Of a stretch of DNA of 64,000 bases, positions 1 through 64,000 are shown in pieces; within the stretch, counting starts at the first letter, position 1, and the number at the start of each line of letters is the position of its first letter. The DNA is from an uncultured Marivita sp. GTDB taxonomy: Bacteria > Pseudomonadota > Alphaproteobacteria > Rhodobacterales > Rhodobacteraceae. The notes beneath the pieces were generated by a model. That model was given only the letters and a program-made list of their open reading frames with translations. It searched no databases and was not told the origin of the DNA. The translations under genes and the position numbers were made by a program. Location of the stretch: assembly GCF_947488135.1 (NCBI RefSeq), contig NZ_CANKYW010000001.1, positions 1,116,001 through 1,180,000 on the forward strand. Direction: 5' to 3'.

Positions 1-1
1 C

Positions 2-148
2 CGCAAGGGTGAGGGGCTGATCGGGTTCAACTTCAACCTGACCGGCCCGGCAAGCCAGCCGAATGTCAGCGTGAACCCCTTGTCTGCCCTGACGCCGGGC
101 ATGTTCCGCGAGATTTTCCGAAGACCGGCGCCTGTGCCGGGCGAGTGA
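2..148 (+). CDS. AsmA-like / DUF3971 family protein, C-terminal end only
   Basis: An open frame enters from the left edge and stops at a TGA, giving 48 residues that end in VPGE. The segment NPLSALTPGMFREIFR resembles the C-terminus of large AsmA-like (DUF3971) envelope proteins of Rhodobacterales, which are thought to work in lipid transport or outer-membrane assembly. The start and nearly all of the protein lie outside the window, so the family call rests on this short tail. It reads in the same direction as queA, 96 nt upstream of it. Confidence 0.55.
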   Translation, partial: RKGEGLIGFNFNLTGPASQPNVSVNPLSALTPGMFREIFRRPAPVPGE

Positions 149-244
149 GGCCCCTTTGCAGTGTCCCGGAGGTGCTGACCGCTTTCGTTGGGCGTCGGAT
201 TTCGGTAAAGGCGATGGCGACACGGCAGAAGCGGACCCGACCCG

Positions 245-1294
245 ATGAAACTCAGCGATTTCGATTTCGATCTTCCCGATGAGCTGATCGCCACGCGACC
301 GGCCTCTCCCCGATCGTCCGCACGCCTGTTGCACGCCGAGGCCGGGGGGATCGCGGATCGGATCGTGAAAGACTTGCCTGAAATCCTGCGCCCGACCGAC
401 CGGCTGGTGCTCAACGACACCAAGGTGATCCCAGCGCGGCTTTTCGGGGTGCGGCGGCGCACGGGGGCGGCAGGGCCGTCCGAAGCGAAGATCGAGGTCA
501 CGCTTTTGGAACCGCAGGCGAGCGGCACATGGTCCGCGCTGGTCAAGCCGCTCAAGAAGCTGCGCGAGGATGAAACGGTGGTGTTCTCGTCCGATCTGAC
601 GGCCGTTCTCGAAGGCCGGACCGAAGGGCAGGCGCTGTTGCGGTTCAACCTGACCGGGGCTGATTTCGACGCGGCGCTGGCCAAGGCGGGCGCGATGCCG
701 CTGCCGCCCTATATCGCGGCCAAACGCGCCGCGGACGACAGGGACAAGGAAGACTACCAGACGATCTGGGCGCGCAACGCGGGCGCTGTTGCTGCGCCGA
801 CCGCATCACTGCATTTCGACGAGGCGCTGGTGGCTGCCCTTAAAGCGCGCGGCGTGGGCATGAGCTTCGTCACCCTGCATGTCGGCGCGGGCACGTTTCT
901 GCCGGTCAAGGTCGAAGACGTGACCACCCACAAGATGCATGCCGAGTGGGGCCGTGTTTCGGAAACCGCCGCCGCCGAGATCGCCGCGACCAAGGCCGCG
1001 GGCGGACGGGTGATCCCCGTGGGTACCACCGCGCTGCGCCTGATCGAGAGCGCGGCACGCGGCGGGTCGATCCAGCCTTGGGAGGGCGACACGGACATCT
1101 TTATCTATCCGGGGTTCAACTTTCGGGTGACGGACGGGTTGATGACCAATTTTCACCTGCCGAAATCCACCCTGATGATGCTGGTCTCGGCGTTGATGGG
1201 GCCGGAGCGGATCAGGGAGATCTACGCCCACGCGATTGAAAACCGGTACCGGTTCTTTTCCTACGGCGACAGTTCGCTGCTGATCCCCGCCTGA
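245..1294 (+). CDS. queA: S-adenosylmethionine:tRNA ribosyltransferase-isomerase
   Basis: QueA transfers and isomerises the ribosyl part of S-adenosylmethionine onto preQ1 in tRNA, making epoxyqueuosine at the wobble position of GUN-anticodon tRNAs. The 349-residue length is normal. The N-terminus [20 protein letters not shown] is typical, as are [13 protein letters not shown] (about residue 55), the TASLHF motif (about 185), [19 protein letters not shown] (about 212) and the C-terminal [16 protein letters not shown] and YRFFSYGD blocks. No truncation or key-residue loss is seen. No other queuosine gene lies nearby. Confidence 0.97.
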
Positions 1295-1422
1295 CGCAGC
1301 GCCGCAAGCCCGCGGACCGACAAAAAAAGTCGCCCATGTGATTGCGATTGCGATCCGGCTGCACTAGCCCCCGGGGGACCCGCGCAATCCGCGCCCAACA
1401 CCTGCCGCACGAAGGACGTGAT

Positions 1423-2712
1423 ATGTTAAGTGTGATCCGGACATCCTGGCCGCTCCTGCTCGGTATGCTGCTACTGATGCTCGGCAACGGTTTGCAGGGC
1501 TCTTTGCTGGGTGTGCGCGGCTCGACCATCGGGTTTTCTTCGGTCGAGATGTCGCTCGTCATGTCGGCCTATTTCGCCGGCTTCCTTGTGGCCTCGCGTG
1601 TGACCCCCGATATGATCCGCCGGGTCGGACACGTGCGGGTCTTTGCCGCGCTGGGCTCGTTCATCTCGGCGGCGCTGCTGGTGTTTCCCACCGTTCAGGA
1701 ACCCATCGTGTGGATCCTGTGCCGGGTGGTCATCGGCTTCTGTTTCTGCGGCGTCTACGTCACCGCCGAAAGCTGGCTGAACAACGCCACTTCCAACGAG
1801 ACGCGGGGGCAGACCCTTTCAGCCTACATGATCGTTCAGATGATCGGCATCATCATCGCGCAGGGCCTTCTGGTCGTGCCGGACCCGTCGGGATACCTGC
1901 TTTTCGTGATCCCGTCGGTGCTGGTTTCCATCGCCTTCGCGCCGATCCTGCTGTCGATCTCGCCGACCCCGGCCTTCGAGAGCACCAAGCGGATGACGCT
2001 GAAGGAGCTTTACCACACCTCGCCCCTGGGCTGCGTTGGCATGTTCCTGTTGGGCAGCGTCTTTGCCGCGCAGTTCGGTATGGCGGCGGTCTATGCGACC
2101 GAGGCCGGTCTTTCGATCACGCAAATCCCGGTGTTTACCGCCTCTTTCTACGTGGGCGCATTGTTGTTCCAATATCCGTTGGGCTGGATTTCCGACCGTA
2201 TGGATCGCCGGGTCCTGATCGCCGTGACGGCGGCGGTGGCGGGTCTGGCCTCGTTGACCGGGATGATCCTGGGTGGAAATTTCTACATCCTGATCGCGTC
2301 TGCGTTCCTGATCGGCGGATTGTCGAACCCGCTTTATTCCCTGCTCATCGCCTATACCAACGACTTCTTGCAGCACGAGGACATGGCGGCGGCCTCCGCG
2401 GGTCTGCTGTTCGTCAACGGCGTCGGCGCGATCGCGGGCCCGTTGATCATCGGCTATGCCATGCAGATTTTCGGACCTCCGGGCTATTTCATTCTGCTGT
2501 CGGTCGTACTGCTGCTTCTCACCGGCTACGCGGCCTACCGGATGACGCAACGCCCGGCACCGACATCGGACGAAACCATCGCGTATCAGGGCATGATGCC
2601 GACCGCGTCGCTGGTGACGGTCGAGCTGGCTTCGGAATGGGCGGTCGAAGCCGCCGAGGCGCAGGCCGAACAGGACGAACGCGACGAAAAGCAAAGCGAT
2701 ACAGCGGCCTGA
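1423..2712 (+). CDS. MFS transporter (about 12 TM)
   Basis: Major facilitator superfamily permease of 429 residues with about twelve hydrophobic helices, so an inner-membrane secondary transporter of unknown substrate. The start is set at the ATG at 1423, which has GAAGGA about 7 nt upstream and begins the first helix directly; the frame is open further upstream to 1342 but that extension looks non-coding. The loop GWISDRMDRR (about residue 247) is the MFS motif-A type. The C-terminal cytoplasmic tail is rich in Glu, Asp and Ala. It resembles the YcaD/UMF-type MFS proteins common in Rhodobacterales. Confidence 0.85.
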   Translation: MLSVIRTSWPLLLGMLLLMLGNGLQGSLLGVRGSTIGFSSVEMSLVMSAYFAGFLVASRVTPDMIRRVGHVRVFAALGSFISAALLVFPTVQEPIVWILCRVVIGFCFCGVYVTAESWLNNATSNETRGQTLSAYMIVQMIGIIIAQGLLVVPDPSGYLLFVIPSVLVSIAFAPILLSISPTPAFESTKRMTLKELYHTSPLGCVGMFLLGSVFAAQFGMAAVYATEAGLSITQIPVFTASFYVGALLFQYPLGWISDRMDRRVLIAVTAAVAGLASLTGMILGGNFYILIASAFLIGGLSNPLYSLLIAYTNDFLQHEDMAAASAGLLFVNGVGAIAGPLIIGYAMQIFGPPGYFILLSVVLLLLTGYAAYRMTQRPAPTSDETIAYQGMMPTASLVTVELASEWAVEAAEAQAEQDERDEKQSDTAA

Positions 2713-2856
2713 CCGACGGTTTCCGCGTGGGTTCACAGCCTCATGGAGACCTGCACGATATGTCGGCAGTGACATGAAAAGTGACTGTTTCCCGAATCGT
2801 TTCTTGGCTAATCATTTCAAGACACTGGAAGACCACGCGGAGGATCGGAGAGAGCC

Positions 2857-3435
2857 ATGGTCACGCCTGATGACGTATTGAGTTTCTGGCTGGACGAGGT
2901 CGGGCCAAGTGGGTGGTACAAATCCGACAAGGGGTTGGATCAGGACATCCGCGACCGTTTCGAGGCCAGCTGGGACGGAGCGATGGAGGGACGGCACGCG
3001 CTCTGGCTGACCTATCCGAGCGGCACGCTGGCCTATATTGTGTTGATGGACCAGTTTCCCCGCAACATGTTCCGCGATACGGCCAAGGCGTTTTCATCCG
3101 ACAGGTTTGCCCTGGCCGCGGCCAAGCAGGCAATCGGCAAGGCGTGGGACATGAAAATTGACGAACCGGCGCGGCAGTTTTTCTACCTTCCGCTGATGCA
3201 TTCCGAAAACCTCTGCGATCAGGACCGATGCGTGCGCCTTATGCTCGAGCGGATGCCGAAACATGGCGCGAGCAACCTTCTCCACGCCCGCGCGCATCGC
3301 GAAGTGATCCGCAAATTCGGCCGTTTTCCCTATCGCAACGCCGCATTGGGCCGTCGGTCGACCGAGACCGAGCTGTCATACGTGAACGGCGGCGGCTATG
3401 GGTCCACCGTGGAAGAGCTCAAGAAAGCGGGTTGA
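2857..3435 (+). CDS. DUF924 family protein
   Basis: A 192-residue soluble protein of the DUF924 family, which has an all-helical TPR-like fold and no firmly known function. Recognisable blocks are VLSFWLDEVGP at the N-terminus, LWLTYPSGTLAYIVLMDQFPRNMFR (split here as LAYIVLMDQFPRNMFR, about residues 58-73), FFYLPLMHSE (about 108) and HREVIRKFGRFPYRN (about 147). GGAGAG lies 6-11 nt before the ATG. It probably has its own promoter in the 144 nt after the MFS gene. Confidence 0.85.
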   Translation: MVTPDDVLSFWLDEVGPSGWYKSDKGLDQDIRDRFEASWDGAMEGRHALWLTYPSGTLAYIVLMDQFPRNMFRDTAKAFSSDRFALAAAKQAIGKAWDMKIDEPARQFFYLPLMHSENLCDQDRCVRLMLERMPKHGASNLLHARAHREVIRKFGRFPYRNAALGRRSTETELSYVNGGGYGSTVEELKKAG

Positions 3436-3468
3436 GCGGACGCACCCTTATCGGCGCGTCCAGCGGGT

Positions 3469-4362
3469 TCAGGATGTCGTCGATGCTTTGAAAATCTTGT
3501 CGATATTGCTGCCAAGAGCCGCGTTGAACGCGTCATCGGATTGCTGCTTTGACAGACCTTCCGCCAGCGCCCGTGAGAAGCTCGCGATCATCTTGGGGTT
3601 CCGGGCCAGCCGTTCGCAGGCTTCATCCGTGCTGTAGCCGCCGGACAAGGCCACCACGCGCAGCACGTTCGGATGCTCGGCGAGATCGGTGTAAAGACCG
3701 TCCTCGGTCGGGATGGTCAGTTTGAGCATAACTTTCGTATCGCTGTCCAACGCGTTGAGATGAGACAGGATTTCCTCGTGCAGGATATCCTCGGCCTCGC
3801 GCTTGGTCGGGCTGTGGATGTCCACTTCCGGCTCGAGGATCGGCACGAGACCCGCCGCGCAGACGGTTTTGCCAACCTCGAATTGCTGGGCCACCACGGC
3901 CTTGATCCCCTGCGCATCGGCTTCGTGGATGACGGACCGTTCCTTGGTGCCGAACACACCCATGGACTTGGCTTCTGCCAGCAGGGCTCCGAGTCCCGGC
4001 ATCGGCTTCATGATCTGGGCGCCGTTGGCCTTGTCCTCCAATCCTTTGTCGATCTTGAGGAATGGCACGACGCCGCGCTTTTCCCAAAGATAGGTCGGAA
4101 CGGGAATGCCCTCGACCGTGTCGCGCATGGTACGTTCGAACAGGATCGCGCCAAGAACCTTGTCAGACGTGAAATCCGGAGCGGTCATGATGCGGCAGCG
4201 CATCTCGTGGATGAGCGCGAACATCTCTTCGTCGGTGCTGTAGGCGTCTTCTTCGATGCTGTAGAGACGCAGCGCCTTCGGGGTCGACCCGCCGCTCTGG
4301 TCCAGCGCGGCGATGAAGCCTTTGCCCGTCTTGATGCGGTCTGCCATTGCGGTATCGGTCAT
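3469..4362 (-). CDS. fda: class I fructose-bisphosphate aldolase
   Basis: Cleaves fructose 1,6-bisphosphate to glyceraldehyde 3-phosphate and dihydroxyacetone phosphate in the cytosol, by the metal-free Schiff-base mechanism. The 297 residues contain GFIAALDQSGGSTPKAL (about 15-31), LFERTM (about 74), the basic pocket WEKRGVVPFLKIDKG (93-107) and VMLKLTIPTEDG, whose Lys214 is the likely Schiff-base lysine. The length fits the short bacterial class I form. It is convergent with the DUF924 gene. A 14-nt perfect palindrome 80 nt upstream of the start may be a LacI-family operator. Confidence 0.9.
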   Translation of the reverse strand: MTDTAMADRIKTGKGFIAALDQSGGSTPKALRLYSIEEDAYSTDEEMFALIHEMRCRIMTAPDFTSDKVLGAILFERTMRDTVEGIPVPTYLWEKRGVVPFLKIDKGLEDKANGAQIMKPMPGLGALLAEAKSMGVFGTKERSVIHEADAQGIKAVVAQQFEVGKTVCAAGLVPILEPEVDIHSPTKREAEDILHEEILSHLNALDSDTKVMLKLTIPTEDGLYTDLAEHPNVLRVVALSGGYSTDEACERLARNPKMIASFSRALAEGLSKQQSDDAFNAALGSNIDKIFKASTTS

Positions 4363-4441
4363 GTGAAGTCCCCAGGCTGAATTGGTGTTGTTGTCGATGT
4401 CCTAGAACAGAGCGCGCGAAAAAGATAGAGGCATGCCAAGA

Positions 4442-4455
4442 GGTTAGCGCTAACC
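4442..4455. promoter_or_regulatory. perfect 14-nt palindrome, LacI/GalR-type operator candidate
   Basis: GGTTAGCGCTAACC is fully self-complementary with a central CG, the pattern of LacI/GalR-family operators. It lies 80 nt upstream of the fda start and overlaps the last codons of the P450 gene (which reads toward it). Rhodobacterales have a LacI-type central carbon regulator (CceR) with palindromic sites of this class; I cannot confirm the match from memory. Seen: the palindrome. Inferred: that it controls fda. Confidence 0.5.
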
Positions 4456-5838
4456 GTCGGTTGATATGTCGCTGTCTGTGTCTGCGGGGTGTCGCGGCTG
4501 GGCGCGCAGCCATATGCCGTCACGTGCGCGCACGGTCAGATGGGCAACCGGATCGGGCCGCTTGCCCGCGATCTCCGTCAGTTGAATGTCGCGCAGAAAC
4601 AGAGACAGGAGCAGCGGCCCCTCGGCCATCGCAAAGCCCGCGCCGGGGCAAACACGCGGCCCCGCACTGAACGGCAAATACGCATCGCGTGCCGATTGTC
4701 GGGCCTCGTCGGTCTGCCAGCGGCTGGGATCGAAAAGATCCGGATTGCTCCAAAGCCGTGTGTGCCGGTGCAGATGCCACGGGCTGAGCACCAGTTGCGC
4801 GGCTTTAGGGATTGCCCGTTTGCGGAAGGTCTCGGACTTGGTGGATTGGCGCACCATCATCGGCACCGGCGGATAGAGCCGCAGCGTTTCCCGGAACACA
4901 TCGCGGCTGCTGGTCAGACGCTTGACGTCATTCGGGGCGGACAGCCCCTGTGCCTCGTCAGCCACGCGGTCCTGCCAGTCAGGCGCGGCCGCGCAAAGAT
5001 GAAGCGCCCAGGCCAATGCGCTGGCGCTGGTCTCGTGTCCCGCGAGAAAGAAGATCGCGACCTGATCGACCATTTCGGCGGTGGTGAAACGGTCTCCGGT
5101 CAGCGGATCGGGTGTTGTCATGATCCGCGTGGCCAGATCATCCGGCGCGGTGCCCGTTTGGATGGCGCGCATGCGCTCGGAGACCAGCCGTGTGATCAGC
5201 GTGCGAATCCGCGCGGCGGCACGCTTGGTGTCCCGGCTATGAAAGCGCGGCATCCAGCGGGGCAGGGGAACGAAGGCGGCAAGGTTCAGGATCGGCTGGC
5301 TGCGCTGGTAGGCGCGGAATTCGTGGAATACCTCGCGCGCGATCTCGTCCTCGATGGGGATGGAGAATAGCGTGCGGAAGATCGCGTCGGCGGCGGCGTG
5401 ACTCGCGATTTCTTCGATCTCGATCTCTAACCCGTCGCCGATCCGGTCGCGCACACGCGCCACCATCGCCTGACCGGCCGCCCACATGGCAGGCAGCGAC
5501 TGCCCCAAGCGCCCCCGTTCGAACGCCGGGTCGATGATGCGCCGCTGCCGTTCCCAGGTCGCGCCGTTGGTCAGGAAAACCGATTGCCCCAGAAGCGGGC
5601 GCAGACCTTCACCGATGCGTGTGGACTTGGGAAAATCCTCCGGACGCTCGCGTAGGATCGTTCGGACTAGCGCGGGATCGTTGGCGAGGTAGGATTGGAA
5701 GAACGGCGTCCGGAACTCGGCCATCCAGGCGGAATACAGACGCTCCGGCTGTGCCGACAGGATATCGCGGCGGAACAGGCGCATGTACCGCCACAGCGAC
5801 ACGCGGTCGGGGCGCGATTTCGGTTTGGGTGGGATCAC
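4450..5838 (-). CDS. cytochrome P450
   Basis: A 462-residue haem monooxygenase with no membrane anchor. The oxygen-binding I-helix motif AGHETSAS is at 266-273, the K-helix ExxR pair is Glu317/Arg320 (FRETLR), and the haem-ligand loop FSAGPRVCPG places the axial cysteine at Cys397. LWSNPDLFDPSRW (362-374) is the usual PERF-like region. The substrate is unknown; the sequence looks closer to fatty-acid or terpene-type P450s than to CYP51, which is only an impression. Its ATG overlaps the stop of the upstream membrane hydrolase gene by 4 nt, so the two are probably co-translated. Confidence 0.93.
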   Translation of the reverse strand: MIPPKPKSRPDRVSLWRYMRLFRRDILSAQPERLYSAWMAEFRTPFFQSYLANDPALVRTILRERPEDFPKSTRIGEGLRPLLGQSVFLTNGATWERQRRIIDPAFERGRLGQSLPAMWAAGQAMVARVRDRIGDGLEIEIEEIASHAAADAIFRTLFSIPIEDEIAREVFHEFRAYQRSQPILNLAAFVPLPRWMPRFHSRDTKRAAARIRTLITRLVSERMRAIQTGTAPDDLATRIMTTPDPLTGDRFTTAEMVDQVAIFFLAGHETSASALAWALHLCAAAPDWQDRVADEAQGLSAPNDVKRLTSSRDVFRETLRLYPPVPMMVRQSTKSETFRKRAIPKAAQLVLSPWHLHRHTRLWSNPDLFDPSRWQTDEARQSARDAYLPFSAGPRVCPGAGFAMAEGPLLLSLFLRDIQLTEIAGKRPDPVAHLTVRARDGIWLRAQPRHPADTDSDISTDG

Positions 5839-7097
5839 GGTTTCACGGAAGTGTATTTAGAAACCCCAACGTCGATCCGGCTTTTGGACGGCGGGCGGTT
5901 CGCATAGCGCTGGCCCAGCGTCAGAGGCCCTGCGGTGATCTGGAAGTAATCATAGTCGAGCGGCCGGTCGAAGGCGCAGAGATACTGGAAATGCAGCCGG
6001 AAAAACTTGCGCCGCAGCTTTTCCCAGTTTTCCTCGGAAAGCGTACGCGAAAACTGTGCCGAAAAGACCAAGGGCCATTGCTTGTCACGGGTGGCGACAC
6101 CGGACACGCCGACGGGATCACACAAGGCATAGGAACATCCGTCACCCGGAGCGGTGACATCGATCCAGACGAGGTCGTCCTGTTCGGACAGGAATTGCAA
6201 ATCCGCGCGCAGCTGCCATGCGTCGGGCAGGAACGACACCATCGGGATCACGTGGCCAAGGCTGAGAAACGACAGTGCCGGGCGCGCGGGCCGATCGGGG
6301 GTGTCGCGCATGATGTCGGCAAGGATCGACACAACGAGATGCGCGCCCGAAGAATGGCCGACCACCAGAACCTCGTCGTAATCCTGCAACAGAGCCGTCG
6401 CGATGGTGCCGCGGAATGCGTCCATTCGCTCTTGCAAGGCCGGCGGGGTGGCGCCGTTGTGACTGGCTGAAAAGGCGTAGTCGTGCATCAGGTAGTAGGC
6501 ATAGATGCGGCGGTCCTGCGATTTGAACCAGCGCAGGACCAGAACGATGATGACGAAGAACGGCGTCCAATAGAGCAAGGATGTGCCCCACCGGGTTATG
6601 GCGCCCTCACCGACAAGCCACAGGACCGCCGCGTGAAACACTGTGCTGAGCGCCCATCCGACGAGGTGCGCAACAAGGAGGGCCGCAAGCAGTTGCAGGA
6701 TCAGCATACCGATCGGATAGAGTGCGGCGATCAACGGCCCCTTCGGCAACACCGCCAGCCGCCGCAACGTGCCCGAGGCGATATAGGTCCAGCTGGTGCG
6801 GATCAGTTGCAGGTATGTGGCGGGAATGCTGTTCGACATGCTGTCGCGTACGATATCCGACCAGAGCAGCACCTCGAGATCGGCGGTCACACGGGTGTCG
6901 TCCATCAGTCCTGACGCGCGCCAACCATAGGGGCCGTCGCTGTCGGCGGCCTCCACATGCAGCCCGTAGCCGGAAATCTCGGCCTGCTTCGCGCCTTCCG
7001 AGCGGTACAGCTCGCGATACCGGCGGGCCGGGAAAGGGTCGTATCCCGGAATGTAGAACACCTTGCGGCGGCGGACGTGGGTGGGCGCGGCTGACAT
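5835..7097 (-). CDS. alpha/beta-hydrolase-like membrane protein
   Basis: A 420-residue protein opening with RRKVFYIPGYDPFPARRYRELY, a short form of which (YIPGYDPFP) looks like the first strand and oxyanion region of a hydrolase. A hydrophobic central block (about residues 120-195, three helices ending FFVIIVLVLRWF) precedes VLVVGHSSGAHL, a GxSxG nucleophile elbow with likely Ser near 258. So it appears to be a serine hydrolase with an integral membrane insert. The ATG at 7097 is preferred; the longer frame would need a TTG at 7151. It overlaps the P450 gene by 4 nt. The product and substrate are not known to me. Confidence 0.65.
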   Translation of the reverse strand: MSAAPTHVRRRKVFYIPGYDPFPARRYRELYRSEGAKQAEISGYGLHVEAADSDGPYGWRASGLMDDTRVTADLEVLLWSDIVRDSMSNSIPATYLQLIRTSWTYIASGTLRRLAVLPKGPLIAALYPIGMLILQLLAALLVAHLVGWALSTVFHAAVLWLVGEGAITRWGTSLLYWTPFFVIIVLVLRWFKSQDRRIYAYYLMHDYAFSASHNGATPPALQERMDAFRGTIATALLQDYDEVLVVGHSSGAHLVVSILADIMRDTPDRPARPALSFLSLGHVIPMVSFLPDAWQLRADLQFLSEQDDLVWIDVTAPGDGCSYALCDPVGVSGVATRDKQWPLVFSAQFSRTLSEENWEKLRRKFFRLHFQYLCAFDRPLDYDYFQITAGPLTLGQRYANRPPSKSRIDVGVSKYTSVKP

Positions 7098-7168
7098 GAC
7101 GGGCTGCTCTGGCTTTTTCCGAACTGTAACAGTGTTCCGGAAATGCGCCAATTTTTTGATGATTGCCG

Positions 7169-7193
7169 GGAACCGGGGCCTAAGTGGTCGGTT
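7169..7193 (+). promoter_or_regulatory. EcfG-type general stress promoter
   Basis: GGAAC (7169-7173), a 16-nt spacer, then GGTT (7190-7193). This fits the EcfG consensus GGAAC-N16/17-CGTT apart from the first base of the -10 element. It sits 24 nt before the ATG of the following small membrane protein gene. Confidence 0.6.
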
Positions 7194-7217
7194 AAGCCCC
7201 AGACCAAGAGGACCACC

Positions 7218-7592
7218 ATGATCGATATTCTGAACATTACCGCCGCTTTGCTGACCATCGCCCTTGGCGCGTTCGGGATGCTGGCGCCCCGCTACACGGC
7301 AGGGGTTCTCGACCTGCGCACTGGCGATACGACGATGGGCCTCTCGGAATTGCGGGCGTCAGCGGGTGGTATGTTCGTCATCGTTGGCGGCGCGTGCCTC
7401 TGGCTCGGGGAACCCTGGGCCTACGCGATGATGGGGTTTGTTTATCTTGGTGCCGGGCTTGGCCGCGCGCTTTCGTTGATTATCGACAAACCGCCCTTTC
7501 CCAAGACGCATTTGTACTTCCTGTTCGAAGCTGTGTTCGCTGCGTGGTTGCTGATCGTCAACCTGCCGGGCGCTCAGGGGCTGTCCCAGTAG
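7218..7592 (+). CDS. small 4-TM membrane protein, DUF4345-like
   Basis: A 124-residue hydrophobic protein with about four helices (residues 5-22, 48-66, 70-88, 100-117) and a loop LRTGDTTMGLSELRASAGGMF, the part ELRASAGGMF being typical of DUF4345-like proteins. Function unknown. The ATG has AGAGGA 6 nt upstream; the frame is open upstream but that extension lacks a ribosome site. An EcfG-type promoter lies just before it, so stress induction is likely. Its last 19 nt overlap the convergent DUF1194 gene. Confidence 0.7.
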   Translation: MIDILNITAALLTIALGAFGMLAPRYTAGVLDLRTGDTTMGLSELRASAGGMFVIVGGACLWLGEPWAYAMMGFVYLGAGLGRALSLIIDKPPFPKTHLYFLFEAVFAAWLLIVNLPGAQGLSQ

Positions 7593-8374
7593 CGCCGCCG
7601 ATCCTGCCAGATTTTCTCACCGATCCGGCAATCCGTCGGGTCGCGGTTCACGGCCTGCACCGGAACCACGGTCGCCTCGGTCGGACGTGACACCATTTCC
7701 AGCACAAGCTTGCGCTGCACCGCCTCGGCGAAATCGTCCCAGTCGAACACGGGAATGACGAAGGACCCGGGTCCGCCGATGACGCAGTTTTCGTAATAGA
7801 CATCCAGGTTTTCCAGATGCCACGCGCTGTCCATACCTTCGCGTGTTAGGAGGGGAAGCCCGTTGATGACGATCCCCTTCGACAGAACCGTATCCCGGGC
7901 GCGCTCCACATGCCGTCCTTGGTTGTTCGGCCCGTCGCCCGAGATGTCGATGACCCGACGCAGCCCGGCATAAATGTTGGTGTCGATCAACTCGGCCCCG
8001 AAGATCAGCGCTTCCGAAATCGACGTGCGCCGCAATGCGGGATCAAAGCGCGAGGTCAGGATGTCTGCAAAGGCATCCAGATCGGCGCGGGTTTGGAGGA
8101 CACGCCAGTCGATCACCACTTCCTGTGTTCCGGCCCATTCGACATATGTCACCGCCACGCTCTGTAACAAACCCGATTGCAGTGCCGCGAACACCGCGTC
8201 CGAGCGCAACGCTTCCGCATAACCCCGCCGCTGGATCTCGAGCTCCCGTTCGGTCATGGACCGGGACACGTCGACCATCAGCACAAGTTCCAGATCGACC
8301 TCGATCTCCTGCGCATCGGCAGGTTTCCCGAGTGTCAGGCAAAAGAGTGCCAAAAGGGCAAAGAGCGCTTTCAT
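7574..8374 (-). CDS. DUF1194 protein (VWA-like), exported
   Basis: A 266-residue protein with a signal peptide (MKALFALLALFCLTLGKPADA, cleavage near ADA-QE, about residue 21) followed by a von Willebrand A-like domain. LVLMVDVSRSM (about residues 31-41) carries the DxSxS metal-site motif and RRVIDISGDGPNNQG (about 139-153) the conserved DUF1194 core. Probably periplasmic; function unknown. A second DUF1194 gene lies on the other side of ssrA in the divergent direction, and the two proteins are clearly paralogous in these motifs though not close in overall sequence. Confidence 0.85.
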   Translation of the reverse strand: MKALFALLALFCLTLGKPADAQEIEVDLELVLMVDVSRSMTERELEIQRRGYAEALRSDAVFAALQSGLLQSVAVTYVEWAGTQEVVIDWRVLQTRADLDAFADILTSRFDPALRRTSISEALIFGAELIDTNIYAGLRRVIDISGDGPNNQGRHVERARDTVLSKGIVINGLPLLTREGMDSAWHLENLDVYYENCVIGGPGSFVIPVFDWDDFAEAVQRKLVLEMVSRPTEATVVPVQAVNRDPTDCRIGEKIWQDRRRYWDSP

Positions 8375-8471
8375 GGCGTGAGAATGCCCAAGCCTGCATC
8401 ACAAATCCATTCACAAGTTTGACGGTCTGCAAGTTCGCGCAGACCCGAGAGAATGCAGTCGATCTAAAGGG

Positions 8472-8500
8472 TTGAAATCCGGCCCGCGAAGCACGATACT
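8472..8500 (+). promoter_or_regulatory. sigma-70-type promoter of ssrA
   Basis: TTGAAA (8472-8477), a 17-nt spacer, then GATACT (8495-8500). Spacing is ideal and the -35 matches 5 of 6 consensus bases. A start near 8507 would place it just upstream of the acceptor part of the tmRNA. Confidence 0.6.
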
Positions 8501-8506
8501 CAAGAT

Positions 8507-8824
8507 GTTCTCGCAAGAGGACTATGGACATAAACGCGCGTGTAATAAGCGGATCGGACCCGGGGGCGGTACCCGGCGGCTCCACCAAAATCCCGTCGTT
8601 TGGGGGAACATGGGGCCGAAACAGGATCGACGAACGTCTAAAAGCGTTAGCTTTGTCCCGGTGAGATACCACCGTTATCGGTTCACATAGTATAGTTGCA
8701 AACGACAACCATGCTCCGGTGGCAATGGCCGCGTAAGCGGTCGGAGTTACCGAAACTCTAAGCCCTGAGGCCTAGCAGCGTCAGGCGGGGTTCGCAGGCA
8801 CCTGGCAACAGAAGCCTGCATTTT
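8507..8824 (+). ncRNA. ssrA: tmRNA, circularly permuted (two-piece) alphaproteobacterial type
   Basis: tmRNA rescues stalled ribosomes and adds a degradation tag. The order is permuted: the acceptor piece comes first and ends in GGCTCCACCA at 8587; a 24-nt segment (8588-8611) to be excised follows; the coding piece starts at GGGGCCGA (8612). GGGGCCG at 8612-8618 pairs with CGGCTCC before CCA (one G-U), rebuilding the acceptor stem across the break. The T-arm CCGGG/CCCGG is at 8559-8576 approximately. The tag frame 8698-8736 reads ANDNHAPVAMAA then TAA. The 5' end is inferred from the promoter and the 3' end from the hairpin at 8794-8819. The mature ends are not known from sequence. Confidence 0.92.
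8794..8824 (+). terminator. 3' hairpin of tmRNA coding piece / intrinsic terminator
   Basis: GCAGGC (8794-8799) pairs with GCCTGC (8814-8819), the loop contains CACCTGGCAACAGAA, and TTTT follows at 8821. It closes the tmRNA gene and probably ends transcription. Confidence 0.65.
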
Positions 8825-8960
8825 CCCTCTCACATCATCGGGTCTGTGTCTTGGTAATGCCATGCCCGTGTCATCGCGCGCCGCGCTTTCGGACGTGCGG
8901 CCCCTGCGACACGATCCGTTTCACTTGACCTGCGCGCGGCAAGCCCCATCAATAGATTCA

Positions 8961-9608
8961 ATGCTGTGGCGCGCCTTGATCATATGTCTGTGTCTGACCG
9001 GCCCCGCGCAGGCGTGCAGGACGGCCCTGATCCTCGCGATGGACGTGTCCCAATCGGTCGATCCCGGAGAGTATCGTTTGCAGATCGACGGTTTGGCCGC
9101 TGCCTTGCGCGATCCCGAGATCGCGGAGATTCTCGTTCGCGATCAGGTGGCGCTCAGCGTGATCCAATGGTCGGGCATCGACTCGCAGATCGTGAGCCTC
9201 GACTGGACGCAGATGCTGAGCACCAGCCATGTGCAACTGTTCGCCTCGGCGGTACAACGCTTGCCAAGGGCGTTCGTCATGTCGAACACCGCCCCGGCCG
9301 AGGCCATGGCCAAGGCACTCGGACATTTCGAGGCCGGCCCCGATTGCGCGCGCCGGGTGATCGACATGTCGGGGGACGGCACCCCCAATGCGGGCGGGCA
9401 TGTTGGCCAGATGCGCCGCCAGGCCGAACGCGCGGGTGTCACGGTGAATGGTCTTGCCATCGAAGGGCTGGGCCGCGCCATCACCAACTTCTACCAGCGC
9501 AACATCATCACCAAGGACGGCTTCGTCGAAACCGCCCGTGGTCACAGGGAATATGCCCGTGCGATCCGGCGCAAAATCCTTCGGGAAATCAGCAATGTCT
9601 TTGGTTGA
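8961..9608 (+). CDS. DUF1194 protein (VWA-like), exported; paralogue of the 7.6 kb gene
   Basis: A 215-residue protein with a signal peptide (residues 1-18, cleavage near AQA-C) and a VWA-like domain. ILAMDVSQSVDPGEY carries the DxSxS metal motif (about residues 24-32) and RRVIDMSGDGTPNAGG (about 130) the DUF1194 core. The start at 8961 is chosen because the signal peptide begins there; the frame is open 99 nt further upstream. Probably periplasmic, function unknown. The Cys after the signal region might be a lipoprotein-like site, but there is no proper lipobox. Confidence 0.8.
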   Translation: MLWRALIICLCLTGPAQACRTALILAMDVSQSVDPGEYRLQIDGLAAALRDPEIAEILVRDQVALSVIQWSGIDSQIVSLDWTQMLSTSHVQLFASAVQRLPRAFVMSNTAPAEAMAKALGHFEAGPDCARRVIDMSGDGTPNAGGHVGQMRRQAERAGVTVNGLAIEGLGRAITNFYQRNIITKDGFVETARGHREYARAIRRKILREISNVFG

Positions 9609-9703
9609 GGGATTTCCGCGTGCGCGGCGACTTTCCCGCAGACGCGCCCTTTCGTTTTCGATTTAATGCAATATGATCGGGGCAGACTCGGGGGATGACG
9701 GCC

Positions 9704-10207
9704 ATGACGACTGGCATCAATTATGGAAGACTGATGCATCAGGCGATGCGCGGACTGATCCGGACCGTGCTCGAAGACGTGCAAAAGGACGGTCTTCCCG
9801 GCGATCATCACTTCTTCATCACGTTCGACACCGGTCATCCGGATGTCGAAATCGCGGATTGGTTGTCGGACCGCTATCCCGGCGAAATGACCGTGGTGAT
9901 GCAGCACTGGTTCGACAATCTCGAAGTGGCCGAGGATGGATTCGCGGTGACGCTGAACTTTGGCGATGCCCCGGAACGACTTTATATTCCGTTTGACGCC
10001 GTTCTGACCTTCGTTGATCCCTCCGTCGAATTCGGCCTGCGGTTTGAAAGCACCGATGGCGAGGACAGCGAAGAGGGGGCACTTGTCCCCGCGCCGCGCC
10101 CGGTGGCCGAGCCGAAAGAGAAAGAGAAGGCGAAGCCGGCCAAACCAGCCGCTGCCTCCGATCGCAAGGACGCCGAAGTGGTCAGCCTCGATACCTTCCG
10201 CAAATAG
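9704..10207 (+). CDS. sspB: SspB-type ClpXP adaptor
   Basis: SspB binds the ssrA tag and hands tagged proteins to ClpXP. This is the alphaproteobacterial form: INYGRLMHQAMRGLIRTVL at the N-terminus, FFITFDTGHPDVEIADWL (about 38-55), MTVVMQHWFDNLEV (about 62-75) and LYIPFDAVLTFVDPSVEFGL (about 93-112, the tag-binding core). A flexible Lys/Ala/Pro/Glu tail ends in AEVVSLDTFRK, the likely ClpX-contact segment. The second ATG (9704) is preferred: GGGGG is about 9 nt upstream, while the ATG at 9695 abuts it. It lies 880 nt from the ssrA gene that makes its substrate tag. Confidence 0.9.
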   Translation: MTTGINYGRLMHQAMRGLIRTVLEDVQKDGLPGDHHFFITFDTGHPDVEIADWLSDRYPGEMTVVMQHWFDNLEVAEDGFAVTLNFGDAPERLYIPFDAVLTFVDPSVEFGLRFESTDGEDSEEGALVPAPRPVAEPKEKEKAKPAKPAAASDRKDAEVVSLDTFRK

Positions 10208-10286
10208 GCCCTGCGCCAGTTTGACAATTGCCTCGCGCGTGGCTTGCCGCTAAACGGCATACAACCGTATACCGCAGGAGGCTTTG

Positions 10287-11681
10287 ATGGCTCAGACCCG
10301 CACCGAATCCGACAGTTTTGGCCCGCTCGAGGTGCCGTCCGACAAATACTGGGGCGCGCAGACGCAGCGCTCGATCATGAATTTCCCGATCGGCTGGGAA
10401 AAGCAGCCCGTGGCCATCGTCCGCGCGCTGGGCGTGATCAAGAAAGCCTGCGCGCAGGCGAACAAGGCGTCCGGCGATCTTGACGGGCGTCTGGCCGACG
10501 CGATCATTGAAGCGGCGGGAGAGGTGATCGACGGCAAGTTCGACGACAACTTCCCGCTGGTCGTCTGGCAGACCGGGTCCGGCACGCAGTCCAACATGAA
10601 CGCCAACGAGGTGATCGCGAACCGGGCCATCGAGATCCTGGGCGGCGTGATCGGATCGAAAGACCCCGTTCACCCGAACGATCACTGCAACATGGGACAG
10701 TCGTCGAATGACACCTTCCCGACCGCCATGCATATCGCCGCCGCGATGATGGTGCGCGATACGCTGCTGCCGGCGCTGGACAAGCTGGCTGCGGGACTTG
10801 AGCAAAAATCCGAAGAATTCGCCGACATTATCAAGATTGGCCGAACCCACACCCAGGATGCGACGCCTTTGACATTGGGGCAGGAGTTCTCGGGTTATGC
10901 GCACCAGATCCGCATGGGGATCGCGCGGGTGAATGCCTGCCTGCCGGGCATCTACGAATTGGCGCAAGGCGGCACCGCTGTCGGCACCGGGCTGAACACA
11001 AAGAAAGGCTGGGGCGAAACCGTCGCGGCCAACATGGCCGAGATCACTGGCCTCCCGTTCGTCACCGCCCCCAACAAGTTCGAAGCACTGGCCGCGCATG
11101 ACGCGATGGTCTTCATGTCGGGCGCTTTGGCGACGGTGGCGGGGTCTTGCTACAAGATTGCCAACGACATCCGCTTCCTCGGCTCCGGCCCGCGCTCGGG
11201 TCTGGGCGAATTGATCCTGCCGGAGAACGAGCCGGGGTCGTCGATCATGCCGGGCAAGGTGAACCCGACGCAGGCCGAGGCGCTGACGCAGGTGGCCGCC
11301 CATGTCATGGGCAACGATGCGGCGATTAAGTTTGCAGGCAGCCAGGGGCATTTCGAGTTGAACGTCTACAACCCGATGATGGCTTACAACCTGCTGCAAT
11401 CCATGCAGCTTTTGGGCGATGCGGCGGACAGCTTTACCGAGCGGATGCTCTTGGGGATCGAGGCCAACGCGCCGCGCATCGACAAGCTGATGAAGGAATC
11501 TCTGATGCTCGTCACGGCGCTGGCGCCGACCATCGGGTATGACAACGCGACGAAAGTGGCCAAGACGGCCCACAAGAATGGCACGACGCTCAAGGAAGAG
11601 GCGATTGCCCTGGGTTTTGTCGATGCCGAAACCTTTGATCGCGTGGTGCGGCCCGAGGATATGATCGGCCCGAAGGGATAA
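10287..11681 (+). CDS. fumC: class II fumarate hydratase
   Basis: Converts fumarate to L-malate in the TCA cycle; iron-free, tetrameric, cytosolic. The 464 residues carry [20 protein letters not shown] at the N-terminus, [13 protein letters not shown] (about 97-109), [11 protein letters not shown] (about 138), the [17 protein letters not shown] block (about 186) and the signature [13 protein letters not shown] (about 316-328), whose Ser is catalytic. The ATG at 10287 with CAGGAGG 5-11 nt upstream is preferred over the TTG just before it. Two strong palindromes follow the stop. Confidence 0.97.
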
Positions 11682-11688
11682 GCGGGGG

Positions 11689-11733
11689 CGCGATTTCGAA
11701 ATCGCGTCGCAAGGCCCTTCGAAGGGCCTTGCG
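11689..11733 (+). repeat. two TTCGAA-centred perfect palindromes after fumC
   Basis: An 18-nt perfect palindrome at 11689-11706 (core GCGATTTCGAAATCGC) and a 26-nt perfect palindrome at 11708-11733 (core AAGGCCCTTCGAAGGGCCTT). Both are centred on TTCGAA. They would form strong hairpins and could end fumC transcription although there is no T-run. The same TTCGAA-centred design recurs at 19596-19705. Confidence 0.7.
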
Positions 11734-11762
11734 CGTCGCGCGGGGCGGCGTATCTTTCACTC

Positions 11763-11936
11763 ATGAGCAATGTCAGCAACCTCAACCAGTTTCGCAAAGC
11801 GAAGACGCGCGATGACAAGCGCGCCGAGGCGGACGCTAATGCGGTGAAGTTCGGGCGCACGAAGGCTCAGCGCGATCTTGAAAAGGCGCGCGCAGCCAAG
11901 GCGCGGCGCGATCTGGACGGCAAATCCACGACATGA
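11763..11936 (+). CDS. DUF4169 family small protein
   Basis: A 57-residue, highly charged helical protein beginning MSNVSNLNQFRKAKTRDDK and ending in GKSTT. NLNQFRKAKTR and AVKFGRTKAQR are hallmarks of DUF4169, a family found in Rhodobacterales and relatives, function unknown. Its stop overlaps the start of the ribbon-helix-helix gene by 4 nt (ATGA), and this gene pair recurs in the group, so the two may act together. Confidence 0.8.
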   Translation: MSNVSNLNQFRKAKTRDDKRAEADANAVKFGRTKAQRDLEKARAAKARRDLDGKSTT

Positions 11937-12175
11937 GCGGCCGACCGGTCAAACGGTCGCTGACGCTTCGGGGGCACCGCACCAGCGTGTCGCTGGAAGA
12001 CGCGTTTTGGCGGGCGTTCCGCGAGATCGCGGCGGAAAAGGATATGCCGATCAACGCCTTGGCAGCAGAGATCGATGAGGCGCGTGAGATGGATGTCGGG
12101 CTCGCCTCGGCCATCCGGGTCTACGTGTTGGGGTGGTACCGGGACCAAGCGTCATCACCCGGCGGGGCCGGGTGA
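11933..12175 (+). CDS. ribbon-helix-helix domain protein (RHH_4 type)
   Basis: An 80-residue protein. RSLTLRGHRTSVSLEDAFW (residues 8-26) is the DNA-binding beta-ribbon, followed by two helices (AFREIAAEKDMPINALAAEI and SAIRVYVLGWYRDQ). This RHH_4 class is often mis-annotated as aryl-sulfate sulfotransferase. A small DNA-binding regulator is likely, target unknown. It is translationally coupled to the DUF4169 gene. Confidence 0.8.
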   Translation: MSGRPVKRSLTLRGHRTSVSLEDAFWRAFREIAAEKDMPINALAAEIDEAREMDVGLASAIRVYVLGWYRDQASSPGGAG

Positions 12176-12196
12176 TCTGCTGACACTTCCGAGGCT

Positions 12197-12244
12197 GCCG
12201 CCGCGAAAGCGGTGGCAACGCGTCCGCCCGCCCCATGGCGGGCG
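12197..12244. terminator. two hairpins between convergent genes
   Basis: GCCGCCGC-GAAA-GCGGTGGC (12197-12216, with a stable GAAA tetraloop) and CGCCCGCC-CCAT-GGCGGGCG (12225-12244). They lie between the convergent RHH and creatinase genes and could act as terminators in either direction, though neither has a T-run. Confidence 0.4.
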
Positions 12245-12282
12245 CGTTCCGCGCCCACCCTGGCGAACGCCAGCGCCCATTA

Positions 12283-13500
12283 TCACCCGATCACATTGTG
12301 CTCCGGCCCATAGAGAAAGCCTGTGATATTGTCCGCGCCGTTCTCGGTCACGACAAGAATGTCATGCTCGCGGTAGCCACCCGCTCCGGGCGTGCCTTCG
12401 GGGATCCACAGCATCGGCTCAATCGACACCACCATGCCGGGCTCCAGCACCGTGTCGATATCCTCGCGCAGTTCCAGCCCGGCTTCGCGGCCATAGTAGT
12501 GGCTGAGGATGCCGAAGGAATGACCATAGCCGAAAGAGCGGTATTCGAGCAGACCCGCATTCGCAAAGAGGCGGTTGATTTCATCACAGACCTGAGCGCA
12601 GGAGATGCCGGGACGGATTAGGCTGAGCCCTAGCTCGTGCGCGGCCACGTTGGCCTGCCAGATCCGCAAGGACTCGGCGTCCGGTTCGCCCAGAAACAGC
12701 GTGCGCTCCAGCGCGGTGTAATAGGCCGAGATCATCGGGAATGTGTTGAGGCTGAGGATATCGCCATGCTCCACCGCGCGCGTCGTGACCGGATTGTGCG
12801 CGCCGTCGGTGTTCAGACCGGACTGGAACCACACCCAGCTGTCGCGAATCTCGCTGTCGGGGAAGCTGCGGGCGATCTCCAACTCCATCGCGTCGCGACC
12901 GGCCATGGCGATGTCGATCTCGCGGGCACCGGGTTTGATGGCGTCGCGGATGGCATGGCCGCCGATGTCGGCGATGCGCGCCCCTTCGCAGATCAGGGCA
13001 ATCTCGGCGGGCGATTTCACCATGCGCGACCGCATCGTGTCGGGCGCGATGTCGATCAATTCGGGCGCATTCAGGAAGCTGTCCAGCGCCGCGCGGGCGG
13101 CGAGCGTCAGGTGATCGCCCTCGATACCGACGCGGCGGCCTGCACCGACAAGCGACGCAACGGCGCGCCAGTAATTGTTGCGCTCCCAATCGGTGTAGAT
13201 GACGTTGTCGCAATGCGCCCGCCGCCACGGCTGACCGCCATCGATATTGGCGCTGACGGTGGTGCAGATGTCCTGCGTGACCACCAGTCCGTAGGGGCGC
13301 CCGAAGCTGCAATAAAGAAAGCCGGAATAATAGGCGATGGTCTGCATCGACGTGAGCAGGACTGCGTCCAGTTCATGTCGCGCCATGATGATGCGAAGAT
13401 CGGCGATGCGGGCGTCGTATTCGGCCTGTGCAAAGGGCAGGGGGGCCTTGTCGCCGTTGTGGCAGGTAAAGGTCTGTGGGCGGTTCGGGGTATCGAACAT
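12283..13500 (-). CDS. creatinase (creatine amidinohydrolase)
   Basis: Hydrolyses creatine to sarcosine and urea. The protein belongs to the M24 pita-bread fold and follows the Pseudomonas creatinase along its whole length: YYSGFLYCSFGRPYGLVVT (58-75), SANIDGGQPWRR (83-94), SWVWFQSGLNTDGAHNPVTT split by the catalytic His235, ALERTLFLGEPD (about 257) and GHSFGILSHYYGREAGLELR (about 330-349). The start is the ATG at 13500 because GGAG lies 8 nt upstream and the length (405) then equals the family norm; the frame is open a further 168 nt. No sarcosine oxidase or creatininase gene is nearby. Confidence 0.88.
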   Translation of the reverse strand: MFDTPNRPQTFTCHNGDKAPLPFAQAEYDARIADLRIIMARHELDAVLLTSMQTIAYYSGFLYCSFGRPYGLVVTQDICTTVSANIDGGQPWRRAHCDNVIYTDWERNNYWRAVASLVGAGRRVGIEGDHLTLAARAALDSFLNAPELIDIAPDTMRSRMVKSPAEIALICEGARIADIGGHAIRDAIKPGAREIDIAMAGRDAMELEIARSFPDSEIRDSWVWFQSGLNTDGAHNPVTTRAVEHGDILSLNTFPMISAYYTALERTLFLGEPDAESLRIWQANVAAHELGLSLIRPGISCAQVCDEINRLFANAGLLEYRSFGYGHSFGILSHYYGREAGLELREDIDTVLEPGMVVSIEPMLWIPEGTPGAGGYREHDILVVTENGADNITGFLYGPEHNVIG

Positions 13501-13699
13501 ATCAAAGTCTCCGTACATCTGCCGGGACTCATGCAAAACGCCCGGCATCACATCCGGGCGTTCAGGACGATACGCTTTCTTTGGAAAGCTGCGATGTGGG
13601 TCTTGCTCCGACGACGCCATCGTCGGCACATCCATGCGTTCGATGGCAAACCCCGCTGAGTCTGTCAACGGCGGAGGTGCGTGAGATCACGCACCCTAC

Positions 13700-14149
13700 C
13701 TACATCCGGCGATTGATGGCCACGGTTCCCAGCACCATATCCGTCAGGCCCTGACCACGTTCGGTGAGGAACATCATCGCGATCGAGATCAGTTGCAGCG
13801 GAAACACCGACATCGACACCGTATAGCCCAGCGTGTGCATGAAGGCCTGGCTGAAGTCGAAATGTTCGCCTCGGCTGTCGCGGAACTCGATGGACATGAG
13901 GCGCATGCCCCATGTGGCCGACCGGTTGGTGATGGTGGTCACGCGGTAGATGAAGCCGACCACAAAGAACAAGAGCGGCAGGAACCAGAGAGCGATGAAC
14001 AGGGTCAGCACGACGATCGGCACCACGAGCACTAGGATCAGAGCCGCGTCGATCACCCAGGCCAGACCGCGCTTGATTGTCACGCTGTCATAGAACTCCG
14101 GCTGGACCATCGGGTCGGGCAGGTTGGGGTAGGTGTCAGTGGCGTACAT
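13700..14149 (-). CDS. RDD family membrane protein
   Basis: A 149-residue protein. KRGLAWVIDAALILVL (about 25-40) holds the Arg and Asp typical of RDD proteins, two further hydrophobic segments follow (43-68 and 100-125), and ATWGMRLMSIEFRD (about 77) is the second conserved block. Function is not established; some RDD proteins have been linked to ion exchange. It lies 74 nt downstream of the DUF2852 gene and may share its transcript. Confidence 0.85.
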   Translation of the reverse strand: MYATDTYPNLPDPMVQPEFYDSVTIKRGLAWVIDAALILVLVVPIVVLTLFIALWFLPLLFFVVGFIYRVTTITNRSATWGMRLMSIEFRDSRGEHFDFSQAFMHTLGYTVSMSVFPLQLISIAMMFLTERGQGLTDMVLGTVAINRRM

Positions 14150-14223
14150 TATCGGGAACCAGTGCTTTCGTGAACAGGGCGGATGTGGCCCCGATATGGG
14201 GCCACCGGCGGTGTTTTCAAAGA

Positions 14224-14646
14224 TCAGGCGTCTTCGCTTTCGCGGCTTTCCTTGGCCATCTTGGCGCGTTCGTCCATGAACTGATCGAACTCGGCCTTGT
14301 CCTTGGCGTCACGCAGACGCTTCAGGAAGGCTTCGAAATTCTCCTGCTCTTCTTCGAGACGACGCAGCGTTTCGGTCTTGTAGGCGTCGAAGGCGCTGTT
14401 GCCGGACGAGCGCATCGTCGTAAACTTGGGCGACATGCGGCGGCTGCCGCTACAGGATGAATTGAACATGCGTTTGCTCCAGATCATATAGGCAAGAAGG
14501 GCAAGACCGATGGGCCAGAAAAAGATGAAGCCAAGGACCATTGCGGCGATCCAGGCACCTTTGCCTTTGCGGTCCAGCCACGCTTCGGTTTTCGAGAACC
14601 AGCCCTGACGGGCGGGAAGAGAGGCGGGGGCGGCGATCGTGCTCAT
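14224..14646 (-). CDS. DUF2852 family membrane protein
   Basis: A 140-residue protein with one membrane hairpin (about residues 33-56, AAMVLGFIFFWPIGLALLAYM) and a soluble helical C-terminus rich in Glu, Lys and Arg (TLRRLEEEQENFEAFLKRL). This is the DUF2852 pattern; function unknown. The ATG at 14646 has GGAG 6-9 nt upstream. Two copies of a 21-nt inverted repeat lie in its promoter region. Confidence 0.8.
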   Translation of the reverse strand: MSTIAAPASLPARQGWFSKTEAWLDRKGKGAWIAAMVLGFIFFWPIGLALLAYMIWSKRMFNSSCSGSRRMSPKFTTMRSSGNSAFDAYKTETLRRLEEEQENFEAFLKRLRDAKDKAEFDQFMDERAKMAKESRESEDA

Positions 14647-14666
14647 TTTCAACTCCGTTGTTGCGT

Positions 14667-14745
14667 AATGTGAATGTCTTTCACATTGAATAGATCGGAG
14701 CTTGCCCGTGTCTTTGCAAGAGATAATGTGAATGTTTTTTACATT
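14667..14745 (-). promoter_or_regulatory. two tandem 21-nt operator-like inverted repeats
   Basis: AATGTGAA-TGTCT-TTCACATT at 14667-14687 (perfect 8-bp arms) and AATGTGAA-TGTTT-TTTACATT at 14725-14745 (one arm mismatch), start-to-start distance 58 nt. They fill the AT-rich 107 nt between ybaK and DUF2852. Two near-identical palindromes ahead of a gene suggest a cooperative regulator. The half-site resembles CRP-type TGTGA/TCACA but the spacing is one base too long. Confidence 0.6.
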
Positions 14746-14753
14746 TACTTATT

Positions 14754-15215
14754 TTATATCGTGAAATCAGATATTTGTGCGTTCGAAATATTTGGAAGAA
14801 GGGCTGGATCCAGCGGAAAAACGTGTCGTGGTGTCCCCGCGGCAGCCCAAACGACGTCAAATTCCAGCAATCGCGGGTCCAACCAGGCGCGGGTCAGATG
14901 TCCTATCGGAGCGACCCCGCCGATGGCAAAGCCCGTCTGCACCCGGATCAATGTGGCGTCCGCCTTTCCAAGCGGTTCACCGGCACAGGCCGAGGCTTTC
15001 TCCGCATCCACCCGATTGCCACCCGCCGTCAGAAACAGAACCGCGTCTTCGCTGGTTTCGGCGCGAAAGATGATGGATTTGGCAATCTGATCGAGATGGC
15101 ACCCAACGCTGTCAGCGGCTTCCTGCGCGGTGCGGGCCTGTCCCACTTCGCGGATGTCGATCGGCAGACCGGCCGCCTCCAGGGCGGCACGAACACGTTT
15201 GAGGCTCTTGCTCAT
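14754..15215 (-). CDS. YbaK/EbsC-family aminoacyl-tRNA deacylase
   Basis: A 153-residue protein of the YbaK/ProX family, which removes wrongly attached amino acids from tRNA (Cys or Ala from tRNA-Pro, or related). Family blocks: TAQEAADSVGCHLDQIAKSIIFRA (the part GCHLDQIAKSIIFRA at about 38-52, with the conserved Lys), GEPLGKAD (about 81) and TGFAIGGVAPIGH (about 94-106). The C-terminus is complete. Exact tRNA specificity cannot be told from sequence alone. Confidence 0.85.
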   Translation of the reverse strand: MSKSLKRVRAALEAAGLPIDIREVGQARTAQEAADSVGCHLDQIAKSIIFRAETSEDAVLFLTAGGNRVDAEKASACAGEPLGKADATLIRVQTGFAIGGVAPIGHLTRAWLDPRLLEFDVVWAAAGTPRHVFPLDPALLPNISNAQISDFTI

Positions 15216-15667
15216 ATTGGCGTACTTTCACGTCGTTTGGACCCGTGAAAGGTGATAAGACATAGGTCATGTGCAGAAAAGGTGCGATTGCCCATTGTGC
15301 AATCGACCGCTCTCCCCTTATTGTGGACAACAGCCCAATCCGTTTCACGGTATGCGGGCGCAAGAGTTTCGCTGTTCTGAGCATCGGCAGAGTGTCCTGA
15401 GTTTCAGAGCAGGCTGATATGGCCCCAAAAAGGCCTTCTACAAATACCTGAGGTTTTAATCGAACATCAGGTTCGCAACGGATGCCGTCACTCTGGTGAC
15501 AAGCATCGGAGAAGAAACGCGATGCAACGCGCGCAGGACATGAGGCTAGAGCTACGGGGCGTTTCGTCCCGGCCAGCCACTGCGCACGCACTCGCCATGA
15601 CAAGACACACCCGATCCCGCCCCATGTTCGCAAGACAGGGGCCGCGACGCGTGTGCGAACGGAATTT
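15216..15667. other. 452-nt intergenic region; probable long leader of rne
   Basis: No gene seen; frames crossing it are shadows of ybaK and rne. It contains two inverted repeats: CTTTCACG/CGTGAAAG (15225-15232 and 15244-15251), close to the ybaK start, and the hairpin CGATTGC-N7-GCAATCG (15285-15305). It must hold divergent promoters for ybaK and rne. RNase E is known in E. coli to control its own mRNA through a long 5' leader, so such a leader here would not be surprising. Confidence 0.5.
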
Positions 15668-18457
15668 ATGCCCAAGAAAATGCTTATCGACGCCACCCAC
15701 GCGGAGGAAACCCGCGTCGTGGTGGTGGACGGACACAAGGTCGAGGAATTCGACTTCGAATCCGAAAACAAGCGCCAGCTCGCTGGCAACATCTATCTCG
15801 CAAAAGTAACCCGGGTCGAACCGTCGCTTCAGGCGGCCTTTGTCGATTACGGCGGCAATCGCCACGGGTTCCTCGCGTTTTCGGAAATCCATCCCGACTA
15901 TTACCAGATTCCCGTCGCGGATCGCGAAGCGCTCATGGAAGAAGAGCGCGCCTTCGCGGAATCGCAGGCCCGGCGTGAAGACGAAGACGAAAAGCCCAAG
16001 TCCCGCCGGGGACGCGGTCGCAGCCGGTCGCGCGCGGCCAAGTCCGACAGCGACGATGCCGTCGCAACCAAGGATGTCTCGGACGAAATCTCGGGGATGG
16101 AGACCATCGACCTGAGCGAGGATGGCGACGACGACGAAGGCCTGTCGCCGATGGAAACCGTCGCGGAAACGCCGGTCGAAGAGCCCGACGATATCGCGTC
16201 CACTGACGCCGACGCCTCAGGCCGGAACGGTAGTGACGACGATGACGACGAGGACGCCAAGGCGGAACCGGCGGATCGGGACGAGAACATCGAATCCGTG
16301 GCCGACGACGACACGCAGGACGACATTCGCCCCAAGCGCAAGCCACGCCCGAAACGCTACAAGATCCAGGAAGTCATCAAGGTACGCCAGATCCTTCTGG
16401 TGCAGGTCGTCAAGGAAGAGCGCGGCAACAAGGGCGCAGCTCTGACCACCTACCTCTCATTGGCCGGTCGGTATTGCGTGCTCATGCCCAACACGGCACG
16501 CGGTGGCGGCATCAGCCGCAAGATCACCAACGCGCCCGATCGCAAGAAGCTGAAAGAAATCGCGAACGAGATCGACGTGCCGCAGGGCGCGGGCCTCATC
16601 ATCCGCACGGCAGGCGCCAAGCGCACCAAGACCGAGATCAAACGCGACTACGAATACCTCCAGCGTCTGTGGGAGCAAATTCGCGAGCTGACGCTGAAAT
16701 CCATCGCACCGGCGAAGATCTACGAAGAGGGCGACCTGATCAAACGGTCGATCCGCGATCTCTATAACCGCGACATCGACGAGGTTCTGGTCGAGGGCGA
16801 ACGCGGCTACCGCATCGCCAAGGACTTCATGAAGATGATCATGCCGTCTCACGCCAAGAACGTGAAGCATTACGTCGACCAGATGCCGCTTTTCGCGCGC
16901 CATCAGGTCGAGTCGTATCTCTCGGGCATGTTCAATCCAACGGTCCAGCTCAAGTCAGGCGGCTACATCGTGATCGGCGTGACCGAAGCACTTGTGGCCA
17001 TCGACGTGAACTCTGGTCGGGCCACCAAGGAAGGCTCGATCGAAGAAACCGCTTTGAAGACCAACCTTGAAGCCGCCGAAGAAGTGGCCCGCCAGTTACG
17101 TCTGCGTGACTTGGCTGGTCTGATCGTGATCGACTTCATCGACATGGACGAGCGCAAGAACAACGCCGCCGTCGAAAAGCGCATCAAGGACAAGCTCAAG
17201 AACGATCGCGCCCGCATCCAGGTTGGGCGGATTTCCGGTTTCGGCCTGATGGAGATGAGCCGCCAGCGCCTGCGCCCCGGCATGATCGAGGCGACGACCC
17301 AGCCTTGCCCGGCCTGTCACGGAACGGGCCTCATTCGGTCCGACGACAACATGGCGTTGCAAGTTTTGCGCCAGATCGAGGAAGAGGGCGTGCGCCGCCG
17401 CTCGCGCGAGGTGCTGGTCACCTGCCCGGTGTCCATCGCCAACTTCCTGATGAACCAGAAACGCGAACACGTGGCCCAGATCGAAGCCCGCTACGGCCTG
17501 TCCGTACGGATCGAAGGCGACGTGCATCTGGTCAGCCCGGATTTCACGATGGAGAAGTTCAAGACGGCGACCCGGGTCGTGCCCGAAGCCGCGCCCGTGG
17601 TGTCTGTGGACACCTCGATCATGGATCAGGTCGACGAAGACGCCGCCGATGACGAAGAGGATCAAACCGACTCCGTGTCCGAGACATCGGAAGACGATGA
17701 TGGCAAGCCGAAAAAGCGCCGTCGCCGGTCACGTCGGGGTGGTCGCGGACGCAACCGCAATCGGGATCGTCAGGACGATGACGAGACCAACGGCGAAAAC
17801 GACGAGGACAACGGATCGTCCGACGACACGCGTGTCGAGGAACCGGTAGCCGCCAAAGCCGGGACCGACGCGGACGCACAGACAGACGCGGACGCGCCGA
17901 CCGATGAGGCCGCAGAGAAACCCAAGCGGACGACCCGCAGCCGGACACGCAAGACCTCTGATGGTGTCGCAGCCGAAGCGGCTGCCGCAGATGCGGAAAC
18001 CTCCGAAAAGCCGGCACCGAAGAAAAGAACGCCGTCCAAAAAATCGGCCAAGAAGGCCGCAGAGGACGGTTCGGCGGATGCCGCGACGTCCGACGATGCG
18101 CAAGCGGCGGACGACGCACCCAAGAAGAAGACGGTCACGCGGTCTCGCAAAAAGGCGGATACGGGCGATAAAGCGAATGACGGTGCGAAAGACACTCCGA
18201 AGACGACCAAGCCCAAGACGTCCTCGACACGCTCGCGTGCCAAGAAGTCGGAGCCAGCGGAAGAGCCCGCAGTTGCGGCCGCGGCGCCGGTGATCCCGAC
18301 CGAAGAGATCGCTCCGGTCCCAGAAGTCGCCGCGTCTCAGCCCGAAGCTCCGGCAAGCACGAAGCCCGAACCGGAACCGGTAGGCGCGGGGGCGGATCCG
18401 TCGGCAGACGAGTCGCCGAAGAAAAAGCGCAAGGGATGGTGGTCTCTGGGCCGCTGA
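15668..18457 (+). CDS. rne: ribonuclease E/G family, RNase E
   Basis: Endoribonuclease that starts mRNA decay and processes rRNA and tRNA; scaffold of the degradosome. 929 residues. The S1 RNA-binding domain begins at NIYLAKVTRVEPSLQAAFVDYG (core VEPSLQAAFVDYG, about 50-62) and is split by an acidic, low-complexity insert (about 95-235). The catalytic domain has VAIDVNSGRATKEGS (about 443, first metal Asp) and LIVIDFIDM (about 487, second Asp), then the zinc-link CPACHGTG (about 544). The C-terminal 250 residues are disordered, rich in Ala, Asp, Lys and Arg with RRRRSRRGGRGRNRNRDR. The ATG at 15668 is preferred over an upstream GTG. Confidence 0.95.
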   Translation: MPKKMLIDATHAEETRVVVVDGHKVEEFDFESENKRQLAGNIYLAKVTRVEPSLQAAFVDYGGNRHGFLAFSEIHPDYYQIPVADREALMEEERAFAESQARREDEDEKPKSRRGRGRSRSRAAKSDSDDAVATKDVSDEISGMETIDLSEDGDDDEGLSPMETVAETPVEEPDDIASTDADASGRNGSDDDDDEDAKAEPADRDENIESVADDDTQDDIRPKRKPRPKRYKIQEVIKVRQILLVQVVKEERGNKGAALTTYLSLAGRYCVLMPNTARGGGISRKITNAPDRKKLKEIANEIDVPQGAGLIIRTAGAKRTKTEIKRDYEYLQRLWEQIRELTLKSIAPAKIYEEGDLIKRSIRDLYNRDIDEVLVEGERGYRIAKDFMKMIMPSHAKNVKHYVDQMPLFARHQVESYLSGMFNPTVQLKSGGYIVIGVTEALVAIDVNSGRATKEGSIEETALKTNLEAAEEVARQLRLRDLAGLIVIDFIDMDERKNNAAVEKRIKDKLKNDRARIQVGRISGFGLMEMSRQRLRPGMIEATTQPCPACHGTGLIRSDDNMALQVLRQIEEEGVRRRSREVLVTCPVSIANFLMNQKREHVAQIEARYGLSVRIEGDVHLVSPDFTMEKFKTATRVVPEAAPVVSVDTSIMDQVDEDAADDEEDQTDSVSETSEDDDGKPKKRRRRSRRGGRGRNRNRDRQDDDETNGENDEDNGSSDDTRVEEPVAAKAGTDADAQTDADAPTDEAAEKPKRTTRSRTRKTSDGVAAEAAAADAETSEKPAPKKRTPSKKSAKKAAEDGSADAATSDDAQAADDAPKKKTVTRSRKKADTGDKANDGAKDTPKTTKPKTSSTRSRAKKSEPAEEPAVAAAAPVIPTEEIAPVPEVAASQPEAPASTKPEPEPVGAGADPSADESPKKKRKGWWSLGR

Positions 18458-18478
18458 CCCGAACGAATGATCTTCTGA

Positions 18479-18510
18479 ACGCCCCCGTGTCCCGCACGGG
18501 GGCGTTTTTC
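18479..18510 (+). terminator. intrinsic terminator of rne
   Basis: AACGCCCCCGTG-TCCC-GCACGGGGGCG stem-loop followed by TTTTT, 22 nt after the rne stop. A textbook Rho-independent terminator in the + direction. Confidence 0.92.
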
Positions 18511-18512
18511 GT

Positions 18513-18734
18513 TCAGGCTTTCCGGATCACCCAGAGCATCGCGTCGCCCGAGGCGTCACTGCTGACCAGCGTGTGACCCGCCTCGTTGCAGAAGTGCGGC
18601 ACGTCCACGATGGCTGCGGGGTCATCGGTGAGCACCCGCAATTGGTCACCCGAGGTCAGCCCCATGAGCCGCTTGCGCGCCTTGAGAACGGGCAGGGGGC
18701 ACAGCAGCCCGGTGGCGTCGAGTTCTTCTGTCAT
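18513..18734 (-). CDS. TusA-like sulfurtransferase
   Basis: A 73-residue protein of the TusA/SirA family, which relays persulfide sulfur for tRNA thiolation or other sulfur transfer. LDATGLLCPLPVLKARKRL (residues 5-23) contains the Cys-Pro-x-Pro motif with the active Cys12. The length is normal. Its stop almost touches the rne terminator. The next gene upstream, read divergently, is the thiol-redox protein CcdA. Confidence 0.9.
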   Translation of the reverse strand: MTEELDATGLLCPLPVLKARKRLMGLTSGDQLRVLTDDPAAIVDVPHFCNEAGHTLVSSDASGDAMLWVIRKA

Positions 18735-18837
18735 GAGCGGGATTTAGGCGGTTGCAGCGGGGCTGTCCACTCAAACGGCACGATCATGTGACCCCGCGTC
18801 GCGTGACAGCGCCGAAGGCTTGGCATATGTCGGGGGC

Positions 18838-19590
18838 ATGTTGGAAGTCCAGATCATAGACGCCGCGCTTTTTCCGGCGATGAGCATTGCCCTGCTGGCC
18901 GGGGCCTTGTCATTCCTGAGTCCCTGCGTACTGCCCATCGTGCCGCCCTACCTCGCCTATATGTCCGGGGTCAGCGTGGCCGATATCGAAGCGGGGGGCG
19001 AGGGCCGTAAACGCGGCGTCATGGCGGCATTGTTCTTTGTGCTGGGCCTATCGACGATCTTCATCTTGCTGGGATTTACGGCATCGGCGTTCGGCGCGTT
19101 TTTCCTCGAATACCAGACACAACTGGCGCAGGCATCGGGGGTCGTCGTGATCCTGTTCGGTCTGCATTTCCTGGGCGTGTTCCGCATCCCGTTTCTGGAT
19201 CAGGAAGCGCGGTTGGAGGCAGGACAGCAGGGCGGATCGGCGTTCGGTGCATATGTGCTCGGTTTGGCCTTCGCCTTCGGCTGGACGCCGTGCATCGGCC
19301 CACAGCTTGGCGCGATCCTGTCGATGGCGGCAAGCGAGGCGTCGGTGACGCGCGGCACGCTGCTTCTGGCGGTCTATGCGGCTGGGCTCGGCATCCCTTT
19401 CCTGCTGGCAGCCATGTTCCTGACGCGCGCCATGGGAGTGATGAACCGCATCAAGAAACACATGCGAAAAATCGAACTGGCCATGGGCGCGTTGCTGGTC
19501 GTGGTCGGACTGGCGCTCGTCACCGGCGCATTCACCTCCTTTGCCTTCTGGCTCCTGGAAACCTTCCCGGGACTGGCTCTCCTGGGCTAA
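18838..19590 (+). CDS. ccdA: CcdA-type cytochrome c biogenesis / thiol-electron transporter
   Basis: Carries reducing power across the inner membrane to periplasmic thioredoxins for cytochrome c maturation. 250 residues, six helices. SFLSPCVLPIVPPYLAYMSG (about 25-44) and AFGWTPCIGPQLGAIL (about 146-161) hold the paired redox cysteines in the characteristic PCxxP-like contexts. The ATG at 18838 is preferred over the TTG 18 nt upstream; a GGGGG lies close to it. Apparently monocistronic, followed by palindromes. Confidence 0.9.
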   Translation: MLEVQIIDAALFPAMSIALLAGALSFLSPCVLPIVPPYLAYMSGVSVADIEAGGEGRKRGVMAALFFVLGLSTIFILLGFTASAFGAFFLEYQTQLAQASGVVVILFGLHFLGVFRIPFLDQEARLEAGQQGGSAFGAYVLGLAFAFGWTPCIGPQLGAILSMAASEASVTRGTLLLAVYAAGLGIPFLLAAMFLTRAMGVMNRIKKHMRKIELAMGALLVVVGLALVTGAFTSFAFWLLETFPGLALLG

Positions 19591-19595
19591 GGCGC

Positions 19596-19705
19596 GTCAT
19601 TCCTTCGAAGGAATGACCGAAACCCGTCAACGGGTTTCCGATCCTTTAGCGGCGGCCGTAGCGCCATGTCCTTCGAAGGATATGGCGAAACTCTTTGAAG
19701 AGTTT
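19596..19705. repeat. array of four short palindromes between ccdA and the GntR gene
   Basis: Four inverted repeats in 110 nt: GTCATTCCTTC/GAAGGAATGAC (19596-19617, perfect), GAAACCCGT-CA-ACGGGTTTC (19619-19638), a 26-nt one centred on TTCGAA with one mismatch (19662-19687), and AAACTCTT-TG-AAGAGTTT (19688-19705). Two share the CCTTCGAAGG core with the palindrome after fumC. The last two nucleotides overlap the end of the GntR gene. They may serve as bidirectional terminators for the two convergent genes. Confidence 0.7.
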
Positions 19706-20429
19706 AGCGCCCCGCCCGAGCCTTCAGAACCGATTGCCCAAGCGTGATCGTGTAGGCTTCAAGCGTTGCCAAGGCCCGTTCCACGCTGGCCACATCACGG
19801 CGGTCCAGCCCGGCGACGATGGCGCGGTGCAGGTCGACGATCTCGGCGCGGCTGCGGGCGGTGAAGGTGATCATGTTCATCAGCGGCTGCATCGCCTCGA
19901 CGCTGCCCGCGAGGTGATAGCTGAGCACCTCGTTGCCCGCGCAATCCACCAAAGCCCGATGAAACGCCACGTCAGACGCACAGAACGCTTCGTCGGTCAG
20001 GGAGGGATCAGACTGCCTGTCGATCTCCTCCCGCATCTTGCCCAGAAGAGCGGCCGTCCGCCGTTCCGCCGCCAGCGCGGTGCAACTGCGCTCCAGCGCG
20101 TAGCGCGCCTCGCAGGCGACCTGGAAGCTGATCGCGTTCATGCCCAGCAGCAGGGTCGAGGTCGTCGCCTGCTGCGCACGCGCCTCGTCATAGGACAGGT
20201 GGTTGACGAAGGCCCCGCCGAACGCCCCGCGTTCGGTACGGATCAGCGACTGCGCCGCAAGCCGCTTCAGCGCCTCGCGTACCGTGGCGCGAGACACGCC
20301 GTGCTGATCCGCCAGTTCCGCCTCGGACGGCAGGCGGTCGCCGACCAGAAGCCGCCCCTCGACGATGTCTGAGCGGATCGCATCGGCGATGGTGGCCGAA
20401 AGGTTGGGGGTGGCGGTCTGATTTTTCAT
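19704..20429 (-). CDS. GntR-family regulator with FCD domain (FadR subfamily)
   Basis: A 241-residue repressor type: winged helix at the N-terminus (ATIADAIRSDIVEGRLLVGD, then LPSEAELADQHGVSRATVREAL split as EAELADQHGVSRATVREAL, about 36-54) and an all-helical FCD ligand domain with the metal/ligand residues around FHRALVDCAGNEVL (about 154-167) and the terminal HRAIVAGLDRRD (about 205). A long palindrome directly between its start and the divergent DUF2182 gene is the likely operator for both. In Ruegeria a GntR protein beside dmdA controls DMSP demethylation; this gene is 2.1 kb from dmdA, so a similar role is possible but unproven. Confidence 0.85.
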   Translation of the reverse strand: MKNQTATPNLSATIADAIRSDIVEGRLLVGDRLPSEAELADQHGVSRATVREALKRLAAQSLIRTERGAFGGAFVNHLSYDEARAQQATTSTLLLGMNAISFQVACEARYALERSCTALAAERRTAALLGKMREEIDRQSDPSLTDEAFCASDVAFHRALVDCAGNEVLSYHLAGSVEAMQPLMNMITFTARSRAEIVDLHRAIVAGLDRRDVASVERALATLEAYTITLGQSVLKARAGR

Positions 20430-20430
20430 T

Positions 20431-20454
20431 TGTCAGACATTTAATTGTCTGACA
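20431..20454. promoter_or_regulatory. GntR operator candidate
   Basis: TGTCAGACA (20431-20439) and TGTCTGACA (20446-20454) are exact reverse complements separated by TTTAAT. The core GTCAGAC/GTCTGAC resembles FadR-type sites. It begins 2 nt before the GntR start codon and 36 nt upstream of the divergent DUF2182 start, so binding would block both genes. Confidence 0.75.
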
Positions 20455-20489
20455 TTCATGACGTCAAGCTGAGTCTACGAGGGCAAGAG

Positions 20490-21278
20490 ATGCAGGGGAC
20501 AGTTCGCACGATCGGGTGGCTGACGTTTTTCGCCGCTATTCTGGCGTCCTGGGTGTTTCTCTACATGATGGCCGTCGGGATGGACCTTGATCTGCTGGGC
20601 CGCCCCGGCCCGATGGGCGAGACCATGCGCAACATGGACCCGCGCATGGACATGGTGATGCCCATGGCAGAATTCGGGCCACTTTTTGCCATGTGGGCGA
20701 TCATGATGGCCGCGATGATGCTGCCGACGATGGTGCCGACCTTGCGTGCCTACGAAGACCTGATGATTAGCGCCAATGGCACCCGCACCGGCTGGTGGGG
20801 TGTGCTGTTGGGCTACTTCGTGGTCTGGGTCGCCTTTGCCGCGCTGATCGCGGGCGTACAGCTTGCACTGCTGTTCGGCGGTGTGATCGACATGCTGGGC
20901 ATCGGGCGCAGCACGGCGTTTCAAGGTGGCTTGCTGATCGCGGTCGGCGCGTTCCAGTTCACCCGCGCCAAAGAGGTGTGCCACGGCGTGTGCCACAGCC
21001 CCATGAGCTATTTCCTGACGCGCTGGCGCACGGGCTTCGATGGCGGGTTGCGGATGGGGCTTGGCCTTGGCGCGTTCTGTGTCGGCTGCTGTTGGGGGTT
21101 CATGGCGCTGGGATTTGTCGGCGGCGTGATGAACCTCGCCTGGATGGGACTGGCGACGCTGTTCATGGTGATCGAAAAACTGCCCCAGATCGGGCATTAT
21201 ACAACGAAACCGATGGGGGTTTTGCTGATCGTGGCGGGTGCTGCGGTGATCGGCTGGCCCCTGATGATGGGAGGGTAA
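20490..21278 (+). CDS. DUF2182 family integral membrane protein
   Basis: A 262-residue membrane protein with about six to seven helices. The run of Met residues MRNMDPRMDMVMPM (about 43-56), MWAIMMAAMMLPTMVPTLRAYE (core AIMMAAMMLPTMVP, about 67-80), KEVCHGVCHSPMSYF (about 168) and GLGAFCVGCCWGFMALGF (about 192) are DUF2182 hallmarks; the Met and Cys clusters suggest metal binding, which is an inference. GAGG lies about 10 nt before the ATG at 20490. It is 1 nt ahead of the DUF1326 gene, its usual partner. Confidence 0.85.
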   Translation: MQGTVRTIGWLTFFAAILASWVFLYMMAVGMDLDLLGRPGPMGETMRNMDPRMDMVMPMAEFGPLFAMWAIMMAAMMLPTMVPTLRAYEDLMISANGTRTGWWGVLLGYFVVWVAFAALIAGVQLALLFGGVIDMLGIGRSTAFQGGLLIAVGAFQFTRAKEVCHGVCHSPMSYFLTRWRTGFDGGLRMGLGLGAFCVGCCWGFMALGFVGGVMNLAWMGLATLFMVIEKLPQIGHYTTKPMGVLLIVAGAAVIGWPLMMGG

Positions 21279-21279
21279 G

Positions 21280-21984
21280 ATGGCTGTCAAGAAACGCCCC
21301 GACGCGGACCGGTTGCCGGTCAGCCAGAGGATCGATCAGCGGATGGACAACCCCAAGCGGCGGCGCATGACGCCGACGGAATGGGCGATCAAGGGCGAGT
21401 TGTTTCTCAACTGCTCCTGCACCGTGTTCTGCCCCTGCGTGGTCAGCCTCGGCGCGCATCCCCCGACCGAAGGGCATTGCTATGCCTGGATGGCCATTGC
21501 CATCGACGAAGGGCATTACGAGGGCGAGAGCCTGTCTGGCCTGAACGTGGGTCTGATGGTGGAAATCCCCGGTCGCATGGCCGAAGGCGGCTGGAAAGTC
21601 GCGGCCTATGTGGACGAACGGGCCAGCGGCAAGGCCTATAACGGTCTGTTGCAGATTTTCTCGGGTGCTGCGGGCGGAACGACGGGCCTCTTCACCATGC
21701 TGGTTAGCGACATCGTGGGCGCCGAGCGCGAGAAGGTCGAGATCGTCCGCGACGGCAAGAAGCGCGGGCTTTACATCGGGCGCAAGATTCAGGGCGAGAT
21801 CGAGATGATTGACGGCGCAAGCCCGGATCATCCGGTGATGATCACCAATTCCAAATACTGGATGGGGCCAGATATCATCGCCGCGAAAGGTCTGAAGTCG
21901 AAGGTGCGCGATTACGGTCGCATCTGGGATTTCGGCGGCAAATCGGCCGAGATCTGCCCGATCGACTGGCACGGGCCGAAATAG
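21280..21984 (+). CDS. DUF1326 family protein
   Basis: A 234-residue soluble protein. FLNCSCTVFCPCVVSLG (about residues 42-58) carries the CxC-x3-CPC cysteine cluster typical of DUF1326, suggesting metal binding. The rest contains GLNVGLMVEIPGRMAEG (about 87-103), ALYFG-like IFSGAAGG (about 126) and the end NSKYWMGPDIIAAKGLKSK (about 190). Function is unknown; the family co-occurs with DUF2182, whose gene stops 1 nt upstream. The next gene starts directly after its stop. Confidence 0.85.
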   Translation: MAVKKRPDADRLPVSQRIDQRMDNPKRRRMTPTEWAIKGELFLNCSCTVFCPCVVSLGAHPPTEGHCYAWMAIAIDEGHYEGESLSGLNVGLMVEIPGRMAEGGWKVAAYVDERASGKAYNGLLQIFSGAAGGTTGLFTMLVSDIVGAEREKVEIVRDGKKRGLYIGRKIQGEIEMIDGASPDHPVMITNSKYWMGPDIIAAKGLKSKVRDYGRIWDFGGKSAEICPIDWHGPK

Positions 21985-22494
21985 ATGCACGTCTTCCCGG
22001 AATACTGCGTGACCATGGCCCGCTACAACGCGTGGCAGAACAAGCAGCTTCGGGCGGCCTTCGACACCCTGTCCGAGGCGGAGTTGCGCAAGGACCGCGG
22101 CGCGTTTTTCGGATCGTTGATGAACACCGCGAACCATCTTTTGTGGGGCGACCGGATGTGGATGGCGCGACTGGGTTTGGGTGATGCCCCGGAAGGCGAT
22201 CATCTGACGCTCACACCGACCCCGGCGGCCTGGGCAGGGGAGCGTTACAAGACCGATGCGCGGCTCTTGCACTGGGCGGAACGCCTCAACGCGGTCGATC
22301 TGAAGGGGATGGTCAAGTGGCGGTCGGTGATGGTCGACCGGGACTTCTCGCACCCGTTCGATCTGTGCGTGATGCACCTGTTCAATCACCAGACCCACCA
22401 TCGGGGGCAACTCCACGCGATGTTGACCGCCGCCGGGGCCGAGGCTCCGGTGACGGATATTCTGTTCATGCCCGAGGACGGGCCCTGGTTGTGA
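21985..22494 (+). CDS. DinB family protein
   Basis: A 169-residue four-helix bundle protein of the DinB/YfiT superfamily, often metal-binding and thiol-dependent transferases. The three usual ligand histidines are visible: NTANHLLWGD (about His48) and FNHQTHHRGQLHAML (about 131-145). The ATG follows the DUF1326 stop without a gap, so the two are translationally coupled. The role in this gene set is unknown. Confidence 0.85.
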   Translation: MHVFPEYCVTMARYNAWQNKQLRAAFDTLSEAELRKDRGAFFGSLMNTANHLLWGDRMWMARLGLGDAPEGDHLTLTPTPAAWAGERYKTDARLLHWAERLNAVDLKGMVKWRSVMVDRDFSHPFDLCVMHLFNHQTHHRGQLHAMLTAAGAEAPVTDILFMPEDGPWL

Positions 22495-22573
22495 TTTTCG
22501 GGATACCGGTCGGCGCTCGCGCGATGCGCATCGCCCCGCCCGCCGTCCCATTCGTTGTGCATGAGGTCTGCGC

Positions 22574-23677
22574 ATGGCATTGATTTCTCCGTCCCGGCGG
22601 GTGCGTCGGACCCCCTTTTCCGACGGCAACGAGGCTGCCGGGGTCAAGGCATACACGGTCTATAACCACATGCTCTTGCCGACCGTGTTCCGGTCGGTGG
22701 AAGAGGATTATCGCCACCTGAAAGAGGCGGTGCAGGTCTGGGATGTCGCCTGCGAACGGCAGGTCGAACTGCGCGGGCCGGATGCCGGGCGTCTGATGCA
22801 GATGTTGACCCCGCGCGATCTGCGGTCGATGTTGCCGGGGCAGTGCTACTACGTGCCCATCGTCGATGAGACCGGCGGCATGCTCAACGATCCGGTGGCG
22901 GTCAAGCTGGCCGAGGATCGGTGGTGGATATCCATAGCCGACAGCGATCTTTTGTACTGGGTCAAAGGCCTGGCCTATGGGTTCCGGCTGGACGTCTTGG
23001 TGGATGAGCCCGACGTGTCGCCCTTGGCGGTACAGGGGCCGAAAGCCGACGATCTGATGGCGCGCGTTTTCGGCGACACGGTCCGAGACATTCGGTTCTT
23101 CCGGTACAAGATGCTGGATTTCCAGGGCCGGTCGCTGGCCGTGGCGCGGTCCGGCTATTCCCGGCAGGGTGGGTTCGAGATCTATGTCGAGGGCAGCGAT
23201 CTTGGAATGCCGCTCTGGAACGCGCTGATGGATGCGGGCCGCGATCTGGACGTACACGCCGGCTGTCCCAACCTGATCGAACGCATCGAGGGCGGATTGC
23301 TGAGCTACGGCAACGACATGACGGACGATAACACGCCGCATGAATGTGGATTGGGCAAGTTCTGCAACACGCAGACCGCCATCGGCTGTGTCGGGCGCGA
23401 TGCGCTGCTGCGGGTGGCGCAGGAAGGGCCGATCCGCCAGATCCGGGCGATCGAGATCCATGGCGACCGCGTCCCGCTTTGCGACAGGCCGTGGCCGCTG
23501 ATGGCCGGGGATACGCAGGTAGGGCAGGTGACCAGTGCCGCCTGGAGCCCGGATTTCAACACCAATGTCGCCATCGGCATGGTGCGGATGACGCATTGGG
23601 TCGAGGGCACCGATCTGGACGTGTTGCTGCCCACCGAGGTGCGGGCGGCGCAGGTTTGGGAAACCTTCTGGGTCTGA
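22574..23677 (+). CDS. dmdA: dimethylsulfoniopropionate demethylase
   Basis: Moves a methyl group from DMSP to tetrahydrofolate, giving methylmercaptopropionate; first step of the demethylation pathway in marine bacteria. 367 residues, the DmdA length, in the GcvT fold. The N-terminus SPSRRVRRTPFSDG and VKAYTVYNHMLLPT, then VQVWDVACERQVEL, CYYVPIVDETGGMLNDPVAV (about 93-112), FFRYKMLDFQG (about 175), GGFEIYVEGSDLGMPLW (about 201) and LLSYGNDMTDDNTPHECGLG split by residues about 236-255 match roseobacter DmdA rather than generic GcvT. Followed by acuI, the standard partner. Confidence 0.85.
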   Translation: MALISPSRRVRRTPFSDGNEAAGVKAYTVYNHMLLPTVFRSVEEDYRHLKEAVQVWDVACERQVELRGPDAGRLMQMLTPRDLRSMLPGQCYYVPIVDETGGMLNDPVAVKLAEDRWWISIADSDLLYWVKGLAYGFRLDVLVDEPDVSPLAVQGPKADDLMARVFGDTVRDIRFFRYKMLDFQGRSLAVARSGYSRQGGFEIYVEGSDLGMPLWNALMDAGRDLDVHAGCPNLIERIEGGLLSYGNDMTDDNTPHECGLGKFCNTQTAIGCVGRDALLRVAQEGPIRQIRAIEIHGDRVPLCDRPWPLMAGDTQVGQVTSAAWSPDFNTNVAIGMVRMTHWVEGTDLDVLLPTEVRAAQVWETFWV

Positions 23678-23696
23678 GCGGTTGGGGATGCAAGGC

Positions 23697-23733
23697 GTGA
23701 GGGGCCAGCCCCTCACACTCCCCGGAGTTTTTT
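23697..23733 (+). repeat. hairpin plus CTCCCC-GGAG-T6 element in the dmdA-acuI gap
   Basis: GTGAGGGG-CCAG-CCCCTCAC (23697-23716) is a perfect hairpin; CTCC-CC-GGAG and TTTTTT follow (23718-23733), then GGCAAGATGAAAAGGAG leading into the acuI ribosome site. It looks like an intrinsic terminator or attenuator inside the operon. A related element lies at 28479-28540. Confidence 0.6.
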
Positions 23734-23756
23734 GGCAAGATGAAAAGGAGCAAGGC

Positions 23757-24749
23757 ATGTTCAAGGCATTGATCGTTCGCAAGGACGAGGACAGCGGCAA
23801 GACGTCAGCGGCGGTGGAAGAGATCGGGCTTGAAGATCTGCCCCAGGCCGAGGTCACGGTTGCGGTCGAATATTCGACCGTGAACTACAAGGACGGGCTT
23901 TGCATCGGGCCGGGCGGAGGGCTCGTGCGAAAATACCCGCATGTGCCGGGGATCGATTTTGCCGGCACGGTCGAGGCGTCGGATGATGACCGCTACAAGC
24001 CGGGCGACAAGGTGGTTCTGACCGGATGGCGCGTGGGCGAGGCGCATTGGGGCGGCTATAGCCAGAAAGCGCGCGTCAAGGCGGATTGGCTCGTGCCGCT
24101 GCCCGATGGGTTGGACACGCGTCAGGCCATGGCGGTGGGCACTGCCGGGTTCACGGCGATGCTGGCGGTGATGGCGCTCGAGGATCATGGCGTCAAGCCG
24201 GGGCCGGTTCTTGTGACCGGTGCCGCAGGCGGCGTCGGGTCGGTGGCGACCGCGATCCTGGCCAATCTCGGGCACAAGGTGGCGGCAGTCACCGGGCGGC
24301 CGGAACAGTCTGACTACCTCAAGTCGCTTGGGGCGACGCAGATCGTGGCACGCGAAGAGATCAACGAGACGGTCAAGCGACCGCTCGAATCCGAAACATG
24401 GGGCGGCTGTGTCGATGCCGTGGGCGGCGCGATGCTGGCCCGCGTTCTGGGCCAGATGGAGTACGGGGCGTCGGTGGCGGCGGTCGGACTGGCCGGTGGC
24501 GCGAACCTGCCAGCGACGGTCGTTCCGTTCCTGCTGCGCGGAGTGAACCTTTTGGGCATCGACAGCGTCATGCAGCCCTACGACAATCGCGTTCGCGCCT
24601 GGCAGCGGATCGCGAAGGACCTGCCCATGGACAAGCTCGAGGCGATGGTGACACCGGCAACGCTCGCTGACCTGCCAAAGCTTGGGGCCGACATCCTGCA
24701 AGGGCAGGTGAAAGGACGCGTGGTCGTCGACGTGGCGGCGGGGGCGTGA
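23757..24749 (+). CDS. acuI: acrylyl-CoA reductase (NADPH), AcuI
   Basis: Reduces acryloyl-CoA to propionyl-CoA, detoxifying the product of DMSP breakdown. 330 residues, zinc-free MDR/quinone-reductase fold: STVNYKDGLCIGPGGGLVRK (about 40-59), YPHVPGIDFAGTVE (about 60), the nucleotide loop VTGAAGGVGSVATAIL (about 144-159), TGRPEQSDYLKSLGA (about 167) and LRGVNLLGIDSV (about 262), all YhdH/AcuI traits. The start is the ATG at 23757 with AAGGAG 6-11 nt upstream. Located 79 nt after dmdA. Confidence 0.9.
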   Translation: MFKALIVRKDEDSGKTSAAVEEIGLEDLPQAEVTVAVEYSTVNYKDGLCIGPGGGLVRKYPHVPGIDFAGTVEASDDDRYKPGDKVVLTGWRVGEAHWGGYSQKARVKADWLVPLPDGLDTRQAMAVGTAGFTAMLAVMALEDHGVKPGPVLVTGAAGGVGSVATAILANLGHKVAAVTGRPEQSDYLKSLGATQIVAREEINETVKRPLESETWGGCVDAVGGAMLARVLGQMEYGASVAAVGLAGGANLPATVVPFLLRGVNLLGIDSVMQPYDNRVRAWQRIAKDLPMDKLEAMVTPATLADLPKLGADILQGQVKGRVVVDVAAGA

Positions 24750-24862
24750 TGTCGGCTTGGCCCGGAAGGGTCGAATGCGACATGGCCTCTGACTGAGGGC
24801 GGGTCAACTCCCACATTCCTTTGGGGGTTTAGCGCGCCTGGCAGTCGCAAACGCGACATAAG

Positions 24863-24899
24863 CCGCCGCTTCGGTTTGCATCGGGGCGGCGGTTTCGTT
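24863..24899 (+). terminator. probable terminator after acuI
   Basis: CCGCCGC (24863-24869) pairs with GCGGCGG (24886-24892), with inner TCG/CGA-type pairing in the loop, followed by TTTCGTTT. It separates acuI from the universal stress protein gene, which therefore probably has its own promoter in the next 130 nt. Confidence 0.6.
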
Positions 24900-25035
24900 T
24901 AGGCTTACCCAGCACTGCGGGGTTCCGCATGCCAATATGTTCGTCCGAGCCAGCGGGACGCGCGACTGTCTCGCATCGGTCGGCACGAAAAGACCAGCGC
25001 AACGATGCGATGGCACAACTGCAGGAGGGACGAAG

Positions 25036-25449
25036 GTGTTCGACAAAATCATGGTGCCTGTCGATCTGGCGCATGCAGACAAACTTGACCGAGCCCTGCG
25101 CTGTGCAGCCGATCTGGCAACGCAGTACAAGGCCAAGGTGACCTATGTCGGAGTGTCTGCGGCAACGCCGGGATCGGTGGCGCACACGCCCGAGGAATTT
25201 GCGAAGAAACTCTCGGCCTTTGCAAAATCCCAGGCGGAAACCCACGGCATCGAGGCGGACTCGCTTGCGCTGACCAGCCATGATCCGACCGTCGATCTGG
25301 ATCCGACGCTGTTGAAGGCGATCGAGGGTACCGGCGCCGACCTTGTCGTCATGGCAAGTCACATTCCCAATGTCGCCGACTACATCTGGGCATCGAACGG
25401 CAGCACCATCGCACGACGCGCGAAAGCGTCGGTGATGCTCGTCAGGTAA
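25036..25449 (+). CDS. universal stress protein (UspA family)
   Basis: A 137-residue UspA-fold protein: FDKIMVPVDLAHADKLDRAL (residues 2-21) and the C-terminal ATP-loop region LVVMASHIPNVADYIWAS followed by GSTIARRAKASVMLVR, where the usual G-2x-G-9x-G(S/T) loop is only partly kept (SNGST). The start is a GTG at 25036 with a perfect AGGAGG 7-12 nt upstream. Its position directly ahead of a BCCT transporter is a common pairing, in which the USP may modulate the transporter. Confidence 0.85.
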   Translation: MFDKIMVPVDLAHADKLDRALRCAADLATQYKAKVTYVGVSAATPGSVAHTPEEFAKKLSAFAKSQAETHGIEADSLALTSHDPTVDLDPTLLKAIEGTGADLVVMASHIPNVADYIWASNGSTIARRAKASVMLVR

Positions 25450-25457
25450 CGTCCGAG

Positions 25458-25477
25458 GGAACCAAGACATGGGTTCC
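25458..25477. promoter_or_regulatory. inverted repeat GGAACC-N8-GGTTCC ahead of the BCCT gene
   Basis: Six-base arms at 25458-25463 and 25472-25477 in the 72-nt gap between the universal stress gene and the BCCT gene. It could be an operator or a small hairpin. It does not fit the EcfG promoter spacing. Confidence 0.35.
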
Positions 25478-25521
25478 GCAGTCATTTTTGGGACATAACA
25501 ATAACAAGGAGGGGCCAATTC

Positions 25522-27165
25522 ATGGCCGATACGTCAGCAAATCAGGGGATCCCCGAACCCGAGGGCACATCCCAGATTATCGAGACCGAGTACGAGATCG
25601 GTCAGGATAATATCGAAACGCAGATCGGGCCCTTCGGTCTTGATATTCACAACCCGGTCTTTCTGGTCTCCGGCATCTGCATCATCGCATTCGTCTTCTA
25701 CACGCTGGCACTGCCGGAACAGTCCGGTGCGGTTTTCAGCTGGCTGTTCAGCGCGGTCACGCAGGGCTTTGACTGGTTCTTCCTGAGTGCCGCCAATATT
25801 TTCGTGCTGTTCTGCCTTCTTCTGATCGTTTTGCCGGTCGGATCGGTCCGGCTCGGCGGGGCCGAGGCGACGCCGGATTACACCTATATCGGTTGGTTCG
25901 CGATGCTGTTCGCCGCCGGGATGGGCATTGGCCTCATGTTCTACGGCGTGTCAGAGCCGATGAGCCATTTCGCCTCGTCCATCGGCGGAACGGCCGCCGA
26001 GGACGGTGCGCGCACGGACTGGGCACCTCTGGGAGCCGCCGGTGGCGATGAGCAGGCGGCGATCCGTCTGGCCTTTGCGGCGACCATCTTCCACTGGGGG
26101 CTGCACCCTTGGGCGATCTACGCTGTCGTGGCTTTGGCGCTGGCGCTTTTTTCCTACAACAAGGGCCTGCCGCTGACGATCCGGTCCGCGTTCTACCCGA
26201 TCCTCGGGGATCGTGTCTGGGGTTGGCCGGGGCACGTGATCGACACTCTGGCCGTGTTCGCGACGCTGTTCGGCCTTGCGACATCGCTCGGTTTCGGCGC
26301 GACACAGGCGAATGCGGGCCTGAACGAGCTTTTCGGTGTGCCGATCGGTTCGACCACCGAAGTCATCCTGATCACTGCGATCACCGCGGTGGCGTTGATC
26401 TCGGTTGTGCGCGGTCTTGATGGCGGTGTGAAAGTTCTGTCCGAAATCAACATGGGGCTGGCCGCGCTTTTGCTGCTCTTCGTGTTGTTTGCCGGTCCGA
26501 CCCTCGCGATCCTCACGGGCTTTGTCGATTACCTCGCAGCCTATCTGACCTACCTGCCGGCACTGTCGAACCCGGTCGGGCGCGAAGACACGAACTTCAT
26601 GCAGGGCTGGACCTCGTTCTACTGGGCCTGGTGGATCAGCTGGTCGCCCTTCGTGGGCATGTTCATCGCCCGCGTCAGCCGGGGCCGTACCGTGCGTGAA
26701 TTCATCATCTGCGTGCTGTTGATCCCGTCGATGGTCTGCGTGCTCTGGATGTCGGTCTTTGGTGGCGTGGCGATCCAGCAGGTTGTGCAGGACGGCTACA
26801 CGGCAGCGCAGGAGGCCCCGCTCGAGCTTAAGCTTTTCAAGATGCTCGACGCCCTTCCTCTGGCCAGCATCACCAGCTTCATCGGCATCGTGTTGGTCAT
26901 CGTGTTCTTCGTGACCTCGTCCGACTCGGGCAGCCTCGTGATCGACACGATCACCGCAGGCGGCAAGGTCGACGCACCGGTGCCGCAGCGCGTGTTCTGG
27001 TGCATCTTCGAGGGCGCGGTTGCAATCGTCCTGCTGCTTTCGGCAGGTGGTTTGCAATCGCTGCAATCCATGGTGATCTCGACGGGCCTGCCGTTCACGG
27101 TGGTGTTGCTCATCATGTGTTGGGCAATCTGGAAAGGGCTTCAGGCCGAACGCCGCGCGCTCTGA
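25522..27165 (+). CDS. BCCT family transporter (betaine/carnitine/choline/DMSP type)
   Basis: A 547-residue inner-membrane carrier with about twelve helices, importing quaternary ammonium compounds or DMSP. Family features: AAGMGIGLMFYGVSEPMSHF (about 131-150), FHWGLHPWAIYAVVALALA (about 191), the signature MQGWTSFYWAWWISWSPFVG (about 360-379) and FIARVSRGRTVREFI (about 381), then FFVTSSDSGSLVIDT (about 464). AGGAGG lies about 12 nt upstream of the ATG. Being 0.8 kb from dmdA-acuI, DMSP is a reasonable substrate, which is an inference. Confidence 0.93.
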   Translation: MADTSANQGIPEPEGTSQIIETEYEIGQDNIETQIGPFGLDIHNPVFLVSGICIIAFVFYTLALPEQSGAVFSWLFSAVTQGFDWFFLSAANIFVLFCLLLIVLPVGSVRLGGAEATPDYTYIGWFAMLFAAGMGIGLMFYGVSEPMSHFASSIGGTAAEDGARTDWAPLGAAGGDEQAAIRLAFAATIFHWGLHPWAIYAVVALALALFSYNKGLPLTIRSAFYPILGDRVWGWPGHVIDTLAVFATLFGLATSLGFGATQANAGLNELFGVPIGSTTEVILITAITAVALISVVRGLDGGVKVLSEINMGLAALLLLFVLFAGPTLAILTGFVDYLAAYLTYLPALSNPVGREDTNFMQGWTSFYWAWWISWSPFVGMFIARVSRGRTVREFIICVLLIPSMVCVLWMSVFGGVAIQQVVQDGYTAAQEAPLELKLFKMLDALPLASITSFIGIVLVIVFFVTSSDSGSLVIDTITAGGKVDAPVPQRVFWCIFEGAVAIVLLLSAGGLQSLQSMVISTGLPFTVVLLIMCWAIWKGLQAERRAL

Positions 27166-27186
27166 TCCCGATGCGTTTGTGATCTC

Positions 27187-27222
27187 ACCCCGTCCCGGCA
27201 CGATCCGGGGCGGGGTTTTCTT
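27187..27222 (+). terminator. intrinsic terminator of the BCCT gene
   Basis: ACCCCGTCCCGG and CCGGGGCGGGGT pair around a short CACGAT loop (27187-27216), followed by TTTTCTTTT. Clear Rho-independent terminator. Confidence 0.88.
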
Positions 27223-27279
27223 TTGCGGGCCTTGACCCTGACCGAAAGCCGGGGTCACCTGCGCGCAAGGGAGACCCAT

Positions 27280-28479
27280 ATGCTAGATACCGATTTCGTC
27301 CGTTCGCAATTCCCGGCCTTCGCCGAACCGTCTTTGGAGGGGCAGGCGTTCTTCGAAAACGCCGGAGGGTCCTATGCCTGCCAACAGGTGATCGACCGCC
27401 TGACGCGCTTTTACCGCGAACGTAAGGTTCAGCCGTACGGACCGTACGAGGCGTCCCGTCTGGGCGGCGCGGAAATGGACGAGGCGCGCCGTCGTCTTGC
27501 GGCGCTTCTGGGGGTGGAGACAGACGAGCTGAGCTTTGGTCCCTCGACGACGCAGAACACCTACGTGCTGGCGCAGGCGTTCCGGCAGTTCCTGTCCCCC
27601 GGCGAGGCGATTGTTGTCACCAACCAGGATCACGAGGCCAATACCGGCCCGTGGCGGCGGCTGGCGGATGAGGGCATCGAGGTTCGGGAGTGGCAGGTCG
27701 ATCCCGAGACCGGGCATTTGGAGACCGACGATTTGGAGAACCTGCTGGACGAACACGTGCGGCTTGTTTGCTTTCCGCATTGTTCCAACGTGGTGGGCGA
27801 GATCAATCCGGTGCTCAAGATCACCGCGCTCTGCCATGCGGCGGGCGCGTTCGTCTGTGTTGATGGGGTGAGCTATGCGCCGCACGGCTTTCCCAATGTC
27901 GGCGAGATGGGGCCGGATATCTATCTGTTTTCAAGTTACAAAACCTACGGGCCTCATCAGGGCATCATGGTGATGCGCCGGACTCTTGGGCATCTGCTGC
28001 CCAACCAGGGGCATTACTTCAATGCCGATACGCTTTACAAACGCTTCACACCCGCCGGGCCAGACCATGCGCAGATCGCGGCCTGTGCCGGGATGGCCGA
28101 TTACATGGAGGCGCTTGGCGCGCATCACGGGGTTGGGGCGGGGGGCGCGCATGACCTGATGCGGGACCACGAGGTGCGTCTGCTCCAGCCGCTGCTGGAT
28201 GCGGTCAAGGACCGCAACTCCGTGCGGCTCATTGGCCCCTCGGAGGCTGGCTTGCGCGCGCCTACGGTTGCACTGGCGCTGAACCGCCCGGCTGCGGATG
28301 TGGCGGCGGAGCTTGCGCAACACGGCGTCATGTGCGGTGGCGGCGATTTCTACGCGGTGCGCGCGCTCGAGGCGATGGGGGTGGATATGGACAAGGGCGT
28401 GCTGCGTCTGAGCTTCGTGCATTACACCACCGAGGCCGAAGTGACCAAGGCGATCGAGGCATTGGACGCGGTGCTTTAG
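27280..28479 (+). CDS. cysteine desulfurase-like PLP enzyme
   Basis: A 399-residue class V aminotransferase-fold protein. FFENAGGSYACQQVIDRL (about 25-42), FGPSTTQNTYVLA (about 87), TNQDHEANTGPWRRL (about 119-133), HCSNVVGEINPV (about 169-180), FVCVDGVSYAPHGFPNV (about 193, with the PLP-contact Asp) and SSYKTYGPHQG (about 219-229), whose Lys is the likely PLP lysine. It belongs to the desulfurase-like branch whose true substrate is unsettled. The ATG at 27280 follows GGGAG by 7 nt and is preferred to the longer frame. Confidence 0.8.
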   Translation: MLDTDFVRSQFPAFAEPSLEGQAFFENAGGSYACQQVIDRLTRFYRERKVQPYGPYEASRLGGAEMDEARRRLAALLGVETDELSFGPSTTQNTYVLAQAFRQFLSPGEAIVVTNQDHEANTGPWRRLADEGIEVREWQVDPETGHLETDDLENLLDEHVRLVCFPHCSNVVGEINPVLKITALCHAAGAFVCVDGVSYAPHGFPNVGEMGPDIYLFSSYKTYGPHQGIMVMRRTLGHLLPNQGHYFNADTLYKRFTPAGPDHAQIAACAGMADYMEALGAHHGVGAGGAHDLMRDHEVRLLQPLLDAVKDRNSVRLIGPSEAGLRAPTVALALNRPAADVAAELAQHGVMCGGGDFYAVRALEAMGVDMDKGVLRLSFVHYTTEAEVTKAIEALDAVL

Positions 28480-28540
28480 GGGGCTCTGCCCCCGTCGCGC
28501 TTTGCGCGACTCCCCCGAGGTATTTGTAGCCCAAAGAAGG
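28479..28540 (+). repeat. double hairpin plus TCCCCCGAGGTATTT element
   Basis: GGGGGC-TCT-GCCCCC (28479-28493), then GTCGCGC-TTT-GCGCGAC (28494-28510), then TCCCCCGAGGTATTTGTAGC and CCAAAGAAGG. It starts at the last base of the upstream stop codon. The layout (hairpin, CTCCCC-G-GAG, T-rich, CAAGA/CAAAGAAGG) matches the element after dmdA. Similar sequences recur between genes in Rhodobacteraceae in my experience; likely a dispersed terminator-type repeat. Confidence 0.65.
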
Positions 28541-28609
28541 CCGGAGATGCGTTTGACCTTTGGTGTCGCGCGGTTAGGTCGAGACGAAACAGATTTTAAA
28601 GGGCAAAGC

Positions 28610-30025
28610 ATGACGTCACCAACTTTGGTATGGATCCGCAGAGATCTCCGTTTGAGCGATCACGCAGCGGTGTCAGCGGCGGTGGAGCGGGGCGGTCCGG
28701 TGATCCCGGTTTTCCTGCGGGACGATCTGGTGGACGATCTGGGTGCCGCGCCGAAATGGCGGCTGGGTCTGGGTCTGGATCACTACGCGGCCTCTTTGGA
28801 GGACAAAGGCAGCCGCTTGATCCTGCGCTCGGGCGACGCGCGAGCGGTGATCCCGGCGCTTGTGAAAGAGACGGGCGCGGATGCGGTCTATTGGCAACGC
28901 GCCTACGACCCGGATGCCGTCGCGCGCGACAAGGACGTGAAAGCCGCACTCAAGGAGATGGAGGTCGAGGCAGAGAGCTTTGCCGGGCACCTGATGTTCG
29001 AGCCCTGGACCGTCGAGACCAAGCAAGGCGAGTTCTACAAGGTTTACACACCATTCTGGAAGTCGGTGCGCGACCGATCGGTGTCCGAACCGCTAAGCGC
29101 ACCGTCCTCCTTACCGGCACCGGAGACCTGGCCCGAGAGCGAAACGCTCGAGGACTGGGCGCTGGGTGTCGCCATGAACCGGGGGGCCGACGTCGTCCGC
29201 CCGTTCGTACAGCTTGGAGAGCAAGCCGCTCAGTCCCGGCTTGGGGCGTTTCTGGCATCGAAGGTGGCGGATTATGATCGTACGCGGGACATTCCCGGCA
29301 TGGACGGCACGTCGAACCTGTCGGAAAACCTGTCTCTGGGAGAGATTAGCCCGGCGCAATGCTGGCACGCAGGTCAACGCGCCAAAGAGGAGGGCAAGGC
29401 AGGGGCCGAGACCTTTCTCAAGGAGCTGGTCTGGCGCGAGTTTGCCTATCACCTGATGTGGCACACGCCCCGTATCCTGACCGACAACTGGCGCGAGGAG
29501 TGGGAGGCCTTCCCCTGGAACGAGGACGAGCGCAAAGCCGAGGTCAAGGCTTGGAAGCAGGGTCGCACGGGCATCCGGTTCGTCGATGCCGCCATGCGCG
29601 AGCTCTATGTCACGGGCCGGATGCACAACCGCGGCCGTATGATCGTGGCAAGCTACCTGACCAAGCACCTCATGTGTCACTGGAAGATCGGGCTGGAGTG
29701 GTTCAAGGACTGCCTGATCGACTGGGACCCGGCGTCCAACGCGATGGGCTGGCAATGGTCGGCAGGCTCAGGCCCGGATGCCACGCCCTATTTCCGGGTG
29801 TTCAATCCGGTGACGCAGCTCGACAAGTTCGACAAGGACCGGGACTATGTCAGCCGCTGGATCGCCGAGGAGTACGAAAACCCGCACAAGGACGCGCTTG
29901 CCTATTTCGAGGCGATCCCGCGCCAGTGGAAGATGTCGGCAAACGATCCCTATCCCGATCCGATCGTGCCACCGGACGAGGGGCGCAAGCGGGCCTTGTC
30001 GGCTTACGAGAACAGGTCGTTTTGA
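28610..30025 (+). CDS. phr: deoxyribodipyrimidine photolyase
   Basis: Light-driven repair of cyclobutane pyrimidine dimers. 471 residues: N-terminal antenna domain starting SPTLVWIRRDLRLSDHAAV, FAD domain with FLKELVWREFAYHLMW (about 269-284), GRTGIRFVDAAMRELYVTG (about 319), MHNRGRMIVASYLTKHL (about 340-356) and the flavin-pocket run LIDWDPASNAMGWQWSAGSG (about 369-388). The conserved tryptophans are present. The ATG at 28610 gives the usual N-terminus. In Rhodobacter sphaeroides a photolyase gene neighbours cfaA in the sigma-E singlet-oxygen response; the same neighbours occur here. Confidence 0.93.
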   Translation: MTSPTLVWIRRDLRLSDHAAVSAAVERGGPVIPVFLRDDLVDDLGAAPKWRLGLGLDHYAASLEDKGSRLILRSGDARAVIPALVKETGADAVYWQRAYDPDAVARDKDVKAALKEMEVEAESFAGHLMFEPWTVETKQGEFYKVYTPFWKSVRDRSVSEPLSAPSSLPAPETWPESETLEDWALGVAMNRGADVVRPFVQLGEQAAQSRLGAFLASKVADYDRTRDIPGMDGTSNLSENLSLGEISPAQCWHAGQRAKEEGKAGAETFLKELVWREFAYHLMWHTPRILTDNWREEWEAFPWNEDERKAEVKAWKQGRTGIRFVDAAMRELYVTGRMHNRGRMIVASYLTKHLMCHWKIGLEWFKDCLIDWDPASNAMGWQWSAGSGPDATPYFRVFNPVTQLDKFDKDRDYVSRWIAEEYENPHKDALAYFEAIPRQWKMSANDPYPDPIVPPDEGRKRALSAYENRSF

Positions 30026-30190
30026 CGGGACCGTTGTTTTTGCCGCAACGATCCGGCAAAATGAACGAAATCCGCACCTTAGTGACCGGCGCGTCTTGCC
30101 TTTGACGGGCCGACGCTACCTTGGGTTAACACTTGCCCGCCCGAGGGGGCTGTGGCTAGTGTCCAGAGACGTAGACAGCGGAAGACCTGC

Positions 30191-31399
30191 ATGATCCTGA
30201 CAACGACCGAAAACCAACCCAATCTGCCGCGCTATTTCGCTCAGGTCTTCGCGATGGCGGACCGGCTACGGAAGGGAAGGGTGGACTTCATCCTTCCGGA
30301 CGGGCGCCATTTCCGGGCCGAGGGCGCGGAACCGGGGGCGGTTGCCGAGGTGCATGTGCACAACACCGATCTTTTCGCGCGCCTGATCCGCGACGGCGAT
30401 CTTGGCTTCAGCGACGCCTATCTCGAAGGCTGGTGGAGCACGCCGGATTTGCAGGCGTTCATGGATTTCGTGCACGGCGAAAACAACGATGTCTATGACA
30501 GCTTCCCGGGGATGAAATTTGTCCGCTGGTACGAACAGTTGCGGTTCTGGATGCAGTCCAATTCCAAGCGACAAGCGAAAAAGAACATCAGCTACCACTA
30601 CGATCTGGGCAACGATTTCTACAGCCTCTGGCTCGACGACACGATGACCTATTCCTCGGCCCTCTTTGAAACCGGACAGGAAAGCACCGAGAAGGCGCAG
30701 ATCGCAAAATACAAAAGCATGGTCGACCAGATGGGCGCTGAACCGGGCGATCACGTGCTGGAAATCGGCTGTGGCTGGGGCGGGTTTGCCGAATACGCCG
30801 CCAAGGAACGTGGCCTCAAAGTCACTGGACTGACGATCAGCCAGGAGCAATACAACTACGCTGTGGACCGGATCGAGAAGGCAGGTTTGTCGGACCGTGT
30901 GACCTTCAAGCTTCAGGATTATCGTGACGAAACCGGGCAATATGACGGGATCGCCTCTATCGAAATGTTCGAAGCCGTGGGTCAGAAGTACTGGCCGACA
31001 TATTTCAATTCCGTTCGGAATTGCCTCAAACCCGGCAAGAACGCGACTTTGCAAATCATCACGGTCGAAGAGTCGCGTTGGGAAATCTACAATCGGGGCG
31101 TTGATTTCATTCAGAAATATATCTTCCCAGGTGGAATGCTTCCCAGCCCGGGCGTGTTGCGCAAGGAAATCGAGGCGGCGGGCCTCAACGTGGCCAAGTC
31201 GATCGAATTCGGCGAAAGCTATAGCCAGACGCTGCGCCGATGGCACGAAACCTTCAACGAAAAATGGGACCAGGTCGCCAACCTGGGTTTCGATGAGAGA
31301 TTCCGAAGAATGTGGAATTTCTATCTCACCTCTTGCGCGGCGACTTTTCATAGCGGAAACTGCGATGTAACGCAGATTACCATTACGAGACCAAGCTGA
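30191..31399 (+). CDS. cfa: cyclopropane-fatty-acyl-phospholipid synthase
   Basis: Adds a methylene bridge from S-adenosylmethionine to unsaturated phospholipid chains, protecting membranes. 402 residues with an N-terminal lipid-binding part and a methyltransferase part: NISYHYDLGNDFYSLWLDD (about 132-150), MTYSSALFET, the SAM motif VLEIGCGWGGFAEYAA (about 191-206), GLTISQEQYNYA (about 213), FEAVGQKYWPTYF (about 260) and FIQKYIFPGGMLPS (about 304-317). CGGAAGA is the ribosome site before the ATG at 30191. Its stop is 1 nt from the trgA start. Confidence 0.93.
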   Translation: MILTTTENQPNLPRYFAQVFAMADRLRKGRVDFILPDGRHFRAEGAEPGAVAEVHVHNTDLFARLIRDGDLGFSDAYLEGWWSTPDLQAFMDFVHGENNDVYDSFPGMKFVRWYEQLRFWMQSNSKRQAKKNISYHYDLGNDFYSLWLDDTMTYSSALFETGQESTEKAQIAKYKSMVDQMGAEPGDHVLEIGCGWGGFAEYAAKERGLKVTGLTISQEQYNYAVDRIEKAGLSDRVTFKLQDYRDETGQYDGIASIEMFEAVGQKYWPTYFNSVRNCLKPGKNATLQIITVEESRWEIYNRGVDFIQKYIFPGGMLPSPGVLRKEIEAAGLNVAKSIEFGESYSQTLRRWHETFNEKWDQVANLGFDERFRRMWNFYLTSCAATFHSGNCDVTQITITRPS

Positions 31400-31400
31400 C

Positions 31401-31841
31401 ATGCCCACCGCCGCCAAAGCCGTCGCCGCCCTGTGTTTGGCCGCGTTGGGGTATTTGGCGTCGGAACTGGTGAAAACGCTTCTCCCGGAAATCAACAACT
31501 TCGGCCGCTTTTCCGAATTCAATGCGCTTGTTGGAGCGGTGGTGGGCTGGTTCGTCGTGGGCACACGCGCGGGACGGGGGACCAAGGATGCCATCGCGAA
31601 CGGGCTGACAGGGGTGGCGGCCCTGATTTTCTGGGCCGTGTTTTTCCATGCCAGCTACGAGATGATTCAACTTGCCCTGAAGCGCCGGTTCGACGGCCCG
31701 GTCGAAGCATTCTCCGCGATTTTCGAGATCGGGATCGAATACGGTGCTCTACTGATGAACCCGATGATGATCGCGACTTTTCTCATCGGGGCGCTGCTGA
31801 CCGGATACTTCGCGGAATACGCCGCGCGGCAGTGGAAATAA
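31401..31841 (+). CDS. trgA: TrgA family membrane protein
   Basis: A 146-residue protein with four hydrophobic helices (about 5-22, 40-55, 68-85, 110-135), the pattern of TrgA from the Rhodobacter sphaeroides tellurite-resistance locus. LIEINNFGRFSEFNA-like ALVGAVVGWFVVGTRAG (about 42-58) is the best-kept block. How it acts is not known. It starts 1 nt after cfa and is followed by trgB and cysK in the same order as the published locus. Confidence 0.8.
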   Translation: MPTAAKAVAALCLAALGYLASELVKTLLPEINNFGRFSEFNALVGAVVGWFVVGTRAGRGTKDAIANGLTGVAALIFWAVFFHASYEMIQLALKRRFDGPVEAFSAIFEIGIEYGALLMNPMMIATFLIGALLTGYFAEYAARQWK

Positions 31842-31847
31842 GCTGGT

Positions 31848-32984
31848 TTGTCCACGCTTTTCTTTTATGGAACCCTGTGCCACGTGCCGCTTCTGGAAGC
31901 GGTTCTCGGTGTGCCGTCCGGAGCTTTGTCTCAACGGCTGCAGACGGCGGTCTTGCCGGACCACCGGGTGTCCTGGGTAAAGGACGAGGCCTATCCCATG
32001 ATCGAAAGAGCCCCCGGCCACGATGCGCAGGGCGTGGTGCTCTTGGGTGTGACCGAGGATGAGGAAAGCCGTCTAAGCTATTACGAAGGCGCGTTTTCCT
32101 ATCATTTGAGCGAGGTCGGCGTTCGAACGACCGACGGAACTCTTCGTGCCGTGTGTTTCTATCCGATGTCGCAGGATCAAACGCGCGGCGCGCCGTGGGT
32201 TTTGGAGGACTGGGTGCGTGGCTGGGGCGAAATGGTCGTTGGGGCGGCGCGGGACGTGATGGCGCGGCGCGCTCGCTACGATGCCGAGACAGCCGGGGCG
32301 CTGCGTCCCTTTCTGACGGCGCGGCATTGGTCGCGAATTCTTGCGCGGCGCGGGGCCGGGCCGACGACCCTACGTCATGCGCCGAAGGATGGCGACGTCA
32401 CGATCCATAAGCGCCACGAAGGCTATCGCGGTTTTTTCGAGCTAGCGGATTTCGATTTCGACCACAGCCGGTTCGACGGCACCCGAAGCCCGACTGTCAG
32501 GCGCGAAGCGTTTCTGGCGTTCGACGCGGCGCTTGTGCTGCCCTACGACCCCAAGACCGATCAAATCTTGCTGATCGAACAGCTTAGGTTCGGGCCGATG
32601 TGGCGCGGCGATCCGAACCCGTGGGTGTTCGAGCCGATCGCCGGTCTGGTCGATCCCGGAGAAGACCCCGCCGACACGGCACGACGCGAGGCGATGGAGG
32701 AGTCCGGCGTGACGCTTGGATCGCTTGAGCCGATGGTTCAGGTCTACGCATCGCCGGGATATTCGACAGAATTTTTTCATTGCTTCCTGTCAGTTACCGA
32801 CCTTTCTGAATTCACTGCGTCAGCAAATGGCTTGGTATCCGAACACGAGGATATCCGAAGCCACGTTCTGTCTTTCGATGACGCCATGGCGCTGGTTCAC
32901 TCCGGTGAGATCAACGCGGGGCCGCTGATCATGATGCTCTTTTGGCTGGCGGCAGAACGCGGACGGCTGCGTGCCTCGGCTTGA
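31848..32984 (+). CDS. trgB: TrgB-like two-domain protein: GGCT-like plus Nudix hydrolase
   Basis: 378 residues. The N-terminus LFFYGTLCHVPLLEAVLG is the gamma-glutamylcyclotransferase-like fold (about 1-180); the C-terminal half is an ADP-ribose pyrophosphatase-type Nudix domain with ALVLPYDPKTDQILLIEQLR split about 221-240 and the Nudix box G-x5-E-x7-REAMEESGV (about 267-289). The start must be the TTG at 31848: it lies in the same frame as trgA, only two codons after the trgA TAA, and no ATG exists between. The product is linked to tellurite resistance in Rhodobacter, mechanism unknown. Confidence 0.82.
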   Translation: MSTLFFYGTLCHVPLLEAVLGVPSGALSQRLQTAVLPDHRVSWVKDEAYPMIERAPGHDAQGVVLLGVTEDEESRLSYYEGAFSYHLSEVGVRTTDGTLRAVCFYPMSQDQTRGAPWVLEDWVRGWGEMVVGAARDVMARRARYDAETAGALRPFLTARHWSRILARRGAGPTTLRHAPKDGDVTIHKRHEGYRGFFELADFDFDHSRFDGTRSPTVRREAFLAFDAALVLPYDPKTDQILLIEQLRFGPMWRGDPNPWVFEPIAGLVDPGEDPADTARREAMEESGVTLGSLEPMVQVYASPGYSTEFFHCFLSVTDLSEFTASANGLVSEHEDIRSHVLSFDDAMALVHSGEINAGPLIMMLFWLAAERGRLRASA

Positions 32985-33037
32985 GTTCCCGTGGCTCCGG
33001 GCCTACACCCGAGGGGAACATATCTGACGGGGGCACC

Positions 33038-34072
33038 ATGCGTTTCGCGGGCGATTTGGCCGAGGCGGTCGGCAACACACCATTGATCAAGCTGCGCAAG
33101 GCGAGCGAGCTGACCGGATGCACCATTCTGGGCAAGGCCGAGTTCCTCAATCCCGGCCAATCCGTAAAGGACCGCGCGGCGCTGTTCATCATCAGGGACG
33201 CGATGGACAAGGGCTTGCTCAAGCCCGGTGGCACGATTGTAGAAGGCACGGCCGGCAACACCGGGATCGGGCTTGCGCTGGTCGGTGCGTCGATGGGCTT
33301 CAAGACGGTGATCGTCATTCCCGAGACGCAAAGCGAGGAAAAGAAGGACATGCTGCGCCTTGCCGGTGCACAGCTCGTCGAAGTGCCCGCGGCGCCCTAT
33401 AAGAACCCGAATAACTACGTGCGCTATTCCGGTCGCCTTGCCGAAGAAATGGCGCGCCGCAGCAACGAGGGTGTCATCTGGGCCAACCAGTTCGACAACG
33501 TCGCGAACCGTCAGGCGCATATTGAAACCACGGGGCCGGAAATCTGGGACCAGACCGACGGCAAGGTCGACGGGTTCATCTGCGCCGTGGGGTCCGGCGG
33601 AACGCTCGCCGGGGTGGCCGAAGTGCTCCAACCCAAGGGCGTCAAGATCGGCCTGGCCGATCCCATGGGGGCAGCGCTCTATTCCTACTACACCACCGGT
33701 GAGTTCAAATCCGAAGGCGGGTCGATCACCGAAGGCATCGGGCAGGGGCGGGTGACGGCCAATCTCGAAGGGTTCAAACCCGACATGGCCTATCAGATCC
33801 CCGATGAAGAGGCGCTTCCCATCGTGTTCGACCTGTTAGCAGAAGAAGGCCTTTGCCTTGGCGGGTCGTCCGGGATCAACATCGCGGGCGCCATGCGGCT
33901 GGCAAAAGACCTTGGGCCGGGGCACACCATCGTCACGATTCTGTGCGACTATGGCACGCGCTATCAGTCCAAGCTTTTCAACCCCGCGTTCCTGCGCGAG
34001 AAAAACCTGCCTGTCCCGGCATGGATGGACGCAGAACCCCAAGACATTCCCACGGTATTCGAGGACGTATGA
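33038..34072 (+). CDS. cysK: cysteine synthase A
   Basis: Makes cysteine from O-acetylserine and sulfide with PLP. 344 residues: AVGNTPLIKLRKASELTGC (about 9-27), LNPGQSVKDRAALFI (about 38-52, with the PLP lysine Lys46 or near), GTAGNTGIGLALVGASMGF (about 71-89), VIPETQSEEKKDMLR (about 94) and GSGGTLAGVAEVL (about 188). The form with insertions after the core is usual in Rhodobacterales. The ATG at 33038 has GACGGGGG upstream. CysK is part of the tellurite locus in Rhodobacter, presumably because thiols detoxify tellurite. Confidence 0.93.
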   Translation: MRFAGDLAEAVGNTPLIKLRKASELTGCTILGKAEFLNPGQSVKDRAALFIIRDAMDKGLLKPGGTIVEGTAGNTGIGLALVGASMGFKTVIVIPETQSEEKKDMLRLAGAQLVEVPAAPYKNPNNYVRYSGRLAEEMARRSNEGVIWANQFDNVANRQAHIETTGPEIWDQTDGKVDGFICAVGSGGTLAGVAEVLQPKGVKIGLADPMGAALYSYYTTGEFKSEGGSITEGIGQGRVTANLEGFKPDMAYQIPDEEALPIVFDLLAEEGLCLGGSSGINIAGAMRLAKDLGPGHTIVTILCDYGTRYQSKLFNPAFLREKNLPVPAWMDAEPQDIPTVFEDV

Positions 34073-36516
34073 CCCGGATGGTCGCAGCGCTCCGGGCGGC
34101 AACGTTTCTTGTACTTTTCGCCGCCGCATCCGTCTCGGCTCAAATCGAAGGGATCAGCTACGACGCCTGGACCGAAGTCGCGGAACGCGCCGAAACCGCC
34201 GTGGCCTCGGGCGATGTTTCGACCGACACGCTGGAAGACGTCCGATCCGAGGTTGCCGCCTTCCGCGACCGTTTGCTGGCGCAGCAGAACGCGGGCGATC
34301 CGCGCCTGTCGACGTTGCAGTCCCAACTCAATGCGCTTGGGACGCCACCGGAGGATGGATCCGAGGCGGAAGAAATCGCGCAGAGGCGGCAAGAGCTCCA
34401 GCGACAGATCAATGAACTGCAAGCGCCCCTGCTACGTGCCGAGGAAGCCTATAATCGCGCCGATGGTCTGATCGCTGAAATCGACGAACTCATCCGCAGC
34501 CGTCAAACAGAACAGCTTTTGCGCCGCGGGACAGAGCCGCTGGACCCACGCCTTTGGGGGCCTGCGATCAAAAGCCTGTTCCAGCCGTTACAGGCCATCG
34601 TGCAAGACGCGATCACGAACTGGAATTCGCCGACGCGCCGTCAGGCGATGACCGACCAATTGCCGGTGATCCTGTTGCTCCTGGTCTTCTCGGCGCTGTT
34701 CCAGTTCCGTGCGCCCAAAGTTGTCGACAGGCTTGGCCGGTGGCTGCGCAACAAGACGCGGCGCGGCACCGGCGTCTGGAGCGCGATCCTGTCCATCCTG
34801 CGGATCATGCTGCCGGTCATCGGACTTGTTCTGCTGGTTCAGGCCATCGCCATCTCGGGCATGATCGGTGAACGCGGGGTCGAGGTGATCTACGTTTTGC
34901 CCGTCATGCTTTTGGTGGTGCTGGTCGCGCGCTGGCTGGCTGCCGAAACATTTTCGCCGGATGATGACACCAACACCATTGCGCTCTCGCACAAGAGGCG
35001 CACCGAAGCCCGGTACTACGTCAATTCGCTGTCCTGGCTGCTCGCGCTCAATACTCTGGTGGCCTACCTGTTCGAGATCGGGGAGTGGAGCATCGAAACC
35101 CAGTCTGTGCTGGGGTTCATCATTCATCTTTTCTGCGGACTGATCCTGTTCCGGTTGGGGCAGATCCTGCGCAAGACCGGACCGCAAGAGGTCTCTCTTG
35201 AACCGGGTGAAGACGAAACTGCGTATCTGAGCTTTCCTTCGCGGCTGGCGCGCCTTGCCGGGCAGGCCGCGATGGTTGTCGGTGTCGTGGGACCGGTCCT
35301 GTCCGCTGTCGGCTATTATAACATCGCCGAATTCCTGATCTTCCCGACCATCCTCACGCTCGGTCTCTTCGCCTTCCTGCTCATTTGTCAGCGTTTCACC
35401 CGCGACGCTTATCACCTCGTGACCGGCAACGAGCTTGACGAAAACCAAAGCCTGCTGCCGGTGATCTCCGGCAGTGTCCTGACCCTTGCTGCCTTCCCGA
35501 TCCTCGCGCTTATCTGGGGCGCGCGGGTGGCGGATCTGACCGAGCTTTGGGCACGGTTCCAGGCCGGTTTTTCGTTCGGCGACACGCGCATCTCTCCGAC
35601 GGATTTCCTGACCTTCGCCATTGTCTTCGTGATCGGATACGTGCTGACCCGGCTTTTGCAGGGCGGATTGAGGGGCTCTGTCCTGCCTAAGACCCGGCTC
35701 GACAAGGGGGGACAGACGGCGATCGTCTCGGGCATCGGGTATCTGGGGATATTCCTGTCCGTCATCATCGCGATCACTGCCGCCGGGATCGACCTGACCG
35801 CACTTGCCTTCGTCGCCGGTGCGCTGTCGGTCGGGATCGGTTTCGGCCTGCAAAACATCGTGCAGAACTTCGTCTCCGGGATCATCCTGCTGATCGAACG
35901 CCCGATCTCGGAAGGGGACTGGATCGAGGTCAACGGTCAGCACGGCACGGTGCGCGACATCTCCGTCCGCTCGACCCGGATCGAGACCTTCGACAGGACC
36001 GAGGTGATCGTCCCAAACGCCGATCTCGTCTCCAACTCCGTCACCAACTACACCCGCGGCAATACGCTCGGGCGTCTGACGGTGGATGTCGGCGTGGCTT
36101 ACGGCACCGACACCCGCAAGGTCGAGGACGTGCTCTACAAGATCGCCCGCAACCACGAGATGGTTCTGATGAATCCCGAGCCGTTCGTGCATTTCAAAGG
36201 CTTCGGCGCGGACTCTCTTGATTTCGACGTGCGCATGATCCTGCGCGACGTCACCAAGATCCTCGTCGTGCGCACCGAGATCAATCACCAGATCACCGAG
36301 GCCTTCAAACGGGAAGGAATCGAGATTCCCTTCGCGCAGCGCGATGTCTGGCTGCGCAATCCCGAAGCCTTGCCCGGCGCTCGACCGGAACGCGAGTCAC
36401 CGCCTGCGACGTCTGACAGCGCGTCTGATGATCAAACGTCGTCGGATCGCGAACGCGCGTCCGACACCGAACGTCCATCCGAGCCTCCCTCAGAGGCAGA
36501 GGAGCCACAGCCATGA
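34069..36516 (+). CDS. MscS family mechanosensitive channel with DUF3772 N-domain
   Basis: An 815-residue large MscS-type channel. Signal peptide (residues 1-24, ending SVSA-Q), a periplasmic coiled-coil/DUF3772 region (about 25-190), then roughly ten membrane helices. The pore helix and beta domain are clear: GALSVGIGFGLQNIVQNFVS (about 584-603), GIILLIERPISEGDWIEVNG (about 604-623) and FDRTEVIVPNADLVSNSVTN (about 643). The C-terminus is a Ser/Asp/Glu/Pro-rich tail. The ATG overlaps the cysK stop by 4 nt, so translation is coupled. Confidence 0.92.
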   Translation: MTRMVAALRAATFLVLFAAASVSAQIEGISYDAWTEVAERAETAVASGDVSTDTLEDVRSEVAAFRDRLLAQQNAGDPRLSTLQSQLNALGTPPEDGSEAEEIAQRRQELQRQINELQAPLLRAEEAYNRADGLIAEIDELIRSRQTEQLLRRGTEPLDPRLWGPAIKSLFQPLQAIVQDAITNWNSPTRRQAMTDQLPVILLLLVFSALFQFRAPKVVDRLGRWLRNKTRRGTGVWSAILSILRIMLPVIGLVLLVQAIAISGMIGERGVEVIYVLPVMLLVVLVARWLAAETFSPDDDTNTIALSHKRRTEARYYVNSLSWLLALNTLVAYLFEIGEWSIETQSVLGFIIHLFCGLILFRLGQILRKTGPQEVSLEPGEDETAYLSFPSRLARLAGQAAMVVGVVGPVLSAVGYYNIAEFLIFPTILTLGLFAFLLICQRFTRDAYHLVTGNELDENQSLLPVISGSVLTLAAFPILALIWGARVADLTELWARFQAGFSFGDTRISPTDFLTFAIVFVIGYVLTRLLQGGLRGSVLPKTRLDKGGQTAIVSGIGYLGIFLSVIIAITAAGIDLTALAFVAGALSVGIGFGLQNIVQNFVSGIILLIERPISEGDWIEVNGQHGTVRDISVRSTRIETFDRTEVIVPNADLVSNSVTNYTRGNTLGRLTVDVGVAYGTDTRKVEDVLYKIARNHEMVLMNPEPFVHFKGFGADSLDFDVRMILRDVTKILVVRTEINHQITEAFKREGIEIPFAQRDVWLRNPEALPGARPERESPPATSDSASDDQTSSDRERASDTERPSEPPSEAEEPQP

Positions 36517-37232
36517 CCGACCCCCTCTATCGCTCCGATCCTTACATGCGTGAAAGCACCGCCCGTGTTATGGGCCACACCGACGAAGGTGGGGTCATCC
36601 TGACAGACGCGCTGTTTTACCCCACAGGCGGTGGTCAACCCGGCGACAGCGGCTGGATCGATTGGGACGGCACCACGCTTGTGATCGCCACGACGGTCAA
36701 AGGCCCTGACGGACAAAGCATCCTTGTCCCGTCCGAACCGACACGTCTGCCGCCCGTCGGCGCGCATGTCGTCCAGCGCCTCGATTGGGAACGCCGGCAC
36801 AAGCACATGCGCGTCCACACCGCGCTGCATCTTCTGTCGGTGGTCATCCCGTTGCCTGTCACCGGTGGGTCGATCGGGGCAGGGCGCGGACGGCTCGATT
36901 TCATGATGCCCGAACCGCCCGAAGACCGCGACGCGCTCGAAGACGAATTGAACCGCCTGATCGATTGCGACCTCGTGGTCGGCGAAAGCTGGATCACCGA
37001 TGACGAGCTTGAGGCGAACCCGTCGCTGGTCAAGACAATGTCGGTGCAACCGCCGCGCGGCAGCGGCAGGGTGCGCCTAGTGAGGATCGGAGAGGGCGCC
37101 GATCAGGTCGATCTGCAACCCTGCGGCGGCACGCATGTCGCCCGCACCGGCGAAATCGGCCGCGTCGTGTTCGGCAAGATCGAGAACAAGGGGAAACAGA
37201 ACCGTCGCGTCAACATTGCGCTGGACGAGTGA
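36513..37232 (+). CDS. AlaX-type alanyl-tRNA editing protein
   Basis: A 239-residue free-standing editing domain that hydrolyses Ser-tRNA(Ala) or similar. LTDALFYPTGGGQPGDSGWI split about 30-49, the zinc motif HMRVHTALHLLSVV (HxxxH, about 98-102) and QPCGGTHVARTGEIG (CxxxH, about 204-218) are all present, so it should be active. It overlaps the MscS gene by 4 nt (ATGA) and the next small gene by 1 nt. Confidence 0.9.
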   Translation: MTDPLYRSDPYMRESTARVMGHTDEGGVILTDALFYPTGGGQPGDSGWIDWDGTTLVIATTVKGPDGQSILVPSEPTRLPPVGAHVVQRLDWERRHKHMRVHTALHLLSVVIPLPVTGGSIGAGRGRLDFMMPEPPEDRDALEDELNRLIDCDLVVGESWITDDELEANPSLVKTMSVQPPRGSGRVRLVRIGEGADQVDLQPCGGTHVARTGEIGRVVFGKIENKGKQNRRVNIALDE

Positions 37233-37606
37233 TGCATCGCGGCTTGCTTCTGGCCACCGGGGTCTTCGTGCTGCTGATCGGTGCCGTGCTTCTGGTCGCG
37301 CCGCAGGCCTACTTTCAGCTTTACGCCACCGACTATGTGTCCGGCATGGATTTCCCCGCCCGCAGATTCTCACCGGCGGTGCTGGCCTTGGGCGCCGTGC
37401 TCATTCTCGCGCGGTCCTTGCAGCCCGGGCCGTTTCTGGCCAACCTTTGCCTGATCTGTGCCCTCGCGTTCCTGGGTGTTGCTGGCACCGGTTTTCTGGC
37501 GTGGTCGCAGGGCATCGCCCGCCCGTCCATCCTCGGCGCCGCCGCGATTGAGGTCGTCATCGCAGCGCACTTTCTGTGGGTCTGGCACCGGATGCGCGCG
37601 CGCTGA
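37232..37606 (+). CDS. small 4-TM membrane protein, unknown family
   Basis: A 124-residue hydrophobic protein with four helices (about 4-22, 46-62, 70-88, 97-115) and the loop DFPARRFSPAVLALGAVLIL. The layout is like the DUF4345-type protein at 7218-7592. The ATG at 37232 shares its first base with the stop of the editing gene (TGATG). Last gene of the run that begins at cfa. Function unknown. Confidence 0.65.
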   Translation: MHRGLLLATGVFVLLIGAVLLVAPQAYFQLYATDYVSGMDFPARRFSPAVLALGAVLILARSLQPGPFLANLCLICALAFLGVAGTGFLAWSQGIARPSILGAAAIEVVIAAHFLWVWHRMRAR

Positions 37607-37675
37607 TACTTTGTTGTACAATATCTGAACAAACGCCCTTGCATCCCCCCAAGGGTTTCTTCTAAACACCGCCTC

Positions 37676-37765
37676 GGACAGGTGGCCGAGTGGTCGAAGG
37701 CGCGCGCCTGGAAAGTGCGTAGGCGGGAGACCGTCTCGAGGGTTCGAATCCCTTCCTGTCCGCCA
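37676..37765 (+). tRNA. tRNA-Ser (anticodon GGA)
   Basis: 90 nt with encoded CCA. The acceptor stem GGACAGG (37676-37682) pairs with CCTGTCC (37755-37761), discriminator G, then CCA. The anticodon loop CTGGAAA gives GGA. The long variable arm (GTAGGCGGGAGACCGTCTC) is the serine type and the T-loop GGTTCGAATCC is canonical. No integrase or repeated 3' end is seen beside it. Confidence 0.97.
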
Positions 37766-37886
37766 CTTCCGTACAGCAAACCCGAGAGCAGGTGCCTTGC
37801 GCGGTTTTTCAGACCGATCGCCAAAGCAAATTCTGCCGAACGAAAGTTAATTTCTGGCCGACGGATTTGCCCGGCAATGATCCGGT

Positions 37887-38384
37887 CTACGGTTCCTTCG
37901 CCTCGTCGTCATCGTCATGGGCGATGCCTTCGGCAACCTTGATGCCGCGGATGATGATCAAGGCGAGGATGGTGGCCACCACCGCCATCAACCACATTCC
38001 GAAACCGGCGCTTAGACCCACACCGGCGGCCAGCCAAAGGCTTGTCCCGGTGGTCAGACCGCGCACCTTGCCTTGCGAGAATACAATCATTCCGGCAGCC
38101 AGAAACGCCACGCCACTCGTTACGGCTTCTACCAGACGCAACGGGTCCATTGACACACGGTCCGCTGCGTGGGCGCTGTCATTGAGAACTTCGAGCATAA
38201 TCAGGCAATACAGCGCCGCCGCCAATCCGACGAGCATGTGGGTCCGCAATCCGGCGGCCCGCCGACGGGTCTCGCGCTCAAGGCCGATCAGACCGCAAAA
38301 GAACACGGCTCCCAGAAGTCGCGTGGCGATCACTTGCCACGGGATGGACGTCTGGGCCGAGAGGTCATTCAAGATTTGTTCCAT
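37887..38384 (-). CDS. MgtC/SapB family membrane protein
   Basis: A 165-residue protein with about four to five helices. LGAVFFCGLIGLERETRRRA (about 24-43) and AAGLRTHMLVGLAAALY (about 43-59) are MgtC signatures, and LVEAVTSGVAFLAAGMI (about 84) is the third. It ends in an acidic tail DDDDEAKEP. The family is tied to magnesium or acid stress and to virulence in other bacteria; exact role here unknown. An EcfG-type promoter lies 32 nt upstream, divergent from a dehydrogenase with its own EcfG promoter. Confidence 0.88.
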   Translation of the reverse strand: MEQILNDLSAQTSIPWQVIATRLLGAVFFCGLIGLERETRRRAAGLRTHMLVGLAAALYCLIMLEVLNDSAHAADRVSMDPLRLVEAVTSGVAFLAAGMIVFSQGKVRGLTTGTSLWLAAGVGLSAGFGMWLMAVVATILALIIIRGIKVAEGIAHDDDDEAKEP

Positions 38385-38415
38385 GAGTGCGTTTACCAGC
38401 AGGCTTTTGACGATT

Positions 38416-38440
38416 AACCCCGTGCGATGGCCACGGTTCC
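38416..38440 (-). promoter_or_regulatory. EcfG-type promoter of the MgtC gene
   Basis: On the minus strand GGAAC (38440-38436), a 16-nt spacer, GGTT (38419-38416), ending 32 nt before the MgtC start. One base off the CGTT consensus in the -10 element. Confidence 0.7.
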
Positions 38441-38454
38441 GGTCACTGTCTCAA

Positions 38455-38480
38455 GGAACACTGGCAAGCCTTCTTGCGTT
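38455..38480 (+). promoter_or_regulatory. EcfG-type promoter of the SDR gene
   Basis: GGAAC (38455-38459), a 17-nt spacer, CGTT (38477-38480): a perfect EcfG consensus, ending 39 nt before the start codon. Back to back with the MgtC promoter, 14 nt apart. Confidence 0.85.
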
Positions 38481-38518
38481 GAGAAGCGAAACTTGCATGA
38501 CCTAAAGGAGTGAGAGCC

Positions 38519-39493
38519 GTGACGGAACGTGTTGCCGTGGTTGCCGGGGGATCCGCCGGTGTCGGTCGGGCCGTCGTCTCGTGTCTGATCGACGATGGAT
38601 ACAGTGTCGGCGTTCTGGCGCGTGGTCAGGAGCGGCTTTCCGAGTTGGAAAAGATCTATGGCGAGAAGGTGCTCGCGCTCACCTGCGATGTCGCCGACGC
38701 CGAAGCAGTGGCCCGTGCCGGGGCCACCATAGAAGACACGCTCGGGCCCGTCTCCGTCTGGGTCAATGCCGCCATGATGACGAGCTTTTCGCCGTTTCCG
38801 AAGATGCAAGCTGACGAATTCCAGCGGATCGTCAACACGACGCTCATAGGCGTCGTCAATGGCACCCGAACGGCACTCGCCCTGATGGAAAAGCGCAATC
38901 GGGGGCGGATCGTGAACGTGGGCTCAGGCCTCGGATACCGGTCGGTGCCCTATCAGTCGGCATATTGCGCCTCGAAACACGGAATCAACGGTTTCACGGC
39001 CTCGATCCGCTCTGAGTTGATCCGCGAGGGAACAGCGATCACCATCAGCGTTGTCCAATTGCCGGCGATAAACACGCCTCAATTCGATTGGGCGCTCAAC
39101 AGGCTGTCGAAAAAACCGCAACCCGCGCCGCCGATCTTTCAGCCGGATGTGGCCGCGCAAGCGATCATGCGGGCCGTTTCGGAAGGCGCGCGCGAATATT
39201 TCGTCGGCAAATCGGTTCTCGAACTCGTTTTTGGCAACATGGTGTTGCCGTCTTGGCTTGATCGCAAATTGGCCGACAGCGGAGCGGAGATGCAGAAATC
39301 GGACGATGATGACCCGGGTGGCCGCCCCAACAATCTGTCCTCTCCGGTGAGCCATATCAGCGCGACGGCGCACGGCCGCTTCGGCAAGGACGCCAAGGAG
39401 AGCGCGCTGATCGTGAACGCCGACCGCGCGCGCGTTGCTGCCTTTGCTATACCACCTCTGGCGGCGCTCTTGATCGGTCTGCTGATCGGCTAG
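38519..39493 (+). CDS. short-chain dehydrogenase/reductase with C-terminal membrane anchor
   Basis: 324 residues. AVVAGGSAGVGRAVVSCLID (residues 6-25) is the TGxxxGxG-type NAD(P) loop with a Val-Ala-Gly variant, VWVNAAMM (about 81) the NNAG-like motif, and YQSAYCASKHGINGF (about 144-158) the YxxxK catalytic pair. The last 20 residues (FAIPPLAALLIGLLIG) form a membrane anchor. Start GTG at 38519 with AGGAG 9-13 nt upstream. Substrate unknown. Preceded by a perfect EcfG-type promoter. Its stop overlaps that of the convergent glucosidase gene (CTAG). Confidence 0.88.
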   Translation: MTERVAVVAGGSAGVGRAVVSCLIDDGYSVGVLARGQERLSELEKIYGEKVLALTCDVADAEAVARAGATIEDTLGPVSVWVNAAMMTSFSPFPKMQADEFQRIVNTTLIGVVNGTRTALALMEKRNRGRIVNVGSGLGYRSVPYQSAYCASKHGINGFTASIRSELIREGTAITISVVQLPAINTPQFDWALNRLSKKPQPAPPIFQPDVAAQAIMRAVSEGAREYFVGKSVLELVFGNMVLPSWLDRKLADSGAEMQKSDDDDPGGRPNNLSSPVSHISATAHGRFGKDAKESALIVNADRARVAAFAIPPLAALLIGLLIG

Positions 39494-41067
39494 GTGCACT
39501 TTGACCAGACCGCGCTGCGCGGTGCGATTTGGTCGGACGCGGTTTGTTCCGCGCTGCTTAAGATTGGCGAAAAGGCAGGCACATCCTGCGGTGTATCGGA
39601 CAGGTTTACAACAAGACTGATGGCCTCCGACGCGCCGATAATCTGCGCATCAAAGTGATCGTCCCGCGAGATGTGGGTTTCTATAGTGCCATCCGCCAAC
39701 CCAAGCCTGCGTCGCAGCGACAGGGCCGTTTGGTAGAACCGCAGGACCGAGCCGTCGTCTGCCCATTGCTGAGCGGCCGCACCATTCGGTGGACACGTGA
39801 TCGGCAACCACGGTGTGCTTTTGGAAAACCCGAAATTCGGTTTTGCGCTATCCCACGCCATCGGGGTTCGTGCCCCATCGCGGCCGGGTGGATCGGGCCA
39901 GTAGCTTTTGTCGAATGGATCGTGCAACGCCTCAAACGGGAGGTCCGGCTGCACCATCCCCAGTTCCTCGCCCTGATAGAGAAGCACCGGACCGGGCAAT
40001 GCCAAGATTATCGCGGCGAAGAGCCGGGCGTCCCGCGCGCTGCCATCGCCGAAGCGGCTGACGTGACGCGGTTGGTCATGCGAGGACAGCCACCACGCCA
40101 ACTCACAAGGCGTCCCCAGCCGCTCCAGAACGTCCGCCAGCACTGTCCCGGTCATACCGCGTTCCTGAAAGTCGATCACGTAGCCCGCATCGAGGCGGTT
40201 CGCGCCAGTGAAGCGCCGCAGAATCTCGACCGAACGCGGCCCCTCGTTGACCTCGCCGATGAGGTACGTGTCAGGCCCCGCCCAGTCGCGAATGTCGCGG
40301 CTGAACGCAGCGCAATTGTCCGGCAGCATGTCGTAGTCGTGGCGCTGCATGGTATAGGGATTGCTTGCCGGTCCGGGGATGCGGGCCTGTGCCGTGTCAG
40401 CGGGGGGATTGTCACGAAATTCCGGGTCGAAATAGAAACTGGTCACGGCATCGTAACGAAAACCGTCGACGCCGCGCGCACGCCAGAACTCGGTGACTTT
40501 GCGCAATGCGGCATGAACCTGCGGATTGCGATGGTTCAGGCAAGGCTGACAAGGCAGAAACTGGTGCAGGCAATACTGGCGCCGCTGCGGATGCCATTTC
40601 CACGCCGCCTGTCCGAAAAACGCGATCCAGTTGGACGGCGCGCTGCCGTCGGGCCGGGGGTCGGCCCAGACGTACATATCTTCGTACCCCGGCTCTCGTG
40701 CGCGCGACTTGAGGAACCAGGGGTGGCGATCAGAGGTGTGATTGAACACCTGGTCGATCATCACCCGCAGGTTCAAGGCATGAGCGCGCTCCACGAGCGC
40801 GTCGAAATCATCCAAAGTGCCGAAACGCGGATCGACCCGGCTTTGATCTGCCACATCATAGCCGCCGTCGCACATCGGTGAGACGAAGAAAGGCGATAGC
40901 CAGAGGCCGTCCACGCCCAGGCACGCGATGTGATCCAGGCGAGCGATGACGCCGCGCAAATCACCCTCGCCCGTTCCGGTGCTGTCCTGAAACGAGCGGG
41001 GGTAGACCTGATAGATCACCGGGTTTGCCGGCCAAAGACCGCGTTTCGGTCGGGGTTCAGCTTCCAA
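39490..41067 (-). CDS. GH13 alpha-glucosidase-type enzyme
   Basis: A 525-residue glycoside hydrolase of family 13 (oligo-1,6-glucosidase/alpha-glucosidase branch). VIYQVYPRSFQDSTGTGEGD (17-36, MIYQIYPRSF-type), MIDQVFNHTSDRHPWF (103-118), GFRYDAV with nucleophile Asp206, LIGEVNEGP with acid/base Glu272 and SSHDQPRH with Asp331 are all intact. No signal peptide, so cytoplasmic. The start is a TTG at 41067 inside the end of the upstream SDR gene (11-nt overlap), so it shares that gene's transcript and its EcfG-type promoter. Confidence 0.9.
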   Translation of the reverse strand: MEAEPRPKRGLWPANPVIYQVYPRSFQDSTGTGEGDLRGVIARLDHIACLGVDGLWLSPFFVSPMCDGGYDVADQSRVDPRFGTLDDFDALVERAHALNLRVMIDQVFNHTSDRHPWFLKSRAREPGYEDMYVWADPRPDGSAPSNWIAFFGQAAWKWHPQRRQYCLHQFLPCQPCLNHRNPQVHAALRKVTEFWRARGVDGFRYDAVTSFYFDPEFRDNPPADTAQARIPGPASNPYTMQRHDYDMLPDNCAAFSRDIRDWAGPDTYLIGEVNEGPRSVEILRRFTGANRLDAGYVIDFQERGMTGTVLADVLERLGTPCELAWWLSSHDQPRHVSRFGDGSARDARLFAAIILALPGPVLLYQGEELGMVQPDLPFEALHDPFDKSYWPDPPGRDGARTPMAWDSAKPNFGFSKSTPWLPITCPPNGAAAQQWADDGSVLRFYQTALSLRRRLGLADGTIETHISRDDHFDAQIIGASEAISLVVNLSDTPQDVPAFSPILSSAEQTASDQIAPRSAVWSKCT

Positions 41068-41911
41068 CGATCATCCCACCGTTCGGATGCAGGGTCTGTC
41101 CGGTGAAATAATTGCCGTCGTCGCTTGCCAGGAAAAGATAGGATGTCGCCACCTCCCAAGGCTGACCGGCGCGCCCCATCGGGACCTGCGTGCCGAAATC
41201 CTCGACCATGTCCGCAGGCATCGTACCGGGAATGAACGGCGTCCAGATCGGGCCGGGTGCCACACAATTCACGCGGATGCCGGCTTCGACGAGCTGCGCG
41301 GCGACAGAGCGCGAAAACGCGGTGATTGCTCCGCGTGTGGCGGAGTAGTCCACCAACGCTGCATTGCCCTTGAACGCGTTGACGCTGGCAGTGTTGACGA
41401 TCGCGCCGCCCTTGGGGATGTGGTCGAGCGCGGCCTGCGTGCAAAAGAAATAGCCCATGACATTGCTGTCGAATGTACGGCGCAAATGGTCTTCGGTGAT
41501 ATCGCGCAGGTCTGTTTCCATGTATTGCTGGGCCGCGTTGTTCACCAGAATGTCCAGACCACCCAGCTTGTCGACCAGGGCCTCGACGGCTGCAAACGCT
41601 TCGTCCCGCTTGCCGATATCGGCTTTCCTGGCAAAAGCGATGCCGCCCTCGTTCTCGATGGCGGCACAGGTGTCTTGGGCATCTTTGTCTTCTTCAAGAT
41701 AAATGAGTCCGACCTTCGCCCCCTCGCGTGCGAAGAGCACCGCGACTGCGCGACCGATGCCGCTGTCGCCGCCGGTAATGATAGCGCATTTGTCCTTCAA
41801 TTTGCCCGTCCCAGGATGGCGCGGCTGCCAATCGGGCGCCGGATCCATCTTGTGCTCGTCCGCGGGCATGCTGTCCTGTTCTTGCGGTGGAATTTTCTTG
41901 GTTTCGGTCAT
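41057..41911 (-). CDS. SDR family oxidoreductase of the general stress (YdaD/GS39-like) type
   Basis: 284 residues. An unusual N-terminal extension of about 45 residues (IPPQEQDSMPADEHKMDPAP, DWQPRHPGTGKLKDK) precedes CAIITGGDSGIGRAVAVLFA (the NADP loop, about 47-66), ILVNNAAQQY (about 127-136) and VDYSATRGAITAF, where YSATRG replaces the usual YxxxK: Lys is Arg-Gly shifted, i.e. Tyr-Ser-Ala-Thr-Arg. This Tyr-x3-Arg change at the catalytic lysine position should be checked. The start at 41911 has AAGGAG 7-12 nt upstream. An EcfG-type promoter precedes it. Related proteins in Bacillus are general stress proteins. Confidence 0.85.
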   Translation of the reverse strand: MTETKKIPPQEQDSMPADEHKMDPAPDWQPRHPGTGKLKDKCAIITGGDSGIGRAVAVLFAREGAKVGLIYLEEDKDAQDTCAAIENEGGIAFARKADIGKRDEAFAAVEALVDKLGGLDILVNNAAQQYMETDLRDITEDHLRRTFDSNVMGYFFCTQAALDHIPKGGAIVNTASVNAFKGNAALVDYSATRGAITAFSRSVAAQLVEAGIRVNCVAPGPIWTPFIPGTMPADMVEDFGTQVPMGRAGQPWEVATSYLFLASDDGNYFTGQTLHPNGGMIVGS

Positions 41912-41944
41912 GACGATCTCCTTGTCGCTGAGCCTTTGTGTCTC

Positions 41945-41969
41945 AACCGTCACCGAGATTTCGGGTTCC
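41945..41969 (-). promoter_or_regulatory. EcfG-type promoter of the SDR-glucosidase operon
   Basis: Minus strand GGAAC (41969-41965), a 16-nt spacer, GGTT (41948-41945), ending 34 nt before the start codon. It lies in a 350-nt gene-free stretch (41912-42261) that also holds the divergent promoter at 42172; between them (41970-42171) I see nothing further that I can name. Confidence 0.7.
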
Positions 41970-42171
41970 ATGCGCTGCTGGAAAGATGCCGAGATGGGCG
42001 GGACGACGAACCTTGCAGCGCCGGTAACCGGGCGTCGTTGTCCGATGAGCGAAGCAGACGCCTGCAAACCCAAAGTCGATAAAGCGTGGTGGCCAAGAGA
42101 CGGCCGCCGCACGCGCGAGGACAAGAAAAGGCGTTTCGATGCTCCGATTTTCGCGGTTTTTCCCGGATCTT

Positions 42172-42197
42172 GGAACAGTCGCTGCTGCACGATGGTT
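42172..42197 (+). promoter_or_regulatory. EcfG-type promoter of the PRC-barrel gene
   Basis: GGAAC (42172-42176), a 17-nt spacer, GGTT (42194-42197), ending 65 nt before the ATG. One base off the CGTT consensus. Confidence 0.68.
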
Positions 42198-42261
42198 GGT
42201 AAAACAATCGTCGTGATGAAAGCGGCGATCCCACGTGATGAAAGAAAGAAAGGATTGCGTA

Positions 42262-43584
42262 ATGAAACGGCTTCTTACTACCACAGCCCTTGTTGCCATG
42301 ACGTCAATGCCTCTTGCTGCGGAACAGCACAGCACCTCTGCAACAAGTGGGAACTCCTCCGTTCAGGTTGGCGAACAAGAGGTTCGCGTCTCCAATCTGA
42401 TGGACGCAACAGTTTATATGCCACAGGACGTAAGCTCTGATGTGGCCGACGTGCAGATCACCGATGGCGCACCCGAAGACTGGACCGAGATCGGGTCCAT
42501 CAGCGACGTTTTCGTCGACCAGTCGGGTCAGGTCTCGACAGTGGTTCTGTCACCGAATGACAGCGCCGGTACCGATGCAAATGCGCTTGGCCTCATGATG
42601 GACAGCGTGACCGTCAAGACCAGCGAGAATGGGGATCAGATTTTCGTCGTCTACACCGGCGACAAGGTCAGCCTCGAACAAGGTGAAGAGTTCGATCAGG
42701 CTCAGGCCGAAGAAGATGGCATGATGTCGGCGAACGATCGGCAGGATGGACAAATGGCGGCATCCGAGTCTGGCACCATGCAGAATGACGCAAATGCCGA
42801 CAGCAGCCAGATGGCAGATGCGCAGAACGCTGAGATGGAAAGCAACGGTCTGACCATTCGTGCCGCGGAATTGAACGGATATCCGGTTTATGTGCCGGGC
42901 GAAGGATCAACCGGTGACGAAATTCCCATGGAAGTGACCGGTGTCGACGATGCGTGGGAGCGTGTTGGCGAAATCGGTAGCGTGGTTCTGTCGCGCGACG
43001 GCGAGATCAAATCGGTCACGCTGGATGCCGGCGGTTTCCTCGGCATGGGGGAAAAGGAAGTCGAAACCACGATGGAAGAACTGCGCTTCGTTCGTGACAG
43101 CGACGATGACGGCGAATACTTCATCGTATTCACCGGTGACCGCAGCGCACTTGAAGAGCGCGAAGAGTACGACGAAGCAACGTCACGCGAACAGGGCGAA
43201 CAGCGTCTGACCAACGAGGATATCGCTCGGAGCACGCGGGCGAATGCGCAGGAAACCGGTGAGACGGTCGCCTCGGGCAGCGACAGCGGTGGCGAAGCAG
43301 AAACCGAAATCCTCGCAGCCGAGGAACTTGACGGTGCCCCCGTGTACGACTCCACCGGCGAAGAGATCGGTAATATTTCCGAACTTGTCGTCAACGATTC
43401 CGGTGAGATCTCGGAAGTCGTGATCGATGTGGGTGGTTTTCTGGGGCTTGGCGAAAAGCCCGTTGCCATTTCCTACACGGACCTGATGATCGACAAATCC
43501 GTCGATACGGCATTTGGAGATGTGCGCGTCAGCGTAAATCATTCCCGTGACGAACTGGAAAGTATGGAGCGCTGGACTCAGTAA
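42262..43584 (+). CDS. exported protein with tandem PRC-barrel repeats
   Basis: A 440-residue acidic protein with a signal peptide (residues 1-20, RLLTTTALVAMTSMPLAA). Three PRC-barrel-like units follow: about 38-140, about 200-300 and about 345-430. The last two share IGSVVLSRDGEIKSVTLDAG / ISELVVNDSGEISEVVIDVG and then GGFLGMGEKEV / GGFLGLGEKPV. Linkers are rich in Gln, Ser, Glu, Asp and Met. Probably periplasmic; function unknown, though PRC proteins are common in stress regulons. The ATG at 42262 has AAAGGA 9 nt upstream. Confidence 0.8.
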   Translation: MKRLLTTTALVAMTSMPLAAEQHSTSATSGNSSVQVGEQEVRVSNLMDATVYMPQDVSSDVADVQITDGAPEDWTEIGSISDVFVDQSGQVSTVVLSPNDSAGTDANALGLMMDSVTVKTSENGDQIFVVYTGDKVSLEQGEEFDQAQAEEDGMMSANDRQDGQMAASESGTMQNDANADSSQMADAQNAEMESNGLTIRAAELNGYPVYVPGEGSTGDEIPMEVTGVDDAWERVGEIGSVVLSRDGEIKSVTLDAGGFLGMGEKEVETTMEELRFVRDSDDDGEYFIVFTGDRSALEEREEYDEATSREQGEQRLTNEDIARSTRANAQETGETVASGSDSGGEAETEILAAEELDGAPVYDSTGEEIGNISELVVNDSGEISEVVIDVGGFLGLGEKPVAISYTDLMIDKSVDTAFGDVRVSVNHSRDELESMERWTQ

Positions 43585-43611
43585 CGGCACTTCCGAAATT
43601 TCTTGACCACG

Positions 43612-43644
43612 AAGGGGACCGGCGAACGTCGGTCCCCTTTTTTT
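43612..43644 (+). terminator. intrinsic terminator of the PRC gene
   Basis: AAGGGGACC (43612-43620) pairs with GGTCCCCTT (43631-43639), then a run of T. Strong Rho-independent terminator 28 nt after the stop, also serving as boundary to the convergent phosphoesterase gene. Confidence 0.92.
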
Positions 43645-43674
43645 ACGCTCTTGTTGTGGTGGATAAGGGGCGCA

Positions 43675-44490
43675 TCAGGGGCGATTGTCTGCCTCTATCG
43701 CGCGCCAGCCGGTCTCGCCGCGTTCAAATACAACGCTTTGTTCCTTGTGGAAATGAGCCACGTCCCGGCCGACATAGCGGTCAATTCGGGCCATCGCACC
43801 GTCCAGCGTCAGCAGGTTGAAATCGTTTTCCTGACCCCGCAACCGGTTCGAGAGGCCAGTTCCCGCATGCACTTGCAGAACCGCAGGCTCAGTGGGCGCC
43901 GAGGCAAATACATCCGCCCGCCAACTGTGAAGATGGCCGGACAGAACGATATCCGTCCCCAGCCGAGCCAATGCCGATATCGCGGCATCCGCGCCGCGCA
44001 TCAGCTTTTTGCGTTCGCCGGGAAGGTGTTCCAACGGGTGATGGACGACCACGATCCGAAAAGCACTGTCCGGTGTGTCGGCAAAGCCTTGCTCTACGGT
44101 CCTGATGTCCTTCGCGTCGAACCAGCCTCGCTGCCAGCCCAGCGGATTGACCGAATTGATACCGATAATCGACCACTCGGGATCGTGCACCTGCGGTTCA
44201 AGATCGGTGGAAATCCACTTTCGATAGCGCCGCCAGGGCATGAAAATCCGCTCAGGCAGATTATCAAGCGGGGTGTCATGGTTCCCGGGCACCACGAGCA
44301 CAGGGCTTTGCAGGCTGTCGATAAGATCACGGGCCTGCTTGAACTGCGAGGCGCGCGCGCGCTGCGTCAAATCGCCGGAAATCGCGACGATATCGGGTGC
44401 AAGCGCGTTGATCGTGTCGATCAGCGGGGGTAAAAGCTCGGGTCGGTCGCGCCCGAAATGCAGATCTGAGACATGCAGTAGCCGTTTCAT
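43675..44490 (-). CDS. metallophosphoesterase (calcineurin-like)
   Basis: 271 residues with a full two-metal phosphoesterase set: HVSDLHFGRDRP (DxH, Asp9/His11), DIVAISGDLTQRA (GD, Asp40 or near), VLVVPGNHDTPLDN (GNHD), VVVHHPLEHLPG (about 147) and VLSGHLHSWRAD (GHxH, about 182). Class III cyclic nucleotide phosphodiesterase-like. Start ATG at 44490 with GAAGG 9 nt upstream; it overlaps the upstream lipid kinase stop by 4 nt. The pairing suggests a joint role in lipid or nucleotide signalling, not proven. Confidence 0.88.
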   Translation of the reverse strand: MKRLLHVSDLHFGRDRPELLPPLIDTINALAPDIVAISGDLTQRARASQFKQARDLIDSLQSPVLVVPGNHDTPLDNLPERIFMPWRRYRKWISTDLEPQVHDPEWSIIGINSVNPLGWQRGWFDAKDIRTVEQGFADTPDSAFRIVVVHHPLEHLPGERKKLMRGADAAISALARLGTDIVLSGHLHSWRADVFASAPTEPAVLQVHAGTGLSNRLRGQENDFNLLTLDGAMARIDRYVGRDVAHFHKEQSVVFERGETGWRAIEADNRP

Positions 44491-45395
44491 CGTGTGCCTT
44501 CGTCTGAGCCCGGAGGCACGATCATATTGAGCGTGTCGTCGCTGAGGCCAATGCGGAAGGGTCCGGTCATGCGACGGCGTTCCCCATCGCACGCAACAAG
44601 AAGCTTCGACCGCTCGGTGGTCAGTTCGAAGCGATCACAGCAATACAGGTGGAAATCGCGATGCCGTGCGGCTTTGCCAAGCAACATGGCCGCTGCACTG
44701 CGCAACATGCCAAGGCGTCCTTGGTCTGGCGCGACCAGCATCGCCAGCTCGCCGTTTTCGATGCAGTCCGCGCCCTCCATGCCCATATGACGCAGTTGGA
44801 ACGCATTGTTGAGGACAAAAATCATCGGCGTTCTGACCGTCTCGTTCGTGTCGTTATTCCTGATCGTTACCGTCAGGGGTTTCGGCCATTGAAACAACAC
44901 CTTGAGAGCCGACCAATAGGCCGCGCCGCGGCTGCGGCCCCAGAAATTGTAGATATCCTCGCGGGATCGGAGGATCTGCGGGTAGAGACCGAAATTCGCG
45001 TTGTTCAGAAACACGGTGTCGTTCAAGAGGGCTACCCGCAGCGGCCGACTGTTCCCACGCGCAATGACCGCAACCGCGTCGTGCAGGTTTTGCGGGATAT
45101 CCAGGGATCGCGCGAAATAATTGAATGTCCCGCGGGGCAGGATGCCAAAGCGACACTCTTTCCCCAAAAGGGCTTGCGCCACGCCACTGATGGTGCCGTC
45201 GCCTCCGGCGGCAATCACCGTCGTCGTTCCGCCCTCGATGACACGTGAGACCGTGTCATGCAGCGATTTTGCGGGATCGAGATGGACGATCTGCGGCGAT
45301 AGACCCACCCGGTCGAACGCGGCCTGAATGTCCGAAGCGCTTGGTCCGGCGTGTTTCTTGCCGGAATGATCGTTGAGCAGAACACAAGGTTGCAT
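44487..45395 (-). CDS. diacylglycerol kinase-family lipid kinase
   Basis: 302 residues of the DAGK catalytic/YegS type: CVLLNDHSGKKH at the N-terminus, the nucleotide loop TTVIAAGGDGTISGVAQALL split (GGDGT at about 60-64), LGKECRFGILPRGTFNYFAR (about 76-95) and the NANFGLYP block (about 129). It phosphorylates a lipid such as diacylglycerol; which one is unknown. Translationally coupled to the phosphoesterase downstream. No EcfG-type site was found in its own 110-nt upstream gap, so it may be read through from the coiled-coil gene. Confidence 0.85.
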   Translation of the reverse strand: MQPCVLLNDHSGKKHAGPSASDIQAAFDRVGLSPQIVHLDPAKSLHDTVSRVIEGGTTTVIAAGGDGTISGVAQALLGKECRFGILPRGTFNYFARSLDIPQNLHDAVAVIARGNSRPLRVALLNDTVFLNNANFGLYPQILRSREDIYNFWGRSRGAAYWSALKVLFQWPKPLTVTIRNNDTNETVRTPMIFVLNNAFQLRHMGMEGADCIENGELAMLVAPDQGRLGMLRSAAAMLLGKAARHRDFHLYCCDRFELTTERSKLLVACDGERRRMTGPFRIGLSDDTLNMIVPPGSDEGTR

Positions 45396-45448
45396 GTCGT
45401 GTGATGCCGTTTCTGAAGGGGTCCACGCGTCGTGTATGCACTGTCCGC

Positions 45449-45499
45449 CATCATGCCGGGCAGGCAGGAAGGCCACACGCCATGTCCGCCGGCATGATG
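45449..45499. repeat. 11-bp inverted repeat in the gap before the lipid kinase
   Basis: CATCATGCCGG (45449-45459) and CCGGCATGATG (45489-45499) with a 29-nt loop. It lies just past the stop of the coiled-coil gene on the minus strand and could be a weak terminator or an mRNA stabilising hairpin; there is no T-run. Confidence 0.45.
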
Positions 45500-45505
45500 A
45501 TTGGA

Positions 45506-46741
45506 TCAATTGCTTTGCGATGTCTCATCTTCTTCGGACGCTTCACCACTGTTGTCAGAAGTCCCGTTCGCGGTGTTTTCCGCATCGGACCCGTCTTCCG
45601 ATTGTGTCTCGTCTTCAGCCGGTTCAGTTGTTTCGCCCGAGTTCTGCTCGCCTTGCGCAGTAGCATCCGAATTTTCGGAATTGCCGTTCTGGTTCGTGCT
45701 GGCATCCGAGGAAGCGTTTTCGCTGCTGCCTTCGGCGGTTGCGGTGTCGTCTTCATTGGCTGAACTCGAGTCCGCTTGATCGTTAGCCGCGGAGTCCGCT
45801 TCCTCGTTCGCCGCAGATGTATCGCTGCCGTTTTCGTCACTTGCCGCAGGTATGTCGTCACCGGTTTCGGTCGTGGTCGCGGATTGTTCTGCGTTGATCG
45901 CATCGGTCATACGCTGTTCGATCTCGGCCAGACGGCTTGCGCGTTGATCCACATTCGTGGTGAGCTGTGTGACGAAGGTCTGCAATTCGGAGCGTTGCTC
46001 CTGCAACGCCTGAATATCTTCATTCAGGCCCGTCCGCGTCTCGGTCAATTGTGCGACGCTTTGTTCAAGCGTTTTCTGACGCTCGGTCATCTCGGCAAGC
46101 TCGGTTTCGATGGCGTCTCGCTCGGACTGGAGTGCATCGCGGGCAGCGGTTTGTTCTTGAACTTCGGTCTCCAAAGTGGCGGCCTCTTCCGACAGGCGTG
46201 CCGTGTCCTCGGTGAGGGTGGCCATAGTGTCCCGCAAGTCGGCCTCGGCCACGCGGGCCTCTTCCAGCCGCGTGTTTATGTCTTCGAGTTCTGTTTCCTG
46301 CGCGGCGATCTCTTCTTCGATGGCTGCGCGACGGGTGTCGAACGACGCGATTTCCTCGCGCATGGGCGCCACGCGATCTTCGAGGGACGACAGAGTCTCT
46401 TCTTGCCGGGCGACCTCTTCATTAAGAGCGTCCCGGCGTGCGGTCGCTTCGTCCAATGCGGCGCGGGTGGTGTCGAGATCGGACTGCGCCGTGGTTGTCT
46501 GGCTTGTCAGTTGTTCAAGTTCGGGTCGAAGCGTGTCGATTTCGGTGCGCAATTCATCGACCGTTCCGGCGGCATCCTGCTGTTCCTGCATCTGCAATTC
46601 CAGGGTCGCGACCTCTTGGGTCAAGCCTTCGCGCTCCTGCGCACCGGTGACACCGAAATAAATCGCGAGAACCCACCCGATGAACGCCGCCAGGCCCAAC
46701 AGGAAAGTCTTGTTGCTCGAACTGGTATCGCTGCTGGCCAT
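45506..46741 (-). CDS. membrane-anchored coiled-coil protein with acidic low-complexity tail
   Basis: 411 residues in three parts. One membrane helix near the N-terminus (about 11-31, FLLGLAAFIGWVLAIYFGV). Then about 250 residues of heptad-rich coiled coil dominated by Glu, Thr, Ala, Leu and Gln. Then a tail of 129 residues (from NAEQSATTTE) with no Lys, Arg, His or aromatic residue, made of Ser, Glu, Asp, Asn, Ala, Thr, Gly and Gln. Start ATG at 46741 with GAGGAG 8-13 nt upstream. A perfect EcfG-type promoter precedes it. I do not recognise a family; a cell-envelope spacer or scaffold role is a guess. Confidence 0.75.
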   Translation of the reverse strand: MASSDTSSSNKTFLLGLAAFIGWVLAIYFGVTGAQEREGLTQEVATLELQMQEQQDAAGTVDELRTEIDTLRPELEQLTSQTTTAQSDLDTTRAALDEATARRDALNEEVARQEETLSSLEDRVAPMREEIASFDTRRAAIEEEIAAQETELEDINTRLEEARVAEADLRDTMATLTEDTARLSEEAATLETEVQEQTAARDALQSERDAIETELAEMTERQKTLEQSVAQLTETRTGLNEDIQALQEQRSELQTFVTQLTTNVDQRASRLAEIEQRMTDAINAEQSATTTETGDDIPAASDENGSDTSAANEEADSAANDQADSSSANEDDTATAEGSSENASSDASTNQNGNSENSDATAQGEQNSGETTEPAEDETQSEDGSDAENTANGTSDNSGEASEEDETSQSN

Positions 46742-46794
46742 TGTCTGTCTCCTCGTCTGCAAATGCGCATCAGCGCGCCTTGTAATGATGTGAC

Positions 46795-46820
46795 AACGGC
46801 AGGCTGTGGCGCTTGGTTCC
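46795..46820 (-). promoter_or_regulatory. EcfG-type promoter of the coiled-coil gene
   Basis: Minus strand GGAAC (46820-46816), a 17-nt spacer, CGTT (46798-46795): perfect consensus, ending 54 nt before the start codon. Confidence 0.85.
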
Positions 46821-46864
46821 CTGTCAGCCCGCATTTGGGGCCCAGAGAGGATAGACTGTCGGCG

Positions 46865-48178
46865 TCAATCGCGTCCGACGAATTCTTCTGCCGCGCCGGG
46901 ATGAATGCCAGTGACGGCACGCGTATTGGAACCGACCAAGGCGGCGCCCAGAGCGGTGACGATATCCGGCGCGCTCGTGCCGAGGGCCGCGACACCCAAG
47001 AGCCCTTCGGACCCTTCCTTCACTTTCCGCCCGGTGCGTGCGGTCCAGTGCTCCGGCGGTGTCAATGCCGCCTCGATCAGATCGAAATCGACTTCCATCT
47101 CGACGTTGTCGAACTGTCCGATCTGCGCGATGGGCGGCATGGTGAACGCGGCACGCGCGACGAAGGAAAGGTCGATCAGGGGCGGGCATTCCGGTCCGTA
47201 AAGACGGTGAGCCAGAGTTTCGCCATCGCGCGTGGCCACGGGTGTCAGGGGCAGCCGGTCGGCGCAATCGCCGACGGCGAACACGCCCGGATGCGAGGTC
47301 TGCAAACCGTCATCGACGGCGAAGGCCCCGGACTCGGCGGTTTTCAGCGTTTCGGTGAACCCGCCGGGAAGGTCGGTGCGCGGCTCGCGTCCCGTCGCGA
47401 CGACGACCTGGTCCACCGTGATGGTCGTGCCGTCATCCAACGAGACGCACATGCCGTCTGCCGCTTTTTCGAGCGCGGATGGCGTTTTCCCCAAATGCAG
47501 AGTTATACCACGGGCGCGCATCACCTCTGCGGTCAGATGTGCGATATCACTGTCAAATCCGGAAAGAACCCGCTCATTGGGATCGACAAGATGCACCTCT
47601 ACCCCGAGGCCAGTGAAAATCGACGCGAACTCGCTTCCGATATATCCGGCACCCAATAACGCCAGTGAGCGGGGCAGGGTCGTCCAACCGAAGACGTCAT
47701 CGCTGGTTTGTGCCAACTCCACGCCCTTGAAATCGGGAATTTTTGGCGTCGCTCCGGTCGCGAGAACAAGAGCGTTTGCCGAATAGGTGTCATCGCCGAC
47801 TGTCACCGTTCGTGCATCGGTCACAATCGCTGTGCCGAACAGCGTTGTCACACCGGCCTGCCGAAGACTGTCGGAATAGCTTTGACGGATGATCTCCTGC
47901 TTCTCGGTGATCCGTTCTTGCAATATAGGGAAATCCGGGCGCGGAGGCGCGGGGGCCAGACCTTGTTCACAGGCGGCACGCAGACGCTCATGCGTCCAAG
48001 TGGCCTCCCACATGAGCTTCTTCGGCACGCACCCACGATTGACACAAGTGCCTCCGATGGCATCCTTTTCGATCAGGCAGACGGATGCTCCAAGCTGTGC
48101 TGCCGTTGTCGCGAACGCCACTCCGCCCGAGCCTCCACCGATGACGATCGTGTCGAATGTCCGGGTCAAGTTGCGCAC
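46865..48178 (-). CDS. class I pyridine nucleotide-disulfide oxidoreductase (glutathione reductase-like)
   Basis: 437 residues, FAD- and NAD(P)H-dependent. FDTIVIGGGSGGVAFATTAA (8-27, FAD loop), GGTCVNRGCVPKKLMW (42-57, redox-active CxxxxC), ALVLATGATPKIP (about 136), the NAD(P) loop LALLGAGYIGSEFASIF (about 170-186) and VFAVGDCADRLPLTPVA (about 296, FAD). The C-terminal HPGAAEEF keeps the base His-Glu pair of glutathione reductases. It is slightly shorter than typical glutathione reductase (about 450). Substrate not certain. No EcfG site was found upstream. Confidence 0.88.
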   Translation of the reverse strand: MRNLTRTFDTIVIGGGSGGVAFATTAAQLGASVCLIEKDAIGGTCVNRGCVPKKLMWEATWTHERLRAACEQGLAPAPPRPDFPILQERITEKQEIIRQSYSDSLRQAGVTTLFGTAIVTDARTVTVGDDTYSANALVLATGATPKIPDFKGVELAQTSDDVFGWTTLPRSLALLGAGYIGSEFASIFTGLGVEVHLVDPNERVLSGFDSDIAHLTAEVMRARGITLHLGKTPSALEKAADGMCVSLDDGTTITVDQVVVATGREPRTDLPGGFTETLKTAESGAFAVDDGLQTSHPGVFAVGDCADRLPLTPVATRDGETLAHRLYGPECPPLIDLSFVARAAFTMPPIAQIGQFDNVEMEVDFDLIEAALTPPEHWTARTGRKVKEGSEGLLGVAALGTSAPDIVTALGAALVGSNTRAVTGIHPGAAEEFVGRD

Positions 48179-48320
48179 TCCTTATGTCATGGAAAACCGG
48201 CTGAGGGACCGAGGGTTTGAAATCAAAGCCGACAGGTCCGGCGCCATGGCTGTTGAGCGATTAATTCGCGGGGCTGGCGTTTTGTTCCATCAGCCCTTTC
48301 GCTGAGGCGAGACCGCTGGG

Positions 48321-50729
48321 TCAGGACTTGAGCGCTGCCTCCAGCTTTGCGATCCTGGACTTACTCAAACCGACCGCGTCAGTCATGATATTCGGATCGT
48401 CGCGATCCTGCGCCGTTTCCAGATCGAATGCCGCGGCGCTCTTGATCTTTGCCAATTCGTCCCACGTCACCGGCACGGCCACCGGCGCACCGGGGCGCGC
48501 GCGCAGGGAAAACGGCGCGATCGCGGTCGATCCGCGTTCGTTGCGCAGCCAGTCGATGAAAATGCGGCCCTTGCGCTTGGCCTTGGACATCTGCGCGGTA
48601 AAGCGGTCGGGGTGCCGCGTGGCCAACAGTTCAGCAAAGACGCGGGCATAAAGTTTGACCGTGTCCCAACCCGCGACCCGGCGCAGCGGTACGACCACGT
48701 GGATTCCCTTGCCCCCCGACAGCAGCGGCCAGCTTGGCAGGTCGAGGTCCGTCAGCGTGTCGCGGATTTGAATGGCGGCCTCCTTCACATCGCCGAACCC
48801 CAGCCCCTCGTCCGGGTCGAGGTCGAAGACCAGACGGTCGGGCCGCTCCAGCCGGTCGCGGCGGCTGCCCCAGATATGGAACTCGATGGTGCCCATCTGT
48901 GCTGCGGCGACAAGCCCCTGTGCGTCGGTGACATACATGTAGGGTTCGCGGTTGCCGTCGCTTTCCTCGATCTCCAGTGTCTTGATACCCTCGGGAAAGC
49001 CCTTTCCGGCGTGTTTCTGAAAGAAGGACTGGCCCTTGAGCCCGTCCGGCAGGCGCAAGAGCGACAGCGGGCGGTCGGCGGCAGTCTCGAGGATGCGGTC
49101 GGCCATCGCCTCGTAATAGCGCGCGACATCGAGCTTGGTGAACTTCGCGCCGGGAAAGACCGGTCGGTCGGCCGAAGAAATGCCGATCCCGGCGACGGGA
49201 ATGCGGTCGGACACGGCGGGCTCCCTATCGTTGTCGAGTGTCACGCTGCGGGCGGGTTTGTCTTCGCGCAAGCCGTGAAAGACCGCGTGGCGCAGGCGGC
49301 CGTCATCGGTGCGTTCGGCATAGGCGATCTCGGCCACCAGTCGCGGGGTGATCCACTGCACGCCGCGCGCCTCGCTTGCGGGCAGATCGGCGGGCGGTGT
49401 CTTGCGCGCCAGTGGTTTCATCGCGCTCGCCAGCGCCTCCATCTGGTCGGCGTCGAACCCGGTGCCGACCTTGCCGACATAGACCCAGCCGTCACCGTCC
49501 GCCGCGCCGAGGGCCAGCGAGGCGAAGGGCCGCCCGCGCTTGTCGCTTTCCTGCCAGCCGAGGATGACGAACTCGTCGCGCCGTTCGCATTTGATCTTGT
49601 ACCACGCCTTGGTCCGGGTGCCGCGATAGGGCGCATCCATGCGTTTGGCGATCAGCCCTTCGCCGCCCGCACCGCAGATCGTGGTGAAGGCGTCCTGAGC
49701 ATTCTCGCGGATCACCGGGGACAGTTGCGCAGGGCCGAGCGGGGGCAGGGGGGAGAACAGCTTGTCCAACGCGGCGCGGCGGTCGGTCAGGGGCTGGTCG
49801 GTCATGTCCTGCCCGTCGCGCGACAGCAGGTCGAAGGCATAGAAACGGAACGGCCCGCCCGCGGTGATCGCCTTTTGCAGGTTGGAAAACCCCTGCAACC
49901 CGGCGCCCGCGACGATCTCGCCGTCGATCAGCGCGGCGTCGCAGGCGATATCCTCAAAGGCGGGAAGCAGGCTTTCGAACCGGTCGGTCCAGTCCTTGCC
50001 GTTGCGGGTGAAGACGCGCGGGCCGTCTTTCCCCAGCGCCAGAAGCGCACGGTAGCCGTCGAACTTGACCTCGTGCCACCAGCCTTCGCCCGCGACCATC
50101 TCGGACGAAAGCGTCGCCAGTTGCGGCTTGGCGAAGAGCGGGCGCTTGCCATGATGGGTGTCCAAGGACTGCTTCTCCGCGGTGATCTCGCGGAAGGTCC
50201 GGTGCGTGGCGACCGAGCGGCGGTAGCGGGTGACCGGATCGCGCGCGCCGGCGGCGGCGTCATCGGCCTTGGTCAGCAGCCAGTTTTCGCGCTTTTCCCT
50301 GGTCTTCATGCGAATGAGATGCCAGTCCCCCGCCAGACGCGCGCCGTGCAGGCGCAGATGAAGGTGGCCCTTGGCCAGCCCCTTGTCCACGGGAATCAGC
50401 GGTTCCCAATGGCCGATATCCCACAGCATGACGGTGCCCGCGCCGTAGTTGTCCTTCGGGATCGTGCCCTCGAAGGTCAGGTAGCTGAGCGGATGATCTT
50501 CCGTGCGCACGGCAAGGCGTTTATCGCTTGTGTCGAAGGACGGCCCCTTGGTGACGGCCCAGGACAATAGCACTCCGTCCCATTCCAGCCGCAGGTCGAA
50601 ATGCAGCCGCGTGGCGTCGTGTTTCTGAATGCTGTAGCGCGGGGCGAGGTGACGCGCGGCGTGGGCCTCGGACGGCTCGGGCGTGCGGTCGAAATCCCGC
50701 ATCTCGATATAGCGGTCGAGGCTGCCCAT
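48321..50729 (-). CDS. ligD: multifunctional DNA ligase D (NHEJ)
   Basis: 802 residues joining double-strand breaks with Ku. Order phosphoesterase-ligase-polymerase: PE domain about 30-190 (HDATRLHFDLRLEWDGVLLS, residues 37-56, and TIPKDNYGAGTVMLWD), ATP-dependent ligase about 205-490 (EVKFDGYRALL with the adenylated Lys, DAPYRGTRTKAWYKIKCERR near its end), and archaeo-eukaryotic primase-type polymerase about 510-800 (LVFDLDPDEG metal site, LLSGGKGIHVVVPL). All active residues appear intact. Its ATG shares one base with the ku stop (TGATG). Confidence 0.96.
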   Translation of the reverse strand: MGSLDRYIEMRDFDRTPEPSEAHAARHLAPRYSIQKHDATRLHFDLRLEWDGVLLSWAVTKGPSFDTSDKRLAVRTEDHPLSYLTFEGTIPKDNYGAGTVMLWDIGHWEPLIPVDKGLAKGHLHLRLHGARLAGDWHLIRMKTREKRENWLLTKADDAAAGARDPVTRYRRSVATHRTFREITAEKQSLDTHHGKRPLFAKPQLATLSSEMVAGEGWWHEVKFDGYRALLALGKDGPRVFTRNGKDWTDRFESLLPAFEDIACDAALIDGEIVAGAGLQGFSNLQKAITAGGPFRFYAFDLLSRDGQDMTDQPLTDRRAALDKLFSPLPPLGPAQLSPVIRENAQDAFTTICGAGGEGLIAKRMDAPYRGTRTKAWYKIKCERRDEFVILGWQESDKRGRPFASLALGAADGDGWVYVGKVGTGFDADQMEALASAMKPLARKTPPADLPASEARGVQWITPRLVAEIAYAERTDDGRLRHAVFHGLREDKPARSVTLDNDREPAVSDRIPVAGIGISSADRPVFPGAKFTKLDVARYYEAMADRILETAADRPLSLLRLPDGLKGQSFFQKHAGKGFPEGIKTLEIEESDGNREPYMYVTDAQGLVAAAQMGTIEFHIWGSRRDRLERPDRLVFDLDPDEGLGFGDVKEAAIQIRDTLTDLDLPSWPLLSGGKGIHVVVPLRRVAGWDTVKLYARVFAELLATRHPDRFTAQMSKAKRKGRIFIDWLRNERGSTAIAPFSLRARPGAPVAVPVTWDELAKIKSAAAFDLETAQDRDDPNIMTDAVGLSKSRIAKLEAALKS

Positions 50730-51565
50730 CAGGCCGATTTCTCGGACCGCGACGTGGATTTCTTCTTGGTCCCGCCGCCGTCTTTCTTGAGGCTTTCCTT
50801 CAACGCCGCCATCAGGTCCACCACGTTTTCGCCCGACGCGCCGTCATCGTCCCCGGCCTTGGCGCGGGGCGTTTTCTTGGACTTGCGCTTGCGCTCGATC
50901 AGGTCGCGCAAGGCTTCGTCATAGCGGTCGGTAAAGGCGGAAGCGTCGAAGCTGTCGGTCTTGCGATCGATCAGCTGCGTCGCGACCTCAAGCAACTCTT
51001 CGTCCGCGGATTCGTCCGCGATCTCGTTGAACAGCGGATCGGCCTCCTTGATCTCGTCGGCGTAATGCAGCGTTTCGAGCAGGATGCCGTCGCCACAGGG
51101 ACGCAGGGCGCACAGATATTCCTTGCCGCGCATGGTCAATTGCCCAAGACCCACCTTTTCGGCCTGCCGCAGCGCATCGCGCACCACGCGGTAGGCGTCT
51201 TCGGCCAGATCGTCGGTGGGGATCACGTAGTAGGGACGGTCGTAGTAAAGCGGCGGAATCTCGGACAGGCCGACGAATTGCACCAGTTCGAGGGTTTTCT
51301 TCGTCTCCAGCTTGATCGCGTCCACCTCGTCTTTTTCGAGCAGCAGATATTCGTCGTCGCCCAACTCGTAGCCCTTGAGGATGTCCTCTGTCTTGACAGG
51401 CCCGATGCCCGGCACCGTCTTTTCGTAGCGCACGCGCTTGCCGGAGGGGCCGTGGATTTGCCGGAAGCTCACTCGCGCGCCGGATTTGGTGGCGGAATGG
51501 ATTTCCACCGGAATGCTCACCAGCGACAACCGAAGCTGCCCTTTCCAGACTGCGCGTGATGCCAT
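50729..51565 (-). CDS. ku: Ku DNA end-binding protein
   Basis: 278 residues, homodimeric ring that binds broken DNA ends and recruits LigD. WKGQLRLSLVSIPVEIHSAT (7-26), VSFRQIHGPSGKRVRYEKTV (about 33-52), KGYELGDDEYLLLEKDEVDA (about 63-82) and YYVIPTDDLAEDAYRVVRDA (about 111-130) are the bacterial Ku core; a Lys-rich C-terminal tail follows. The ATG at 51565 is preferred: GGAGG lies 5 nt upstream, and the ATG before it is too close. A one-mismatch EcfG-type site lies 25 nt ahead. Operon ku-ligD. Confidence 0.95.
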   Translation of the reverse strand: MASRAVWKGQLRLSLVSIPVEIHSATKSGARVSFRQIHGPSGKRVRYEKTVPGIGPVKTEDILKGYELGDDEYLLLEKDEVDAIKLETKKTLELVQFVGLSEIPPLYYDRPYYVIPTDDLAEDAYRVVRDALRQAEKVGLGQLTMRGKEYLCALRPCGDGILLETLHYADEIKEADPLFNEIADESADEELLEVATQLIDRKTDSFDASAFTDRYDEALRDLIERKRKSKKTPRAKAGDDDGASGENVVDLMAALKESLKKDGGGTKKKSTSRSEKSA

Positions 51566-51589
51566 CATGTCCTCCTTTTTCAACTACCT

Positions 51590-51615
51590 AACGCCGAATT
51601 GAGCGCCAAAGTTGC
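51590..51615 (-). promoter_or_regulatory. imperfect EcfG-type promoter of ku-ligD
   Basis: Minus strand GCAAC (51615-51611), a 17-nt spacer, CGTT (51593-51590), ending 25 nt before the ku start. One mismatch in the -35 element (GCAAC for GGAAC); position and spacing fit. Confidence 0.45.
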
Positions 51616-51710
51616 CTTGCGCCAGTCGAGGGTTGGCGGAGCGCTCTGCGCCACAGCCTTCTTTTGGGCCGTTGATGCCCAGAGCATCTTGTTCTGCGAA
51701 GCGCTGATAC

Positions 51711-51743
51711 AAAAAGCCCGCACCCATTGTCCGGGCGCGGGCT
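51711..51743 (-). terminator. intrinsic terminator after the CsbD gene
   Basis: On the minus strand AGCCCGC and GCGGGCT (51743-51737 and 51721-51715) pair around a GC-rich loop, followed by TTTTT (complement of 51711-51715). It separates csbD from ku, so ku needs its own promoter. Confidence 0.85.
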
Positions 51744-51773
51744 GATTCTCGTATCCAAAGGAAGATGGCCTAA

Positions 51774-51974
51774 TCAGGCTGCGTTATTCGACCAAGCGTC
51801 GACTTCGCGTTCTGCCTCTTCTTTCGATTTTCCGTATTTTTCCTGGATGGCACCGACAAGCTTGTCGCGATCACCTTCGACCTGTTGCAGATCATCGTCG
51901 GTGAGCTTGCCCCATTGGCGCTTGGCTTCACCCTGCATCTGTGTCCATTGGCCTTTGATTTGGTCCCAATTCAT
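51774..51974 (-). CDS. CsbD family stress protein
   Basis: A 66-residue hydrophilic protein: WDQIKGQWTQMQGEAKRQWG (residues 3-22), LTDDDLQQVEGDRDKLVGAI and QEKYGKSKEEAEREV are the CsbD pattern. CsbD was defined as a sigma-B-dependent general stress protein in Bacillus; its molecular role is unknown. Here a perfect EcfG-type promoter lies 39 nt upstream, which fits a stress-induced gene, and a strong terminator follows. Confidence 0.93.
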   Translation of the reverse strand: MNWDQIKGQWTQMQGEAKRQWGKLTDDDLQQVEGDRDKLVGAIQEKYGKSKEEAEREVDAWSNNAA

Positions 51975-52012
51975 GAGTGCCCCCTTTCGGTGTTTCAGTG
52001 TTACAGGCAGAC

Positions 52013-52038
52013 AACGACCAGCGCCGCTGGAAGGTTCC
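52013..52038 (-). promoter_or_regulatory. EcfG-type promoter of csbD
   Basis: Minus strand GGAAC (52038-52034), a 17-nt spacer, CGTT (52016-52013): perfect consensus, ending 39 nt before the start codon. Confidence 0.88.
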
Positions 52039-52070
52039 TGAACTTTGGCCCGATACGGGCAGATGACCGC

Positions 52071-53345
52071 TTACCAGAAATGTTCCACCTGAATACCGAA
52101 GTTGACGCCGTCGCGACCGTCATAGCCGGACGCGATCCCGCTGTCTTCGGCCGCTTCGTCCCATGCGGCGTACGTGCCATAGACCCGGACCACGGGGCGA
52201 TCGAAAAAATCGGGCCCCGACGGCTTCCATTCGATCGCGGCTGTCAACTTGCCCAAACTGCGTGATGGCCCGCTTTCGGGGACCACGTGATCGATACCGG
52301 CTTCGACCGCGAGATAGGTCTCATCTCTCAACTGCCAGATCGGACGCGCGCCGATGGAATACCAGTCTTCGAGATCGGATCGCACTTCCGCCACGGCAGT
52401 CGCCTGAATCGAGAACGCGTCGGACGCGTTCCAGAGATATTGACCGACGCCACGAACTGTCCGCCAGTCATCGGGCGCATCCGCGTCGGAGGCGAAGGAC
52501 AAAGAGTGGCCCGCGCCCCAACCGGTTTGAAGCGCGAATGTCCAAGCGCCGCCGCGCGGATCTTCGTAGCTCAATTCGGCAGTGACCATCCCGCCGCCGT
52601 CGTTTCTGGCATCAAGGTCGTCATCGGGAAAACGGTAGTCCGCGCCCAGGGTGAGCGTCGTGCTGTCTGACAGTGTGATGTCCTCGATCCGCGCGTCCAC
52701 GCGGGTATAGGCATCGCCGTCGTCCCATGCGCTTTCAAAGCTGCCGCCACTATGGGTGAATACTGCAAGTGCCCCCGTGCCGAACCCGAGTTCGACATCC
52801 TCGATCCCGACACCGGTGCCGGTGGCGTCCCAGTAATAGAAGTCGTTGATGTGCACATCGGATCGCTTGTAGAATCGATGCCCGAACCAGATTTGCGCAT
52901 CGGCAAATGCGCCGCCGCCCAAGACCCGCCGCGCCCCGAACCACGCCTCTTCCCCGTAAAAATCAAAATCGTCGAAGTCGTTTATCGGCGTGCCGACGGC
53001 ACTGGCCCGCAGGTTGAAGGTGAAGAGGGGGCCGGTGTTTTCGTCGCCAAGGCTCAGGGTGAAGCCGGGTTCGAGATAGATCTCGCATTCATTCCCAAGT
53101 CGATATTTGGCCCCGGCACCGGGCAATTGAAAACAGCCCTGATCCTCTCCATCCGATGCTACTCCCAGACCGGCCCGCAGATAACCAAAGCTTTCGAGCC
53201 GCGCATTTCCGTTGGTCCCGTCGGTTTGGCCATGTGCGAGGGTTGGACTGATCAGAAGACCGAACCCGACCAACCGGCAGATGGTGTTCAGCGATGTGTG
53301 TCTGTTGAAATGAAGCCAAGACATTGTTTTGCCACTGTGTTTCAT
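52071..53345 (-). CDS. LamB/maltoporin-family outer-membrane porin
   Basis: 424 residues. After a signal peptide (about 1-32, ending LAHG-Q) comes SFGYLRAGLGVASDGEDQGC and FQLPGAGAKYRLGNECEIYL (about 63-82), matching the start of maltoporins, then IWFGHRFYKRSDVHINDFYY (about 140-159) and WDATGTGVGIEDVELGFGTG, also maltoporin blocks, and a C-terminal strand ending in HFW (terminal aromatic, outer-membrane type). Sugar uptake is likely. The start is uncertain: ATG at 53345 is used, an alternative is 53324, and neither has a good ribosome site. It lies 55 nt after the DUF883-like gene and is probably co-transcribed with it. Confidence 0.75.
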   Translation of the reverse strand: MKHSGKTMSWLHFNRHTSLNTICRLVGFGLLISPTLAHGQTDGTNGNARLESFGYLRAGLGVASDGEDQGCFQLPGAGAKYRLGNECEIYLEPGFTLSLGDENTGPLFTFNLRASAVGTPINDFDDFDFYGEEAWFGARRVLGGGAFADAQIWFGHRFYKRSDVHINDFYYWDATGTGVGIEDVELGFGTGALAVFTHSGGSFESAWDDGDAYTRVDARIEDITLSDSTTLTLGADYRFPDDDLDARNDGGGMVTAELSYEDPRGGAWTFALQTGWGAGHSLSFASDADAPDDWRTVRGVGQYLWNASDAFSIQATAVAEVRSDLEDWYSIGARPIWQLRDETYLAVEAGIDHVVPESGPSRSLGKLTAAIEWKPSGPDFFDRPVVRVYGTYAAWDEAAEDSGIASGYDGRDGVNFGIQVEHFW

Positions 53346-53400
53346 ATCCTGATGCACAAAGGCGAACCGAGGTCGCCAAAGGCCATTGGTTCGCCGAGCC

Positions 53401-53667
53401 CTAACGCGCGCGAAGCGCAACTCCGAGAAAGATGCCGAAACCGATGGCACCGAGCATGGCGAGTGTCGGGTTTTCCTGCACGAACCGTTTGCCGCGCAGC
53501 GATGCCTGGGTTGCGGTGTCGTTGATTTGGCGGTGCGCTTCGTCGGCCACCTCGCGCGCTTGCGTGTCTCTCGCAGTATTTCGTGCCTTGCGAAGTAGCC
53601 CCGTCGATCCGGAGCTATCGTTTTGCGGTATGTAGGTTTGGGTCGTGTCGGGATGATAGGTTGTCAT
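53401..53667 (-). CDS. DUF883/ElaB-like small membrane-anchored protein
   Basis: 88 residues: a hydrophilic helical part (NTARDTQAREVADEAHRQIN, about 31-50) and a C-terminal membrane helix ENPTLAMLGAIGFGIFLGVA then LRAR, the layout of the DUF883/ElaB/YqjD family, whose members sit on the inner membrane and bind ribosomes in E. coli stationary phase. GGAG lies 6-9 nt upstream of the ATG. A promoter of EcfG type lies 24 nt ahead. Confidence 0.8.
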   Translation of the reverse strand: MTTYHPDTTQTYIPQNDSSGSTGLLRKARNTARDTQAREVADEAHRQINDTATQASLRGKRFVQENPTLAMLGAIGFGIFLGVALRAR

Positions 53668-53690
53668 GCGACGTCTCCTTTTCCCGGTTT

Positions 53691-53716
53691 AACCTGCAAA
53701 TCGGCGGTACGGTTCC
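53691..53716 (-). promoter_or_regulatory. EcfG-type promoter of the DUF883-like gene
   Basis: Minus strand GGAAC (53716-53712), a 17-nt spacer, GGTT (53694-53691), ending 24 nt before the start codon. One base off CGTT. Confidence 0.68.
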
Positions 53717-53980
53717 GAAACGCGTTTGAAGTTGCCTCAGCGGTGGCGTCACTCGGATCGATGACAGCCATTTCACTCGGTCGCGGCTAACACCACATCA
53801 TGCCGATATGGCTGGAGCCGCTCGGCAGCCGTGTTCAAGCCAGTGAATATTTCGGCTGTTCCGCTTGCACTTCTGCCGGGATGATTTGAAGTATTGATTC
53901 CTGATGCATACCAAGCCATGGGCGGGTGAACTTTTACTCATTCGAACCACCGTGGTTCCTGCGCATGGAGAGGACACACC
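53717..53980. other. gene-free stretch before the DHDPS-family gene
   Basis: Together with the promoter at 53691-53716 this makes a 313-nt gap (53668-53980). It must contain the promoter of the following + strand gene. I see no further gene, hairpin or recognisable operator; base composition is a little lower in GC than the surroundings. Confidence 0.5.
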
Positions 53981-54904
53981 ATGACACAGCTCACCACCGA
54001 CGCCGCAGGCGTTTACGTCATCGCCGTCACGCCGTTTCACCCCGACGGGCGCATCGATATGGAGAGCTGCGACCGCATGGTGGATTTCTACCTTGAGGCC
54101 GGGGCCACGGGGCTGACCGTCCTTGGCATGATGGGCGAGGCCCCAAAGCTGACGGTGGAGGAATCGCGCGACGTGGTGGCGCGCATCCTGACGCGGGTGG
54201 CGGGCCGGGTGCCGGTGGTCGTCGGGGTCTCCGCGCCCGGGTTTGCGCAGATCGACGCTCTGACCCGGATGGTGATGGACCTGGGCGCGGCGGGGGTGAT
54301 GGTGGCGCCGCCGGGCAGCCTGCGGACGGACGATCAGATCGTGACCTATTACACGCAGGTGGCCGACCTTCTGGGCGATGTGCCTTTCGTGCTTCAGGAC
54401 TTTCCGCTGGCCACAGGCGTGCAGATTTCACCGAAGGTGATCACGCGTATTTTCAATGACGTGCCGACTTGTGTTTGCCTGAAACACGAAGACTGGCCGG
54501 GGCTTGAGAAAATCACCGCGTTGCGCGCGCCGGGCATGATCGACCGACGTATCTCGATCCTGTGTGGCAATGGCGGGCTGTACCTTCCCGAGGAAATGGG
54601 CCGTGGTGCCGATGGGGCAATGACCGGATTTGCCTATCCCGAGATGATGGTGAGCGTCGTCGAGCACATGAGCAAAGGTGATGCAGATCGCGCGCAGGAT
54701 ATCTTCGACGCCTATCTGCCGCTGGCCCGGTTCGAGCAGCAACCCGGTCTGGGCTTGGCCATTCGCAAGTATACGTTGGCCAAGCGGGGGATCATCGCGC
54801 ATGACGCGCTGCGCAAACCCGGTGCTGCCTTGAGTGACCTTGCCCGCGCCGAGGTGGATCGCCTGATCGCGCGACAGGAGAAGCGACTGGCGGAGTTGGG
54901 GTAG
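53981..54904 (+). CDS. dihydrodipicolinate synthase/N-acetylneuraminate lyase family protein
   Basis: 307 residues, class I aldolase TIM barrel. GVYVIAVTPFHPDGRIDMES (10-29), GATGLTVLGMMGEAPKLTVE (about 42-61, with the GxxGE motif changed to GMMGE), VPVVVGVSAPG (about 79) and VCLKHEDWPGLEK, whose Lys at about 167 is the Schiff-base lysine. The Tyr of DHDPS is replaced in the region DFPLATG, so lysine biosynthesis is unlikely; a sugar-acid or other pyruvate aldolase/dehydratase is more probable. GAGAGG lies 9 nt upstream. No pathway partners nearby. Confidence 0.82.
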   Translation: MTQLTTDAAGVYVIAVTPFHPDGRIDMESCDRMVDFYLEAGATGLTVLGMMGEAPKLTVEESRDVVARILTRVAGRVPVVVGVSAPGFAQIDALTRMVMDLGAAGVMVAPPGSLRTDDQIVTYYTQVADLLGDVPFVLQDFPLATGVQISPKVITRIFNDVPTCVCLKHEDWPGLEKITALRAPGMIDRRISILCGNGGLYLPEEMGRGADGAMTGFAYPEMMVSVVEHMSKGDADRAQDIFDAYLPLARFEQQPGLGLAIRKYTLAKRGIIAHDALRKPGAALSDLARAEVDRLIARQEKRLAELG

Positions 54905-54939
54905 GGTCGATGAGGTGTTCAGGGGAGCGCCCGGATTTA

Positions 54940-55620
54940 TTACTCGGACAGCGTCTGAATGTCCCTTTTTGCCCGTTCGTAATCGGCTTGGGTCGTGATC
55001 TTGTAGTTCTGCTCTGACCCGGGCACGAGCGTGACCTGCATCCCGGCCTGACGGGCCACGGCGACGTCATCTGCCCCGGTGCCATCATGGGTTCGGTGGG
55101 CCTGCAAGATGCTGTGATACCGGAAACCCTGTGGTGTCTGAGCGCGCCAGAGGCCCTCGCGGGGGATCGGGTCCTTCGCTAAACGACCGTCGGAACTCCA
55201 AAGCGCATCGACCACGGGCAGGGCAGCGCAGGCGCCTTCGCTCGTGTGCAGGGCAGTGATTACCTCGCTGATGATCTGTTCAGAGATAAAGGGCCGTGCG
55301 GCGTCGTGGATCAGCACTTGGTCAGGCTGGGCATCCTGAAGGCTCTCCAGACCCTCGCGCACCGAGAATGCGCGCGTGGCACCTCCGTCAACCGGGGGGC
55401 GCAGACGATCATCGGAGAGATCCCCGAGAGCCTCGTGGAATAGCGCGACATCCCCGGGGTGGATCACGGGCACGACCCAATGAACCGCCGGAACTCGCAA
55501 AAAGGCGTCGATGGACAAGCGGATCGGCGTGCTGGTGCCAAGGCTCAGGTATTGCTTGGGCCGTTCGGACCCCATGCGTGTCCCGCGCCCGGCGGCGACA
55601 ATGATCACGGCAACCGTCAC
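54940..55620 (-). CDS. ispD: 2-C-methyl-D-erythritol 4-phosphate cytidylyltransferase
   Basis: Third step of the MEP isoprenoid pathway: MEP plus CTP gives CDP-ME. 226 residues: VAVIIVAAGRGTRMGSERPK (3-22, nucleotide loop), KQYLSLGTSTPI, VLIHDAARPF (about 101-110) and RAQTPQGFRY (about 156-165). The protein ends after the IspD domain; many alphaproteobacteria have an IspDF fusion, so ispF must lie elsewhere. The start is a GTG at 55620 with AGG 7 nt upstream; the ATG just before it reads into a stop. Confidence 0.93.
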   Translation of the reverse strand: MTVAVIIVAAGRGTRMGSERPKQYLSLGTSTPIRLSIDAFLRVPAVHWVVPVIHPGDVALFHEALGDLSDDRLRPPVDGGATRAFSVREGLESLQDAQPDQVLIHDAARPFISEQIISEVITALHTSEGACAALPVVDALWSSDGRLAKDPIPREGLWRAQTPQGFRYHSILQAHRTHDGTGADDVAVARQAGMQVTLVPGSEQNYKITTQADYERAKRDIQTLSE

Positions 55621-55771
55621 ATGGGCACCTGAAAGCCGTCTTGGCAGAGCTGACTGTCCAATCCGCTGCGACGCTTTTCACTCACGTGTGGTTTCCTTCC
55701 GATGCCCCTAAAGCCGTATGAAAGTTGAGGATGTCAGACAAGCGGTCTTGCCTGCGGTCGGGCAGGCAGAT

Positions 55772-57931
55772 CTAGGCGAAGTGGCCGGCAAACGCATTGC
55801 GGTGCAGGTCGGTCAAGTCGGCCAATGGGGCTTCGGAACCACCGATCCTGACCGTGTCGCCCGTGAACCGGCCCACGGAAGCGATGGGGACGCCCGCCTG
55901 ACCTGCGGCGATCATCAGCGCCTCGGCCTGGTCGAAATTGCACCCGATAAGGTAGCGGCCCTGATCTTCGCCGAAAAGTTGTGCCTGATCGGTCTCGTCG
56001 ATCACCACGCCGACACCCGACGCGCTGGCCATCTCGAAGGCTGCAAGCGCGAGACCGCCATCGGACAGGTCGGTGCAGGTCTTGATGAGGTCGCGGTTGT
56101 TGCGGATGAATTCGCCGTTGCGCCGCTCCGCGATCAGGTCGACCGCCGGTGCATCGCCATCCTCGCGGTTGAACACCTCATAAAGCAGGGCGGATTGGCC
56201 GAGATGGCCGTGTGTCTCACCGATCAGCAGCGCCACATGCCCGTCGCGGGCGCGGCCCAGGATCGGCTCTTCGTCGGCGGCAATCAGACCCACCGCCCCG
56301 ATGGTGGGGGTGGGCAGGATGCCTTGCCCGTCGGTTTCATTGTAAAGCGACACGTTGCCGGACACGATGGGCATGTCCAGCGCCTCGCAGGCGCGGCCGA
56401 TGCCCTGGATCGCGCCGACGAACTGACCCATGATCTCGGGCTTCTCGGGGTTGCCGAAATTGAGGTTGTCCGTGGTCGCAAGCGGTTTGGCCCCGACGGC
56501 GCACAGGTTGCGGAACGCTTCGGCGACCGCCTGCTTGCCGCCCTCGACCGGGTTCGCCTTGACGTAGCGCGGCGTCACGTCCGAGGTGAAGGCCAGCATC
56601 TTGTCGGTGCCGTGAACGCGGATCACGCCCGCGCCCCAACCGGGACCTTCGACCGTGTCGGCCATCACCATCGTGTCGTATTGTTCGAACACCCAGTTGC
56701 GGGCGCAGTAGTTCGGGCTTCCAATAAGCGCCTTGAGCGCGTCGATGGGATCGACCGCTGGAACTTCGGCCAGTTGCGCAGGGGCCTCCGTCGGTTCCCA
56801 AGGGCGGTCGTATTCGGGGGCAGAGGACGAGAGGCGCGACAGCGGCATGTCGGCCTTTACCTCGCCATGATGAACGATCAGGAACCTGTCTTCGTCGATG
56901 GTCTCGCCGACGATGGCGAAATCGAGATCCCATTTGTCGAACACCGCGCGGGCTTCGGCCTCTTTCGCCGGGTCGAGAACCATGAGCATGCGTTCCTGGC
57001 TTTCCGACAGCATCATCTCGTAGGCGGTCATGTTCTCTTCGCGCTGCGGCACTTTTTCAAGATCGAGCCGGATGCCGAGCTTGCCCTTGTCGCCCATTTC
57101 CACGGCGGAACAGGTCAGGCCCGCCGCACCCATGTCCTGAATGGAAATGACAGCGCCGGTTTGCATCAGCTCCAGACACGCCTCCATCAGGCGCTTTTCG
57201 GTGAAGGGATCGCCCACCTGCACGGTAGGGCGCTTTTCCTCGATACTGTCGTCGAATTCAGCGCTGGCCATTGTTGCTCCGCCGACACCATCTCGACCAG
57301 TCTTGGCACCCAGATAGACGACAGGGCGCCCCACGCCGCTGGCGGCGGAGTAGAAGATCTTGTCCGCGTCGGCCAACCCTGCGGCAAAGGCGTTCACCAG
57401 ACAGTTGCCGTTATAGGCCGGATGGAACCGCACCTCTCCACCCACGGTGGGCACACCGAAGCAATTGCCGTAACCGCCGATGCCTTCGACCACGCCATGC
57501 ACAAGGCGGCGCGTCTTGGGGTGATCCTTTTCGCCGAAGCTGAGCGCGTTCATCGCCGCGATGGGTCGCGCGCCCATCGTGAAGACGTCGCGCAGAATAC
57601 CGCCCACACCCGTCGCCGCGCCCTGATAGGGTTCGATGTAGGACGGGTGATTGTGGCTCTCCATCTTGAAGACCACGGCCTGACCGTCACCGATATCCAC
57701 GACGCCCGCGTTCTCGCCGGGGCCGCAGATGACTTGGGGGCCGGTGGTGGGCAGGGTCTTGAGGTGGATCTTCGACGACTTGTAGGAACAATGCTCGTTC
57801 CACATGGCGGAAAAGATCCCCAACTCGGTGAAGGTGGGTTCGCGGTTCATGATCCGCAGGATCTCGGCGTATTCATCGGCATTGATGCCGTGCGCGGCGA
57901 TCAGGTCTTCGGTGATGGCTGGGTCTTGCAT
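55772..57931 (-). CDS. purL: phosphoribosylformylglycinamidine synthase II
   Basis: Purine synthesis: FGAR plus glutamine gives FGAM, with PurS and PurQ. 719 residues, the small-PurL type. [20 protein letters not shown] (about 34-53), [20 protein letters not shown] (about 70-89), [20 protein letters not shown] (about 91-110), [16 protein letters not shown] (about 118), and the second half's repeats ([37 protein letters not shown]) are all in place. Its other partners are not in the window. The gap to ispD contains no gene. Confidence 0.97.
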
Positions 57932-58006
57932 GGTGGCAGTCCTGTCGGCAGGCAGTTTGCGGCTTCATAGGACATGACCCGGCGCAGCACAACGACCTGC
58001 GGCGGC

Positions 58007-58420
58007 TCAGGCCGAAGGACGGCTCAGCACGAAGAGCGCCGCCGCGCCAAGGCAAACGGCCTGAATGACAAGCACGTGGTTGGGTACCGCAAAGAGAACG
58101 CTGGCCAGAAACGCGGCGCTCATCATGATTACGGCGATTGCCTTGTGCCGAGGGGCGATGGCACCGCGCGTTTCCCAATCCCGGATCGGGCCGCCGAAAA
58201 CAGGGTGATGCTCGAGCCAGCGCCGCAACCGCGGAGAGCTTTTGCCGAACGCGAAGGCCGCCAGCAAAACGAAAGGCGTCGTCGGCAGCACCGGCAGCGC
58301 AATCCCGACCAGGCCCAACACCAAGGCGACAAACCCCAATGTCAGCCAGAACGGACGCGCAAGAAGATCCCAGCGAATTTTGATGTCACGTCTCCCGGGT
58401 TGCAGTCGTGCCGGTCGCAT
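58007..58420 (-). CDS. DUF454 (YbaN) family membrane protein
   Basis: 137 residues with about three to four helices. FWLTLGFVALVLGLVGIALP and VLPTTPFVLLAAFAFGKSSP (about 26-63) are the DUF454 signature, followed by HPVFGGPIRDWETRGAI (about 76). Function unknown. The ATG at 58420 is 5 nt past the T-run of a strong hairpin on the same strand; a GTG at 58486 would translate through the hairpin. So the start or the promoter is unusual. Confidence 0.8.
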   Translation of the reverse strand: MRPARLQPGRRDIKIRWDLLARPFWLTLGFVALVLGLVGIALPVLPTTPFVLLAAFAFGKSSPRLRRWLEHHPVFGGPIRDWETRGAIAPRHKAIAVIMMSAAFLASVLFAVPNHVLVIQAVCLGAAALFVLSRPSA

Positions 58421-58425
58421 GTGCG

Positions 58426-58453
58426 AAAAAAAGGCCGAGCAAAAAGCTCGGCC
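58426..58453 (-). terminator. intrinsic terminator (or attenuator) between lysR and DUF454 genes
   Basis: GGCCGAGC and GCTCGGCC (58453-58433 on the minus strand) with a TTTTT loop, followed by seven T (58432-58426). It lies 150 nt after the LysR stop and ends directly before the DUF454 start codon. Confidence 0.82.
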
Positions 58454-58602
58454 GAAGTCCAACAGGGAGGTATGAAGATGATGCACAATTCAGCGCGTCA
58501 TCTCATAACTGCCAAATATGTCAGCGCCGGCATGTATGGCAAGGGTTGTAGCATATTACATGCGACATTCCCGTTATGCGTGAGGCGCATGGGTCACACT
58601 TT

Positions 58603-59514
58603 TCAGGGCTGCTCCGCTTCCAAAGCCTTGCGTGTCTGGCGGTGTGCAAAAATCTCTTCCTGCACGAAATCGCGGAACGCGGCGATCCGTTTAGATTGTC
58701 GCAGCTCTTCGGGATAGGCAAGGAAAACAGGCACTTCAATGGATTCAACGTCCGGCAGAACGCGTTTGACGCTTGGGAAATCCTCGATGATGTAATCGGG
58801 CAAAACGCCGATGCCAAGGCCCGAAAGCACGCTTTGCAGCACGCCGAAGTAATTGTTCACCGTCAGCGTCGACCGTATGTCATAGGTCAGCAACTGTTGC
58901 ACAAGCATCATGCCCGCACTGACCTGCGCTGCACGGGGATTCTGGCAGATCAGACGATGGTTCGCGATATCCTCGATGGTTTCCGGCGTTCCGTTCTCGG
59001 CGAGGTATTCCGGCGACGCGTAGAGCCGCATGCGGATCGCCATCAGCTTTTTGCGGATCAGGTCCGCCTGGCTCGGTTCCTTCATGCGCACAGCGACATC
59101 CGCCTCGCGCATCGGCAAGTCGAGAACGCGCTCTTCCAGCATCAGGTCGATCTTGAGGTCTGGGTATTTCTCGTAGAGCTTCGGCAGACGCGGCGCGAGC
59201 CAGAGCGATCCGAAACCGATCGTCGTGGTGACGCGCAGTTCGCCGAAGACCTCTTCTTCGCTGTCGCGGATGCGCGCGGTCGCGGCCTCGATCCGTTTGT
59301 TCATGGACCGGGTGGCGTCAAAGAGCAATTCGCCCTGCTCGGTGAGAATCAGCCCGCGTGCGTGGCGGTGGAACAGAACCGTATTCAACGACTCCTCGAG
59401 CGCGCGAATCTGACGTGACACGGCGGATTGCGACAGGTGGAGCGAGTCGCCCGCATGGGTAAGGCTCCCTGCGTCGGCCACCGCGTGAAATATTCTGAGC
59501 TTGTCCCAGTCCAT
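58603..59514 (-). CDS. LysR-family transcriptional regulator
   Basis: 303 residues. Winged helix: MDWDKLRIFHAVADAGSLTH (1-20), LHLSQSAVSRQIRALEESLN (25-44), then LFHRHARGLILTEQGELLFD (47-66). The effector domain spans about 90-290 (LRVTTTIGFGSLWLAPRLPK at its start, VLSGLGIGVLPDYI about 223). The ATG at 59514 is the family start; a TG start further up is unlikely. It is divergent from the indolepyruvate oxidoreductase gene with a T-N11-A palindrome between them, so it probably controls that gene. Confidence 0.92.
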   Translation of the reverse strand: MDWDKLRIFHAVADAGSLTHAGDSLHLSQSAVSRQIRALEESLNTVLFHRHARGLILTEQGELLFDATRSMNKRIEAATARIRDSEEEVFGELRVTTTIGFGSLWLAPRLPKLYEKYPDLKIDLMLEERVLDLPMREADVAVRMKEPSQADLIRKKLMAIRMRLYASPEYLAENGTPETIEDIANHRLICQNPRAAQVSAGMMLVQQLLTYDIRSTLTVNNYFGVLQSVLSGLGIGVLPDYIIEDFPSVKRVLPDVESIEVPVFLAYPEELRQSKRIAAFRDFVQEEIFAHRQTRKALEAEQP

Positions 59515-59614
59515 CTTGTACACTTTCAATCGTTGGACGCCGTTTACATGACACAATCACATATATGAACGACTTCTTTGTGATCACTGAAAATTCAAAA
59601 TAAATCTGTGGTAA

Positions 59615-59631
59615 GGTCAGCATTTATGACC
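59615..59631. promoter_or_regulatory. LysR-type operator candidate
   Basis: GGTCA-N7-TGACC (59615-59619 and 59627-59631), containing the T-N11-A pattern of LysR sites, midway in the 164-nt gap between the divergent lysR and indolepyruvate oxidoreductase genes. Confidence 0.55.
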
Positions 59632-59678
59632 TAAATTTATGCTAAACTACAGGCACATTTCACGCAGGGAGGCGTCAA

Positions 59679-62600
59679 ATGACCAAAGCAGAGATCACAC
59701 TGAACGACCGCTTCGACCTGGCCAAATCGCCGGTTCTTCTCAACGGCACGCAAGCGCTGGTACGGCTCATGCTGATGCAGAAGGCCCGTGACGTCGCCGC
59801 CGGTCTGAACGCCGCCGGGTATGTCACCGGATATCGTGGGTCTCCGCTTGGGGCGGTCGATTTGCAGATGCAGCGCGCGGAACGCTTCCTCAAAGCGGCG
59901 GACGTGACCTTCAAGGAGGGGCTGAACGAAGATCTCGCCGTCACGGCGCTCTGGGGGTCGCAACAGGCCGAACTGCGTGGTGAGGGGCGCTACGATGGCG
60001 TCTTTGGTCTTTGGTACGGCAAAGGGCCGGGAGTGGACCGATCGGGCGACGCGATGAAACACGCCAACATGGCCGGGACGTCGCCGCATGGTGGGGTGCT
60101 CATGGCGATGGGGGACGACCACACGGGGGAATCCTCGACCGTTCTGCACCAATCCGAATGGGCGATGATCGACGCCTACATGCCCGTGGTGTCGCCTGCG
60201 GGTGTCCAAGAAGTGCTGGATTACGGGCTCTACGGCTTTGCCCTGTCGCGGTTTTCGGGGCTTTGGGTCGGTCTCAAGACGATGAAGGACACCGTCGAAG
60301 TGACCTCGGTCGTCGATGGTCGTCCCGACCGGATGTCCTTTATCACGCCGGACTTCGACATGCCCGAGGGCGGTCTCAACATCCGGCTCGCTGATACGCC
60401 GCACGCGCAGGAAGCGCGGATGATCGACTATAAACGCTTCGCCGCCGAGGCGTTCTCCCACGCCAACAAGATGGACAAGCGCGTCTGGGGCAAGCCGGGT
60501 GCGAAGATCGGGTTCGTCGCGGCAGGCAAGAACTGGCTTGACCTGGTGCACGCGCTGTCGCTCTTGGGCATTGACGAGGCCGAGGCCGAACGCCTGGGGA
60601 TCACAACCTACAAGGTCGGCCAGACCTGGCCGCTGGATATGCTGGGCTTCCACGACTGGGCCGAGGGGCTCGACCTGATCGTGGTCGTCGAGGAAAAGCG
60701 CAAGCTGATCGAGGTGCAGATCAAAGAGGCGATTTTCGACGACCGCAAGGGCCGCCGCGTTTGGGGCTGGCACAAGGGCGGCGGTGCCGGGTCGATGCAC
60801 GGGCCGGAGCTTTTCCAGACGCGGGGCGCGCTGGACCCGATCCTGATTGCCGAACGTCTTGGGCAGATCCTGATCGAGGAAGGCCGAGATACGGATCGCA
60901 TCAAGGCCGGGATGCAAGCCCTTGATGAGGCACGCAAAGCTGACAACGCCGAAGAGATCGCCGCGCGGCTTCCGTATTTTTGTTCGGGCTGTCCGCACAA
61001 CACGTCGACCAAGGTTCCGGAGGGCAGCCGCGCCTATGCCGGGATCGGCTGTCACTACATGGTGCAATGGATGGACCGGGAAACGCTGGGTTTCACCCAT
61101 ATGGGGGGCGAAGGCGCGAACTGGATCGGCGAGTCGCTGTTTTCCAAAACGCCCCATGTCTTTCAGAACCTGGGCGACGGAACCTACAACCATTCCGGCG
61201 TTCAGGCGATCCGCGCCGCTCTCGCGGCGGGCACCACGATCACCTACAAAATCCTCTACAACGATGCCGTCGCCATGACCGGTGGTCAGAAGAACGACGG
61301 CGGCCTGACGCCGCAGCAGATCGCGGCGGAACTTCAGGCGATGGGGGTGAAGTATCTCGCGGTCGTCTATGACGAAAAGGAAGACGTGAACTTCAAAGCC
61401 TTCCCGCAAGGCATTGAATTCTCGGAACGCGCGGATTTGCAAACCGTGCAGGAAAAGTTTGCAAAGACGCCCGGCGTGAGCGCCATCGTCTATATCCAGA
61501 CCTGCGCCGCCGAAAAGCGCCGCCGCCGCAAGCGCGGGCAGTTTCCCGATCCAGACAAACGCGTGTTCATCAATACAGATGTCTGCGAAGGCTGTGGCGA
61601 TTGCGGCGTGCAGTCGAACTGCGTGTCCATCGTGCCGAAAGAAACCGAGCTTGGCCGCAAGCGGGCGATTGATCAGTCGTCCTGCAACAAGGATTATTCC
61701 TGCCTCAAAGGGTTCTGCCCGTCATTCATCACGCTTGAAGGCGCGCAGGTCAAAAAGGCCGCCACGGCTGAAATCAGCCTGCCGGACATGCCGGACCCCA
61801 GCCTGCCCGCCATCGACGGCACCTGGAACATGGTCGTCACCGGCGTCGGCGGCACCGGCGTTGTCACCATCGGCGCGGTGTTGGCGCAGGCCGCACAGAT
61901 CGACGGCAAAGGCGCGGGCATGATGGAGATGGCCGGCCTCGCCCAAAAGGGTGGCGCGGTGCATATCCACCTGCGGCTGGCGAACACCCCCGCCGATATC
62001 AGCGCCATTCGCGTGGCCACCGGCGAATGCGATGCGCTGATCGGCGGCGATCTGGTGGTCAGCGCCGGGGCCAAGACGCTGGGCCTCATGCGGACGGGCC
62101 GCACCGGAGCAGTGGTGAACGCGCACGAGATCATCACCGGTGACTTTACCCGGAACACCGAATTTGCATTGCCAACCGACAGGTTACGCCTCGCTCTTGA
62201 AGCGCGGATCAGGGACCGGCTGGACCTGTTCGATGCGTCCGAGCTGGCGAAGGCGACGCTTGGGGATTCGATCTTTTCCAACATGATGATCCTTGGCGCG
62301 GCGTGGCAGCGCGGGTTGGTGCCGCTCAGTTATGACGCGATTGTTCAGGCGATCGAACTGAACGGTGCGGCGGCGGAAAAAAACATCCGCGCCTTCGAGA
62401 TCGGTCGCTGGGCGGTGCTGCACCCCGAAGACGCGGCGCGGGTTGCCGAGCCCAAGGTCATCGCGATGCCCAAGACACTGGACGAGAAGATCGCGTTCAG
62501 ATTTGACCATTTGGTAAAATATCAGGGCAAGCGCTACGCCAAGCGCTACATCAAGCTGGTCGATCAGGCATCCGATCCCCGCCTGAAAGAGGCGGTGGCG

Positions 62601-63101
62601 AAAGGGTATCACAAGCTCTTGGCCTACAAAGACGAATACGAGGTCGCGCGCCTGCACCTCGACAGCCGTGCGAAGGCCGCGGAACAGTTCGGTGGCGACT
62701 TCAAGATGTCCTTCCACCTTGCCCCGCCGATGCTGTCCAAGACCGGGCCGGACGGGCGCCCGGTGAAAAAGCAGTATGGCGAAGGGATGCTCAAGGGATT
62801 CGGCCTTCTGGCGAAACTGAAATGGCTGCGTGGCACGCCATTCGATCCCTTCGGACGCACAGAAGAGCGACGTATGGAGCGGGCTCTCATCAAGCAGTAC
62901 GAGACGGACATGGCTGAATGGCTGCCGAAAGCGCGGCCCGAGACGATGGATGCGCTGGTCGCGCTGGCCGAACTGCCGCTTCAGATCAAGGGCTTCGGAC
63001 CGGTCAAGCAGGCCAATGCCGCCAAGGCCGAGAAACGCCGCGAAGAATTGCTGGCGGTGTTGCGCGACGGGGGTGCCGGGTTCAAACAGGCAGCGGAGTG
63101 A
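59679..63101 (+). CDS. indolepyruvate:ferredoxin oxidoreductase, single-chain (IorA-IorB fusion)
   Basis: 1140 residues. Oxidatively decarboxylates aryl pyruvates from aromatic amino acids to acyl-CoA, using thiamine diphosphate, Fe-S clusters and ferredoxin. N-terminal transketolase-like part (GYRGSPLGAVDLQMQRAERF, about 48-67), the ThDP domain with CSGCPHNTSTKVPEGSRAYA (about 436-455) and HMGGEGANWIGES (about 473), a ferredoxin-like [4Fe-4S] motif CEGCGDCGVQSNC (about 636-648), then the gamma/beta-type domain VVTGVGGTGVVTIGAVLAQA (about 718-737). The usual one-gene form in alpha- and betaproteobacteria. GGGAGG lies 10 nt upstream. Confidence 0.93.
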   Translation: MTKAEITLNDRFDLAKSPVLLNGTQALVRLMLMQKARDVAAGLNAAGYVTGYRGSPLGAVDLQMQRAERFLKAADVTFKEGLNEDLAVTALWGSQQAELRGEGRYDGVFGLWYGKGPGVDRSGDAMKHANMAGTSPHGGVLMAMGDDHTGESSTVLHQSEWAMIDAYMPVVSPAGVQEVLDYGLYGFALSRFSGLWVGLKTMKDTVEVTSVVDGRPDRMSFITPDFDMPEGGLNIRLADTPHAQEARMIDYKRFAAEAFSHANKMDKRVWGKPGAKIGFVAAGKNWLDLVHALSLLGIDEAEAERLGITTYKVGQTWPLDMLGFHDWAEGLDLIVVVEEKRKLIEVQIKEAIFDDRKGRRVWGWHKGGGAGSMHGPELFQTRGALDPILIAERLGQILIEEGRDTDRIKAGMQALDEARKADNAEEIAARLPYFCSGCPHNTSTKVPEGSRAYAGIGCHYMVQWMDRETLGFTHMGGEGANWIGESLFSKTPHVFQNLGDGTYNHSGVQAIRAALAAGTTITYKILYNDAVAMTGGQKNDGGLTPQQIAAELQAMGVKYLAVVYDEKEDVNFKAFPQGIEFSERADLQTVQEKFAKTPGVSAIVYIQTCAAEKRRRRKRGQFPDPDKRVFINTDVCEGCGDCGVQSNCVSIVPKETELGRKRAIDQSSCNKDYSCLKGFCPSFITLEGAQVKKAATAEISLPDMPDPSLPAIDGTWNMVVTGVGGTGVVTIGAVLAQAAQIDGKGAGMMEMAGLAQKGGAVHIHLRLANTPADISAIRVATGECDALIGGDLVVSAGAKTLGLMRTGRTGAVVNAHEIITGDFTRNTEFALPTDRLRLALEARIRDRLDLFDASELAKATLGDSIFSNMMILGAAWQRGLVPLSYDAIVQAIELNGAAAEKNIRAFEIGRWAVLHPEDAARVAEPKVIAMPKTLDEKIAFRFDHLVKYQGKRYAKRYIKLVDQASDPRLKEAVAKGYHKLLAYKDEYEVARLHLDSRAKAAEQFGGDFKMSFHLAPPMLSKTGPDGRPVKKQYGEGMLKGFGLLAKLKWLRGTPFDPFGRTEERRMERALIKQYETDMAEWLPKARPETMDALVALAELPLQIKGFGPVKQANAAKAEKRREELLAVLRDGGAGFKQAAE

Positions 63102-63194
63102 TGCGTCATAAAGGCGTGACACACATGGCATATCTTTGCGGAAAGATCGGGCCGCGCTAACAGGGCGCGGTCCTGTTGCTCTGGAGAGGGAATC

Positions 63195-64000
63195 GTGACG
63201 TCGTCCGCAATCCGTGAATTGTCCTACGCCCATTCCGCGCGGTCGAGACGCGGGCGCGCTCTGATCCGAATGATGGAAAACGCCACCGGCCGGCTGTCGC
63301 TCATCAAACGCGCCGCCGGGTATCAGGATGAGGTCGCGCAGGGCCGTGACTTCTGGCAGGTGATGATCGACCGCTACGGGTTGAGCCTCGATGTCATTGG
63401 CGGGTCCCTCGATACGATCCCGCGCCAAGGGCCTTTGATCGTCATTGCGAACCATCCTTACGGGATTTTGGACGGGTTGATCCTCGGGCATGTCTTGTCG
63501 GTCACGCGCGGGAATTTCCGCATCCTGGCGCACAAGGTGTTCCGCAAGGCCCAAGACCTTGACCGGATCATTCTTCCGGTGGATTTCGACAGTGGCAACG
63601 CGGCAGTCGCGCAAAACATAGCAACGCGCAGACTCGCGTTCGATTACCTGGTGCAGGGCGGGTGCATCGGCGTTTTCCCGGGTGGAACCGTGTCGACTGC
63701 GGCGCGGCCCTTTGCAAGACCGATGGATCCCGGCTGGCGCAATTTCACCGCGCGCATGATCGCCAAGTCGGACGCGACGGTTCTTCCGATCTACTTCGAC
63801 GGTCAGACCAGCCGCCTTTTCCAGCTCGCCAGCCATCTGCACTCCACGCTACGCATGGGGCTTTTGCTCAAGGAGTTCCGGAACCGGGTCGATACCCCTG
63901 TGCGGATCGTCATCGGTGCGCCCATTCCGGCGCATGAAATCGCGCGACGCAAAAAAGACGCGAGAGAGCTGATGGATTTTCTCCGCAAAGCGACGTATGA
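63195..64000 (+). CDS. lysophospholipid acyltransferase family protein, 3' end cut off
   Basis: Open frame of 268 codons running off the right edge. PLIVIANHPYGILDGLILGH (about 81-100) contains the HxxxxD acyltransferase motif, and GCIGVFPGGTVST (about 156-168) the second PlsC block. So it transfers an acyl chain to a lysophospholipid, ornithine lipid or related acceptor at the membrane; the exact substrate is unknown. Start GTG at 63195 with GGAGAGGG 5-12 nt upstream. No in-frame stop before the window ends. Confidence 0.85.
   Translation, partial: MTSSAIRELSYAHSARSRRGRALIRMMENATGRLSLIKRAAGYQDEVAQGRDFWQVMIDRYGLSLDVIGGSLDTIPRQGPLIVIANHPYGILDGLILGHVLSVTRGNFRILAHKVFRKAQDLDRIILPVDFDSGNAAVAQNIATRRLAFDYLVQGGCIGVFPGGTVSTAARPFARPMDPGWRNFTARMIAKSDATVLPIYFDGQTSRLFQLASHLHSTLRMGLLLKEFRNRVDTPVRIVIGAPIPAHEIARRKKDARELMDFLRKATY

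Follow-up and report, generated by a model that had tools for sequence, protein, structure and literature searches.

The window, a stretch of 64,000 nucleotides of DNA analyzed as a whole, carries a 16-kb block of 14 genes that begins just 3′ of a tRNA-Ser (GGA) gene (37676 to 37765, plus strand; ARAGORN), which forms its left border, and has IspD and PurL as its right-hand neighbors. The block opens with an MgtC family gene (37887 to 38384, minus strand; Pfam MgtC, 107.4 bits against a cut-off of 31.4) and the short-chain dehydrogenase SDR1 (38519 to 39493, plus strand; Pfam adh_short). A second short-chain dehydrogenase, SDR2 (41057 to 41911, minus strand; Pfam adh_short_C2; start set by hand), presumably shares an operon with a GH13 alpha-amylase-family enzyme as its second gene (39490 to 41067, minus strand; Pfam Alpha-amylase, 327 bits), for which no NCBIfam equivalog scored above its cut-off. 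A PRC-barrel protein follows (42262 to 43584, plus strand; two stretches matching Pfam PRC; start set by hand). All remaining genes lie on the minus strand. A coiled-coil membrane protein (45506 to 46741; Pfam coiled-coil matches all below cut-off), a DAGK/YegS-type lipid kinase (44487 to 45395; Pfam DAGK_cat; start set by hand), and a metallophosphoesterase (43675 to 44490; Pfam Metallophos) are the presumed first, second, and third genes of another operon, and a glutathione-reductase-like oxidoreductase (46865 to 48178; Pfam Pyr_redox_2) lies next to it. The ku gene (50729 to 51568; Pfam Ku) precedes ligD, encoding DNA ligase D (48321 to 50729; NCBIfam TIGR02776, 603.9 bits against a cut-off of 373.2), and the Ku-LigD set is complete, with a Ku domain and the phosphoesterase, ligase, and primase-polymerase domains of LigD (Pfam, NCBIfam). 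The block ends with a CsbD family gene (51774 to 51974; Pfam CsbD), a LamB-type porin, presumably the second gene of its operon (52071 to 53324; Pfam LamB), and a small DUF883-like protein (53401 to 53667), which was named by resemblance, has no match in Pfam or NCBIfam, and matches part of the phyR locus (L009) at 36%.

The first-pass annotation had read the intergenic gaps of this block as carrying seven promoters of the general stress sigma factor EcfG, plus one imperfect copy. A motif scan of the window recovered all seven strict GGAAC-N16/17-(C/G)GTT sites at those coordinates and on those strands, each intergenic and oriented toward a gene. In map order, the boxes lie 31 nt before mgtC (38416 to 38440, minus strand; N16, GGTT; score 19.9 on the promoter profile described below), 38 nt before SDR1 (38455 to 38480, plus strand; N17, CGTT; 17.8), 33 nt before SDR2 (41945 to 41969, minus strand; N16, GGTT; 14.3), 64 nt before the PRC-barrel gene (42172 to 42197, plus strand; N17, GGTT; 12.5), 53 nt before the coiled-coil gene (46795 to 46820, minus strand; N17, CGTT; 19.1), 38 nt before csbD (52013 to 52038, minus strand; N17, CGTT; 22.3, the best of the set), and 23 nt before the DUF883-like gene (53691 to 53716, minus strand; N17, GGTT; 16.7). 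The imperfect copy (51590 to 51615, minus strand) is also present; it reads GCAAC-N17-CGTT, with one mismatch, and lies 21 nt before ku, between the coiled-coil and csbD boxes. The measured gaps of 21 to 64 nt agree to within a few bases with the 24 to 65 nt originally given, and the three sites said to carry the CGTT −10 box (38455, 46795, and 52013) do so. The SDR2 and PRC gaps rest on the hand-set starts, and these two strict sites count only that way; the automatic caller places the SDR2 start over its box and the PRC start far downstream. The window as a whole contains eight strict sites, the eighth (7169) being outside the cluster; 100 shuffles averaged 2.17 sites, and none gave as many as eight.

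The placement of the boxes was compared with a background of 18 stretches of 20 kb, evenly spaced along contigs C1 and C2 and amounting to about 8% of the genome, with gene starts assigned by a crude codon-score caller. Strict boxes are found at the heads of seven of the nine transcription units of the block, or eight of nine when GCAAC is accepted, compared with 3 of 211 background heads, all nine block heads being defined by hand and the background starts automatically. When automatic starts without hand changes were used on both sides, 5 of 11 unit heads were boxed against the same 3 of 211 (P = 6e-6). Shuffling the nine upstream regions 4,000 times never gave more than one boxed region. 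All seven strict sites in the 16.4-kb block are in promoter position, a count that uses the hand-corrected starts of SDR2, PRC, and the lipid kinase (five of seven before correction), compared with three sites in the 360 kb of background, and other spacers gave no promoter-position sites in the block. Because site density in the block differs from that of the background, the equal density that the first-pass annotation had named as grounds against its own reading does not hold.

The matches might instead be mostly accidents of a G+C-rich genome. Across the genome, the bare pattern shows no enrichment over its backwards version (CGTT, 114 versus 129; GGTT, 85 versus 95), and the CGTT form alone, with three sites in the window, is not above chance (three or more in 17 of 100 shuffles), both of which fit such a reading. 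It is placement before genes, not the bare pattern count, that decides: the positions of the boxes, their spacer specificity (genome-wide, 114 sites at N16-17 versus 64 at N20-21; binomial P = 2e-4), the shuffles, the background heads, and the independent profile all speak against chance, which we consider refuted because of the automatic-start test and to which we assign almost no probability.

The same spacing recurs in relatives. At 18 phyR-type loci, spacers of 16 and 17 nt account for 68 and 33 promoter-position matches, respectively, and other spacers for 0 to 4, except for 24 at spacer 21, which we read as overlapping divergent phyR/nepR boxes. At 56 Ku loci, the counts are 33 at spacer 16, 24 at spacer 17, and 0 to 3 at others. 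These 56 loci (55 usable in one comparison) include Roseitalea (L077) and an unclassified alphaproteobacterium (L094) and are without two Palleronia loci; a further set, also of 56 loci, drops L077, adds the two Palleronia loci, and leaves out L094, whose upstream DNA is missing. A profile was derived from 107 sites at the phyR loci of relatives, with no site taken from the window. On this profile, the seven strict block sites score 12.5 to 22.3 and the Ku site 17.1, compared with 2.0 to 14.0 for 18 intra-coding sites (P = 1e-4). The PRC box is the weakest of the set, its score falling within the chance-site range, and the less common GGTT −10 is used by four of the seven strict block sites and by 24 of the 107 training sites. 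In each sequence test that was run, the block sites look like EcfG promoters.

The genome carries a single canonical phyR-nepR-ecfG locus, on contig C3 at 243 to 245 kb (Pfam NepR, PhyR, and sigma domains), and NCBIfam supports the regulators (PhyR family, 350.8 bits, cut-off 240; sigma factor PRK12546, 311.2 bits, cut-off 270). GGAAC-like −35 elements are common to many ECF sigma factors, and EcfG, which is without a close paralog, has three other matches in the genome at 25 to 34% identity, the next best being 34%; another ECF factor with an overlapping −35/−10 preference could read the boxes in place of EcfG or alongside it. The fit of the block to a profile built at phyR loci argues against this, as does the combination of a CGTT/GGTT −10 with a 16- or 17-nt spacer, which is the EcfG consensus GGAAC-N16-17-C/GGTT as given in PMC12148442. 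We therefore regard recognition by another ECF factor as improbable and the EcfG assignment of these candidate promoters as the better one.

The phyR-nepR-ecfG locus is also the densest 16-kb cluster of sites on contigs C1 to C7, with 12 sites (at least one of which, 250273, is inside a gene) compared with seven in the block, which ranks second. The block was considered as the densest of the genome and rejected as such. The physical stress island proposed in the first-pass annotation thus stands as regards density above background and falls as regards being the main cluster. Likewise, the boxes, the regulators, and the density favor an EcfG-controlled gene cluster, from which the oxidoreductase gene at 46865 to 48178 departs: it has no good box upstream, the best matches carrying two mismatches.

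The GCAAC −35 of the ku box has a precedent, being the second commonest −35 in Sphingopyxis according to PMC7083833, which also places ku-ligD in the EcfG-controlled general stress regulon of Sphingopyxis granuli TFA. The Ku protein of the block groups with that of another genus. A second Ku-LigD neighborhood, on contig C1 at 994 to 1020 kb, has five non-coding sites; it was considered as a twin island, which is not claimed because a site lies within 150 nt of only 1 of its 12 unit heads and within 600 nt of 3. Conservation of the block across the order was ruled out: at 80 Ku loci, few block genes other than Ku-LigD lie near Ku, mostly as weak SDR likenesses, the closer matches being PRC (L047 and L089), SDR2 (L049), the phosphoesterase and lipid kinase (L053), and CsbD (L068). 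Among 691 matching plasmid records, the Ku loci of Sulfitobacter alexandrii, Paracoccus marcusii, and P. liaowanqingii were compared by annotation, in which none of the other block genes appears.

All 14 same-genus loci share the left flank of the block and then tRNA-Ser, and none shows a block gene in the stretch available beyond that tRNA, which ranges from 36 nt to 11.8 kb between loci; at this site the block therefore does not appear to be an ancestral feature of the genus. Differing DNA follows the tRNA in these relatives, with a serine recombinase there in three. In the relatives, no clean empty site was detected, and neither IspD nor PurL was seen in their DNA over the same range. No integrase was detected by Pfam among the 14 block genes, of which the coiled-coil and DUF883-like genes are without a match above cut-off; within the window, the last 21 nt of the tRNA have no second copy when up to three mismatches are allowed; and the base composition of the block is like that of the rest of the window. 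Codon usage is slightly off (median 0.153 versus 0.210 in the background; P = 0.036; 12 genes). The tRNA-Ser border, the 14 loci, and the grouping of Ku with another genus are new here, and on these grounds the block looks accessory; it was perhaps gained laterally, and gain would explain its distribution in preference to loss in the other species.

The boxed genes may never have formed a unit of descent: chance could have brought together singly EcfG-controlled genes with separate histories in a variable slot behind the tRNA. The differing DNA after tRNA-Ser, the scarcity of block genes near Ku elsewhere, and the want of an integrase or repeated tRNA end marking one element all fit this, whereas boxes at eight of nine adjoining units, far above the genome rate, do not, and we hold it to be a serious possibility, somewhat short of even. 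It is compatible with EcfG control of each unit and denies only a single unit of descent.

The confirmed boxes, the excess at unit heads, the regulators in the genome, and the spacer peak in relatives make it very probable that the block belongs to the PhyR-NepR-EcfG general stress regulon as a satellite cluster, including a Ku-LigD repair operon. The PhyR-NepR-EcfG partner switch is established in other species. Under stress, phosphorylated PhyR would take NepR off EcfG, and the freed EcfG-RNA polymerase would begin transcription at the eight boxes, controlled from afar by the regulators on contig C3. The co-induced set would comprise Ku-LigD for end-joining repair; a group of envelope and small stress proteins made up of MgtC, the PRC-barrel protein, CsbD, the DUF883-like protein with the porin, and the coiled-coil membrane protein with the lipid kinase and phosphoesterase; and redox or sugar enzymes (the two SDRs and GH13). 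The block thus offers a concrete predicted EcfG target set in an order for which few studies of this response were found; it would tie end-joining repair to the response there and make part of the regulon accessory, located at a variable site next to a tRNA gene. A tentative, rather doubtful idea is that stress and end-joining cassettes move among Rhodobacterales with their own EcfG boxes, so that a newly gained repair and protection kit would come under the host's resident general stress response immediately; on this reading, the genome would hold two Ku-LigD sets of separate descent and the genus at least three Ku lineages. Such movement, if real, would help explain why species differ in the genes that one conserved sigma factor controls.

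Like tRNA-borne genomic islands, the block starts 3′ of a tRNA gene, was not seen there in relatives, and occupies a site of variable content; unlike them, it is without an integrase gene, a repeated tRNA end, or a deviant base composition. Its predicted regulation is of a known kind, with the promoter consensus and the three regulators of the alphaproteobacterial EcfG (ECF15) regulon and its PhyR-NepR switch, and with similar kinds of targets, Ku-LigD, PRC-barrel, and glycosidase genes having been reported in sphingomonads. It differs in that the predicted targets are concentrated in a single 16-kb block at a distance from the regulators. Control of ku-ligD by EcfG is already in print for Sphingopyxis, and ku-ligD of S. 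granuli TFA shares both the general stress regulon membership and, in that account (PMC7083833), a regulon in which GCAAC is a frequent −35 variant; in contrast, ku-ligD here, for which such control is predicted, stands among other boxed stress genes.

A sequence scan of the window reproduced the coordinates and strands of all seven strict EcfG-type sites (GGAAC-N16/17-(C/G)GTT; 38416-38440, 38455-38480, 41945-41969, 42172-42197, 46795-46820, 52013-52038, and 53691-53716) assigned to the stress-gene island by the first-pass annotation and of the imperfect site before ku (GCAAC-N17-CGTT; 51590-51615). All eight are intergenic, as described there, and each ends 21 to 64 nt ahead of a start codon, with the SDR2 and PRC gaps depending on hand-chosen starts. 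The window contains 8 strict sites, compared with a shuffle mean of 2.17, and 7 of them lie within 16 kb; the CGTT-only form occurs three times, which is no excess over chance. Pfam supports the proposed MgtC, two SDRs, GH13, PRC-barrel, Ku, LigD, and CsbD proteins, whereas the coiled-coil and small DUF883-like proteins have no match above the cutoff. Also supported are a metallophosphoesterase, a DAGK-type lipid kinase, a glutathione-reductase-like enzyme, and a LamB-type porin. Gene orientation, overlapping ends, and short intervals point to nine units (mgtC; SDR1; SDR2-GH13; PRC; coiled coil-lipid kinase-phosphoesterase; reductase; ku-ligD; csbD; and DUF883-like-porin). Eight of the nine are preceded by a box, and 13 of the 14 genes would therefore fall under such promoters if these predicted operons hold.

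Genome-wide, the bare pattern is not enriched over the same pattern read backwards (114 versus 129 and 85 versus 95), which indicates that many single matches are due to chance and that position must decide, although it exceeds a changed spacer (114 at N16-17 versus 64 at N20-21; P = 2e-4). Counting promoter-position sites gives 7 for the 16.4 kb of the island and 3 for 18 background stretches totaling 360 kb; at other spacers, the island has none. A strict site precedes 7 of 9 island unit heads (8 of 9 when GCAAC is allowed) but 3 of 211 background heads. When starts are called automatically for island and background alike, the comparison is 5/11 versus 3/211 (P = 6e-6), and boxed heads number 1/37 in the rest of the window and 8/10 at the phyR locus. 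By promoter position and unit heads, the island exceeds the sampled background, but it is not the densest stretch: among 16-kb stretches of the genome's contigs C1 to C7, the phyR locus has 12 sites and the island 7, followed by 6, 6, and 5.

This densest cluster (C3:234-249 kb; retrieved loci L009:9000-20000 and L010:1-4300) is the genome's own phyR/nepR/ecfG locus. nepR (C3:244248) and phyR are divergent with overlapping divergent boxes between them, and ecfG, whose closest other match in the genome is 34% identical, lies immediately downstream. Genes at this locus encode DUF1328, DUF2383, BrkB, Pmp3, DUF4112, CsbD, and release-factor-family proteins. Comparable clusters of 4 to 9 noncoding sites are present at phyR-type loci of related genomes. 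Across 18 such loci (17 genomes; 336 kb), promoter-position sites number 68 at spacer 16, 33 at 17, 24 at 21, and 0 to 4 at others; we read the count at 21 as the divergent phyR/nepR pair seen crosswise. A profile trained on 107 distinct sites from relatives' phyR-type loci, with no site taken from the window, gives 12.5 to 22.3 for the strict island sites, 17.1 for the Ku site, and 2.0 to 14.0 for 18 sites in coding sequences. The PRC site (12.5) falls within the coding range, so the profile alone does not separate it from chance. Judged from sequence, the cluster of EcfG-type promoters is real and is very probably a satellite of a known regulon. Outside the island, a further strict site (7169-7193, + strand; score 17.9) stands 24 nt ahead of a DUF4345 gene, in promoter position, and a tmRNA gene (8495-8827, + strand) carries the tag ANDNHAPVAMAA. 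Small contigs C20 (L113) and C13 (L118) encode CsbD (61%) and PRC-barrel paralogues; boxes there precede one DUF1328 gene and one PRC-type gene, both likely additional EcfG targets.

The block carrying the cluster is probably accessory. All 14 same-genus loci read retain the left flank, which comprises an MscS-type channel, an AlaX-like protein, a small membrane protein, and tRNA-Ser GGA, except that the small membrane protein was not found in L129. Island genes were found 3' of the tRNA in none of the 14, over 36 nt to 11.8 kb of DNA beyond it. Three same-genus genomes have a serine recombinase downstream of this tRNA (L121:1825-3150, L123:12329-13657, and L129:5548-6873), and the slot is variable in the genus. 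Of the same-genus genomes searched, 1 of 14 has the porin and 1 of 11 has Ku, and none of the relatives listed has an SDR1 match exceeding 35% identity. Searches for an integrase (Pfam, island genes), a tRNA repeat (window), and a clean empty site (relatives) found none. The Ku tree separates the two Ku copies of this genome, which are therefore not a recent duplication: the window Ku groups with Sulfitobacter brevis (99/91) and the second copy with Oceaniglobus and Thalassorhabdomicrobium (100/100). The Ku of same-genus genome G008, identical to that of Marivita sp. GX14005, joins Sedimentitalea (100/99). The Ku and locus pattern fits lateral gain and also old diversity plus loss. The second Ku-LigD pair (L110:697-11041; C1:1000.7-1011.0 kb), with a Ku 71% identical to the window Ku, neighbors an SDR2 paralogue, a catalase, an Na/H exchanger, and an MgtC paralogue, and of five noncoding boxes around it, few are near a called start. 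Plasmids of 185 to 260 kb (L139, L140, and L141) from Sulfitobacter alexandrii and two Paracoccus species also carry Ku-LigD genes, with otsB, kdp, or other genes as neighbors.

Among 56 Ku loci, almost all from Rhodobacterales, promoter-position sites number 33 at spacer 16, 24 at 17, and 0 to 3 at each other spacer from 8 to 27. G(G/C)AAC sites fall 200 nt or less upstream of Ku itself at 24 of 56 loci. A GGAAC site within 300 nt is present at 6 of 6 Devosia Ku loci and absent from those of sphingomonads (0/4), Aurantimonas/Jiella (0/3), and Bradyrhizobium (0/9). These counts indicate that predicted EcfG control of Ku is widespread in the sample but not universal. In Sinorhizobium meliloti, end joining is controlled by the EcfG orthologue RpoE2. 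The measured regulon of Sphingopyxis granuli includes ku-ligD, with GGAAC and GCAAC as the commonest two -35 boxes (PMC7083833); the motif-bearing table of EcfG-dependent genes of Sphingomonas melonis lists Ku, a PRC-barrel protein, and a glycosidase (PMC6599016); and the Rubellimicrobium consensus, GGAAC-N16-17-C/GGTT, is the pattern of the first-pass annotation (PMC12148442). Among the papers listed by literature searches, none was on an EcfG stress island or on an EcfG stress response in Marivita. The kind of system is known, and what is new is the co-location of its predicted targets and the probable accessory nature of the block.
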